From: Mortierella sp. BCC40632
Lineage: Eukaryota; Mortierellomycota; Mortierellomycetes; Mortierellales; Mortierellaceae
Direction of reading: 5' to 3'
Length of the DNA stretch: 64,000 bases
Assembly (NCBI GenBank): GCA_011634665.1
Contig: WAEK01000008.1
Span: 179,501-243,500, forward strand
Position numbers and translations under genes: made by a program. The stretch's first letter is position 1. Each line of letters starts with the position of its first letter. The notes below the pieces were generated by a model. It saw only the letters and a list, made by a program, of their open reading frames with translations. It made no database searches and had not been told where the DNA came from. Positions 1 through 64,000 of this stretch are shown here, piece by piece.

Positions 1-100
1 GAGAGAGAGAGAGAGAGAATCACTTTGGTGGTGGCGATGTATGCAGAATAGGAAATGAGTGTTTACAAATGTATCAATAGAATAATAAGAAGAAAAAAGT

Positions 101-3100
101 CTAATGGCTAGCCTGGGATGGGTCTCTGTTGATTTGAAGCGTTTGGACAAGTCCATGTCCGATTCGCTGCATCTCGCTCATCAATGCCTCAATATTCGGT
201 ACCACCAGCTTGGACCCTGCTGCTTTTGTATCCTTGGATTCCTATAAATAAGGGAAGGGAGGAGGAGGAGAAGAGAGAGAGAGAGTATATAGAAAAATCC
301 ATATCAGCATTCGTTTCTCTCTCGATAAACCCACACTTCGAGAGAAGAAAGACAAAATATAAAAATAACAACAAATCTTCACTTACAAGATCACCGTTCT
401 GGTTCACATCTGCAGGCTTGTTGTTAAATCCAAGGTTAACCTTCCATGATCGAGGAGCGAGTGCAATAGGGTTCCAGAGAACACCAATCTGCGTGCCTCC
501 GTAACGGTCGTGGAAGAAGAGAGCAATGTCTCCGAATGCCCTCTATTCAAAACAAAACAGAAAAAGACAAAGAGCACATCCAATACCAGCGAGTCAACAA
601 CACATTTCGTTTCAACATCCCCTTCACCCACATCTGTAGACTTGAAAGACTCGAACAACATCCTTTCTTTCATTCTTACCTGAAGCTCTGCAAGGTACTC
701 GGCAGCAGGGTCAAATCCAATCATCACCTCGTCTCCAAAGACGCTCTTCTGGAAAGAGCCCAAGTTTCGGTACTTGTCTCCCTTCGTGGCAAAATACTTG
801 GCTTCAGGTGACAGATTCTGTCCATAACGCGTGCACAATGATGGATCCAGATCGATCACAATGTCATAATGCATCGTTGGCGTCACAAACAGTGGCCTCA
901 ACGATGTCGAGACAGTTGTCGAGGAAACTGTAGTGGTAGTGCCCGTAGCCTTGTTGAGATGATCCAAACTAGATTTTGAAAGTGCTCGCAGACGCGACAA
1001 GATCATGGGCGTGGGCGACTCCCATGTCCACCACTTGGAGGCAGTATCCTTGCCCGTTGCAATAAACATCGAAGCATGCTCATGCATCGATGACGATCCT
1101 GTCATCACCGAGGTCACCTTGTTCTTGCGAAGGTTCGCAAAGTTGTGTCGAATCTCTTCCCGTTCCTTGCCAGTCATCTCTCCTGTCAAGTCCACGACCA
1201 AGGGCTCATGTTGCCAGTCCCAGTGCGCAAACAGGTTCAGGACTCGAAGGAATCCTGTAAAACCCGAAGCTGGAACCGACCATGGTGCAGGGTTCACATA
1301 CACGGCTGCTGCTACCAGCTCCAGAGCCTCATCCTTCAAGAATGGGGCCAACCAATGTGCACTCACCCATCGCTTGGTTAACCGAATTGTCTGCGACAAT
1401 GAGGGATATCGGTGACAAAGAGCATGCATCTGGAATGTGTGCATTGGTGCCTGAGTAAAGAGACGGTTGTAGAGATCCAATGCCACCTGGTGCTGCTCCT
1501 TCAGACTGTGGCTCGTCTTGCGGTCGGAAATCGCCTTTTCACAGAGTGCAATCTCTCGGTCATGAGAGATTCGGCAGCGGAACACATAACCTGGCTCAAC
1601 TCGGACATCCATGTATCCATTCGCGCTCAGGGACTCGTCTCGGGTCTCCTCCACCACCGTGGCCACCATCTCCTTGGCCTTCAACTTGGAAGCAAGACGG
1701 AGATAAAAGGCAGTCTTCATTCGCTGAATCGCCTTTAGGTTATCGGGCCACTTTTGCGAAGACTCAAACTGGATAATAACGTCCATTGGCTCCACAAACT
1801 GGGCGCTGTCTGGGTACATGTTGGCAGACCCATCCAGAACACGAGGCTGAGGGATAAAAGTCGAGGAAAGACGCGCTGCTGGTGAAGTAAAGTACATGTG
1901 CGTCACGGACAAGGGCATATCCTCAGCTGACTTGACAGCCTTGGTCAATGCCTCGAATGCAGACATGGCACTCTGGAATCCACCTGCAGATGCAGCCTTG
2001 TTGTCAAACAGATGCTCTGGAATGACCTTGCTGTAATGGATAAACTTGTTGAGTTGTCCTGCCCAGTAGTGAACACCCTCCTGTGCCACCTCAAGGTGGA
2101 ACTTGAGCAAGTAGCTGATCATCTGACCCACAATCAACTGGCGGGCATCCGTTCCTTGAGCTTCCCAGACAGCACTCTCAAGAATACTGCCGTCCTTGAA
2201 GCGACGAAGCTCGGCCTTGTTGCCCCAGAGCTTACGGAAAGCGGTCGCGGCTTCTTGGTCTTCGGCAGAGGGACCCAAGTCCACCAGGCGCGAGCTTTGT
2301 TCGTGATTCAGGAGCAATCCAATGGTCACGACGGCACCCTCTTCGGTATACTTTGGGGGCGCACTTGAGACGGCCCATCGTCCAAGGGGCTCGTACCGAG
2401 TGGCGACCAAGTGAATTCTGTCCGTGAGACCTCGTTTCAACAAGGGTGCAATCGCCTGAGTGAAATGCAGGTAAGGTACTGGGTGGTCCAGGGCCGCTGC
2501 CTCAGTGTACGCCTTGGAATCTCCCTGAACGATCTGCTTTGGCACATTGACCTTGACCACGTTATCGAATCGCAACATGATGTTGTCCACTTTTTTCAGG
2601 AACAAGTCCTCAAACTTGTCATCGCTCGATTCCATAAAGAAATTCATGGCCAGACGTGCCTCGTGTTGAAGTTCCTCTAGGTTGGCCTTGGACACATGGC
2701 CAGCCAAGTTGATCTTTCCAGAGGGGTCCACGACCACGACGTCATAGTTGGAAGTAAATTCATCCTTGGAGAACTCGCCTACAGAGCTGTGTTGACCCAT
2801 AAAAATGGGGCGTGCTCCAAAGTCGTGTTGAGCAATAAAGTCGATTGTTCCTCGCACAAGCTGGTACGAACTAAAGCCATTAGCAAGTTTCTTCCCTCCA
2901 TTGGCTCCTCCACCTTGCAAAAGGTAGGCCATTAGCATTTGAAGAAGGAATCCAGAAATACCATCGCTCGTATGACGAAGGAGTCCACGTTGAGTCGCCC
3001 AAACTTTGAGCAATACACAGCCATCTTTGAAGGCCGCGCAGGATTTGCTTTGTTGGTAGAGGAAGGCGAGATGTGAAGTGAAGGCTGAATCCTGTTGAAG

Positions 3101-3381
3101 CGCCGCATTGTACAGAGGCGTGGCAGGCTGGTGAGTGGCGCTCTCGAGACGGACGTTGTTGCGACCTGGAGCTAATCGCTGTGCTGGGAATACCGCTGTT
3201 GAGATGTAAGGGATGATCCTGATTGTGCAGCGCATCTTTTTGAAATCAATCTCGCTCTTGTCTATTGTCAATATTGGTTTCAAGAAGGTACGGGAACCGT
3301 TAGTTAAAAAAAACATTAAAAACATTTACAGATGAAATCGACTGTCTGACTGGCAGGGAGGACGCCATTGTAAAAACAATC

Positions 3382-3413
<32 letters not shown>

Positions 3414-4530
3414 GGTTACCTCCGGGAGGGTGAATGACCAAAACGGGGCGGCGCTGGTCACCATTCAAAACACCATACTCAAGCTTGCACTTGGACATGC
3501 TCGATTTCTTGTCCTGAATCGCCGAGGCGAGCACAGCAAGGTAATAAGCGCGCTTGTAGAAATAACGATAGTTCATGTGATCCTTTTCCTGGAAGAGTTC
3601 CTCAGGCATCTCAACCGCCACATCAACACTCCAGCCTTCTCGGTTCTTGGAGACGGTCTTTAGGGGGAAGCTTCCGACAAGATGCATAGACGATGGGGAC
3701 TGGTAACCAAACTTGTACTGAATGTCGTTTGCGGGTGCAGGTGTAGGGAATGGGATTACAACAGACTTCTTCTTCATCGCGTTCCTGATCGCAGAAAGCT
3801 AATAAACCATTTAGATCGGAGAAGTGGGTTAATATCAACCATGCTAGAGAGAAAGCTATTGCTGATTGAGAAGCAGATAAAGGGCATTACCGAAAGGTCA
3901 TTCTGAGCAGGCGTGGCATCAAAGATTTCCTTGAGTTTCCGAAGCGCTGCCTCCAATGGCTGCGCCTTTTTGTAATCCAAATGCACTTCCTTCAAGAGTT
4001 CCTCGATCTGAAGCTTAAAGATATTGGACTTGAACAGTTCTGAGGATTCTTGCAAACCCTGGATTTCCTCATTCGTCGGTGCCTTGTACAGAGATGCTGA
4101 GGATTGCTTGGCTGCAGATCCTGTAGCTTTCCTTTGCATTCCTGAAGATTTTTGTGCAAGTTTGGCTTCCATCTCGGCAGCGGCCATAAATTCATCCTGT
4201 TCGTCTTCCTCCTCGGGGGCATCACTGTCCATTTCCTCGTCTTCACCTTCGATATAATCGCCTTCATCTTCCTCCTCCTCTTCATCTTCCTCCTCCTCGT
4301 CGTCCTCTTCTTCGTCAATCATGTCATCGTACTCTTCTGCAGAAGACTCTGTCTCTGGCTCTGCAACCTTGACGGCCTAGGAATGCATAAAAAGCGTTTC
4401 GAGCCATCGAATTAGGACTTACATCCAGAATGCGATGAGAAAATACAGGTCCCCATTCTACTGGAATACGAACCTTCTTGGGCTTTGTCACAACTGGCCC
4501 AGCAAGCTTGCGTTTCATTGTCGGTGCCAT
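101..4530 (-). CDS. UTP22: Utp22/NRAP-type U3 snoRNA-associated protein
   Basis: Six exons read by eye: 4530-4423, 4376-3891, 3798-3420, 3261-680, 542-387, 241-101; all introns GT-AG and all phases close, giving about 1283 residues, near the usual 1150-1240 of the family. Exon 1 gives a basic start (MAPTMKRKLAG), exon 2 a long Asp/Glu tract (about residues 57-90), then the Nrap body with recognisable blocks such as CTIRIIPYI, AFKDGCVLLKVWATQRG and RFKDGSILESAVWEA. Family knowledge: NRAP proteins carry inactive nucleotidyltransferase folds, act in the nucleolar SSU processome with Rrp7 and CK2, and are needed for 18S rRNA maturation. The C-terminal block RAFGDIALFFHDRYGG is in the short fifth exon. 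Intron 3 (3419-3262) contains a CAA/GTT microsatellite. The poly-T tract at 4576-4609 lies just upstream. Family assignment is firm; the last two splice joins rest on frame agreement. Confidence 0.9.
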
Positions 4531-4573
4531 TCTGTGTGTTTTGCTGCTGAGGAGGAAGGTGGCATGGGCCTAT

Positions 4574-4575
<2 letters not shown>

Positions 4576-4609
<34 letters not shown>
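4576..4609. repeat. Poly-T tract
   Basis: A 34-base T run (poly-A on the sense strand) 46 bases upstream of the Utp22 start codon. It probably lies in the promoter or 5' UTR, and a dA:dT tract of this kind could exclude nucleosomes. The 4531-4764 interval otherwise holds no coding signal. Confidence 0.85.
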
Positions 4610-4610
<1 letters not shown>

Positions 4611-4764
4611 TGATGGTGTATTTATTGCGGCTTAGCCGAATGGGTGTGACTGGACTTTGAAGAGAGAGGGAGAGAAAAGAGGAAAAGAGAAATTTACAAG
4701 GTATCCTTGTCCAGCCCAAAATCTACCGACGAACGGCTATAAACGGCGAATCTTTTGATACGTT

Positions 4765-6154
4765 CTATACAGTCGGTGTTATCTGATCGCTTGGTATTGA
4801 GACCACAGTCGCCTGGACTCCTCTGTTCTGACTCTGGCTGTCCGGCAGCGACGAGTTGGATGGTGTCTGGGAAGAGGAGGATGTCCTATCAACACTGGTG
4901 CCTGATGCTCCTCTATTCATAGTCATTTCAACGACCACTCCAGCTGCAGGTCCTTGTTCCGGGTCACCGCCTTCAGCACCTGTAGTTGTTTCTGGTGATT
5001 GCGTGTTCCTTGAAGAAGAAGAAGTCAACATTGGAAACATGAGACCCAAAAGGGATACTCGAGGAGTCGTGGAAGACGAGAGATGTGGCATCTCCAAATG
5101 AACCCATCGAAGATGAATCCAAGCACAAAAGAAACAATAGCACTGCAAGAGCAACTAATTGAGGACCAGAAGTACAGAAAGCACTTGTTAAGTTCGTACT
5201 CAGCAGTCGACTGGCCTCATCTCCAAGAAAGAGTCGGACATAATGTCCTTTACACTATGACTGAGGCAATCGATTCCTTACCAGCGAATAGTTGGCGCAA
5301 TAGTACCGAATGAGGTCTATTTCATCAAGTCGACTCAGGTCGTCGAAAATCACGCCCGTTGTTATGCGAATCCCTTCGAAAAGAGTGTCGATTCCAAGGA
5401 GGAGATTGTAGATGCCCATCCATCGCACATTAAACTATAGGGGAAAAAGGGGAAAGAGATAGAGAGAGAGAGAGAGAAGTTGTTTGGTATTTGCTGTTAG
5501 TCACCGAGTCAACAGTATCATCACGACATAGTAGAGAGCCTATGAGCAACTCACCTTCAGATTGGCGCGGAACCCGATAACAGCTTTGACCATCATGAGA
5601 GCAAGCCAGATGGCATAGATATACTGGGCGGCGACATAGGCAGGATCCCTGGGGCTCCGCAAAATTTGTTGTCCGTCTGTTGTGGTTACGGCGACGGGGT
5701 TGAGATTATGAACTTGTTTGCTGAAGTAGACTGCATTCTTGATAAAGTCGAGTAAGATTACCAGCAGTACCTATTGGGGGGTTTCAGCAAGGGCAGAGTC
5801 GAGATGAGCACGGGGTTAAAAAGAACGCGTCTTTTTTTTAAAAGAAAAAGATCATCCTCTACTGCAGCAGGGAACAAATATCCAGAAAGAGGAGCGGAGT
5901 TGGGCGAGAGAAAGAGGATTTCCGAGAGAGATGGAGCTGCGATGTCTCGATCGGTGGCGTCTGGGTACCTCTTCTCCGCTCTCCCATGTCCGAGCAAAAA
6001 AGAAAAGGGCCCTGACGCTTCCCATGTAGGAAGGAAAAGAAAAACGAGTATCCATTCTTGGAATTCATCCGAGTGGGCTAAAAGAGTCACTTACACCCTG
6101 TGTGAGCGGGATAATGAACAAAAAGTTGGAGTGGAACCTCCGTGGTTGGATCAT
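4765..6154 (-). CDS. Multi-pass membrane protein, family not recognised
   Basis: Four exons with every intron in phase 0: 6154-6095, 5770-5555, 5434-5282, 5154-4765, giving 272 residues. The start MIQPRRFHSNFLF runs into a first hydrophobic helix formed across the first splice (about residues 10-35). Further helices lie at about 65-90 (IYAIWLALMMVKAVIGF), 95-125 (WMGIYNLLLGIDTLFEGI) and 144-160 (LLLQCYCFFCAWIHL). A Ser/Thr/Pro-rich hydrophilic tail of about 100 residues ends in SDQITPTV. I do not recognise the family. Charges (RR before helix 1, long tail after helix 4) suggest both ends are cytosolic. The 325-base intron 1 is the longest. The correct frame of the last exon was chosen because the other frames stop early; if the acceptor at 5143 (TTGCAG) is used instead, the protein is four residues shorter. 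Confidence 0.7.
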
Positions 6155-8238
6155 GGTAGAGCTACTGTTATCGCCTGTGTGTTTGTTGTTATCGCTGTGG
6201 TGTTGTTATCGTCGATTATCTTCGAGGGTATCTGTTAGAGCTCTATGTTGACCCAAACAAAAGTCGACGTCCGGGAGGACAGTCCACAAAAGGTGAAGTG
6301 TGGAGGAGGAAGGGGTAGAATGTGTGAGAAAGGCTTTTCTACTTGTCTTCAGTTGTTGCGCAGACAAAGGAGAAAGAAAGTAGAGTCCGTTGAGCGTAGA
6401 GTACATTCTGGCCTGGGCGTCTACGACTGAAAGGGTACCTTTGCAGAACCACACCAGAGAGGCAGGGGAAGGGATGCAGATGTCAGAGTAGGAGAGGGGG
6501 GGGGGAGGAGGAAAGCAATGTGGGGAAGAGAAATGGCTAGAATGGATAGCTGCGTAGAGAGGGAAGCGAGGATGAACAAGAGGGCAAGGAACGGGTGGAT
6601 GGATAAATGATGACAAGCGTGAATGGAGAGATGAGAAGATGGCAAAGAAGGAGGATAGTGACCAGGCGCCAGTTAGATGAACTCTCACAGCCAAAAGGAA
6701 CAAAGAATGAGAGAAACAGAGAGAAAGAGAGAAAGAGAGAGTCAGAGAAAGACAGGAGAGAGAGAGAGAGAGAGGAACAAAAAAAGAGTTTTCCCTCTTC
6801 TTCTTTTTGGACTGGACTCTTTTTGTCGAACATCCGCCATGTGCACAATCGCCCACGAGTACAACCACGACTGCTGCACTATCCCAAGACACAGCAGACT
6901 CCTGTTTGGCAGACCACCACTGGGCACCGTCCTCCTCAGTTTCTCTCTCTCTCTCTCTCTCGTACTCCTTCTGCTTTTGATCAAAGTCTTTTCTTCTCCT
7001 CTTTCATCTGCTTCATCCTTATCTCACCCTTTTTCTTCTTTGCGATGGGGGCTCACTTTTCTGACTACACAGTAGAACTGGGTTTCGTCAGGCTCGCGTG
7101 CGTCAAAGTCCCCATTCCAGAGGCGGATCCACTGTCAATTGTAAAGTGGGGTCACCTGTGTCCCCACATTTTTGTTCTGCCGCACACTCACTCTCCACTC
7201 TGAACTATCCGCCGTTTCCGTCGCCATCCCTGCCCTGCAAAAAAAACCGAACGCAATGCAACAGTTTGCAGTTGTTGTTGTTGATGTTGTTGTTATTGTT
7301 GTTCTGCCACCTCTTCTTCTCTCTCTTGCAACAACTTGTCCATTGGCTGGTTTGGCCACGATGACTCTCTGTGTATTCATCTGCATGTGTGAATGTTGTT
7401 TTGTTTGTCCGTTCGGCTGGATCTCAGTCTGCGACAAACAATCTGTGATGTTTCCCCTCGAATGTCTTTTTGTCCCTAGTTTCGCTTCTTATCATTCGCT
7501 GCTCTATCCGAAACTCAGCACAACGCGCTAGTACCCACCCGACTATGGAACGCGTCAATGCCATCCCAATCTCGGATGATCGGCAAAAAAAAAAAAAAGA
7601 TGTTCCTTGAAATACGACCCTGCAGAAAGGACAGTCGACGCCATGAGCGGGGCACGAAGGGGAGGAAGTAGAAGAAAGTCAACCCGTGAACGTTGTCTAC
7701 CCCGCATAATCGAGATGCTGTTATTTTTTCCCCAGATTTTCCCGATTAAGGAAAGTAGCCCGAGAACCTTCCTCATATCTCACTCGCTCACGCGCTCATT
7801 TGTGTCCTCTCTTTTTACTCTTTCTTGCTTTCTTTTGTCACTAGAAACTCGCGACTCTGTCTATATGTGGACCAGACGTCCAGGTTCACAGAGCAGGCAC
7901 TACATACACACATGCACACACGCGAACCTACAAACACTCAGGTCCGTGGCAAAAAGGTCCGAAAAATGCAGGCAATTCAAAAAAAAAAAAAAAAAAAAAC
8001 TTGGTCATCAGCCCTTTTCCTAAGCTTCTTCTGAGAGCGTAAACACTCAAGACACGGTCGCATCTTACACCCATCGCAAGTTTCATCCATGTGTTCGACC
8101 CAAGAAAGTGAAAAGGCGAAAGAGCAAAGAGACGCCGTTGACTAAGAGGTTGCTGAATAATCAGTGAATGGTATTGCTTCATGAAAATGACTCTAGTCTT
8201 TTTTATCTTTTGCCTGCGGGCATTTTTCTTTTTATCTA
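6155..8238. other. Intergenic region, 2.1 kb
   Basis: Separates the membrane-protein gene (5' end) from the 3' end of the Pkr1-like gene. It holds GA- and CT-rich tracts (about 6700-6780 and 6940-6962), a poly-G run near 6498 and several poly-A runs (7586-7599, 7979-7999). Open frames here are short and low-complexity, and none shows a recognisable domain or splice pattern. Confidence 0.7.
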
Positions 8239-10524
8239 CTATACATTCTTGCGCTCGTCCACCTTCATTGTCTCCATCTCGCCGATGAACCTAGATCGTG
8301 TCATGTTTCAAAATAGACGAAAAAAAAAAAAAGGTTAGCCATGTCGTTTTCTCAATTAACTTTTACCCGGCCCTCAGCGCCAAGAAAACAATAATAATAA
8401 AAAGAAAGATATATAGGTCATTTCTTCTTACCATTGAACGGCAATAAACAACGCAAGTGCAACACCCGTCAAGGCAATCGTATGCACATTCCCACCCGAG
8501 GCAAAGATCAAAAAGCCCAACGACAAGAACAAGGCCACAAAAATCGCGTTCAACGCCTTGATCAAGCCTGGGTTGATTCCCTTTTCGAAAATCGATGAAA
8601 TCACACCGCCTGCCATATCTGATGGCCCATCCTTATGAACCATGCCCGATGAACCGCTGACCTCAGTCTCGACCGATTTTGTGACGGTCACGGTCGAGGA
8701 AGTCTTTTCCTCGGTCACAACAGTCTTTACTACGGTAGACTCGGACTCGACAGCCGACTTCTTTGACTTGCGCTTACTCAACTTGGGGGTTGATCCTTCT
8801 GCTGACGAAAGCGAGGGCTCCTGCTGTTGTTCCAATGCCTTGGTTACTGTAGCTGCAGCAGCAGTAGTCTGCACTGTTGTCGACGATGGTGATAAAGTTG
8901 CCTTCTTGGACTTTTTGGACTCCATGCGTGGAGAATTGGCGGCCGAGTTAGCGTTGGATGAGGAGCCTTTCTTTTTCAGCTTCTTGCCATGGTTCAACTT
9001 GACCTTGTTCTTGGCCGCCAACGCCGCACGCTTCTCCTCTACTGCAGCTTCATCATCTTCTGTATCATTGTCACTCTCCTCTGGAACTTGGATCTCGTCC
9101 TGTTCCAACAGGTAGATCGACATCTTGGAAGCGACCTCGACTGAGGCCGACATGGATGGAGTCTGGGACGATCGTGTCTTGCGACTCTTCTTGGATCGGG
9201 ACTGCTGTTGCCATTCATCAACGACAGCTCCCAATTCGCCTCCATGCGCCTCCCAAGAGTCACTCTCGCTGACCACAGGCTCTTCCAAATCCTCTCGATC
9301 CATCTCGGCAGAGATGACTGGCTCAGGGGTGACAGGAATGACCGACTCTTCCTTCTTGGGAGTCTTTACGGGTTGCTGTGCTTTGGTATCCTTTTGTGAT
9401 GGCTCTGCACGTGCCTGTTGTTCCTGCTTCTTTGGCTCCTGCTTCTTTGGCTCTTGCTGCTTCTTCTCTTGCTGCTTCTGTGCCTGCTTTTGTTCCTCCT
9501 GCTTTTGATCTTTCTGTTCCCGATCCTTTTCCGACTGCAAAGCCCTCAGCTTCGCTTCGGCAATGGCTGCCGCAATGGCTGCAATGGCGGCTTCCTTCTC
9601 TTGCTCGAGTGTCAACTCGATCTTCTCTTCTGACTCTTGAGTCGATTGAGTATGACTTGAAGGCGTAGTATCCTTGACAGGCACAGGGACGACCTTAGGT
9701 TGCGACTTTGTAATCTGAACCTCCTCCTCCTCTTCCTCCTCTTCCTCTTCCTCCTCTTCTTCCTCTTCTTCTTCCTCCTCCTCTTCGCTTGATTCTTCTT
9801 CGACCTTACGCGACTCTACTTGTACGATGCTTTCAGTAAGATCCAGAGTATGGACATTCTGGTGGGCGCGATCCAACACTGACTCCTCTTCAGAATCTTC
9901 AGAATCTTCTTCCTGAGCAATCTTCTCGAGAATCTCGTTTGGATCCTCGGCTCCCTCAGCATCCTGCAAGAGATCGAAATAACTCGATGTCGAGACCCCT
10001 GCGGCGGCCTTGGACTTTTTCTGAAGATGGTCCGAGGCAGTCTTGCTGGTGGCACGAGCGATCTGCTTCCTCGATACAACCGGTTGGAACTCGTCTGTAC
10101 CAAAGATTTGCTTCTTTTTCTTCTTGGAGGGCTTTGAAACGACAGGCTCTGGCTGAATGGAAGCTACATCATCTTCTGGAGCAGAGGAAGGGGATGAGGT
10201 CGAGATGGAGGTGGTGGAAGAGATGACCGTCGTTGTAGAGATGGACACGTGCTGATCTGATGAAGACGTGGATGAGGTCTCGAGGACAACTTGTGCAGAT
10301 GAAGAGGAAGAGGAAGAAGAGGAGGTAGTAGAGGTGGATGAAGAGAGCGCGGTCTGCTTGTCCTTGGATGAGCTGACAACTTGCCATCCGTCGTCATCTT
10401 CGTCGTCGAGATGATGATGAGACTGGTGGTGGGTTTGATCTCTGTCCTGGTCCTGGTCCTTGTTCTTGGCGGCAGACTTTTTCTTTTTCTTGCTGGTGAT
10501 GAGGTTGGCAGCGACGGATGACAT
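8239..10524 (-). CDS. Acidic protein with C-terminal Pkr1-like membrane domain
   Basis: Two exons, 10524-8432 and 8290-8239, about 714 residues. Without the second exon the frame ends in AVQW-stop directly at a GTAAGA donor. Splicing to the acceptor at 8291 gives AVQWFIGEMETMKVDERKNV, which fits the W-F-I-x-E ending of fungal Pkr1 domains. The last about 85 residues (ISSIFEKGINPGLIKALNAI, then two hydrophobic helices) match what I know of Pkr1, an ER protein that helps assemble the V-ATPase V0 sector. Yeast Pkr1 is only about 120 residues; here it is preceded by about 600 residues of low complexity: a Lys-rich start, Ser/Thr tracts, a run of more than 20 Glu (coded near 9716-9790), QK-rich segments and a coiled-coil-like stretch. 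MSSVAANLITSKKKKK is preferred over the upstream in-frame start at 10698, which would add a CT-coded Leu/Ser stretch. Role in V-ATPase assembly is inference from the C-terminus. Confidence 0.65.
9716..9790 (-). repeat. Glu-codon repeat in coding sequence
   Basis: GAA/GAG trinucleotide tract encoding an unbroken Glu run of more than 20 residues inside the Pkr1-like gene. Mixed codons suggest selection for the acidic run rather than a pure recent expansion. Confidence 0.85.
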
Positions 10525-10733
10525 GATGAAAAGGATATAGATGAGAGTGAGAAGAATGAGTGATGAGCGAAAAAGAGAGAAGAGGAGAGAGAGAAAAAGA
10601 GAGAAAGGAGAGAAAAGAAAGAGAGCGAGAAAGGGGAGAGAGAGAGAGAGAGAGAAAAGTGCCGTGTGGACGTGACAGGAGGGTTGGACGTGGAGCAAAG
10701 GACACGATCGTTATCTTGACTTCATCAGTCTCT

Positions 10734-10773
<40 letters not shown>

Positions 10774-12204
10774 TCTCTTCTCTTCTCTTGGCTACTTCAG
10801 CCAACAGGAACGCAACACGCCTGGGATCTGGTCTGTCCCCTGGGACCGCGTTTTTCCCTTTCCTTCTCCTTGGGTTCCCTCCTTCTCCCCTCCCTTCCTT
10901 CTGTTCTCCGACTGGCAATCTGGATTCCCGCGCCTGGCCACGTTTCATCCATCTAGAGTTTATCCTCATCCTTCTCATCCTCATCTAGATCTCTTCTCAT
11001 CATGAGTCCTTCTTACTTTCTCTCATCCTTAACCCATCCAGTCTAGACTGGACTACTTGTCATCGTAGCAGAAAAATAGCATCTCTGAATGGCTCACAAC
11101 ATTTCAGTCCAAACACGCACACAGGACCACGGTCCAATTGGACAGATAGACAGAATGGACGCTCTGACTGAATCTCTAACTCTCTCACGCGTTCAAATCA
11201 AACAAACAGATACCCCACACACACTCTTTCTTTCTCTCTCTCTCTCTCTCTTTTTTTCTCTCTCTCTCTCTCTTCTTTCTTTCTCTCTTGTTCACTGCAG
11301 GAGTAACCGTCTTCTCTAATCCAGGGGTCCCTCTTTCCCCTGCCTCTTCATCCTCATAACGAGAATTCTTCAGACCGAACGGGCGCGGAATGCACGACAG
11401 CCGCTCCTCCTTTGACAGAGACTGTGTGCAACAATCCTCTTTCCCCTTTTTCGATTGTTATCGCGAGTCTTCAAAAGAGGAAAGCAGAGTAAAATCACTC
11501 TTCAGAACAAGCACTTTTTTTGTTTGTTTGTTGGTGAATTACCCCCCCCCTCCCCTCCTCCGAAAGAGATCTTGTGGCGATTAGATGATTTTTTAGAAGA
11601 CAAAATGGGTTCTTTGGCTCTATCACAGGCTTTGGTTACCGCAGTGCGGAACAAAAAAAAAAAAAAAAAAGAAAAACCTCTCTCGCTCACGCTAATGTAT
11701 ATTAATATAAAAACGATTCACGAAGAATAATAAAGAGCTATATAACAAAAGACAAACAGGCTCACATCTCGTATGGAGATGAATGAGAAGAAAAAGAGAA
11801 AAAAAAAATGTCCTCGCGCAGTCAAAGGATTTTTTTTTTTTTTTTTTGTTGTTGAAATAAATAAAAAAAGTTTGATCCATTTAAGAACAACTTCCTTCTC
11901 CCCCCTAATCACCTTTGCGCATCTTTCTCTCCCTCTCTCTCTCTTCCAAACAATATCAACCTCAAACCACCATTCTCTCATCTCTGATCACACCTCTAAA
12001 GAATAAAAGAGAGATATAAAGAATGAATGAAAAGAGAACGAGTCTGTCGTTTTTTACTACGAATACGAGAGGATGTGGAATGTATGAAGAACACACGAAA
12101 ATAAATAAACAAATAAATAAAAATGCCTATAAAACAATCCTGGATAGTGTCAGAGAGGAAAGAAGAACAAAAAAAAAAAAAAAAAAAAAAGGGGACCTCA
12201 TGCT
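10525..12204. other. Intergenic region, 1.7 kb
   Basis: Lies between the 5' end of the Pkr1-like gene and the 3' end of the C2-domain gene, so it holds one promoter (near 10525-11000) and one 3' region. Opposed GA (10561-10656) and CT (10739-10790) tracts could fold back on each other. Further CT tracts lie at 11225-11290, a poly-A at 11653-11669, poly-T at 11829-11847 and poly-A at 12171-12190. No coding signal was found. Confidence 0.7.
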
Positions 12205-12522
12205 TTATGGAAAGCTTTCTAGTGAGTAATTGTACTGCATCAATGGTGTCACTGGTCCTCCTTGATTCTGTGGCCTTGGTCCAAGGTTGTTGTTGTTGTT
12301 GTTGTTGTTCATGCTGCCAGGAGCACTGTTTGAGAAGTTGTTACCGGGACCGTTGTTAAAGTTGTTGGGCCCGTTGTTAAAGTTGTTGTTGGGCCCATTG
12401 TTAAAGTTGTTGTTAGGTCCATTGTTGAAGTTGTTAGGTCCGTTGTTGAAGTTGTTAGGTCCATTGTTAAAGTTGTTGTTTGGCCCGTTGTTAAAGTTGT
12501 TTGGTCCGTTGTTCTTGTTGAA

Positions 12523-12585
<63 letters not shown>

Positions 12586-12593
12586 ACCAGGGG
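12205..12593 (-). pseudogene. Asn-rich tail in shifted frame (continuation of C2 gene)
   Basis: An open frame of Asn runs and GPNNFNN repeats, ending in MQYNYSLESFP before a TAA near 12205. It has the same composition and repeat style as the end of the C2 gene just upstream but lies one base out of frame. Counting one C fewer in the C5 run (plus-strand G at 12590-12594) would join the two frames through ATP-GNN. Either the tail is coded and a base is wrong or mutated, or the C2 protein really stops at 12584 and this is untranslated. The (GTT)n run at 12525-12585 is within it. Confidence 0.5.
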
Positions 12594-14177
12594 GTAGCTT
12601 GATGGGGACCATTGGTACCTGGACCCTGTGGAAAGTTGGGACCGCTCCCTGAGAATCGGTTATTATTATTAGTGTTATTTTGGTTGTTCTGGAAGTTGTT
12701 GCCTTGGAAATTGTTGTTCCCTTGGAAGTTGTTCTGGTTATTCCGGAAGTTATTGTTTTGGTTGTTCTGGAAGTTGTTGTTGTTATTGCCCTGGAAGTTG
12801 TTCATGTTGTTCTGGTTGCCCTGGAAGTTGTTGTTGTTGTTGTTGTTAGGAAAGCTTCCATTGTTGTTGATGTTGGTGTTGTTAAAGCTATTGGGGGGAC
12901 CATTGGAGCCAGGAAAGGAAGGAGCCTGTGGCATGCTAGGGAAGCCTGCAGGTCCCGAAACAGGAGGAGCACTGTTGCCAATAGGAGGGAAGGGACCACC
13001 TGGAGGTCGGAAAGGAGCTCCGGGCTGGTTACCAAAGCCAGCATTGAATCCAGGTCCCTGGGGCATGGAAGTAGGAGGAGCAGGGCCTCCGAACCCAGGC
13101 TGAGGAGAGGCAGGGAAAGGAGGTTGAGGGCTGTGGCCGAATCCTGGGGCGGGCTGTGGATACATGCCACCAGGAGCTGGGAAGGGAGAGGGTGGAATGC
13201 CGACGGGATTCATTCCTGGGGTGCCAAAGGAACTAGCAGGAGGAGTGTAAGGGGTTGTAGGTTGGGCGTGGAATCCTGGAGGGGTGTGTCCGACGGGAAT
13301 GTGTCCAACAGCGGCATGACCGACAGGGGAATGTCCGACAGGGACATGTCCAACGGGGGGATGGGGCGTTGCCTGAGGGATGGGCGGAGTACCCCCTGCA
13401 GAAGTAGGAGGAGGAGGAGCCTAGAAGAATTCACCCAGATGAGTCAGTGGCAAAGATGAGAGAGAGCGAGGAGCGCGTGGTGGGAGGGGGAGGGTTGAGT
13501 CTCGGCTGATGTAACAGAGTGGGAGAAGAAAAAAAAAAATGCATGCTCTTACCGCGGCGTAGAAGGTCAGCTCGAAATAGATGTCGCCCGAAGCAGTTCC
13601 ATTGTACTTGACAGGGAACCACACTAGTGCAGAACGAGCAAGGAACATGAGGAAGGAGATGGTCAGTAGGTCGCAGGGCACAGTCGCACAGTCCACACCA
13701 CGATCGTATGATTGGGTCTAAGCAAGACTTATTCTTTCTTACCATCAAGCTCGCCCTTGTCAATGACTTCGTTCAACAACAGAACACCGTCGCCAATCAA
13801 CTCGTTCTTCTTGCCTTCGTCAAAGATCGAGACGCGCATGTCCAGATTTCCTGGAAAAACATCGAGACGAAGCTAAAATAGAAATAAAAGGTTGAAGGTG
13901 AGTCTAGTGCCCCGCGGAGGATGGATGGAAGGATAGTGGTGAAGATGTTGACAAAGGTGACAAAAAAGGATGGTGCGGATGATGCAGGGAGAAAGAGACT
14001 TGCCTCCTGGTCCCATTCAGGCTCGACCGAGGCAATAAGCGAAGCTCGTGTACGCTTACTATTCTCGCCGAGCTTGAGCTGGACGTATGGCGACTGTTTA
14101 CCACCAGTTCTGTTGATGAGACGGCGACCTTTGATTGGGATGGCCACAAGGGTGCCGAGTTTGTTCTGAGATGCCAT
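12584..14177 (-). CDS. C2-domain protein with Pro/Gly/Asn-rich tail
   Basis: Exons 14177-14004, 13872-13743, 13623-13553, 13420-12584; 403 residues to the TAA at 12584. Residues 1-125 form a single C2 domain: LGTLVAIPIKGRRLINR, then DPYV-equivalent SPYVQLKLG, EPEWDQE-LRLDV across intron 1, and GELDVWFPVKY-NGTASGDIYFELTFYA at the end. The first intron has a GC donor (GAG/GCAAGT). After the C2 domain come five VGHxP-type repeats, a Pro/Gly-rich segment and Asn-Gln runs (FQGNN, FQNNQNN). Such fungal proteins resemble the Inn1/Fic1 cytokinesis and Ingression-like group (C2 plus Pro-rich SH3 ligands), which act at the bud neck or septum; that link is inference. Several acidic calcium-binding positions of classic C2 domains are not evident, as in Inn1. 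See 12205-12593 for the shifted tail. Confidence 0.75.
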
Positions 14178-15817
14178 GGCGAATAAGTGGTTCCCCAAGG
14201 GGTGTGTGTATGTGTGTGTGTGTTAGATGGAGATGATGATGATGATGATGATGATCGATGATCGATGAGGCGGGGAGAAAGGAAAAGAAGAGTCGATGAG
14301 ATGGGACGAGCAGTAGAAGCTAACAGGAGACGGGCAAAGAGAAGGCGAGAGAAGGAAGAGAGAGTGAGTGAGTGAAAGAGCCTGTGGTGGGTGTGAGAGC
14401 AAGAACAGCAAGACCCATTTCATTCGGGGGGCTCAGCGCTGTGGGAATCACAGCCATGCCATGACACATTCACCCCCAACCTAACCAAACCCAACCCACC
14501 CACGCGGGCTGATGGCCCGCTGGCCATGTCGTGCTGTGTGTTCGATATCCATTTGTCCTCCCACCTATCTCACGCCTACTCGCCCACTCGCCTGCTTTCT
14601 CGCTCCCCACAGCCATGCCGTCAGTGCAGCCTAGTCTACACCCCCATCTAGTCTACCTCCATCGTTCTCCATCCTTCCACACTCAGCGTCGCCGTACACT
14701 AACCTTGCTCTGGCACGCACCTCGTTTCTTTCTTTATGCTCACCAGCTTGAGCGACCTGGTTCGCCCAAGTTCTCCTACATGAGATTCTGCACCGCCACA
14801 CATTGATATGCTGTTGTGTTTAATTATGGCTTTCATTGAGGAAAGCTTCTAGGGCGTGACTAGAAGAGAGAAAGAGAGAAAGAGAGAAAGAGAGAAAGAG
14901 AGAGAAAGAAGGACAACAAACAAATCAGAGGTTAGCTATGAACGCGTCCAGTTCCTCTTCTTTCTCACATTCCTACAAACTCTCTCCCGCTTGGCTGTGA
15001 AGCATGGCAGTAGACGACTCGGACCAAGTCTCGGACCATGTCCAATGGGATGGCACATCCCAGAGCGACAGAGAGGAATAATTTTCCGCCCTTTTAGGCC
15101 AAGGACAAGTATGTGAAGTCATAGCCCGTGATCTCGCGATTCTCCGCCAGGGCACTAACATGCTTACGCCACAGACAGAGAGAGAGAGAGAGAAAAAGGT
15201 AAATAGCCTTTTGGATGTGCAGCTCTCTTCTACAAACGTTACGCCAGACTTTCTTAATCCAGTACTCACTGGTCCATACCAGACAACATGGACCTGCACA
15301 CACACAGTGCTCCCACCGTTCTTTCTTTAGAATGGCATAGGCCTCCGCTCTGCTATGTAATCCTGTCGGAGAATCTGGTAGTTAAGCTCCATTCACACAC
15401 TACGATGACGCGCATGGGAAGTGGACTGGCCAGGCAGTAACTCTCGGTGGGCAGCCCCTCCTCCTCCTCCCCTGCATAGCTGATTATCCAAAAAGAGCGC
15501 GCAGATACATCATTCGTTGTCATTGATGAACTGTCGAGACGCATGGGACACCCTCGCCTCGGACCCCGTTTTGGTTCTCTGGACTGGACAAGATTTGCCT
15601 CCGACGCGTGTATAAATACAGGCCGAGTCCGCTTTCCAATAATCCACAACCAACCACTCTCTCCTCTCCCACACTCACTCTTACTCTTATTCTCACACTT
15701 GCTCTCCATCCTTTTGCACTCTCACACCAAGTGATAGAAACTAGTTACTTCTCTCCTCTCTTTCAACCGCCCTTCTTTTCGGAACCTTTCTACCCACACA
15801 CAAACGCACATACAACC
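14178..15817. other. Intergenic region, 1.6 kb (divergent promoter)
   Basis: Shared upstream region of the C2 gene (-) and the first Cys-rich secreted gene (+). It contains an (ATG/ATC)n tract at 14227-14256, a GA tract at 14862-14910 and, from about 15450, a promoter segment that is recognisably duplicated in front of the second secreted gene (CCCCTGCATAGC, then a TTGTC-TTGATGA block, TCTGGACT and the TATA box). No coding signal was found. Confidence 0.7.
15611..15618 (+). promoter_or_regulatory. TATA box of first Cys-rich secreted gene
   Basis: TATAAATA, about 200 bases upstream of the ATG at 15818 and followed by a CT-rich leader. The second paralogue has the same motif in the same setting. 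Confidence 0.65.
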
Positions 15818-16208
15818 ATGATTCTCCCATCAAAGACTCTCCTGGTGCTTCTTGCCGGATCCTCGACCATCGCCATGGCAGCCCCAACCGGAAACAAGGG
15901 CCAGACTGTCCAGATCACATCTTCGTCTGACTGGTGCATGATGATGCCCCCAACGCCTGGTGGAGGTATTGCAGAGAGCGAGGACAAGGCTATTGCCTTT
16001 TGCACAAACGATAATTCTCAGGCTCCTGGAGCCAAGATCTTCCCCAAGGGATTTATCCAGTCGGCACACTATGCTACTGGAAAGGATTACGTTCAGGTCA
16101 CTGGCGTGATTGACCCTGCTCAGTATCAGCTCAGCAAGAGTGATCGAGGAGGCCAGTATGACATCAAGGTATGTCACTTGGCCTTTTCTTTTCTTTTCTT
16201 TCTTTCCT

Positions 16209-16239
<31 letters not shown>

Positions 16240-16963
16240 CCTGTTCTGGCTTGTTGTTCTTTTTTACTGTGAGCAGTGAACCCCTAGGTTCAATCTTTGT
16301 GAGCGAGTATCCAGCTGTACTGACATGGTAGCATTGCTTCTTTTTTTTTTTTTTTTTCTATCTACCTTTTTCTTTTTCTTTCCAAAGGCCCCTGTGGGAT
16401 CTGCTTGTGCCAACTACAAGTACTATGTGAACTTGATCGAACCCGATGTCAGCCGATACTGCATTAGATGCTGTAACAACAAGAAGGACTGCAACACGGG
16501 CAAGTCAACCCAAGGCTGCTCAGTCGTTGTCCCTGGAGACTTTTCAGGTCCCGGTTCCGTCCCAGTAAGTTTCAAGTCTTGAGTCGAGACAACCCCCCCA
16601 TGTTTTTTTTTTTTTCTCTCCTCTTGACATTGTTCAATTAAACTGACTCTACTTCTCTCTTACTTTCTCCCCTCTCCTCCTCTCTCTAAAAAACTGAAGC
16701 CTACGGACCCAACTACATCTGGAAGTCCTACATCCACGGTCTCGACCTCCGTCTCAGGTTCTGTTCTGCCCACAGGCACTGCCGTCCCCTCTGTCACGTC
16801 TACAGCCACTGCCAATGTCACAGCCTCTACCACCGTCTCCGCTACTGTTTCAGGCACAATCACACCTACCCCATCGCAGCCTGCGAACGGTGCTACTTCT
16901 ACCAAGCAGACATTGACGTTTGGTGCAGTCCTTGCTTTCGGAATGGCAATGATCCTCGCATAA
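15818..16963 (+). CDS. Cys-rich GPI-anchored-type secreted protein, copy A
   Basis: Exons 15818-16168, 16388-16564, 16700-16963, all phase 0; 263 residues. A signal peptide (about residues 1-20, MILPSKTLLVLLAG...) is followed by a compact domain with eight cysteines (SSDWCMMMPP, AFCTND, GSACANY, YCIRCCNNKKDC, QGC). Then comes a Ser/Thr/Pro-rich stalk coded by exon 3 and a hydrophobic C-terminal tail (TLTFGAVLAFGMAMILA) typical of GPI attachment, with a Ser/Asn/Gly-type omega region (PANGATS) before it. The protein is probably on the plasma membrane or cell wall. I do not recognise a named family for the domain. Copy B 3.6 kb downstream is a clear tandem paralogue with identical exon 1 and 2 lengths. 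Intron 1 holds two long poly-T tracts. Confidence 0.85.
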
Positions 16964-17555
16964 GTTAGATAACCCCCCCCACACACACACACACACACAT
17001 TGCTTCTTCCCTCTCCTCCTCCCTTGTATGTAATTTTGGCTTAAGAACTATTTTTTTTAGAAAAAAGACAAAAAAAAAAAAAGTAAAAAAGATATTGCTA
17101 TGATGACCATGGGATCGCCGAGAGTGAAAAAAAAAATGGGAGAGAAGGAAAGATCAAGGCGACGGTTTAGGTGATTATCCGGAAAGCAGTAAATATGAAC
17201 TGGCAGAAGGAGGGAAAAAAAAAATAGATGGAGGATGAGAGATTTTTTGGAGTAGGACAATGATAAGATGAAGCAAATCTGCTGAGACTGGCAGTAGAAG
17301 GATAAACAGGCCATAGTGAAGCAAAAACAGTAGAAGAAAGTGGATGGATATCCAGCTGTGTAAGACCAGGCAGAGTGAAGAGGAAAATGAGTGTGGAAGA
17401 ACTGGAGCAAAAAAAAAAAAAAAAAAAAAAGCTCAAGCAACAATTGACCTAGGGCAAATACTAGATGGTCCCTGAGGCTCTGAATCTTTCCGACCGTCAA
17501 GGAGTCCTTGGGCTCATGGAGGGAGCGCAGAGTCCCTCTCCCCCAGAGCTTTCAG

Positions 17556-17590
<35 letters not shown>

Positions 17591-18344
17591 ATGTCCAATG
17601 TGGAGCCGCTTCTCGGCTCTTTTTGGGCGAAGCAGATGCAGTTGAAAGCAAAAAAAAAAAAAAAAAAAAAAAGGGAGGCTGTGAATTTTGCTCATTGCTC
17701 ATTTGCATGGATGGTTGCCTCAAGACCATCCAGCAATCCAAGTGTGTATCACCAACTATCAATTCATCACCTCTTTGATACCGCATCGAGCTCCTAGCTC
17801 GCACCCTGGTCACATTGTATGTAGAGCTTCCTGGATGGGTCGTTAGGGCATTTCGGTGAACTCCTTTCAAATACTCCCGAGATGTGAGGAGAGAACTGGC
17901 TCCGGCGAAGCAACACTAGGAAGTGGTGGTTGACGAGAAACGAATGGAAATGAAGTTAGTGTAAACCTTTGGAAATACTTTGGTCAATGGACTCACAAAC
18001 AGTCTCTGCGCTCTCCACTAACTTCTTTACCAAGTGCTGTTGTGGCCGATCTTACTCCGAAGTCTCTTCATCCAGTCCTGACAAAAGCTGTTATCCACTA
18101 GACGAGTTTGCCTTCGTAGTCGTAGTCGTGGTTGTGGTCTTGGTTTTTTTTTTTTTTTTTTACAAGATGCTTCCATGACAAGCTATTGTTGGAGTGTGGA
18201 ATGACTGCACACATCCAGTAATGTCAAACCCAGTACAAAGAGAACTCTGAGCAGATTGGATGGTAGATCAGTGCCAAAATACCTTCTTGATCATCCCGAG
18301 TGCGAGAAGCGTGCAGAGGAAGGGCAATAGCACGAAAAGAAGAG

Positions 18345-18388
<44 letters not shown>

Positions 18389-19450
18389 AAGAGAGAGACA
18401 GCGGTGGAGAATGTTGGAACAAGGGAAAGTAGAAGTAGTAAGGGGCACTGGACATCCGAATATGGCTAGAACAGAGAGGTACATGATCTCTTCTTCTGCT
18501 TAATGCCAATAGGGCACAAGAAACGCAGTTGCCTTGGGAGTGCTACCCTGGATCCAGGGCCATATCTTCAATCTCCAATTAACCACTTGGGGGACACAAC
18601 ATTACCAAGTAACACTAAGGGAAAGCATGCGCTCCAACAGCAAGTAGGTGGCCTGACGCCTAAAGAAACGGGACAAGACCAACAAGCCGCCATTGACCAG
18701 GAGTAGAACGATGTGCCTGTGCTGACCCAATGCGAAAATGGGGGAGGAAAAAGTCGTGGTCATAGCAGGGCACAGAGCAGTAATCCATCACTTCCATCAC
18801 ACCCGTTTAGTTCATCATGCACATGTATTCTACCTCTAGTCGGTTGTCTCAAGCAAAAGAAGCGCATAATAGCTTTGTGTTATTAAAATAAACATAGCTC
18901 AGTTAGAGCTTGGTCAGACGAGGAGACCAAGAAGTGGGGATTGAGGTCTTGACGTGCAATCATAGCAATAATAGCCCCGAACGGCAAATTGCATCTTATT
19001 GCCAAACGCAACTACACTAAAAGAGAGCCTCCATGATGACACACATTGGGAGTAGAAATTGGCCCGGCCGGGCAGAAAATCTTAGCTGATAGCACCCCCT
19101 GCATAGCCGATTTTTTTTTCTTTTCAATAATGTAAGTGTCATAGCTCATTACTTGTTGTCGATGATGAGGCGTGTGGTGAGGAAACTCCCTCGGTTTTCT
19201 GGACTAGATAGGACGCATATAAATACACATCAGGTTCATTCCCAAAAAATCCACAACAGCCTCCTTTCCTTTATCCCTATACTCTCAAGTCTTGAGCTAG
19301 AAAAAAAAAAAGTCTTTCAAACTTTACTTTTTCTCAGAGCCATCTCTTTCTCTTCTCTCCCAATTTCTCTTCCAGCCTCTTCGACTAAATATCTCCACTC
19401 CACTTCCCTCACTCCTTCAGTATCGATCATATACCAACATACCAACAATT
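16964..19450. other. Intergenic region between secreted paralogues, 2.5 kb
   Basis: Holds a CA run (16979-17000), poly-A runs (17071-17082, 17408-17430, 17650-17673), CT (17560-17587), poly-T (18146-18162) and GA (18353-18386) tracts. The last 400 bases carry the duplicated promoter of copy B. The middle (17700-19000) is unique-looking DNA with no coding signal I can support. Confidence 0.65.
19218..19225 (+). promoter_or_regulatory. TATA box of second Cys-rich secreted gene
   Basis: TATAAATA, 233 bases upstream of the ATG at 19451 and preceded by the same TCTGGACT block as copy A. Confidence 0.65.
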
Positions 19451-20564
19451 ATGATTCTCCCGTCAAAAGCTGCCCTTGCGCTTCTTGCCAGTCTTTCGGC
19501 CTTTGCCATGGCTGGCCCAACTGGAAACAAAGGCCAGACTGTCCAGATCACATCTTCGTCTGACTGGTGCATGATGATGCCTCCAATGTCTGGCGAAGGC
19601 ATTGTTGCAAGCGCGGGTAGGGCAGTTGCCTTTTGCACAAACGACAATTCTCAGGCTCCCGGAGCTAGGATCTTCCCCAAGGGATTTATCCAATCGGCAC
19701 ACTATGCTACTGGAAAGGATTACGTTCAGGTCACTGGCATGATTGATCCTGATCAATATCAGCTTAACAAGAATGATCGAGGAGGCCAGTACAACAATAA
19801 GGTATGTCGCCTGAATGAGTAGCCTTCCTTTCCATCAAATCCAGGAACATTACCCGAGCCTAGCACAATAATCCTATGATTGAGAACTAGGGTTCAAAGT
19901 TTGAGCGAGTATCCAGTTGCATTGACATGGTAGTTTTTTTTTTTTTTTTTTTTTTTTATACTATATATATATATATTACTTTCTGATTAGGTCCCAGCGG
20001 GATCTAGCTGTGCCAATTACAAGTTCTATGTGAGTCTGATCGAGCCCAACGCTAGTCGGTACTGCATCCGGTGTTGTAATAACAAGAAAGACTGCGACAC
20101 GAGCAAGTCAACTCAGGGTTGCCCGGTTGTTGTTCCTGGAGACTTTTCAGGTCCTGGCTCTGTCCCAGTAAGTTTCAAATCTTGAGTTAAGGCAATCCCA
20201 TGTTATAGATGTTTTTCTTTCTTTCTTTCTTGAAATTGTTCGGTCAAACTGACTTGTCTCTCTATCTAAAAAAAAGCCATCTACATCTGGAAGCCCCACA
20301 TCCAAAGTCTTGACCACTATCTCTGGCTCTGTCCAGCCCACAGGTATTGCAACCACATCCACAGCCTTTGCTACCGCCACCATCACCCCTATCCTCAATT
20401 CTACCACCACCATTGCTTCCACTGATAACACCACAATGACAATGACAATGACAGACACAATCACCCCTACCCCTACGCAACCCACGAGCGGTGCAACTAC
20501 TACCAAGCAGACATTGACGCTTGGAACAATCCTGGCTTTTGGAATGGTTGTGATGCTTATATAG
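19451..20564 (+). CDS. Cys-rich GPI-anchored-type secreted protein, copy B
   Basis: Exons 19451-19801, 19991-20167, 20277-20564, all phase 0; 271 residues. Signal peptide, all eight cysteines and the domain sequence follow copy A closely (exons 1 and 2 have exactly the same lengths, 351 and 177 bases). The Ser/Thr stalk in exon 3 has diverged and grown, with a short Met-Thr repeat (TMTMTMTDT). The tail TLTLGTILAFGMVVML is again GPI-like. Intron 1 keeps a conserved block shared with copy A (GAGCGAGTATCCAG then TGACATGGTAG and poly-T). Tandem duplication with stalk divergence fits a cell-surface protein; function unknown. Confidence 0.85.
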
Positions 20565-20829
20565 GTTGGATGATCCACATTGCCTTTCTCCTTGTATGTA
20601 ATTCTGGCTTAAGAGCGCTTTATTAGAAAAAGAAAAAAAAAGAAAAAGTAAAAAAGATACTGTTACGGTGACCGTGAGGATTGTCGCGAGAGGCAGAATA
20701 TTTGTGTGAGTGTGTGAGATAACAGACCGGAGTTGCAATCACTTGCCAGCCTTGACAATGGAGACTATGTCCCCCCCCCCACCAAAAAAAAAGAATAAAA
20801 AAGAAAAAGAGGTCAGTATAATTCAATAG

Positions 20830-21451
20830 TCAGCAATTATGGGTATTTTGCATGAAAGCACAGTGTGAGTATTTTGGTACAGATACAACTATTGAACGAA
20901 CTCTCCAATGAGATAAAAATTCTTTTTTTTTTTTACCAATGATGATGATCAGCAGAATGATCACGACTAGAGCGATTAAGAGACGCCACTTCATGTTCTT
21001 CCACCACATCTGTCTCCGCACACCCGAGGCGCCACGTCGGAACTGGATCGCGCCTTGTTCGAGATCGGCTATTTTTATAAAAAAAAAAAATTCAAGCGTC
21101 ATCAGCGAAGGAAAAAAAAAATATAAAAAATAAAAAGCACAAAAGAAATGATAGATGGGTCAGGGCTCATTATTGCTGTGCAGACAGGATTATGGTTGTT
21201 TTCTCTTTTCCCCGGTTGGACAGTGCGTCCTGCATAGAGTTGAGTGATGCTCAAAACAACGTTTTGCTTTCTCTTTCCAGAGGCAGAAGCCAAGAGAAAG
21301 AGTGTAAGAGAGAGGGAGAAAGAGAGAGAGGAGGGATTGGCTGATTCGGATGGTGTTCCTCTACAGAGGGGAGAAGGACTGTTTCTGTTCCGCATATAAT
21401 CAACCGTGTGGCAGTGACCTTTTTTTTTTGATCCGCCATTCCCAAGGTCTT

Positions 21452-21497
<46 letters not shown>

Positions 21498-21836
21498 GCG
21501 GCAGCAAAAGGCTTACTGGTTTTGTTCTGTAGTGAATCGATTTTCTCGCCTCGATCTCGTACCGAGTCAATCTAATCCCCCGCCCATGGTTCACAAAGGA
21601 AAACAGTGTTTAGAGCGTGAGCAACCATGTGGTACCACCCATGTGAACACAAGAGCAAATAGTTTAGGCGAAATGCTGGGGAGGAAGAGTCAAGTGGTTC
21701 ATACGTTTTGCTGCATGATTCCGACGACATCGTTGACTTGTTGTTGTAGCTGGACCGTCTTGGAGGATGGGCCTGACTGAGCCTGTGGAGGGTCGTATGG
21801 AGTAGAGGAGGACCTAAGGCAAATCACATAATGGCG

Positions 21837-21898
<62 letters not shown>

Positions 21899-22071
21899 AG
21901 AGAGTTTGTTCAGAAAGAGTGGGCCATGGCATGAAGAGAAGCAAAGAAGGAAAGGAGGAGAGCCGGGCGAAAGAGCTAGGATCAGGAGAGACTGTGCGAG
22001 AGAAAAAAGAGAGAGAGAGAAAGAAGGGCCAAGCAAGTAGAGAGATCGATCGAGAACACCTGGGCGTACAT
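20830..22071 (-). CDS. Synaptobrevin/Snc-type R-SNARE (VAMP)
   Basis: Exons: AT at 22071-22070 (start codon split by intron), 21813-21705, 21571-21517, 21068-20937, 20888-20830; 118 residues, against 117 for yeast Snc1. Residues 1-20 are a Pro/Ser-rich head (MSSSTPYDPPQ). The R-SNARE motif follows (VQLQQQVNDVVGIMQQN, then RDRGEKIDSLQNKT with the zero-layer Arg), then FRRGASGVRRQMWWKNMK and a C-terminal anchor (LLIALVVIILLIIII), ending in a short lumenal tail. Family role: v-SNARE on secretory and endocytic vesicles, pairing with plasma-membrane t-SNAREs. The second exon needs exactly two bases from upstream; AT from CCAT/GTACGC supplies a perfect ATG. The choice of that donor is inference. 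Intron 1 carries a (CT)27 tract. The last intron is short and in frame, so a read-through form would add about 17 residues. Confidence 0.85.
21456..21492. repeat. Poly-A tract in VAMP intron
   Basis: A 37-base A run between the third and fourth exons of the VAMP gene. Confidence 0.9.
21839..21895. repeat. (GA)n microsatellite in VAMP intron 1
   Basis: About 27 GA units, CT-rich on the sense strand, lying a short way upstream of the acceptor at 21814. It may extend the polypyrimidine tract. Confidence 0.9.
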
Positions 22072-23313
22072 GGTATGGCAAACGGGAAGAGCGGGTGGGA
22101 AAAGTGTTTATGAGAGCCGAGGCAGCAATAGTTTGCTGTAGATAATCCGATGGTCTAAAAGAGAGAAGGCCCCGAGGCTAATAGGTGGCGCTTTTTTTTT
22201 GTGTGTGTGTGTGTGTGTTCTTGTTTCCTTTATTTGACTGTGATGGTACTGCAAACAATGGTCTCCCACAGAGGAATGGAATCGATGTGCAGAAGCAGGG
22301 GAAGATAAAAAGGTGGACGTTGTGAAGAAAAGAAGGATAAGAGAGAAAAACAACAGCCTGAGCAAGCGGAGTGGGGGCAAAAAGCCAAAAACTAAAAAGC
22401 GCAGACCCCACCAGACGTACACCCGTGACAACGGTTCCAGAAAACGACCCATCACGTGGAGACCGTACCAGAAGAGATAAATCACTAGGGAGAGGATGCT
22501 AGCGATCCGTCAGCAGGAGTCGCGTCACTCGGGTCATGACAATCATGGCTAGAAAGCCCTTTAGTCTGGTCGCATAGGATCTCGCCTAAATGATTACCCT
22601 TGAGGAGAAGAGGAACGAACAAAGAGTAAGTATGTTGGGTCTCAATCATGGCCTAAGAGCGCCGTGTCTGCGTCTGCACGACAAAAGCATGGACCTCATC
22701 GGATGGCCGAGACCCATTCACAAACAGGACAGAGTTTTGATAAAGTGGGTGGCAGCGGAGATAGGAAAGAGGAGGGGCCAACGATAGTATCTAAAGGAGA
22801 CCTGGTAAGGGGACCCGAGAGGAGAAGAACCGAAGACACGACCGGAAGGAAAGATCGACGGAAGCGATGGAAAGCAAAGAGCAGCAGAACAGAGAAGGGG
22901 GCAGGCAAAGGAGAAGAAGAGAGGGGGGGGGGATAGGAAGGCGAGTGCGTGCTACGATTGGCTGCATCTGGGTTGGACCGGGTAAAATGTTTAGACAGGC
23001 GCTCATGGTGGTCGTTTTGGGCGAACAAGACCCGGAGAAGAGCGGGCTTGGCCGGCAACACTCTCTTTTGCTCTACTCGTCTTCCTCCCCACGCCCTGCG
23101 CCAGGGGCATGGCCTACATTTGGCCTACATTTGGCCTACATTGGCAATAGCCAAGAGAAAGGCGCGCTGGGCATGGCTGTGTGCCAAGTCAGCAGGCAAG
23201 TAGCATAAAGAAAAGGTATGGAGCTAAAATGGAAGGATGGGTGTGGCGACCTGATCGGGTCGATGATGCCATCCCGCCCAGGGAGACGAGCGATGTGCTG
23301 GCGGTATTGGTGC

Positions 23314-23380
<67 letters not shown>

Positions 23381-24013
23381 AAGAAAGAGAGAGCACAGAG
23401 AAATGACACAACAGCAAGGCCCAGGTCGGCGAGAGAAAGATTTTTCTTTTTCTTGCTTAAGCTTCTCTTGTTTTCGCTTCCCAGAGGAGGAGGAGGAGTC
23501 TCGCCCGACCCTGTTTTCCATCCCTTGATGCATCACCGTCTGTGGGTTGTGCAGCCGCTTAATCAAGCGAACATCTACTACTGTTTAGTCAAAAAAAAAA
23601 AAAAAAAAAAATCTCTCTTCTTTTCTCTCTCACTCACTCCATTCTTCACTCTTTTTCTTCTCTCTCCCACTCACTCGCTCGTTCACTTTCTCTTCTCTCC
23701 TTCTCTCTCTCTCTCTTTTGCTCTTCTCTCTCTACACTAGCTTCTTTTCTAGCCCCGTCTGCGCTGCCCCATTGGCCCCCCCATCGGTCCTGACTGCATC
23801 GCATCGGTCCCGTCAACAGTATCCACTGCGCATCCCCATCTATCGCCCCATCTGTCCCATCTCATCAAATCATCGGGTCCCCCATTCGGCCCGTCCATCG
23901 GCCCGGCCCGGCCCGGCCCGGCCCTGGTCCGGCCCTGGTCCTCCCTCCTCCTCGCTTTTCTTTTGTTCATCCATTAAAATCATCCGCATCCAGGCCCCGT
24001 TAAATCCATCGCG
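22072..24013. other. Divergent promoter region, VAMP / Zn2Cys6 gene
   Basis: A 1.9-kb shared 5' region. It includes a (GT)n run at 22200-22218, poly-G at 22924-22931, a threefold TTTGGCCTACA repeat at 23116-23140, a GA tract (23317-23376), poly-A (23591-23610), and a tandem CCGGC/CCATCGG-type GC repeat at 23840-23935. It is followed by an AACC repeat at 24034-24058 inside the proposed first exon of the regulator. No other coding signal was found. Confidence 0.65.
23317..23376. repeat. (GA)n microsatellite
   Basis: About 30 GA units in the VAMP/Zn2Cys6 intergenic region. Confidence 0.9.
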
Positions 24014-29732
<5,719 letters not shown>

Positions 29733-30054
29733 CCTTTGGGTCCTCTATATCTTTTATATCTTTTCTTTTTTTCATCATTCTCTCATCGTTCTTTTATTCT
29801 TTCTACAAATGTCATTGCTCTCCTCTCTTTTCCATTCCTTTCTCTTTCAACCTTTTTTTGTTGTACACTAGCTTGAAGTATCGTCTATAATACGAACTTT
29901 TTCTACATCATTGTTTTGCTGTAATAATTTGTGGAGTGGCCTGCGATCATGACAAACGTCTCGGAGAAAAAGAAAAAACGCAATATGGTCCTTTTTTTTT
30001 TATAATGCTTCAAAGATAACCTCCCTAGCTTTGCAAACTAACAATAGAAGCACT
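29733..30054. other. Convergent 3' regions
   Basis: Only 322 bases between the stop codons of the Zn2Cys6 gene (+) and the Vms1 gene (-). The first half is T-rich (3' UTR of the regulator) and the second has a poly-T run at 29992-30001. No separate gene is seen. Confidence 0.7.
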
Positions 30055-32864
30055 TTATGCGGGTCCTTTGGCAACACACTCGGTCGTACAAAACTTGCGA
30101 CCAAACTTCTCGAATGAGACCAAGTCTTCTAGACTCTTGCCACAGGCAACACAGATATTCTGACCCTCTTTTACCAATCGTCGGATCTCTTCCCTCTCCC
30201 TCATCGCTGCAATTCGTGCCTCGGCTGCTTGTGCACGTCGTTCGCGTTCGAGTCGCATCCGAAGTTCGGGCGAAAGATGCGAATTGGCGGCTGAAACTGC
30301 AGCCATGTTTCTTGCCATCAAACTCGCCGATCCCGAGCCTGAGGATTTGGCCTTGGTTGCACTCGACGAAGATGATCCACTCACAGGGGTTGTAGGCCGG
30401 TTCGCATCCCGGACTCGCTTGCGCTCACGCTCGGCTTCCAGGACCTTGCGCGATCTCTCCTTTGCCTTGCGTTCTTGTTCTGCCTCCATCTCGGACGTCA
30501 GGGCCGAGGGAACATGAGCGAGTCCGACCCAATCCCAGGCTTCTGGTAGAAGAGCCATGGCTCGTCGGAATGCGTTGCGAGTTTCTTTGTCCTTGGCAAT
30601 ATCATAGGCTGTCGCTGAGCTTGATCCAGCTCCAAGGTCGTCTTCATTTGAACCGCCAGCGGTCACAGTTGGATCCACAAGATGTCTCTCGAGAAGTACC
30701 TTGACGACTTGAACCTGACCATAATGCGATGCAAGATGCAAAAGTGTCGGTGTCCTCCGAACATCGTACTCAGAGCTAGTAGTTGAAGGCAACAGGGCCG
30801 AGGCATCCATCTGATACTTCTGCAAATGACTGGATAGGGCCTCGACTCGACCCTTCTTGACCAACTCGATGGCCTTAAGCAACTCAGGGATTGCTTCTGG
30901 AATAGATGACTTTTCCTGACCCACCTGCTGTTGTTGTTGCTGCTGTTCCTTCAAGAGTTCCATGGCCATCTTGGACTCGAGAGCACGCTCCAATGCCTCT
31001 TGTTCTTCCTGTTCTAGCCTTTCGATCGCCCGCATGGTCACGTTTGAGACCTTGACACTCGACAACTCTTCAAAAGCTCGCTTCAATTCTGAGAGTGTAG
31101 GGCGACGTGTCAGGAATGGAATCGTTCTCAATCGACCATCTCGAGCAGCGGATGAAATTACGGAGCCTTCATAAAAGAGAACTCGTCGATTGGTACCTCC
31201 CGCTGCGTGGACAAAGACACATTCACTTTCGTTGATCCAGGGAGACCAATTGTCGAGCAATTCCCGGACTTCGAGCTTGAGGGCCTCTTCGTTGTACATT
31301 CGAATCCGTGCTCCTGCAGAGTTGGCAATTCCATGGGCGGCCTGCGACCCTCCCTGCTTTCGTCGCACTATTCATAAGAAAGAAAGAAAGAAAGAAAGAA
31401 GAAAAAAAAATCGAGTCAGAGGATCATTCGACACTTTTCTTTTCTTTTCAAAAAAAGAAAAAAAAAAAAAAAAAAAAAAAAAGCTTAGGTACAATCATTA
31501 CCTGTATACCGGTGAAAGGTCTTGTGGGCAACCATCTTTTGCTGACGACGGTTGTGGATCATCTGACCTGCAAGGTCCATCACCACACCTGCGAAATGAC
31601 CACCACCAAGCAAAATCAATGTCCAGTATCTTGGCTTCACAGCCTCCTGGACTTCTGTAGGAGCGGTTGTAATTTCAGTCGGACTCGACTCTTGATGCTG
31701 CTTAGCTCGCATTTGATACTCGATCCAATCCATTGTGTCATAGTTATCAAGACCTTCCTCCTCTTCTTCTTCCTCCTCCTCCTCCTCCTCAATAGCACCC
31801 TCACTTCCTTGGTCGCTATGCTCCAACTCCTGAGAAGTCGATTCGGGTGCCGCCGAGTCCTGTGTCGCATTGGGATCACTCACAGTCTTGTTGCGTCGGC
31901 CTCTTCTCTTTCCCTTTCGCTTGACAGGGTCAGGTGGGTACTGCAACTCTCTCAGGTACTCCTTGACATCATCGCACTGGCCCTTGTTCGGGAGCGCGTT
32001 CTTGTAGACACCCAGACGAGTGTTCTTGTCATGGGCTGAGCTAGTGAACCAGATCAAGGGAGAGGCCTTGGCCCTTTCGAGCTGACGTTCGAGAGTCTGC
32101 TGTTGATGCAACAGGACAGGATCCTGATGGCGGGCGCGTTTGTTCTCTTCGACAGTGAGCTCAAGCTTCTTCATGAGCGAGTGGATCAACGTCCCCTCGT
32201 GACCGTCCTCTTCATAGAGACGAGTGAATGAGCCTGGGGTATGTGTGCCCGAGGAGGAGGAGGTCCCCTTAGTGGTCTTCTTAGCGTTCTTGCTGCGTCG
32301 ACCAGAATTAGAGTTGACTGCGGTCGACTTTTCGCCTCTTGCCGCAGCCTGTCCTACCGTCAGATCGTTTTCGTCCTGGCTGTCGACATTGACATCATTC
32401 GACTCTGTATTGTCGTCGCTGTTGCTCTCGTCGGCTCCGCCTGCGTCTGAGCCAGAGATGCTCGAAAGGTCTTGGACCATGTCCTCGAACTGTTGTTCCG
32501 AAACAGGCCTGGCCTGCTTGTCCAGCATTTGTTGCTTAAGATTGTATCGATGCCAGTCAAGCTTGAAGTGTTCTCGCTGCTGGCTCACGCTCTCGAATTG
32601 AGCCACACCACAAATGCGGCAGGAAGGGGTAGCGGATTCAAGTGAGAAGGAAACAGTAGGCACGGCAGAGACATCAATGGCGATCGTGGTGGAAGTATCC
32701 GTGGTAGCATCTTGCTCGGACTCGTTCGCTGTGAGAGGGACAAGCGAGTCGAGAAGGTCTTGAGGGAGATAGAAAAGAGGGATGGACGAAGGGAGAGGAG
32801 TAGTGGAGGTGGAAGGATCGACTTCACCGTGGCTCGAGTGGGTGGTTTGTGGGAGAGAGGTCAT
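30055..32864 (-). CDS. VMS1: Vms1/ANKZF1-type peptidyl-tRNA hydrolase
   Basis: Two exons, 32864-31502 and 31367-30055, 891 residues (yeast Vms1 632, human ANKZF1 726). In order: a C2H2-like finger (C82, C85, H99, H105, CRICGVAQF...); an acidic linker; and the VLRF1 domain (LIWFTSSAHDKNTRLGVYKN, WTLILLGGGHFAGVVMDL). The last contains the catalytic loop KQGGSQ at residues 458-463, with Gln463 in the place of the catalytic Gln of Vms1. A coiled coil with a Gln run and ankyrin repeats (about 660-725) follow. Next is a VCP-interacting motif fitting R-x5-AA-x2-R (RERRAQAAEAR, about residue 835), and last a C-terminal treble-clef CVACGKSL...FCTTEC. Family role: releases stalled nascent chains from 60S ribosomes in quality control and recruits Cdc48/p97. 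The intron falls just before the catalytic loop. Extra length comes from low-complexity linkers. Confidence 0.92.
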
Positions 32865-33322
32865 TGTTCTTTTTTATGGGTATAGGATAGAAGACGATGC
32901 AAGAAGAGATAAAGAGATGGGAGAATAGAGGTTGCAGCGAGGACTACAGGTGGATAAAGGATTAGATTCGCTGCCAAAGAATGGAACGGTGGTGGTGGTG
33001 GTGGAAATGGTGATGAGGACCAGCACGCGATGTAGTAATGGCGGGGTAAGTAAACGATGCTTGAGAGGAATAAGAGTGTAGCAGATCTCTTTTCTGCTTT
33101 CCTCTTTTTTTTATAGTTTTCCCATTCACGAGTTGGAGATTATGGAGTTTTTTTTTCTTCTTGGAGAGATACTTGTCACGTGCAGAACGCTCCGGCCACC
33201 GCTTTCCCCCTCCTGTTCCTTGTTGAATTCTTTCCGTTGATTGAGTTTACATCTCGAGTCTGCTGGATCTGTTCCCCTTTTTTTACTTCACTCCTCTCTT
33301 TCTCTCTCCCCACGCCACCACC
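32865..33322. other. Divergent promoter, Vms1 / MICOS subunit
   Basis: A 458-base bidirectional intergenic region. It has a (GGT)n stretch near 32990-33005 and T-rich tracts at 33105-33118 and 33150-33160; no unambiguous TATA box. Both genes have mitochondria-linked roles, so shared control is possible but not shown. Confidence 0.6.
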
Positions 33323-33978
33323 ATGTTCCGTCTCTCGCAATCTGTCAAGGTATCCCTCTGCCCGTCTCTGTACTGCCATCCCATGCATTCATCTGAAAAA
33401 TGAAAAGTCAAACCAATACGGTCGCAGCAGGATCAGGCACCCTCACAGGAAAAGGCACCAGATCGCGCCTTTGCCGAATAGAGATTCAGTCGCGAGATCA
33501 GGAGACAATGTAGACCGAGACGATCCAGAGGACAAGAGCGCTATGATCCAAACAGACTTGCCACCAACTTGGATGGAGCCCGGTTGATTCTTTAGCTCAG
33601 CCGATTCACTCGACCAGTCACCTAGTTTTTGGCTCCATTCCATTCCATTCTTTCAGGGCCGTTATAGCCGACAACTCTCCTCTTCGGATACCTCTTTCCC
33701 ACTTCGGAATTGGGTTATCGATCAAACAAAACAGCACACTATGAACAAATGGAACTCATAGCAGACCCTTCTTCCCCTCTACTATTGTTATCTTAACTCT
33801 TCAGACAAAGTCCTTGGTCGCCCTCGGCGCCAGCATTGGTCTCTTGAGCAGCACTACAGGAGCAATCGCCCTTGCTGAGGGACGTGAGCGCAAGCAAAAG
33901 GTTTGTACTCTATCAACTGATTTTTTTTTATCCGCTCAGTTCTACTCTCCTACAGACACCACAGTTGCTCACATACAG

Positions 33979-34010
<32 letters not shown>

Positions 34011-35069
34011 AGCTTCCCATTTACGATGAGCCAGAGCCAGAGATGATGGTCAAGGAAGAACCCACTCGTTTGGATGAGGCTCTTCGTGTCGCTCGTGAGG
34101 AGACTGACCGCCAGATTCTCGGCATGAAGTTCCATCTCCAGATGGTGACCAACAAGGTGGTCGACCTTGAGAAGGAGGCCGAGAGTACGTGCACAATCTA
34201 TCCAATCGACCTCTACACCTAAAGCGCCGACTTTTTATTATTATTACTATTGTTGTTTTTATGGTAGCTAAAGGACTAATTCTTAGGACAACATCCTTTT
34301 CTTTTTTCTATCCTCTTTTAACTCTATGATTCGGATACTTTTCAGCCAACATCAAGTCTGTCCTTGTTAAGGAGGAAGAGGTCATGCCTGCTGCCATCTA
34401 TGTGATCGTTGCTGGATTTGCTGGCTCCATTCTCTCGAGCCGCCGTAAGTTGAACTCAAAGAGCCTTCCTTTCATCCTTTTTGTTCCCAAATCGTTGAGA
34501 CTAACACTCGTTTTCCGCCTTTTTCTCAATCAATCAATCAACTAACCAACCAACCAAACAAACAAAAAATAATCATCGCCACCTCAGGCAACATTTTGCT
34601 CCGCTTCTTGACCCCTGTTGCATTCTCGGCCATGGCATTTGGCTACTTCTTCCCTGCGTCGTCGAACCGTTTGATCGCAAGAGCCAACGAGTCGGACCTG
34701 TCAAAGTATATCCCCCAGGATCTTCAGAAGCAAATCCGTGAGCTGAACATCCCCACAACCGCCTCGGCTGTCTCGGCCAAGGTGAACGAGGTCGAATCGA
34801 CCACATCCTCCAAGGTGGCCAAGGCTGTGGAGGAGATTAAGCAAGTGGCTAAGGATGTCAAGAACGAGGCCGTGAAGCAGGAGGATAAGGCTCAGGCCAA
34901 GGTCCAGGAGACGGTGGCCGACGTCAAGGAAAAGGTTGCCGAGATCAAGAAGGCTGTCGCTGAGAAGTTTGATGAGGAGAAGAAGAAGGCAGATGCTGCT
35001 GCTGAGGAAAATGACCGTGAGCGTCGTCTGCGCAAAATCCGTGAAGAGGATAGCCTCAAGCGTGTCTAA
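33323..35069 (+). CDS. MICOS subunit of the Mic26/Mic27 (ApoO-like) family
   Basis: Five exons: 33323-33349, 33805-33900, 34013-34184, 34346-34444, 34588-35069; 291 residues. The N-terminus (MFRLSQSVKTKSLVALGASI...) looks like a mitochondrial presequence with a hydrophobic stretch. It is followed by LPIYDEPEPEMM and a helical region (ARVAREETDRQILGMKFHLQ type). A first membrane helix (MPAAIYVIVAGFAGSIL, about 113-129), an Arg-Arg-Asn turn and a second helix (ILLRFLTPVAFSAMAFGYFF, about 134-153) give the hairpin typical of ApoO/Mic26-27. A long amphipathic Lys/Glu/Ala-rich C-terminus with 11-mer-like repeats (VQETVADVKEKVAEIKK) ends in SLKRV. Family role: inner-membrane MICOS complex at cristae junctions, binding cardiolipin and Mic10. 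The repeat tail is longer than in yeast Mic27 and probably lies on a membrane surface. Confidence 0.85.
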
Positions 35070-36069
35070 GACGATAACCACAATTAAGAAAATCTGTTTA
35101 CCCCCCTCCCTCCCCCTTTTTCAACTCTCTTCTCCTCTCCTCCACTCTCTCGTTCCGAACAATGCAGCTCCAACTACATACATTAAAAAGGCATTAGTCA
35201 ATACAAGAAAAGAGAACCATGAGTGGGTACTATCGCAAGAGTACATGAACATGTCGATTGTCTTTTAGGTCCTACGGCTGAAAGAAAGCATCGTCGAATT
35301 AGTTGAGTTTTTGGAATAATTTCAAAAAAAAAAAAAAAAAAAAAAGCCGGCTAGCAACAACAACACCGCTACTTTCAAGTCCACCTCTAATCGTCGTCAG
35401 ACATTGTGCATGAAGCTTCGCCAGTCATCTTTTTTTCTTTCTTTTTTCTTTGGACATATGCTGTTCTTGATGCGTGAGAACCCAAATGGGGACTCAAAAC
35501 AAAGAGAAAAGATACTCTCTAAAAAACTTTTGCTTGGCTCATCTCTGCATCCTATTTCACCATCGTGCACTGTACAAACCACACTAACTTTGAGTAGAGT
35601 ATACTACAGCTGTCTTTGGTACCGAAAAGGAGACAATCGACTTGAGTTGAGTTGCATAATATCCTTTCAAAATGCACGCGCCGACCCTCATTACAGGTTG
35701 TCTGCGGACAGATGTGGTTCCTGCAAATCATGCAGCGCGTTGGTTTTCCTATTGCCATGCCGATAGCCCTATCTTTTTCCATATGAAATTCCTACACAAT
35801 CCTCTGGTCAAAGAGAAAAGCAGATGATGGACGGAAACTGCCATATTGTATTAAGCTGTGAACAAGAAAGAAGCACAGGAAGGTTCCAGTTGTTGGGGAT
35901 GAAAAGGGAAAGGACGAACGGGCTTAATAGGGATATCTCTCGCCCATTCAAACTGGCTCTTCACCACTCTGCTTCTTTCCCTTCCATTCCCCTAACAGTC
36001 TCTGCGAATTGTACTGACAACACTACCTCATCCTCAAGCCTCTCATCCCCAAGCCTCCGTTCAACCAAG
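35070..36069. other. 3' region of MICOS gene and promoter of array copy 1
   Basis: Up to about 35400 this is 3' UTR and spacer (poly-A at 35325-35345). From about 35455 (TTGATGCGTGAGAA) the sequence is the duplicated upstream segment found before every array gene, including the GCACGCGCCGACCCT block at 35674-35688. The TATA position reads TTAATA (35924-35929). Confidence 0.7.
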
Positions 36070-36603
36070 ATGGCTCGCTCCACGGTCCTATTCATCGTGA
36101 TTTTGATGGCTTTCCTCCAGGTCTGCTCTGCCCTCTACTCTGAAAAGGTCGTTGAGATTGGACTCGGGAATTTTCTTCTTACCGATGAAGGAGAACAAGG
36201 GGTTGTCCTCCTTCCTAAGAAAGACAACTTGAAGAATCAACAGCGGGCTGTTGAGTTCTTGGGCAGAAGTGAATTCTTTTTCCGTAACTTGGAATCCAAC
36301 AATTATCTTTCTTACAAGGGTCTGCCGCGACCAAATGAGCGTTTGATAACCTTGCCAGAGAAGCGCGCATGGAGGCTAAATATCTTGAGGCCAGACACGT
36401 TCTACATTGAGACTCTGGAGGGATTCGGTGGCCAACCTCTGGCTGCTACTCAATCACCAACTGACATTTGGCCTTTTCATGTCGTTCTTGAGTTCCCTGG
36501 AAAGTCTGAGGATCAGATTTGGTCAATCCGACCTGTCACTAAGCTCAACGAGGAGTCACGCCAGTATCGCCTCCCCCACAAGAAGCCTGGTCTTTGCTAC
36601 TAG
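36070..36603 (+). CDS. Array copy 1: small secreted beta-trefoil-like protein
   Basis: Intronless, 177 residues. The ATG at 36070 is chosen because the ACCAAGATGGCTCGC context and signal peptide (MARSTVLFIVILMAFLQVC) match the other copies; an upstream in-frame ATG only adds promoter-coded residues. Signal cleavage is probable after Ala21. The mature chain is about 156 residues with three blocks, each ending in an aromatic or hydrophobic strand: QQRAVE (Trp replaced by Arg in this copy), RAWRLN, DQIWSIR. It ends in RQYRLPHKKPGLCY with the sole mature cysteine next to last. Predicted extracellular. The pattern suggests a beta-trefoil like fungal lectins or I66-type inhibitors; this is inference, and no ligand or target can be named. 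Most diverged of copies 1-5, and its TATA is degraded (TTAATA). Confidence 0.8.
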   Translation: MARSTVLFIVILMAFLQVCSALYSEKVVEIGLGNFLLTDEGEQGVVLLPKKDNLKNQQRAVEFLGRSEFFFRNLESNNYLSYKGLPRPNERLITLPEKRAWRLNILRPDTFYIETLEGFGGQPLAATQSPTDIWPFHVVLEFPGKSEDQIWSIRPVTKLNEESRQYRLPHKKPGLCY

Positions 36604-37066
36604 CTGACAGTTAATTATCCTCTGTAGTTTCTGTTTCAATGAACTGAGAATGTTTAGTCTTGAGCCTTATCTTCTCGACTTGGAATAAATTAGTGTTTTT
36701 TGAGTCAACAAGGAGTATAATATATGATAATATCAATGAAGCAGCAGCAGCAGCGATTAGAGACGGAATCATGGTTTTTGGATCACTAGGAATGATAATC
36801 AACAATAAGAATTTCGCTTTCACAATCCATTTTTGTTGCACCTTCCCGACCTTTTTCAGTTTTCAGAGGTGTGGACTCTTAGGCCTTCACTATCACTCCT
36901 ATTCAACATTCCTGGAGCACAAATATATTTAGAGCAAGAGATAAGAGACAGAGAGATGGGTGGCTATCACTCTATTGTCCTTTGAAAGGCTCTTCTATCA
37001 GAGCTTGGTGATGATTCAGTTCTGGAGTATTCCGCAATGTTGGATTCATGATTTACCTGAAGGAGA
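36604..37066. other. Array spacer after copy 1
   Basis: 3' region with AATAAA in the conserved CTTGGAATAAA context (near 36680), a (GCA)n run at 36740-36752, then the CTTTGAAAGGCTCTTCTATCAG spacer block that recurs after copy 4 (near 44795). It is interrupted by the LINE fragment at 37067. Confidence 0.65.
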
Positions 37067-38277
37067 TTGGTAGGACCCAACCTTCAAGCGGGTACGCTCC
37101 CCTTCAGAACATCAAATGAAAATAGCTTTCTTTTTCTCCTCGCTCACAACGCCATCACAACGGCCAACGAGAAGGTGAGATAGTAAGCATGGTAAGGTAC
37201 AGGGGTGACAGGCAAATACAAACGCTGTCTTATCGACTACCCTGGCCACACGCCTCGCAAAGAAGACCTTCGGCATGTCTTTGCTGACTGTGGTGCTATC
37301 TGGGCTCTGCAGAGAAGCACTGTGTGTGGATCTCCACTCTCTTCCTAGGCATCAGGCCAATGCGAAGCTCCTAATGACTCGATGCTCTTCTGGCTAGGCG
37401 TCCCTCCCCCGACTCTCAGTTCACATCCACTTAGTGGTTGCGCACGGCATCTGGAGAACATTCTTGGCTATCAATGAACTCGAACTAGATCAACCGCCAC
37501 CGGACTACACAGCGGACGACTTGCTTTGACTCACGAGCACCACTCTCAAACTGCGAGCACGGATGGCGCTCACCCATGCCAACCTCAGAGACAACCGGAG
37601 GCAGCACTCAAAACCAGACGCAGCACTACGAGCGGATGTGGAAGATTTGGAGCTGTCCTCCTCACATTTTTGTGACCAAAGAGGAGGCAGTCTTTGGTGC
37701 GATGTGGTCCACCCTGGCTATTGCTCTTACCTGGCCAAACCGGGAGACTGCACGCCTCCAGTTAGCCACGCGGAGCCAAAGCCTCCAGATGTCCGAAGGA
37801 TTGACCCTTTCGATTTGACTGATTGGGAGCTGTTGTCGCTCTGGATCCTTGGATTTCCTACCCTAGCTGTAGAACTACTCCTGACCCGCCTCCCTGATAG
37901 CTCACCCCTGTGCCCCAGCGATTTGAACCGACGACTGGTTACACGATTAGACCAACAGAATTTTAACCATTTAACTGTATGCTCTCATAACGACACCAGT
38001 GCTATTTCAGCGAGCACTAGAGTTAACCGGCTACTTTTCATTTCGCCGGTTCAATTCAGTGAGTGAGTGTGCCCTGTCTTGAATTTTTCCCATCTGCTTT
38101 ATATTTTTGCTTTTACCTCTTTGTTTCTGGGTCACCCCCTCCTACTTCCCCTTTTATGTCTAGATAGTCTTCTTTTCTTTTCAAAATAAAGAGACAGTGG
38201 TGGCCATGTCCTTTGCAGACCATGGAAATACGCGCGTCGACGAAGAAAGCCTTGAACGAGGCTAATAAAAAAATGAC
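37067..38277 (+). mobile_element. Degraded 3' fragment of a LINE-type retrotransposon
   Basis: Translations show the end of a non-LTR reverse transcriptase: RCLIDYPGHTPRKEDLRHVF followed by ADCG (a Cys-His-type terminal finger), then LVVAHGIWRTFLAINELELD (near 37430-37490), with stops and frame changes. The 3' end has an AATAAAAAAA tail (38263-38272). It interrupts array spacer: TTACCTGAAGGAGA (37053-37066) and TTAGCTGGAGGAAA (38278-38291) look like a diverged 14-base target duplication (11 of 14), and the spacer after copy 4 shows the empty site. It is 5'-truncated and inactive. Confidence 0.7.
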
Positions 38278-38291
38278 TTAGCTGGAGGAAA

Positions 38292-39831
38292 AACCTCGGC
38301 AGGGACAAAGGATCATGGCAAGGGAAGCGAAAAGTCAGAGTGAAAGGGTCTTGAGGCTCAATCTAGGGACGTTACTGAAGGTACTCGTTCCGTGTGCATC
38401 ACTCCTCCTATTGGCTTTTCGATTCTACTGCAGTACCATAACAGACGAGATTTGAGCCAAGACATCGAGCCGAGTTTTTTTTTTTTTTTTTTTTTTGTTC
38501 TTGAGGCATTTTCCCTCCAGCAGCTTGCATAGCGATAGTGAGGGATAGTTGTCTACAGTTTGAAGCAGACCTGTCTATCCTCATTCTTTGAGTAGTCTTA
38601 GACAGCAATGCAATCCGTGTTGGTATTTTTATCGAGGAGTGCATTCACTATTTTTGACCATTCTATGATCAGAATCGAGCCAGCGGTATCGTTTTGATAG
38701 AGATCACTTCGTCCTTCACTACATGAGGTTTTCTTCACCTTTCTATAAGAGAAGAGATAGATTGACCGGTTTCCTGAATTTAACGTAGCACCCTCAAAGA
38801 TATCTCTGCCCCCAGACCTCTGGATCCCTGAGACAAGTGGAGCGGGAGAGTAAGGGGTGGACTTAATGAGCTGCAATCACATCGCTTGGCGGCGATTAGT
38901 GACTTGACTGCCGAGCCTCTGATCAAAAGTAATCGTCTACCTCAGAGTCGAAAGCGACAGTTTATCGCTTTTTTTTTTTTTTTTTTTTCGCTCTCCCTGT
39001 CGCGTTACACAAACAAACAAACAAACAAAAAAAAAAAAAGTCGAGATCGCATATGGGAGCGATGTATAAATTTTAGCCCTGAGGGGAGGAGGAGAGGAAG
39101 AAGACGAATAATGCTTTGGAGCATACTAAACAATGGTGGGGGCTTGACTAATACCTGAATAAGCTATTTCAGTTATCTCCTTCTCTATCTCATGGCAGAC
39201 ATTACTAGGTCCGACAGCTTTTTTATGTCATATTCTATCTTTGTTATGTGGGAACCGGAGAGATAGTCTTCAAGCTAGTAGTAGAGGCCCTCTTCGAGAA
39301 TCACTACCCCTATTATCTCGTACTTGGCTCATATCTGTATCCAATTTCATCATTATAGGTTGCTACAATATGCTTCAGTCCTGTGAGAAAATGTTGTGGT
39401 TGTCTTTGATGTCGAAAAAAAGGTCAACCTGTCGAATCTCCAGTAACATTGGAGAATTGACCTGCTCTAGCTGCATAAACTGCACGCATTGACCCTCATT
39501 GTTGGTTATCAGCGGGCTGCAGAAGATGAGGTTCCTGCAAAACTTGCACGCGTGTCTACCACACTGATAGCTCTTTCCATGCAAGCTTCTCACGCAATGC
39601 TTTGAATATGGAGAAAAGCAGATGGTACCAATTTGCATGAAAGCAGCGCAGAGAGGCCCAGTTGTTGGAGAGGAAGAGGGAGACGACGAACAAGTATAAA
39701 TAAAGATATCTCTTGCACCCATACCTTCCACTCAAATTGACTCTTCACCCGCTCTCTGCCTCGTCATCCTCCACCTTTCTGCCTATCCAACAGTTCCCAC
39801 CACCTTGTCTTCAAGCCCCCGTTCAACCAAG
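38292..39831. other. Array spacer and promoter of copy 2
   Basis: Spacer homologous to those before copies 3 to 5 (GGATAGTTGTCTACAG near 38545, TCGAGCCAG, CTTCACTACATGAGG near 38715). It carries a poly-T at 38474-38495, poly-T at 38970-38988 and an (ACAA)n run near 39008-39027. The duplicated promoter segment starts at about 39220 and has GCACGCATTGACCCT at 39482-39496. Confidence 0.65.
39695..39702 (+). promoter_or_regulatory. TATA box, array copy 2
   Basis: TATAAATA in the conserved GAACAAGTATAAATA context, 137 bases before the ATG. Confidence 0.7.
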
Positions 39832-40371
39832 ATGGTTCGCTCCACGGTCCTACTCATCGCTCTTTTGGTGGCCATCATCCAAGTCTGTTCTGCTTTCTAT
39901 TTCGAAGGAAGGCTCGTTGAGATTGAACTCGGAGAATTTCTTCTTACCGATGAAGGAGAACATGGGGTTGTCCTCCTTCCTAAGGAAGACAACTCCAAGA
40001 AGCAACAGTGGGTTGTTGAGCGCTCTGGACCCGATCATGAATACATTTTTCAAAACGAAAAATCCCGCCTTTATCTTTCTTACAATGGCGGGCCGGAACT
40101 AGGAGAGCGTCTGACAGTCTCACCAGAGCCGCGCACATGGAGACTGATTTCCTCGGTACCAGGCAAAGTGTCCATCGAGACTGTGCAAGAATCCAAAGAC
40201 GGACCTCTGGCTGTTGCCCAATCACCATCCCGCATCTGGCCTCCCATTGTTGTCCTTGATTACCCTCGAAAGACTCCGGATCAGCTTTGGTCAATCCGAC
40301 CTATCGAAGGGCTCAACGAGAAGCCACGCCAGTACCGCCTCCCCTACAAGAAAACAGGTTTTTGCTATTAG
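39832..40371 (+). CDS. Array copy 2: small secreted beta-trefoil-like protein
   Basis: Intronless, 179 residues. Signal peptide MVRSTVLLIALLVAIIQVC, mature start near AFYFEGRLVEIELGEFLLT. Three Trp blocks are intact: KKQQWVVE, RTWRLIS, DQLWSIR. The YIFQNEKSRLYLSYNG strand pair and the PSRIWPPIVVLDYPRKTPD segment precede the last Trp. Complete C-terminus RQYRLPYKKTGFCY with the single Cys. Intact promoter and AATAAA in the 3' region (near 40454). With copies 3 and 5 this is one of the best-preserved members. Confidence 0.85.
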   Translation: MVRSTVLLIALLVAIIQVCSAFYFEGRLVEIELGEFLLTDEGEHGVVLLPKEDNSKKQQWVVERSGPDHEYIFQNEKSRLYLSYNGGPELGERLTVSPEPRTWRLISSVPGKVSIETVQESKDGPLAVAQSPSRIWPPIVVLDYPRKTPDQLWSIRPIEGLNEKPRQYRLPYKKTGFCY

Positions 40372-41846
40372 TTGATAGTAAACTATCCTCTGTAGTTGAT
40401 GTTTCAATGGGCCAATGAGTGTTTAGTCCCTGTGTCTTTTCTTCTCAACTTGAAATAAACAAGGATAATGTCTATTGAGCCAACAAGGAGCTGTGTACGG
40501 CATTTTCAATGAAGGAGCAGCGGAGGCGATCAGAGATAGAGTCATGGCATTTGGACCATGAAGAATGATAGTCAACAACGAGAATCTTTCCCCCATTCTC
40601 TGTGTTGTACTCTGGACTTGCACTCCTCCTTCTACTCCCTCGACTCTTTTAAAGTGCCTATGACAGACCTGACTACTTAAGAGACATTGAGTCAGGGCAG
40701 AAAAAGGCAAAGTATTTTTGTTCTCTCAGGTACTCTGTTAACAACAGCCTGCATAGCAAGGGATACTTGTCTGCAGTGTAGAGTCGATCTGCCTGTCTTC
40801 ATCCTTGAGCAGTCCTAGAGATTTATGTTATCTTCGTTTGTATTTCTATCTTGGAGTGAAAACACTACTTTTGACCTTTCCGAGATTGGAATAGAGCCAG
40901 AAATGTTGTCTTGATCGAGAACAACTTGTCCTTCGCTACACGGAGGTTTCATTCACTGATCTAGAAGGATAGAGATGGATTGACAAGTTTCCTAATTTTG
41001 TTACAACAACTCCAAGGATATCTAAAGGATTGGATCGCAGGATATCCGAGGCTTGTGAGGTGATAGGACAAGGAATGGACTTGATGATTTCCAATAGCAA
41101 GACTTGGTGGTGATGAATGACATGATTATTGGGGTACTCACTGTACTGATCAGATGCCTTGAAGAATACTAAACGATGACAAGAACTCGACTAATACCTG
41201 GATAAGCATTTTCAGTCGTCTCCTCTTCTCTACCTCATGGTAGAAATTGCAAGACTCCAGAGCTATTTTACGTCATACTCCATCCTTGATGCGTGGGAAT
41301 CAGAGGGATTGTCACTAGGCGAGTAGTAGAGACTCTCGCTGAGTCACTACATCTAATGTATTGCACCTTACTCATCTCTGCATCCAATTTCATCATCATA
41401 GGCGTTAACAACGCGTTGACTTTGTGTGGGATATTATTGTGGTTGTCTTTTGTATCGAAAAGGAGGAGATCAGCCCGCGTCGAGTCTCCAGTCCATTGGA
41501 GAACTATCCTGCATAAGATGCACGCATTGACCCTTCTTCCTTTTGCCACACTAAAAACTCCTCTTTCCATATGAGTTTCCCACACGACTCTCTGGTCAAG
41601 GAGATAAGTCGATAGCACCGATTCGTGTTTGAATGTGAACAAGAAGGTAGCGCCGAGGGGATGCTTTAGTTGTTGGGGATGAAGAGAGAGAAGGCGAACA
41701 GGTATAAATAGAGATGTCTCTTGCACTCATACCCCTTACTCAAATTGACTCTTCACCCCCTCCTCACCCCTCTGCCTCTCCTCTTCCACCTCTCTGCCTA
41801 TCCAACAGTTTCCACCACCTCATCCTCGAGTCTCCGTTCAACCAAG
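40372..41846. other. Array spacer and promoter of copy 3
   Basis: Spacer of the same type as that after copies 3 and 4. The promoter segment starts near 41268 and has GCACGCATTGACCCT at 41520-41534. Together with copy 3 it forms a unit of about 2.0 kb that is repeated almost unchanged as unit 4. Confidence 0.7.
41703..41710 (+). promoter_or_regulatory. TATA box, array copy 3
   Basis: TATAAATA in the AACAGGTATAAATAGAGAT context, 144 bases before the ATG. Confidence 0.7.
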
Positions 41847-42380
41847 ATGGTTCGCTCCACGGTCCTACTTATCGCTCTCTTGGTGGCCATCATCCAAGTC
41901 TGTTCTGCCTTCTATTTCGAAGGAAGGCTCGCTGAGATTGAGCTCAACGGGCTTCTTCTAACCGACGAAGGAGGAGTTGTCCTCCTTCCTAAGGAAGGCA
42001 ACTCCAAGAAGCAGCAGTGGGTTGTTGAATCCACTGAAGGCAATCAAAAAGTCGTTTTCCGAAACTTAGAATCCAACCTCTATCTTTCTTTCGATGGTGA
42101 ACCGGAACCAAATGAGTTTTTGACAGTCTCTCCTGAGCCGCGCGTATGGAAGCTGGCTGCCCTGACACCATACAAATACACCATCCAGACTGTGCAGGAA
42201 TACCAAGGCGAATCTCTGGCTGTTGCTCAATCGCCAGTCCGCATTTGGCCTCCTCGTGTTGCCCTTGATTATCCTCGAAAGACTCCGGATCAGGTTTGGT
42301 CAATCCGATATCTCGAGCAGCTCAACGAGGAACCACGCCAGTACCGCCTCCCCTACAAGAAGGCTGGTCTTTGTTATTAG
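41847..42380 (+). CDS. Array copy 3: small secreted beta-trefoil-like protein
   Basis: Intronless, 177 residues, nearly the same as copy 4 over its first 155 residues. Signal peptide as in copy 2; mature start AFYFEGRLAEIELNGLLLT; Trp blocks KKQQWVVE, RVWKLAA, DQVWSIR. Complete tail RQYRLPYKKAGLCY with the lone Cys. ATG to ATG distance to copy 4 is 1998 bases, and coding and spacer sequence are both alike, so these two units are the youngest duplication in the array. Confidence 0.85.
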   Translation: MVRSTVLLIALLVAIIQVCSAFYFEGRLAEIELNGLLLTDEGGVVLLPKEGNSKKQQWVVESTEGNQKVVFRNLESNLYLSFDGEPEPNEFLTVSPEPRVWKLAALTPYKYTIQTVQEYQGESLAVAQSPVRIWPPRVALDYPRKTPDQVWSIRYLEQLNEEPRQYRLPYKKAGLCY

Positions 42381-43844
42381 TTGATAGTAAATCATCCTCT
42401 GTAGTTGACGTTTCAACGGGCCAATGAGTGTTTAGTCCCTGTGCCTTTTCTTCTCGACTTGAAATAAACAAGGATAATGTCCATTGAGCCAACAAGGAGC
42501 TGTGATGTACGGAATTTTCAATGAAGGAGCAGCGGAGGCGATCGGAGATAGAGTCATGAAATTTGGGCCATGAAGAATGATAGTCAACAACGAGAATCTT
42601 GTCCTCATTCTCTGTGTTGTACTCTGGACTTACACTCCTCCTACCGCCCCCTCGACCATTTTAAAGTGCCTACGATAGACCTGACTACTTGTGAGACATT
42701 GAGTCAGAACAGAAAAAGGCAAAGTTTTTTGTTCTCTTAGGTACTCTGGTACCGACAACTTGTATACCTAGGGATAGTTGTCTACAGCGTAGAATAAACC
42801 CGCCTGTATTCATCCTTGAACAGTCCTAGAGATCTATGATGCCTTTTTTGTATTTCTATCTTGGAGTGAAAACACTACTTTTGACCTTTCCGAGATTGGA
42901 ATAGAGCCAGAAATGCTGTCTTGATCGAGAACACTCTGTCCTTCTTCACATGAGGGTTCCACTCACTGGTCAAAAAGAATAAGAGATGGATTGACAAGTT
43001 TCCTAATTTTTGTTGCAACACCTCTAAGGATATCTAAGGGACCGGATCCCAGGATATCCGAGGCTTGTGAGGTGATAGTACAAGGAATGGACTTGATGAT
43101 TTCCAATGGCAAGACTTGGTGGTGCTGAATGACATGGTTATTGGGGTACTCACTGTACTGATCAGATGCCTTGAAGAATACTAAACGATGAGAACTCGAC
43201 TAATACCTGGATAAGCATTTTCAGTCGTCTCCTCTTCTCTATCTCATGGTAGAAATTGCAAAAATCAAGAGCCATTTTATGTCCTATTCCATTTTTGATG
43301 CGTGAGAATCAGAGAGATTGTCACTGGGCGAGTAGTAAAGGCCCTCGTCGAGCTACTACCCCTACTGTATTTCACTTTACTCATCTCTGCATCCAATTTC
43401 ATCATCATAGGCGTTAACAACGCGTTGACTTTGCATGGGATTATTGTGGTTGTCTTTTGTATCGAAAAGGAGGAGATCAGTCCACGTCGAGTATCCAGCT
43501 CATTGGAGAATTGTCCTGTATAAAAGCCACGAATTGACCCTGTCTTCCTATTGCCACTATAATAGCCCCTCCTTCCATATGAGTTTCCCACACGACTCTC
43601 TGGTCAAGGAGATAAGTCGATGGCGCCGATTCGTGTCTGAATGTGAACAAGAAGGCAGCATTGAGGAGATGGTGCAGTTGTTAGGGATGAAGAGGGAGAA
43701 GACGAACAGGTATAAATAGAGATGTCTCCTGCACTCATGCCCCTCACTCAAATTGACTCTTTACCTCTCTGCCTCCCCCTCTTCCACCTCTCTGCCTATC
43801 CAACAGTTTCCACCACCTCATCCTCAACCCTCCGTTCAACCAAG
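42381..43844. other. Array spacer and promoter of copy 4
   Basis: Close copy of the spacer after copy 2 (for example GGAATAGAGCCAGAAATGCTG near 42898). The promoter segment begins near 43275, and the upstream block is altered to GCCACGAATTGACCCT (about 43526). Confidence 0.7.
43711..43718 (+). promoter_or_regulatory. TATA box, array copy 4
   Basis: TATAAATA, 134 bases before the ATG; intact although the coding end is damaged. Confidence 0.7.
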
Positions 43845-44324
43845 ATGGCTCGCTCCACGGTCCTACTTATCGCTCTCTTGGTGACCATCATCCAAGTCTG
43901 TTCTGCCTTCTATTTCGAAGGAAAGATTGCTGAGATTGAGCTCAACGGGTTTCTTCTAACCGAAGCAGAGGGAGGAGTTGTCCTCCTTCCTAAGGAAGAC
44001 AACTCCAAGAAACAGCAGTGGGCTGTTGAATCCACTGAAGTCAATCAAAAAGTCGTTTTCCGAAACTTAGAATCCAACCTCTATCTTTCTTTCAATGGTG
44101 AGCCGGAACCAAATGAGTTTTTGACAGTCTCACCTGAGCCGCGCGTATGGAAGCTGGCTGCCCTGACACCATACAAATACACCATCGAGACTGTGCAGGA
44201 ATACCAAGGCGAATCTCTGGCTGTTACTCAATCGCCAGTCCGCATTTGGCCTCCTCGTGTTGCCCTTGATTATCCTCGAAAGTCTTCGGATCAGGTTTGG
44301 ACAATCCGACCTATCGAGAAGTGA
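43845..44324 (+). CDS. Array copy 4: C-terminally truncated secreted protein
   Basis: Intronless, 159 residues. Signal peptide and all three Trp blocks are present (KKQQWAVE, RVWKLAA, DQVWTIR). The frame then ends at TGA (44322-44324) after RPIEK, and the conserved last 18 or so residues, including the lone Cys, are lost. Compared with copy 3, about five bases (CTCAA) are missing there, shifting the frame. In the old frame GAG and CAG codons have also become TAG. The whole trefoil core may still fold, so it may be a shortened product or a young pseudogene. Confidence 0.8.
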   Translation: MARSTVLLIALLVTIIQVCSAFYFEGKIAEIELNGFLLTEAEGGVVLLPKEDNSKKQQWAVESTEVNQKVVFRNLESNLYLSFNGEPEPNEFLTVSPEPRVWKLAALTPYKYTIETVQEYQGESLAVTQSPVRIWPPRVALDYPRKSSDQVWTIRPIEK

Positions 44325-45774
44325 GTAGCCACGCTAGTACTACCTCCCCCGCAAGAAGGCTGATCTTTGCTACTAGTTGATGGTAAACTATCCTCTGTAG
44401 TTGACGTTTCAACGGGCCAATGAGTGTTTAGTCCCTGTGCTTTATCTTCTTGACATGGAATAAACCAGAACAATGTCCATCGAATCAAGGAGGAACTGTG
44501 AAGTTTGACATTTTCAATGAAGAGGTAGCAGAAGCGATTAGAGATGGGATCATGACCTTTTAGATCATGAGGAATGTTAGTCAACAACGATAATCTTGCT
44601 CTGATTATCCATCATGAGGCATGAGACTCTCTCCTGATCTCCTTGCTATTTTCTTATGCGATTCGAGTAGAGAAGTGTATTCAGAGGTAGACTTCCAGAA
44701 CTTTACTAACACATCTATTCACTAATCCTAGAGCTTAAAGATCTTCAAAGTAAGAGAACAGAGACAGAGAGGCGGATAGTTGTATTCCTGTTGTTCTTTG
44801 AAAGGCTCTTCTATCAGAGCTTGGCGATGATCCGATTTTGAGGGTACTCTGCTGCGTTGAATTCAGGATTTACCTGGAGAGAACACCTCGGCAGGAACAA
44901 AAAAAGGCTTGCGACAAAGAAAACAAGAGATCAGAGTGAATGGGTATTGATGCTCGGTCCAGGGGTGCTATTGAAGGCACACGTTCTATGTAGACCACTC
45001 CTCCTGCTATCACCTCCACTACTTTAAACTGCCTGTGACAGACCTGACTTATTAGGAGACCTGAGTCAGGGTAGAAAGCCGATTTTTTTTGTTCTCTCAA
45101 GTACCTTATTTCCGATGATTTGCATAGCTGGGGATAGTTGTCTACAGAGTAGAGTAGACCTGCCTATCTTCATTCTTTGAGCAATCCTAGAGATCTATGA
45201 TACCTTTGTTTGTATTTCTATCTTGGAGTGAAAACACTGCTTTGGACCTTTCCGAGACTGGAATAGGGCCAGCAATGTTGTCTTGATCGAGAACAATTTG
45301 TCCTTCACTACATGAGGGTTTCATTCAATGATCCAGAAGGATAGAAATGGATTGACAAGTTTCCCAAATTTGCCTCGACAGCCCCAAAGATATCTAAAGC
45401 TCCAGATCCCAGAACATCTGGGGCCAGAGAGACAGGAGAACAAAGGATAGACTCAAGGAGCTCTAATGGCACGAGATGGTGGTTGTGGATGATATGGCTA
45501 CCAGGTCGCTCGCCTAAACTGAACATTTGCTTTGGAGCATACTAGTCGATAAAAAGGACTTGATTGATGCCTGGAAAGGCAATTCTCGGTCGTCTCTCCT
45601 CCTTTATCTCGTAGTAGACATTAAAAGGCTCAACAATATATTTTCTTGTGTCATTTTCTATCTTTAATGCTTGAGAAAAGGAAAGATAGACTCCAAGTAG
45701 TAAAGACCCTTGCTGAGAACTACTACTCCTATTACCTTGTACTTGGCTCATCTCTACATCCAATTTCACCGTTA
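44325..45774. other. Array spacer after copy 4 and start of copy 5 promoter
   Basis: Begins with the decayed former C-terminal codons (to 44376) and the 3' region with GGAATAAAC (near 44457). It also holds the uninterrupted spacer version (44745-44900) that serves as the empty site for the LINE in unit 1. The promoter segment of unit 5 starts near 45640. Confidence 0.65.
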
Positions 45775-45851
45775 TCCCTTCGTCTGTCGCAAGTCACATA
45801 GTACACCCGCAAAAATAGGAAGCTCTTTCGCTTCCAAAACAGACGAAGGGA
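45775..45851. mobile_element. 77-bp MITE with TA target duplication
   Basis: Perfect 13-base terminal inverted repeats (TCCCTTCGTCTGT at the left, ACAGACGAAGGGA at the right) enclose about 51 bases and are flanked by TA on both sides (45773-45774, 45852-45853). Paralogous promoter segments lack it: copy 2 reads ATTATAGGTTGCTACAAT at the same place, where this unit reads GTTA-element-TAGGCTGTAACAAT. TA duplication suggests a Tc1/mariner-family transposase in trans. Confidence 0.85.
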
Positions 45852-46033
45852 TAGGCTGTAACAATGCGTCTACTTTGCGTGGGAGACTGTTGTGGTCGTC
45901 TTTGGTGTCGATCAACTAGTGTCGAGTCTCAAGTTGAACAATTGACCTGCATAAATATGCATATGCACGCATTGACCTTCATTGTTGGTTTCCAGGTGGA
46001 CAGCTGAATATGTGATTCCTGCAAATCATGCAA

Positions 46034-46139
46034 TCGCTTTCCTCAGGTCTAAAATTTCCGCTTCGCTCTCGCATTCGCTCTCGACCTTTAAGGGGTGCTT
46101 TCATCCTGCGTGTAACCATGCGAGAGCGAATCGAATCGA
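46034..46139 (+). repeat. Left terminal inverted repeat of the Harbinger element
   Basis: Starts TCGCTTTCCTCAGGTCTAAA and contains internal GCGAGAGCGAAT motifs in both orientations, possibly transposase or Myb-like protein binding sites. Confidence 0.9.
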
Positions 46140-46256
46140 AAGCGAGCTTTTGTCGCTCTCGCCCTTTGCTCCTCAGAAAGTGGCTTTGAAAAAGTAATAA
46201 GGCGAGAAGCCAGTCGGTCTGTCACAGGCACTTTTTCCCACCCAACTCCTTCAGCA

Positions 46257-47818
46257 ATGGCCGACAACAGACATCATTCCGCTCAAAATCAGCAAAGCAC
46301 TATTGATATCGTTGAAGGTTCCAAATATCAGCAAAGTGCCTCCTCAACTCAGTCTGCTGCTAGCAACAGTTCTATCTTCACCTCTACTCCTCGACCAAGC
46401 AATTCCTTTTCAAACATTGCAGCCAACTCGACAATACGTTCATCTCGAGGCAGCCAGGAGTTTTAACCCTCACTATCCAACACAACCATCGCCTGGAGAG
46501 CACTCTACTCAGCATCAGAGCAACACTCTTCTACAGTTTCAACAGCCAAACTCGCAGCATCAACAGAATTTTTATTATCAACGACAGTCTCAGCAAGTGC
46601 CTCTCTCGCCGGTCAGTCGTGGACCGCCAGCACCACAGGTACGGTCAATTTTTATGGCTATTGTCATAATCGACATGATAGAGACTAATCCCGGCACTAA
46701 TTGTTGCTATGGTAGTTCATCCCGACCTCGGCCCTGCTTTACCGTCCCCAGCTTTCCACTTTTATTGCCACACCACCATCACCTTCTTCAACAATATTGA
46801 ATTCTCCTACTCCGACACACTCTGTTCGCTCGATGACTTCTCCTCCTCCTCCTCGACCTCTTTCTCAGGAACCAAGCTCTGACTCTTCCGAGGACGAAAT
46901 TTTACAGCACTCACGGAAACGGAAAGCTGGCGTTTCTGAAGCTCCAAACCGACGTAAGCGACAGTCGCCATCGCCATCCCCTCATCCTCCACAAAGGCCT
47001 CACAATCTCAGCACAATGAAACTTCAGGAAGAGCGCCAGCCATCAACTTTACTCAAGAACACGAGATCTTTATCGCCGAACATCTGATCCTTCCGTCGAA
47101 CTGGCCTGTTTTGACGGCAAGGGGAAAACAAAAACATCTACGCAGCAAGATCGACGTCTGCACCGATGTCGCTCAAGAGTTCAATAGGCGGTTTACGACC
47201 GATGGAAGTTCTGTTGCAGTGGACAAAACACAAATGAAGAACAAGATAGAGAAGATGATCAGGACTTTCAACCAAGAACAAAGCTACTACACGTCAACTG
47301 GCAATGGTGACATTGTGGGAGGTCAAACACTTGACGATCGTATGCGGAGGAGATGTCACTTCTTCTTCATTTTAAACAATGTTGGAAAGCAAACCACCAC
47401 CAGTATTACTCCTCATCATTCCAGGGAGATTTTAGGACGACAGGCTGCTGGCAAACTCAAAACTGTTACCACCACAAAAGATGATAGCGATAATGAATGG
47501 AGTGATGTCAACAGTGAAAATGGCGGTAGTAAAAATGACAACCCTAGAGGCGACTCTCAAGCGGCTCGTCTCTCACCAGCATCATCTACCCAGACAAGGA
47601 GGTCAAAGGACAGAGGAAGCTCCATTCCAGAGTTGAACTCAGCTGTCGAGCTGCTTCGTGAGCAATCACAGGAAAGGTCAGTTAGAGAAAGGGAGGCCTC
47701 GATCAGGGAGAAGGAGAGATCGGTCAGAGATGAAGCGAGACTACGTTTGGAGGAAGAGAAACACCATTTTTTTGTGAGAGTGCAGGAGTTGGAAATAGAA
47801 AGAAAAACAAGAAAATAG
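46257..47818 (+). pseudogene. Harbinger Myb/SANT-like protein gene, frame-broken
   Basis: Starts at ATG 46257 (MADNRHHSAQNQQ). A 77-base intron (46639-46715) has good GT-AG ends. The domain region reads INFTQEHEIFIAEHL, LPSNWPVLTARGKQKHLRSK, KTQMKNKIEKMIRTFNQEQ (about 47040-47270). It fits the trihelix/SANT-like DNA-binding domain of Harbinger ORF1 proteins, which bring the transposase to the element ends. A charged coiled coil follows (REREASIREKERSVRDEA). The frame changes at three homopolymers: TTTT 46461-46464, CCCC 46978-46981 and AAAAA 47803-47807. After the last one coding sequence seems to run on towards 48030. No substitution-type stops are evident. Confidence 0.7.
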
Positions 47819-48029
47819 GAAACGAGAATTGGAATTGGAGCTTCTCAAGGAAGAAGTACGAGCGAAGAAACTCGAAAATGACGAACGAGCGAGGAATCAA
47901 CGGAGGACATCGCCTCCATCGGTAGTAGCGGAAACAAAGCTCCCTTCTATCTATTACACTGTCAACAATGTTCCCCAAATTACCAAGGTCAAGATCCTGC
48001 AGCACTTCTCCGCCAAGGTCATCTTAATG

Positions 48030-49385
48030 TTATTCATTAAATATGATTGCCTTTCTCTGTGCTCGTTTGAGGTCGCCCTGTACTTTCATTGCCGCGTCAT
48101 ATCGCTCGACCTCGCGAGGATCATCAAAGTTGATTGGAAACCTGTGAGTTCTCTCAGCTTGGACATCAGGCGTTTGCGTTGTCTGTCGTCCTTCACAGTC
48201 CATAAGCTCTTTGCCATTAAAGCGGATGAGAATGTTGTGTAAAACCACACATGCAAAAACATGATTGGTCATCCTCTCAATATCGTCCTCTGATCGAGCG
48301 CGCATCTGCAGCTTGGTCAAAGATGGGAACTTTCCTTTGAGCATTCCAAAGGCATGCTCAATCTTTACCCTACTAGAACTGAGCCGTTGGTTGAACTCTT
48401 GGGCATTCGGAATCCGGGTCTGCATTCTGGAGTACCCTGTCATTAGAGTCGGAGACGATTTGTATGCTGAGTCCCCTAGCAAATGCTCCTCGCCAGAAAA
48501 GTACTGGTGTTTTCTCGCGATACTGGGGCGTTGTCTTGAATGCTGAGGAGTCGTGCCAACTTCCATAGTAGCCTGTTGAAAAGGCAGTGAACACACCTCT
48601 ATGATCGCAAATCCCTGTTGCGCCCATCGCAAAAAGTAACCCTTTCTTGTTGCCCACTCATGTCGATTCCAAGACGGCGCGTACGCAAAAGGTATCAACG
48701 TCCCATCAACTGCGCCTATTGCATCTGGGAAACCTCTTTCTGCAAAATAGGCTTTGATCGTTCGTTTCCTTCCGGCATCCGGCCATTGGATAGCCATTTC
48801 AGCAAGGTCAAGCAATGCTGAGACAACCCGGGTGTAATAATCAAAGGCTGTACCCACAGAGACCCCCATTGCCGGTCCAATTGATTCAAAAGCCGTAAGA
48901 GATCCTACATGAGAAAGTCTTTGGATGGCAATTTTGAATTGAACCTCCACAGAGGCTTGGGGCTTCTTTCCAGTCGATCGAAAAATAGGGTTGTCTTTGA
49001 TAAGCCCGACAATAAACTGAAGTTGCTCCCGAGTCATACGAAACGCTTGCTTGAAAATCTCTGGGCTTGCCGTTGACAGAACTTGCTCCCTGTATACATC
49101 GGATTTTAAATACATCGATACAGTTCTCGGGACCAAATATCGAGATAGTCGAAGATGGCGTAATAACATCAGTAGATGCAAGGAGTGTATGGTGGCGGCC
49201 TCCTGATCCCACACAGAATCGCTGTGAGTCGCCTCAGTAAGCGTCCAGGTAAGGAGAAGCAAGGTTGTTGCGATTGCTGGTGCTCGAGGGTCGTGGGAAC
49301 AGCGAGGATAGCGAAGAGAACGCATAATATGTGAACCCGTGCCTGGTTGAAGTGTGAGATAGGTGAACAAAAAATAATAGAGCAT
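48030..49385 (-). pseudogene. Harbinger DDE transposase, compensating frameshifts
   Basis: An open frame of 451 residues from ATG 49385. The nuclease core has FPDAIGAVDGTLIPF (first Asp), HLLGDSAYKSSP (second Asp) and SRVKIEHAFGMLKGKFPSL (Glu), the DDE triad of PIF/Harbinger (DDE_Tnp_4 type), and a C-terminal FACVVLHNILIRF. Between the first and second Asp the frame is wrong: the expected CDHRGVFTAFSTGYYGSWHD block lies in another frame (48657-48500). Shifts occur at the A5 run 48631-48635 and the A4 run 48497-48500, and they cancel. The product as written would therefore have a scrambled segment and be inactive. Role: excision and insertion of the element. Confidence 0.8.
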
Positions 49386-49421
49386 GAGAGAGGGCGAGAA
49401 GAGAGAAGAACCGAGCAGATC

Positions 49422-49527
49422 TCGATTCGATTCGCTCTCGCATGGTTACACGCAGGATGAAAACACCCCTTAAAGGTCGAGAGCGAATGCGAGAGCGAAG
49501 CGGAAATTTTAGACCTGAGGAAAGCGA
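49422..49527 (-). repeat. Right terminal inverted repeat of the Harbinger element
   Basis: Reverse complement of the left repeat with one difference (T for C after GGGGTG). Confidence 0.9.
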
Positions 49528-49907
49528 ATGCGTTAGTCTTTCTATTACCACGCCAGTGATTCTTCTTTTCATACGAGTTTCCCACGCAATTTTTTGGTCA
49601 AAGAAAAGAAGATAGCGGATGGAGGCTGCCAATTCGCATTTGGATGTGAACAAAGCAGCACTGAGAGGTTCCAGTTGTTGGGATGGGAGACGAACAGGTA
49701 TAAGTAGGGATATCACTTGCACTCATCTCCCTCACTCAAACTGACTCTTTACACCCTCTTCCTCTTTCACCTCTCCATCTCTCCATCTCTCTTTCTCTCC
49801 ATCTCTCTTTCTCTCTTTCTCTCCTTCTCTATTTCTCTCCTTCTCTTCACCTCTCCACCTCTCCAGTGGTCTCCACCACCTCATCCTCAAACCTCTGTTC
49901 AGCCAAG
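49528..49907. other. Promoter-proximal segment and leader of copy 5
   Basis: The part of the duplicated promoter left downstream of the Harbinger insertion, followed by a 5' leader expanded with CT-rich repeats (49750-49860). The upstream GCACGCATTGACC block of this unit is now about 3.7 kb away, at 45965-45979. Confidence 0.7.
49699..49706 (+). promoter_or_regulatory. Variant TATA box, array copy 5
   Basis: TATAAGTA in place of TATAAATA; 209 bases before the ATG because of CT expansion in the leader. Confidence 0.6.
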
Positions 49908-50447
49908 ATGGCTCGCTCCACGATCCTAATTATCGCTCTCTTAGTGGCCATCATCCAAGTCTGTTCTGCCTTCTATTTCGAAGGAAGGCTCGTTGAGATT
50001 GAACTCGGAGATGTTCTTCTTACAGATGGTGGAATGGATGGGGTTATCCTCGTTCCCAAGAAAGAAAGCTCAAAGAGGCAGCAGTGGTTTATTGATTCAA
50101 TCGGAAGCAATCATGAATTCATAATCCGCAACAAAAAATCCAACCTTTATCTTTCTTTTGAGGGAAAGCCGCAGCGTGGCGAGTTTTTGACAGTCTCGTC
50201 CGTGCCGCGCGTGTGGAGGCTGACTCCGTGGGAACCAGGCAAGTACTCCATCCAAACTCTGGAGAAATCCATTGACGGACCTCTCGCCGCTGCCGAATCA
50301 CCATACCGCTCTTGGCAACTTCGCGTTATTCTTGATTACCCTCAAAAGACTCCGGATCAGGTTTGGTCCATCCGAATTGTCCTTGGACTCGATGAGGAGC
50401 CACTCCAGCACCGCCTCCCCTACAAGAAGGCTGGTCTTTGCTACTAG
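49908..50447 (+). CDS. Array copy 5: small secreted beta-trefoil-like protein
   Basis: Intronless, 179 residues. Signal peptide MARSTILIIALLVAIIQVC, mature start AFYFEGRLVEIELGDVLLT. Trp blocks KRQQWFID, RVWRLTP, DQVWSIR; complete tail QHRLPYKKAGLCY with the lone Cys. The coding region is intact although the promoter holds two transposon insertions and an altered TATA, so expression may be changed or lost while the protein remains sound. Confidence 0.85.
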   Translation: MARSTILIIALLVAIIQVCSAFYFEGRLVEIELGDVLLTDGGMDGVILVPKKESSKRQQWFIDSIGSNHEFIIRNKKSNLYLSFEGKPQRGEFLTVSSVPRVWRLTPWEPGKYSIQTLEKSIDGPLAAAESPYRSWQLRVILDYPQKTPDQVWSIRIVLGLDEEPLQHRLPYKKAGLCY

Positions 50448-52717
50448 CTGAAAGCTACTCTTTTCACTGACCATCTCAGTGGACCGGGAGCGTTTGGTCC
50501 TGTGCCTCTTCTTCTTGATTTGAAATAAATCATGACAACGCCCATTTGAACATTCTAGTAGCTATGGTGCATGGCTTTGTCAACGGACAGACGGTAATTA
50601 GATATAGAGTCACTGCCATTGGACCATTGGGGATGAAAATTGACAATGAGAATCTTCAACCTTCGCTAGCACCCTTATTCACTTTATTCTGGAGCGCGAA
50701 GGGGTTTGAAGTATGAGAGCGGAGATGAGAAAACTGTTGCTTGTCTTTTGTTCCACGCGAGAATCTTTTGTGGGAACTAAATGTTGATCGAATCATGGGA
50801 GTACCGCTCGTTATGACATTTTGTCTTGCAGGGAAATGTGTGAATATGTGAAGTGTAGGGATGTGTTGCGGTTCAGTGGGTGAAGATAAGACATGGCTGC
50901 CAATTTGTTCAGCTGCCTCAGGACTGTTTTACACATCCTAAGATGCCTCAATTCGACGAAAACGATTCCTACCAACAGAGAAGTTGATATCTGGATTTCG
51001 GCCCAATAAGGACAGTGTTAAACATATCCAAAGTTCTTAGTCTATCTCTGCAGCCATCACCTCCTATGCTATCACCCGTCAAGCGACAACAGAGTGAGAA
51101 GGTGTGTGTGAGTGTGTGTGTATGTGTGACCTGGAAAGTTTGATCCATGATCGAGTCCCATGGTAACAGTTACAGCCTCGTTCGCTCCACTCGCCCCTTC
51201 TCAGACTGCGACTTATTCTTCCTTCGAGCACTGTCCACATCTCATATCCCCTTCCCAATGTTACCATTCCTACACCCCGACTCTGATAAGGAGAATGGGG
51301 TCAGCTCGCATATCTGCAGAATGCCCCAAAGGAAAGTAATTTTGTCTCTTGGACTTGGTCATACTACCGGAACAACCGCTGGCACAGCCTCCAATTATTC
51401 TCTTGTGGAACCCTTTACTCTTGACACTTGATTTTCGCGAAGTACCTTCACGAGTCTCCCTCTTTTCGAAACCATGGGAGCCAGGAAGAAAAAATTAGTC
51501 CCTTTTTTGAACTACTAATAGAGTAACTATTATTCAATAGACTGTTTTGTCAATAAGCACTGGTCATGAATTGAATACAGGGGGGTCAGAAGATGAAGAG
51601 GACGGCTTAAATGAAGGTGGTTGTGATGTTAATTGAGCTAGAATTGGGATGCTTTGAGCGAGAAGCCGAGGTGGCAACGAGGAGAGAAGATATATCAACA
51701 CTCCTCCTTCTGTTGGAAGACAATAGTCGAGAATTTAATTTTAAGGCTGTGGGACAGGACAAGCTCGTGGGGGAGACCATTCTCGAGACTATGTTTCTTT
51801 ATGACTAAACGAAGGTAGGATCAAGCAACCCTATTCTCTCTGTCTCTCCTTTTCTTTTTCTTTCTTTCTTTCTCTTCCAGTACTAGGAAACGTGACAAGA
51901 GTATCTGAACCTCCTTTCAATTTACTTGTTTTCCAGTCTGATGATTTCAGGTGATCTGTCCTAACACAACAAGGGAGCACTGCAAGAACCATAAAGTGAA
52001 AGAAGGAAAGGGCACGGATACCTCAACGCGTGAACTTGAAATGAGTTTAACCCAGCAAGGCAACAGGTCAGCCATCCAGAATGATACCCATAATCTGAAC
52101 ATTGCGTGAACACGAAGAGAATAGTTTGTCGGCGTAGATGCTACTCATGATGTGTGGGAAACGGAGAGATGGACTCCAAGCAGGTAGTAAAGGCCCCCTT
52201 CTCTGAATGCTATTCCTCCTGCTACTCAGTACTCCTTGATCATCTCTACGTCCAATCTCATCGCCACGGCACGCTTACTCTGTATGAGAGAAACTGCAAT
52301 CGATTTCCTGACAGCGAAAAGGAGTTAATCCACTCGGATCAATTCTCGAGCTCATTGGCGCATAAAATGCGCGCATTGACCCTACCTTTTTGGCTTTTAT
52401 TGGTCTAGATGTGAATTCTGCTAATCATGCACGCGAAGTTCCCTTCTTTCCATGAGAGTTTCCCACGCCAAATGCTAAGTTAAAAGATGGACAGAAGCTG
52501 AGGACTTGTGTTCTGGTGTTTGGAGGTGAACAAGAAAGCAGTTCTAGTTGGGATGAAGAGGAGATTCTCGAACAGGTATAAATACAAAGATTTCTATATT
52601 AGCGTCCTCAAACAACCCGTCTCTTTTGTGCCTCTTCCTCTTATACCTCGCTATCAGCCCTCAACCAGTCGCACCGATAACAACCTCCTTGTATCCATGA
52701 GCCTTTGTCCAACCAAG
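50448..52717. other. Array spacer after copy 5 and promoter of copy 6
   Basis: 3' region with TTGAAATAAATC (near 50520), then about 1.5 kb of diverged spacer. A block near 51120-51200 (GGAAAGTTTGATCC, GAGTCCCATGGTAACAG) recurs near 57700-57750. Short open frames at 51147 and 51611 have no recognisable domain. The promoter segment begins near 52135, with GCGCGCATTGACCCT at about 52369. Confidence 0.6.
52577..52584 (+). promoter_or_regulatory. TATA box, array copy 6
   Basis: TATAAATA in the GAACAGGTATAAATAC context, 141 bases before the chosen ATG. Confidence 0.7.
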
Positions 52718-53266
52718 ATGATTCGCGTCACGGGTCTATTAATCGCTCTCTTGGTGGCCACCATCCAACTCTGTACTGCCTTCTATATCAATGAACGTGT
52801 ATTCGAGATTGAACTCGACAGACTTCTTCTTTCCAGTCAAGGATCTCAAGGAGAGGTTTTTCTACTTCCTAGAGATTATGATGGATCGAGGAAGCAGCAG
52901 TGGATTATTATCTCCACCGATGACACTTTTGTATACACTATCCGCAACAGGGAATCTGGCCTTTATCTCTCTTTCAAGGATGGACCGCGACCAGGCAAGA
53001 CTTTGACACTCTCACATGAGCCGCGCAACTGGGAGGCAGCAATGTATGAGCCAGGCAGGTACTCCTTGATGGCTCAGGAGAAATTCGATGACGAATCTTT
53101 GGTTGTTGCCAAGTCGCCAGACCACCATGAGCCCCCTCATGTTATTCTTGAGCTTAATCGGAAGACTCCAGATCAGCTTTGGGCAATCCGGCCTGTCAAA
53201 ACGCTCACTAAGGAATCGCACCAGTACCGTCTCCCATACAAGAAGGCTGGCCTTTGCCACTATTGA
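52718..53266 (+). CDS. Array copy 6: diverged secreted beta-trefoil-like protein
   Basis: Intronless, 182 residues from the ATG in the ACCAAGATG context (an upstream in-frame ATG at 52697 adds seven residues). Signal MIRVTGLLIALLVATIQLC, mature start AFYINERVFEIELDRLLLS. Trp blocks RKQQWIII, RNWEAAM, DQLWAIR; tail HQYRLPYKKAGLCHY, so the lone Cys is kept with one extra residue after it. Clearly older than the copy 2-5 group. Acidic and His-rich changes (PDHHEPPHVILEL) are shared in position with copy 7. Confidence 0.85.
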   Translation: MIRVTGLLIALLVATIQLCTAFYINERVFEIELDRLLLSSQGSQGEVFLLPRDYDGSRKQQWIIISTDDTFVYTIRNRESGLYLSFKDGPRPGKTLTLSHEPRNWEAAMYEPGRYSLMAQEKFDDESLVVAKSPDHHEPPHVILELNRKTPDQLWAIRPVKTLTKESHQYRLPYKKAGLCHY

Positions 53267-54098
53267 CGAAGAAACTATCTTCTCTAGAAGAATATTTTAG
53301 TGGACCGAGAGAGTCTAGTCTTGAATCACTTCTTCTCGACTTGGGAATAAACCAGGATAATGTCAATTTGGGTCTACAGGTGGCTATGGCGTGGGACTTT
53401 ATCGATAGAGTAGCAGTGTTTTAAGAGAGTCATGACCTTTTGAACAACGAGAAACAATAGTCAGTAACGGTGATCATGCATTCACTCTCCTTACATTGAG
53501 ACCCTCTCGCGATCTCCTATTGCCATTTTATGCAAGTTAGAACAAGGTCATAAGTGGACTTGAGGTAATAAAGAATAGGCCCAGAGATAGCCAGTTTCTA
53601 TTCCTGTGTTCTTTGGGGGGTTTTTCTGTTAGAATTTCGTGAAAATCTAATCTTTGAAGAGTGTCACTCAAGTGAGCTTTAACAGGTTTTGAGTATGAAG
53701 ATGACAAGTAGATTGTGAAAAAGCGCGTTGTGTTGTAGTGGGTTGCAAGTGTTCATCCTCACGCTGTGATAGAGGTCTACAGAGTTCACAACAGACCAGA
53801 CCTATTTGAAGACTTTTTGGCTAAAAAAGAATAGAAGAGTGACTAGTCAAGAAGACGGGTTCAAGTGTTTTGACAACGACTTTTCCCCCTTGATATCTAT
53901 TCCTTTCGACAAAGGAACCGTTTTTAGAATCTCAGCTCTAAAAAGACAACATTGAGCATCTCCACTCATCTTTATAGCCGCCGCCTCCTCCCTCAACCGG
54001 CTCCTACTATGTAAAGCCAAGCACAAACGTCTGACTTAATTTTGATTACACTTCAAGTTACTTCTTGTCATTACCCATTCCCGAATCTTGAAGGCAAA

Positions 54099-54129
<31 letters not shown>

Positions 54130-54706
54130 AAGAAAGAAAAGTCATTTTCTGGGCCCATCGCTGAGGGTCATCGGCTTTTACATACAGACTGCTGTCTATC
54201 TTTCAAGATGCCACTCCTTTTGGGTCGTTTTGAGGATCGTGTAGCACTTGGCATAACCAAAGGGTGCACCACAGCGCTTGTGCTTGGAACATGTTTGACA
54301 AGACAGATAAGTGAGTCGATGAACAGAACGGGACCTACATTATGATCACTATCACTTCTTGAGCGCAGAGAGAATAACTGTCATTCTGTTTGTTATCTTT
54401 GACGCGTGGGAACGGAGCAAAGAGCTCGAAGCAGATGTTCTTCCCGTCGTCTAGTACATACTGGGCCGCCAATCTGATCATCACGTGTTTGCCAGTACCA
54501 GAAGAAAAGGGGACTGACTCTGATCCAGCTCATTAGCTGATTGACTCACAGATCGCCCTAGACGTGGTTCCAGCTAGCCCATGCGCGAGCTGCACTGGTC
54601 AAAGAAGAAAGACTAGGGTCAATGGCATGCATTTTTGGATTGGACAAGAGGAGCAGATCTGAGAGGCACCAGCTATTGGGTATGAAGAAAGGAGTTTACA
54701 AGCAAG
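53267..54706. other. Array spacer after copy 6
   Basis: 3' region with TTGGGAATAAACC (near 53342), diverged spacer, a GA tract at 54106-54130, then a decayed promoter segment of the relic unit (GACGCGTGGGAACGG near 54402). Confidence 0.6.
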
Positions 54707-55075
54707 TATAAATAAGTGGATCGGCCGGAAGGTGACAAGATATTCATCAGAACTCTAGATGAACTCGATGACTGAACTCTAGTTACTACTATTTTGCGAC
54801 TGCACGTTGTGCCTCTTCGTGTTATTCTTGACTTTGCTATGGAGCCTGATCATTGGGAGTGTTTCCATTCAGTTTCGTTAAAGAGTTCCAAGAAGAGCCA
54901 TGTCAGCACCGCTTTCTCTGCAAGAAAGTTGACCTTTTGCTACTCATGGAAGAGGAAGACTATTCTCGGCCAGGGGGGATTCGTATCTCTTTTACTCGAC
55001 TTGGAATAAAAGCAGGACAATTTCCAGTGGATCAACAAGTAGTTTTGGCGTATGGGTTTGTCAATAGAAAAAAAA
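54707..55075 (+). pseudogene. Relic array copy (gutted)
   Basis: A TATAAATA box (54707-54714) stands at the usual place, but most of the coding region is gone. What remains matches the 3' end of the gene family: CCTCTTCGTGTTATTCTTGA (54810s), then an AGAGCCATGTCAGCACCGC-type segment and TTGACCTTTTGCTACTCA at the former stop. The 3' UTR is CGACTTGGAATAAAAGCAGG. Signal peptide and trefoil core are deleted. Two short overlapping frames here are not genes. Confidence 0.75.
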
Positions 55076-56442
55076 AACGATTAGATTTAGAGTCATGGCT
55101 AATAAACCACAAGGAGTGATCATCTACAACGAGAATCTTGCCCCCTTCCAACATTATTTTGACATTTTAATGCATAGCGAGGAAAGAAGCATGAGAGCTT
55201 GGTCAAGGAAAGACTATTAGACTCTCATTAGTACTCCTATTCACTTTTTTCTTTTAGAGCGCGAAGAGATTTAAGCAAGAGAGCAGAAAGATAGAGAGAT
55301 AGGTGGTTGCCTTTCTGTTATACTCTGGGATATTTTTTTCTGGGATGACCCGACTCTGAGAGTACCACTCAAGTAAACTACAATAAAATTGTCTAGGAGG
55401 AATATGAGCGATTAAGAAATGGCGCGTTGTGTGAAAGTGGATGGCGAATGACCACTCTCGCACGGCTGTGGAGATTTACAGAGCCAACGGCAGACCAGGC
55501 TTTAACGAGACTTAGGTCGAATTTTCAATCTTTTTTTTTTTTTTTTTTTTTTACCGTTTTGGGGATTGTATGGCTCTTGACAGATCACTGCTTTTTAAGT
55601 CTTTATCACTCATTAATCCCTTTGTCTGTTCGCCTTAATAACTGGTGTTCGACAAAAACTGCAGAGAGCATTGTAGAACTACAGAATGGAAGAGAGAAAG
55701 ACACGGACGCACTAACGTGTGAGGTTGAAACGTTGACACCGAGCAAAAGTTTACAGTTCAGAGCGGCACCCTTACTTTGGCTTTTTCTTGATCACAGAGA
55801 ACGCCTGTCAGTCTTTATTGTACCTTTGACACATGGGGATAGAGAAGAACTCAAAAAAACCAAAGTATCCCACTGAGGTCAACACCTTTTATCGTCCAGC
55901 GGCACTCGTTCTTAACTCTTGATCCACTTTCATCGTCACGACGCTCTTGCTCTGTGTGGGAGAATACTGTGGTTGTTTTGAGATTGATGGATATGCACGG
56001 TGCAGAACGAGGAATGGCACTCGAGCAGCGGAAAGGAGGAGATTGATTCCAAGTCAAGTTTCCAGTCCATTGGCGAATTGACCTGCATGATATGCGCGCA
56101 TTGACCCTCATTGTTAGTTTTCAATGACCTGGGTGTAGTTCCTGCAAATCATGTACGGGTGCGAGCTCTTCTCTCCCTTTCATGCGAGTTTCCCACATAC
56201 CTTTCTGGTCAAAGAAAGTGTCCAAGAGTTCTCAAGAGAACTGCACCGACGGGCGCCAGTTGTTGAGGAAGAGAAAGGGTTTTGCAAACAAGTATAAATA
56301 GGGACTCGAACCCCATTTACCTACTTTCTTCACTCCCTCTGCCTCCTTCTCCACTTTCTTTCTCCTCACCCTCTACCCTTTTAAAAGCTTTAGCCGACTG
56401 CGTCGACCACATCCCCAATTCACAGGCCTCCGTTTACAAAAG
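55076..56442. other. Array spacer and promoter of copy 7
   Basis: Contains a poly-T at 55532-55551 and spacer blocks of the array type. The promoter segment begins near 55820 and has GCGCGCATTGACCCT at 56094-56108. Confidence 0.6.
56293..56300 (+). promoter_or_regulatory. TATA box, array copy 7
   Basis: TATAAATA in the AACAAGTATAAATAGGGA context, 150 bases before the ATG. Confidence 0.7.
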
Positions 56443-56988
56443 ATGGCTCGCTCTACGGTTCTATTTATTGCTCTCTTGGTGGCCATAATCCAAGTTTGCG
56501 CCGCCCTTTATTTCGAAGAGGGAACAGTTGAAATTGAACACAGTGGGCTTCTTCTTACCGGTCAAGAACTTGAAAAAGAGGTTGTGCTCCTTCCCAGAGG
56601 AGATGTACCGAGAAGGCAGCGATGGGTTGTATTCCCCACCGAAAACATTCGTGAGTACGCTCTCCTCCACCGGGAAACCCAGTACTATCTTTCTTACAAG
56701 GGTGAGCCGCAACCAGGTGAGCCTTTGACACTCTCACGAGATCCGTTCCCGTGGAAGGTGGCAATGTTGGACCTAGGCTTATACACCATCGAGACAGCGG
56801 ATCTATTCGAGGGCAAATCTCTGTCCGTTGCCAAATCGCCAGACCACAAATGGCCTCCTCATATTATTCTTGAATACCCTCAGAATTCTCAAGATCAGGT
56901 GTGGTCAATTCAACCTGTGGTTCCTAGCATCGCCTCCACTAAAAGAGAATCTTTAAAGTTGCAATCTCAGTGGACTGAGAGTGTTTAG
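56443..56988 (+). CDS. Array copy 7: secreted trefoil-like protein with replaced tail
   Basis: Intronless, 181 residues. Signal MARSTVLFIALLVAIIQVC, mature start ALYFEEGTVEIEHSGLLLT. Trp blocks RRQRWVVF, FPWKVAM, DQVWSIQ. After VWSIQPVV the conserved RQYRLPYKKxGLCY tail is absent; the frame reads into sequence that is 3' UTR in other copies (TCTCAGTGGACTGAGAGTGTTTAG corresponds to the post-stop region of copy 5). It ends in LQSQWTESV, with no cysteine in the mature chain. A deletion removed the old end and stop codon. Promoter and TATA are intact. Confidence 0.8.
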   Translation: MARSTVLFIALLVAIIQVCAALYFEEGTVEIEHSGLLLTGQELEKEVVLLPRGDVPRRQRWVVFPTENIREYALLHRETQYYLSYKGEPQPGEPLTLSRDPFPWKVAMLDLGLYTIETADLFEGKSLSVAKSPDHKWPPHIILEYPQNSQDQVWSIQPVVPSIASTKRESLKLQSQWTESV

Positions 56989-57964
56989 TTCTGTATCTCT
57001 TTTTCTCGACTTGGAATAAACAAGGATAATACTCAGTGAACTTGCAGGTAGCTATCGTCTCTAGCCTTGCTAATGGAAAAACGGCAACTGGAGATGGGAC
57101 CATGAGGAATGATAGTCGACAATGAGAGTCATGCTTTCACTATCCACGCCAGAGGCTCTCACTTATTCCCATTTATCTATCTTTTTTTCTTTGGCCTATC
57201 ATGATCGGGATCGGCCAAGCGATGTTGTCTCCATCGGTGCCGCTTCTTCTCTCGCCATATGGAGTTTCTCTCGGCTGTCAAAAAGGGAGGAAATGGATTG
57301 ACTAATTTTTCAAAATACTGGTCGCGTCGGCTCTTCTGAGGCTTAATGTGCTCCAATGACATTGATTGGTGGTGGCGAAGGACGGACCGTTCACTTGCAC
57401 AGACCAGATTGTATCGATCACTGAACAATAACGGGATCATCCGACCAAGTCCTGGGCAAGTTATCTTTGGCCGTCTCCCCAAGTGCTTCCATAGTAATTT
57501 TTAATGCCCACCAATGATTTTATTCGATAAGATCGAATCCAGGATTCCGGATCTCGGCCCTTCAGAGACAATACTAGACAAGCCCGCTCTTCTTGACCCA
57601 TATTTATAACCACCATCTCTGCCACTACTATCTTCTCGTATGCCGCGACCTAAACAGGCGGCCTACAGGTTGAAAAAGAGAGAGGAAGAGAGATGCTTAC
57701 ATAGTTTGGAAAGGTTCGTCCCAACTCCCAAGACCGAGCCCAATGGCAACAGCAGCAGTCACCCTGACTCTCTCTGGCTGGCGGAGCTTGCGCACTTTTT
57801 TTTTTTTCCCTTTCCCTTCTCAAGCATTGTTCATTCCTCATCTCTCGCTCTTCCCACGTCCCTTCCCATTGATTCCTTACTCGTTCTGCGATTGGCCTGA
57901 GCAGGAGAACATAATCTAGTCAAAACACCTACCAGCAAAATACAAAGAAAAAAGGAAAGAAATA
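56989..57964. other. Right border of the array
   Basis: 3' region of copy 7 (CTTGGAATAAACAAGG, near 57010) and one more spacer copy (GAGTTTCTC, GGATTGACTAATTTTTC near 57290, TTGGTGGTGGCGAAGGAC near 57366), reaching about 57800. The thioredoxin-like gene starts just beyond, so the array ends here. Confidence 0.65.
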
Positions 57965-59018
57965 ATGTCTGTCGGCTCCATTGTCCCGCCCATTGATGAC
58001 TTTTTGGTCATCAAAGGAGATTCAGCCATCAAGGTCGGAGCACCTGTCCCACAAGGCCGAACCAAAGTAGTCGTTCTCGAGTTTTGGGCCACGTAACGTC
58101 CTCCTCTGCTTTTGTTCCCCTTTTTTTTTTTATGCCTTTCCTCACAACTCAATATATCTCTTTGATAGATGGTGTGGTCCCTGTAAACAAAGGTATGGTG
58201 AGAGCATGTCATCATGTCACCTTATGTTGTCTAGAAAGAGAGAGGGAGAGAGAGAGCTGCATCCTAACTATCCCATGCTCTTTATTATTTCATGGCATTG
58301 CAATTTAACATAGTATCCCTTTCCTCTCGGAGCTCCAGCGCGACTACAGGAATGTGGACGTGACCATCATTGGCGCAACCACCGAGAAAGAAGAGCAGGT
58401 GAGTCTCTTCCTCTTTCTTTCTCGCGTTGACTTGATTTTCTCTTCTTGGTTAGACTGACACACGCGTTTGATATGAATGACGCGTCTTATGTGGGGCGGG
58501 TGGGTGCTTAGAAAATCCGGGATTTCGTCCAGTCCAACTCCATGGACTATACCGTGGTGATCGACACAAACCAGACCCTGCATTCCAGTAAGGACACTTG
58601 TTGGACCCTAGTAATCCCTTTGCCATCTCTGGTTGCACTAGTCCTAGTCACGCTAATGCGATCATTCTTTCCCCCCCACTCTTTCACAGAGGTATTTAGA
58701 GCAAGTGGAGCAACCGGTATCCCTTTTGCTGCCATTGCCGTCAACAACAAGATTGTGTTCTCGGGACATCCCATGGACCCCAATTTCCGCAAGACCTTGG
58801 AAAATGAAGCTGCCAGGGCCTCATCGCTTCGTGCCGAGCCCGTTGCTTTGCCATTGATCACTCAGAGTTATGAAGAGTTAATGCAGATGCGACCCAAGGA
58901 GTTGCGTCAGATTCTGGAAGATCGGGGTATCCGAACCACGGGATGTTCAGAGAAGGGGGACTTTGCCAAGCTGATTCTCGAGACATGCACAACGACTCAG
59001 TACTACAAGCAAGAGTAA
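57965..59018 (+). CDS. Thioredoxin-like protein with C-terminal SAP-like segment
   Basis: Five exons: 57965-58092, 58169-58192, 58314-58398, 58512-58587, 58690-59018; 213 residues. The fold is thioredoxin-like: [20 protein letters not shown] with the active-site WCGPC at residues 44-48 (built over the tiny 24-base exon 2), then VTIIGATTEKEEQ and ASGATGIPFAAIAVNNKIVF with the cis-Pro. Residues from about 165 (ELMQMRPKELRQILEDRGI, then TGCSEKGDFAKLILETC) resemble the SAP-like module of MANF/ARMET-type proteins, including a Cys-containing GC-EK turn. No signal peptide is seen, so it is probably cytosolic. The role is presumably redox or peroxidase-like and cannot be specified further. Codon phases close throughout. 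Confidence 0.8.
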
Positions 59019-60217
59019 AAAGAAAGTAAATGAGCCATAATGAGCAGAATTGTTCGTGAAACGATCCGTATGAAAAAGAAAGAAGAGGATGTGTTTTTTT
59101 TTTTTGTGCCTTGTCCTTTGTCCTTTGTCCTTTGAGCGATAAGATAGCTCATCAGCGCCCGTTTTCCCAAGAAGAAATGGGAGGAAGAATGATATCGACC
59201 CCACGGGCTGTGTTTCGAATGGCCTTGTTGGTTCATGGAAAGATGGAAAAAGTATTGGCAGTGGAGTGTGATGTGTATTGATTGTGGCAGCTGAGCCCTG
59301 TGATGATCGACTCGCTTTTTCCCACATTTGGATAAAAAAGAGATGGGAGACGGGATTATGGAGTGGATTGACGTTCTATCCAAAGTGCTTTGGAGCACCA
59401 TCCGATCCCTCCACATCCCCCACACATACTCTCCCCTCCCCTTCGGTCGAACCGATCCTTGTCGAGACTAGTAGTAGAGTCTGTGCTGCAAAGGAGAGAA
59501 GAGAGGGGAAAAAAAGGTACAATGATGTCTTTCTCTCTCGATAGAGAATAATGTGGACCTGCAGCAAGGTCAGTCGGTCCATCGGCCTGTGTGACCCATG
59601 TACGCCGATACATTGAAGGAGAGTACGTGGGACGCAAAAAAAAAAAAAAAAAAAAAACACGGCACAGACTGCAGTTGCGAGATGTAATCTCTCGAACCCA
59701 ATTGAACGATAATTTGACTCCTGTCCCGTTTCTCTCTTTCTTTCTCTCTCTCTTTCTCTCTCTCCCAATCTCTCTCACTTGCCCAGCCTCTTTCTCTCTC
59801 TCACTCTCACTCACTCACACTCTCTCTCTCTTTGTTTCTTTCTTCTCTCTACCAGTCTCTTTCTTTGCTCCTCCTTCCTCTTTCTCTCTTCCACTCTCTC
59901 CTCTTGCCTTTTGCATACTTCATTCACTCTCATTCCTCCAGTCCATTGCTCCAACTGCTCACTCATTCCTTCCCCTACTCACTCCACACTTCTCTCTCCC
60001 TCTCTCTCTGCCGTGTGCTGGACACACTGCCTGTATTTGTTGTCCTTTTGAGACCTAGTGCTACTGCTGAGCCTAAATCTCTTTCACTGCTCGTCCATCT
60101 CCCATCTCCATTCCCATTTCCCATTGCCTCTCTCTGGCTCCTCTTTCTCTCTCTTCTCTCTTTCTCTCTCTTCTCTCTTTCTCTCTCTCTCTCTCTCTCT
60201 TTTCTCTCTCTCTCTCT

Positions 60218-60289
<72 letters not shown>

Positions 60290-60300
60290 CCTTCAACTAC
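59019..60300. other. Intergenic region, 1.3 kb
   Basis: 3' region of the thioredoxin-like gene and CT-rich promoter of the p27-type gene. It has poly-T near 59095-59105, a threefold GTCCTTT repeat (59113-59133), poly-A 59637-59656 and CT tracts from 59730 onward. Confidence 0.7.
60120..60290. repeat. CT-rich microsatellite in 5' leader
   Basis: Long CT/TTCT tract ending ten bases before the ATG at 60301. It is the probable 5' UTR of the p27-type gene. Confidence 0.85.
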
Positions 60301-63300
60301 ATGGCCACGGAATACCTGACAGTGGCATCAACAGAGCCAACAAGTCTGACTGCAGCTGCGCTGGACATTGCTCAGATGGACAAGGACCTTTCTGCGTCAA
60401 TGGATGGCTACCTGCTCAAGGGTTGGGTAAGCAAGTCTGCTGGTCATGAAAAAAAAAGGGCACTGTTATATTGCAGACAGCGAAATGGATGACATAGAAT
60501 CTATTTTCAGTTTATTATCGGCAATACGACAAGGTCTACTGACCTTTGTTCTGGAGATGCGAGAATGCCATGCGATGTATTGACCCCAGATTTCCTGTAC
60601 CTGGACCATGAACTACTCTTTCTGTAGATCCTGTTGCAGGACGGATGTCCCGATTGCAGTGTAAGTCGTCTTTTCTTCTTCTCCTGAGCCCCACTTCTCT
60701 TTCTCCCTTTTCTTTGGCCCTGTTGATATGCCCTCGCCTCACATCCCGCCATGGTCCGCACCTGCGGTTGGGGGGGATGGGTACACAGACCCCTTCACTC
60801 GGACATCCGCGTGCCCCATTTGTTGTTTCGTGCCTTGCTGGTTATGTTTGGACAGGTCGAAAAATGTTGTTGACTGGCACACAAAAGAGAGAGAGAGAGA
60901 GAGACGGACAAGAGCAAAAGAGTGGACAAAGAACACACACTCAAGCTACGGCCCAATCGAAGGCCTGCGCGTCCCATTTCACCATTGTAAACGCCGCATG
61001 GGCCGGCGCAGGGCAGGGTAAGGAGAGAGAGAGAGAGAAAGAGAGAGAGTTGAACGGGAGGGACGAGCACAGTGCTCACAACCATGTCCTGTTCGAAGAG
61101 GCGCCAAGTAGAAGATGAAAAAGAATCCAGGTGGGGGATGTCCCATCCTGGTCAGGAAGGGGACAGGGGCTCGAGCCATGTGAGAGTAGAATACGTGCGA
61201 GTGAGGAGGGGGGAGGCGAGGCAAACGAGAGCGTGCCAGGATAGAGAGCAATCTCACAGTAGAAAGAGAGAGAGAGATAGAGCTGCATGCTTCCTCACTC
61301 GATATGTTGTGTGTGTTGGCACGAGGGTCGCATCGCACACGGGATCCGATTTGGCCACACCGCACGCGAATGAGCGGGTGCATCTGCCATGGAGGAATGG
61401 AGAAAGGGGACACATATACATATCCCCATCTCATCTCATCCGATCTTCTCCTTGCCTCTTTGTTCCTTCGTGCTCCTGATCTGGTGCCAATCGGATCCTC
61501 TTCACCTCCTCCGTCTCCTCCTTCTCACCCACTCCTTCTCTCTCCACTCACCTATTCACTCTCCTCTCTCTCTCTCTCTCTCTTTCTTTCTCTTTCACAG
61601 ACACCGTTGATGCGCAACCAGGAAGCAACCAACCAAGTCTGCGTCAACTGTATTATCAACCCTCCCGTCGATCCCGAAGAACCCCATCCATACCAGGCCC
61701 CACACACAATCCAGGAACAACGCGAGATCGGACTGACCCACGTCGAGTCTGAAGAGGACCCCCTACCCAACCACCCCACGCCTCCTCAATCTCAACCTCA
61801 ACCCACAGACCTCTCCTCCGCTCCCACCCCTACTCCTTCCCCTTCCCCTTCCCCTAACTCGAATAACGACCTACCAACGCCCGATTCCCCAACCAATCTA
61901 ATGGAAGTCCAGGCCGCAATCGCCCTGCCCCCTACAACACCCCCAAGACCCCAATGCCAGCGCCGCTCCGGCCATTGTCCCCGCCTAACCATGGAGATAG
62001 TGGCCGTCGAGGATTCCGCGCTCCATCCGGTCGCATCATTGGCCTTTCAACAGGCCCCAATCCAACCTCGGCTGACTTTCCTCGGCCGCCAGTGCCACTC
62101 CAGCCAAAGACATTTGCACCATTGCCAATGCCGCCTTCGATCCCGCCTCCTCTCTCCAAGATCTCTTCCAGGCAGTTCCCGAACCCGCCCAGTTCGCCTC
62201 CTCCAGGCACTGGTCTTGCTTCACCCCCAACGTCGCCCATGACTGCACAACATGCACCGCCGAGGGACCGGAAGCGGACTACATCCAACTCGGGAATGAT
62301 GCAGAGTGGTGTCATCCTCCCACCACCAAGGGGAATGGTTTCTGCACCCATTCCCCAGGTGGCCCTTCCGTCGCCTCCCCTGAAGGGAGTCAGTGGGGTC
62401 GAGGCCAGTGTCCAACAGGGCAGGGAGACGGCCATGTACGAGAAAAGACGGACTCGGGTCAAAAGTGCGGAGAAGCGGTCTGTGCTCGCCGCGCCTGCGG
62501 CAGGAACAGGGGACGAGGAGAGTGAGAGCCATGATGAGTTTCTGGAGGCCGCGGAGGAAATGAACAACGACAGTGCCACACAACCACTGGAGACGATGAC
62601 CCAGGGACAGAGGACCCGGGCAGCAACACATGAAAGGACACCACGATTGTTGAATGATAAGATGCTCCCTGGCTGGACCATGCTTCAGGAAGTCTGCCGG
62701 AATTCGGCATGCAATGGGGTAATGTACAAACTCTGCTGTAACAGGTTCACCGCATCAAAAAATGAAAGAGCCAAGGGAAAAAAAAAAAAAAAAAATGGGG
62801 CAAAGAGGAGTCAGAAATGCAGGTCCGCATGGATCTCATCGTGCCGTTGTGGTTTCTGTTCCCTGACCCTTTTGTTCACTTTCTCGCATTGTGAGTGTGT
62901 CCCACAAGGAATTCAATTCAGCCGTCTGAGCGCTTGTGCCATGGTGAGAGCCATGAGAGAAGGAGAAGAGGGCAGCAAGGGGGCTGGGTACCTGCGCCTC
63001 TGGGCATGGGAATAAGCATGAGCATGAACATGGATCTGGAACGGGATTTCTCTCTCGCTTTTCTATCTCTCTATCTCGTTCTTGCGCTCACAATCCTTTT
63101 TTGCACACAGACGCAGACACGATTCTTGATCGTGTTCTCTTTCTATTAACTTTTTTTTCGTTTGTGCAACCTTTTTTTTTTTTTTTTACTGACGAAAAGA
63201 AAACCGTTTTTTTTTTTCCCTGTTCCGCTTCGCTATGACCATGGTATTCACATCGCCACATGTCTACCCGAAAATAGGTCCCTTTGATGAGAAGCCGTGA

Positions 63301-64000
63301 GAAGGACGAGGTTTGCATTGCATGCGAGACCGTGTATCGTCGAGGACCAGCCTCCTCGGCCCAAACGACATACTCTGCATCGATTGATGTCTTTTCCGCC
63401 GCGAATGCTGCGACTGTGGCTTTGGCTAGTCTGCCCCTGTTTCCTGCACCGCCCACGACCGCGCCGACAACGCCAAGTGCGCCGTGCTTCCCTGCCTCTG
63501 TCACTTCTGGCTCTGGTTCTGCTCCTGCCCCTCCTGCAAGACCCACGCCGTCCAGTTCGAACGGAGGCAGTGCCCGGTCCTCGCGCGGATTGAATGGCGG
63601 CGGCAGGATATCGGGCCCGATTGTCCTTCCTCCCGCGGCCTCTCCTCCTCCAAGCTTTGGTCAAATTCTCAGCCGACCATCAAGTGATGACTTTGAGGTA
63701 AGATGAGAATGCCCACGCTGTTGAAGATTTTGGAGTCCCGCTCTCTTTTTTTTGTCTGTTACGATGCTGTTCGGGCACTGTAAGAAGATGAGGAAAGGGA
63801 GAGAGAGAGAGAAAAGAGAAAAAGAGAGATAGATTGCAATTGTAGCGGAGATGAGGAATAGTTGACGCTAAACTGTCCTTTTTTTTTATATATATTTATC
63901 TATTTTCCGTCGTTTGCTTGCAATCACGGGGTGGTTCCTGATTAGAAGTCAACCTCAGATGAGGAAGAAACGCAAAGGCACCTTCAGGTCATTGGCAGCG
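60301..64000 (+). CDS. Protein with two ZNRD2/autoantigen-p27 zinc ribbons (partial, frame-broken)
   Basis: Exons 60301-60426, 60628-60660, 61601-62718, 63278-63697, and 63946 to past the window edge. First ribbon: MDGYLLKGW-ILLQDGCPDCS-TPLMRNQ...VCVNC, cysteines 49, 52, 67, 70. Second ribbon: KMLPGWTMLQEVCRNSACNG, then VPLMRSREKDEVCIACET from exon 4. Both fit the p27 family pattern (YLLKGWxML, C-x2/4-C, PLMR, C-x2-C) known from human ZNRD2/SSSCA1 and archaeal homologues. The linker is Pro/Ser-rich with a charged, coiled-coil-like part. Within exon 3 the frame changes near the C4 run 61887-61890; a fifth C would join DSP to NQSNGSPGRN. Introns of 201, 940 and 559 bases. Function of the family is poorly known. 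Right end missing. Confidence 0.75.

What the first reader, a model, noticed from the sequence alone, without database searches (positions are those of the whole stretch)
35455..57480. Tandem array of eight units encoding a small secreted beta-trefoil-like family
Seven intronless genes and one relic lie head-to-tail over 22 kb, each with duplicated promoter and 3' sequence. Seen: a signal peptide, about 155 mature residues, three blocks each closing on W-x-[IVL] (QQW, R-x-W, DQ-x-W), and a strongly conserved RQYRLPYKKxGLCY end. Trp spacing and a repeated N-x-x-S-x-L-Y-L-S strand suggest a beta-trefoil, the fold of ricin-B lectins and fungal I66 protease inhibitors. I recognise no named family. 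Expansion with decay is typical of secreted proteins facing a changing partner (host, prey, bacteria), which is inference.
Basis: partly seen in the sequence, partly recalled or inferred. Interest (0 to 1): 0.85.

Follow-up and report, generated by a model that had tools for sequence, protein, structure and literature searches.

The report
Fast-evolving secreted trefoil proteins, constant tail
A soil fungus carries a tandem array of secreted beta-trefoil proteins whose folded part is changing fast under selection while a short flexible tail stays nearly constant, which suggests an arsenal aimed at a changing partner.

Summary
The array is real: seven intronless plus-strand ORFs (five with the conserved tail, two without) and one relic, in a genome whose nearest named relatives are Mortierellaceae. 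'No named family' is not: two of six window copies scanned pass Pfam's RicinB_lectin_2 cut-off; I66 scores stay below cut-off. The genome search gave 23 loci (the relic makes 24); the six protein-database relatives come from three Mortierellaceae species. New here: (1) selection is inverted: in codon models the fold evolves at omega 0.82-0.89, the disordered tail at 0.28-0.29. (2) The expanded clade's fold is under diversifying selection (M2a over M1a, LRT 32-64; 24 null simulations reach 4.4 at most), chiefly in the first two trefoil repeats; six outer paralogues show none (omega 0.39). (3) The sugar-site Asp of the third repeat is kept in 9 of 12 outer members and 0 of 12 of the expanded clade. 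Best reading: secreted target-binding heads, more likely protein- than sugar-binding, on a constant Cys-bearing tail. Target, tail function and expression are untested.

The parts
36070..36603 (+). copy c1, 177 aa, tail present
   Evidence: ORF and tblastn
39832..40371 (+). copy c2, 179 aa, tail present
   Evidence: ORF and tblastn; Pfam PF14200 23.1 bits, below cut-off 25.6
41847..42380 (+). copy c3, 177 aa, tail present; structure predicted
42336..42377 (+). the 14 codons of the conserved C-terminal tail in c3 (residues 164-177), predicted disordered
   Evidence: pLDDT under 50; omega 0.28-0.29; entropy 0.83 bits
43845..44324 (+). copy c4, 159 aa, in-frame stop before the tail
   Evidence: degraded tail DNA still recognisable with 2 stops
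46030..49531 (.). DNA transposon with 110-bp terminal inverted repeats, inserted upstream of c6; transposase ORF 48030-49385 (-)
   Evidence: inverted repeat 98.2% over 110 bases; DDE_Tnp_4 E 3.2e-15
49908..50447 (+). copy c6, 179 aa, tail present
   Evidence: PF14200 30.5 bits, over cut-off
52718..53266 (+). copy c7, 182 aa, tail present; structure predicted
   Evidence: PF14200 30.7 bits, over cut-off
54728..54936 (+). relic of a further copy (frame-shifted, with stop)
   Evidence: weak collinear tblastn fragments, shared 3' flank at 55078-55145
56443..56988 (+). copy c8, 181 aa, tail replaced by unrelated residues
   Evidence: no Pfam match at E<=10

Best explanation
A tandemly expanded family of small secreted ricin-B-like beta-trefoil proteins of Mortierellaceae. 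SHOWN by computation: the trefoil fold (predicted); a signal-peptide-like N terminus; absence of the third-repeat sugar-site Asp in the expanded clade; diversifying selection on the fold; protein-level conservation of a 14-residue C-terminal tail predicted to be disordered. INFERRED: the secreted head binds a molecule of another organism (grazer, competitor or bacterium), more likely a protein such as a digestive or secreted protease than a sugar, through a surface in the first two repeats. The constant basic tail, which in most members carries the only cysteine of the mature protein, couples different heads to one common partner, by disulfide dimers or by attachment to the hyphal surface. New heads arise by tandem duplication and exchange between units; failed copies decay in place.
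Against: No target, expression or assay. By profile the expanded clade is closer to the lectin MpL (E 3.5e-6) than the outer clade (1.6e-3), and Foldseek itself ranks clostridial HA17 chains and MpL above cocaprin 1 (ranks 1-4 against 11). Selected sites are not enriched in loops (2 of 37 against 5 of 55). Exchange between units can inflate site tests; the third repeat alone is not significant (p 0.2 and 0.063). Missing Asp does not exclude glycan binding elsewhere. Loss of Asp may be one event shared by 12 relatives. Outer genes are few and more diverged, so their test has less power. c4 and c8 lack the tail yet have open folds.
Confidence: 0.43

Rival explanations
1. Secreted lectins: the proteins still bind glycans, by remaining or non-canonical sites, and act against grazers or bacteria like the mushroom trefoil lectins, with the tail Cys giving the dimer that such activity needs.
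For: PF14200 in 20 of 22 members; MpL is the best solved relative by sequence. For CNL both carbohydrate binding and dimerisation are needed for nematotoxicity (passages of PMC6930499). First-repeat Asp kept in 6 of 12 expanded and 11 of 12 outer members.
Against: Third-repeat Asp absent in 12 of 12 expanded members and first-repeat Asp in 6 of 12.
Confidence: 0.29
2. Proteins aimed at a symbiotic or host partner (plant, alga or endobacterium) rather than a grazer or competitor.
For: Secretion, expansion and diversification fit any biotic interface; Mortierellaceae associate with plants, algae and endobacteria (general knowledge, not from a call).
Against: Nothing specific; no expression data.
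Confidence: 0.1
3. Largely redundant, decaying array: high omega is relaxed constraint after duplication, not adaptation.
For: Relic, truncated c4 and c8, and further broken copies (L021/L032, L025, L030); pairwise fold dN/dS about 1.
Against: Relaxation does not give a class of sites with omega 3-4; nine folds stay open with a constrained tail and signal peptide.
Confidence: 0.1
4. The tail is a propeptide: cleavage at R-x-x-R or K-K releases a short peptide, and the trefoil is mainly carrier.
For: Conserved, disordered, basic, ends the protein; dibasic pair in 15 of 19 tailed members.
Against: The pair is lost in 4 of 19 while Cys stays in 17 of 18; a mere carrier would not show diversifying selection.
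Confidence: 0.05

Closest known systems
Cocaprins of Coprinopsis cinerea (PDB 7znx; PMC9104457, abstract, Results and Discussion seen)
   Different: Cocaprins are described as lacking a signal peptide; sequence match is marginal (7znx E 1.7). The present family has a signal-peptide-like N terminus, a C-terminal tail beyond the fold, and inhibition is untested.
MpL and CNL, ricin-B-like lectins of Macrolepiota procera and Clitocybe nebularis (PDB 4ion, 3nbc; PMC6930499, passages seen)
   Different: The sugar-anchoring Asp is kept only in part; secreted N terminus and Cys tail; glycan binding untested.
I66 peptidase inhibitors (Pfam PF16850)
   Same: Trefoil fold (recalled); weak profile score in 3 of 22 members.
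   Different: None reaches the curated cut-off; all three weak matches are outside the expanded clade.
Conotoxin-like precursor families (recalled, no call)
   Same: Conserved signal peptide, variable active part, tandem expansion.
   Different: Here a whole beta-trefoil is the variable part and a C-terminal tail is constant too; no toxicity is shown.

Membership tests
Ricin-B-like beta-trefoil (PF14200) | beta-trefoil fold | tested here: met
Ricin-B-like beta-trefoil (PF14200) | profile match over Pfam's curated cut-off | tested here: met
   c6 and c7 over 25.6 bits, c2 and c3 below, c1 and c8 no match; P0001 31.9 bits. Met by some members only
Ricin-B-like beta-trefoil (PF14200) | QxW motif in the repeats | tested here: met
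   QxW in repeats 1 and 3 of most members, not in repeat 2
Galactose-type ricin-B lectin | sugar-anchoring Asp (Asp20 in CNL) | tested here: not met
   Expanded clade: repeat 3 0 of 12, repeat 1 6 of 12; outer set 9 of 12 and 11 of 12. Equivalence by sequence alignment only
Galactose-type ricin-B lectin | carbohydrate binding | not testable with these tools
   needs glycan array or affinity chromatography
Cocaprin | fold close to cocaprin 1 | tested here: met
Cocaprin | no signal peptide (as described in PMC9104457) | tested here: not met
   Hydrophobic N terminus in 22 of 22 aligned members
Cocaprin | inhibition of C1 cysteine and aspartic proteases | not testable with these tools
   needs enzyme assays
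I66 inhibitor (PF16850) | profile match over Pfam's curated cut-off | tested here: not met
   3 of 22 members at E<=1, best 0.012; own-genome search one hit, 21.5 bits against 27, at another locus
I66 inhibitor (PF16850) | structural match to solved I66 inhibitors | tested here: inconclusive
   none among the 50 rows shown, which excludes nothing

The most novel reading that the evidence does not exclude
A 'variable head, constant tail' repertoire: trefoil heads under diversifying selection, each with the same Cys-bearing tail by which many paralogues couple to one another or to one docking partner at the hyphal surface, so that one fungus displays mixed multivalent binders renewed by exchange between tandem units whose junction lies near the end of the fold. 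A bolder sub-version: the invariant Cys at the end of the signal peptide and the tail Cys, the only two of the ORF in most tailed members, form a clasp in a protein that keeps its N-terminal anchor.
Probability: 0.15. Interest if true: 0.78.

Novelty: new variant of a known kind. Interest (0 to 1): 0.52.

Why it matters
Fungal trefoil lectins and inhibitors are studied mainly in mushrooms; cocaprins, the closest fold, are described as lacking a signal peptide. A secreted, tandemly expanded relative in a soil phylum, with measured diversifying selection on the fold and a constant tail, gives a concrete and cheap-to-test entry to how Mortierellaceae meet grazers or microbes. Inverted conservation (disordered tail fixed, fold variable) is unusual and asks for its own explanation.

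Tried and rejected
I66 membership: profile scores stay below the cut-off.

Tail as a mobile tag on unrelated proteins: a 20-aa tail search of the own genome gave 13 places, all at family loci or their remnants (it did not find the more diverged tails of L020, L022, L024, L029 and L030). A protein-database search with residues 138-177 of c3 gave one protein, another family member, P0006; that search looks only at proteins of similar length.

Tail conserved by gene conversion or by an RNA-level signal: not supported, since synonymous sites in the tail diverge as much as in the fold.

Loop enrichment of selected sites: not found. 'Outer clade closer to lectins by sequence': not found, the reverse holds.

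Literature, all in PMC open-access full text: 'Mortierella' + 'ricin B lectin' 0 papers; 'beta-trefoil' + 'mortierell' 2, of which PMC10481521 was searched for passages (12 of 19 places shown, none on this family) and the other not opened; 'Mortierella' + 'lectin' + 'nematode' 24, 15 listed, none opened for this; 'Mortierella' + 'small secreted proteins' + 'effector' 3, listing only; 'Linnemannia' + 'ricin' 1, passages on other fungi; the MpL search 7, listing, two of them searched for passages; 'Mortierella' + 'protease inhibitor' + 'beta-trefoil' 0; 'clitocypin' + 'positive selection' 2, listing only; 'Mortierellaceae' + 'lectin' + 'secretome' 0. Most subscription papers are not in that library.

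(a 12-letter degenerate pattern) was too loose to be of use.

Full report
What is there. The window is contig C8:179501-243500 of a 49.9-Mb genome in 62 contigs. Seven plus-strand intronless ORFs of one family lie between 36070 and 56988, with a relic at about 54728-54936. Five have the full conserved tail; c4 stops before it and c8 ends differently. A transposon with 110-bp inverted ends and a DDE_Tnp_4 transposase sits at 46030-49531, upstream of c6. Of ten further ORFs scanned (one of them inside the transposon), seven have Pfam matches, one of these below its cut-off: Nrap, Pkr1, a fungal transcription factor, a Vms1-like bVLRF1 protein in two pieces, Auto_anti-p27 (weak), ARMET_C.

The family in the genome and beyond. 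A search with c3 gave 24 matches, two of which are adjoining pieces of one broken gene, so 23 loci; the window relic makes 24. The tool calls such counts lower bounds. Besides the window array there is a cluster at C8:279.5-288.7 kb on the other strand and one at about 1.00-1.017 Mb; single copies lie elsewhere on C8 and on C12, and distant relatives on C17 and C1. The protein database gave six relatives in all, P0001-P0006, from the three species named.

Sugar sites. In CNL, Asp20 anchors galactose, and both carbohydrate binding and dimerisation are needed for nematotoxicity (passages of PMC6930499). On the alignments the equivalent third-repeat Asp is present in 9 of 12 outer members and 0 of 12 of the expanded clade, the first-repeat Asp in 11 of 12 and 6 of 12. 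The equivalence rests on the HMMER alignment with MpL for repeat 1 and on my reading of the motif for repeat 3. P0006 was put with the outer set by me; it is not in the tree, where the two sets are separated with support 98/97. As the 12 expanded members share ancestry, the loss may be one event. Against a simple story, the expanded clade's profile is the closer one to MpL (E 3.5e-6 against 1.6e-3).

Selection. Pairwise NG86 values first showed the fold near neutrality and the tail constrained. Over six pairs, not all certain to be independent on the tree, pN/pS is 0.71 in the fold, 0.46 in the signal peptide and 0.31 in the tail (Fisher, fold against tail, p 0.005; three closest pairs p 0.03). 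On the fold of the expanded clade M2a beats M1a: LRT 64 on 12 genes; with columns near gaps dropped, 48 (12 genes) and 32.5 (9 intact genes), and 34 on a second alignment; 24 data sets simulated without positive selection gave at most 4.4. With a separate tree for each third of the fold the LRTs are 13.6, 27.8 and 3.2 (9 genes) and 10.6, 40.3 and 5.5 (12 genes): the signal lies in the first two repeats and is not significant in the third. Six outer genes give omega 0.39 and LRT 0; they are fewer and more diverged, so that test has less power. Sites with posterior over 0.8 in the masked 9-gene fit: T63, L74, N77, F91, V100, A105, L106 in c3 numbering; they are not enriched in loops. The posterior is naive empirical Bayes. 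The script has not been checked against a standard program.

How it grows. c2 and c3 are alike downstream (K80 0.07-0.13) but less so in the fold (0.25) or upstream (0.29); c3 and c4 are alike in the fold (0.05) but not in the tail or just downstream (0.25-0.27). Units have probably been exchanged, with a junction near the end of the fold. This fits head swapping in front of a shared 3' part, and it is also the main caveat on the site tests.

Tail and cysteines. The tail is the most conserved part: 0.83 bits of column entropy, against 1.02 in the signal peptide and 1.68 (strands) and 1.82 (rest) in the fold, over 17 sequences, five tail-less or tail-damaged members left out. Its last 16 residues are net positive in 18 of 19 tailed members. 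Cys is kept in 17 of 18 with a complete end and is the only Cys of the mature protein in 15 of 19; the dibasic pair is kept in 15 of 19. This favours a bond or attachment over release of a peptide, but only mildly. A second Cys, residue 19 of the signal peptide, is present in 23 of 23 members with that end; I cannot say why. One of 24 members has an N-glycosylation sequon.

Reading. Secreted heads under diversifying selection, with canonical sugar-site residues partly lost, point to binding of a changing partner, more likely a protein; cocaprins show that this kind of trefoil can inhibit proteases (PMC9104457). The tail would be the constant coupling part. Selection, predicted fold and residue losses are computed; target, coupling and ecological role are inferred. 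No expression was seen.

Noticed in passing
46030-49531: DNA transposon with 110-bp terminal inverted repeats (98.2% alike) and a DDE_Tnp_4/Plant_tran transposase on the minus strand, PIF/Harbinger-like (label recalled), in the upstream region of c6.
   Followed up: partly
all family members, residue 19: The Cys at the end of the signal peptide is present in 23 of 23 members that have that end, and the signal peptide as a whole is more conserved than the fold.
   Followed up: partly
L017, L020, L021/L032, L025, L028 (G000:C8:279510-288650): A second cluster of the family, on the opposite strand, about 36 kb beyond the right end of the window; at least two of its members are broken.
   Followed up: partly
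L026, L027 (G000:C8 about 1.00-1.017 Mb): Most of the tail is missing here, yet both proteins still end with cysteines in a C-x-C pattern, as if the cysteine were the part kept.
   Followed up: partly
L029:1261-1896: A distant member on contig C17 with a His-rich insert and a strongly diverged fold (29% identity to c3) that still ends in a recognisable tail.
   Followed up: no
L043:1393-1947: An unrelated-looking small ORF with a signal-peptide-like start and a sub-threshold I66 match (21.5 bits against 27) on contig C12; possibly a further secreted trefoil.
   Followed up: no
30058-32873: Two minus-strand ORFs that together match bVLRF1, ankyrin and VATC domains, as in a Vms1/ANKZF1-type release factor, probably one intron-containing gene.
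   Followed up: no
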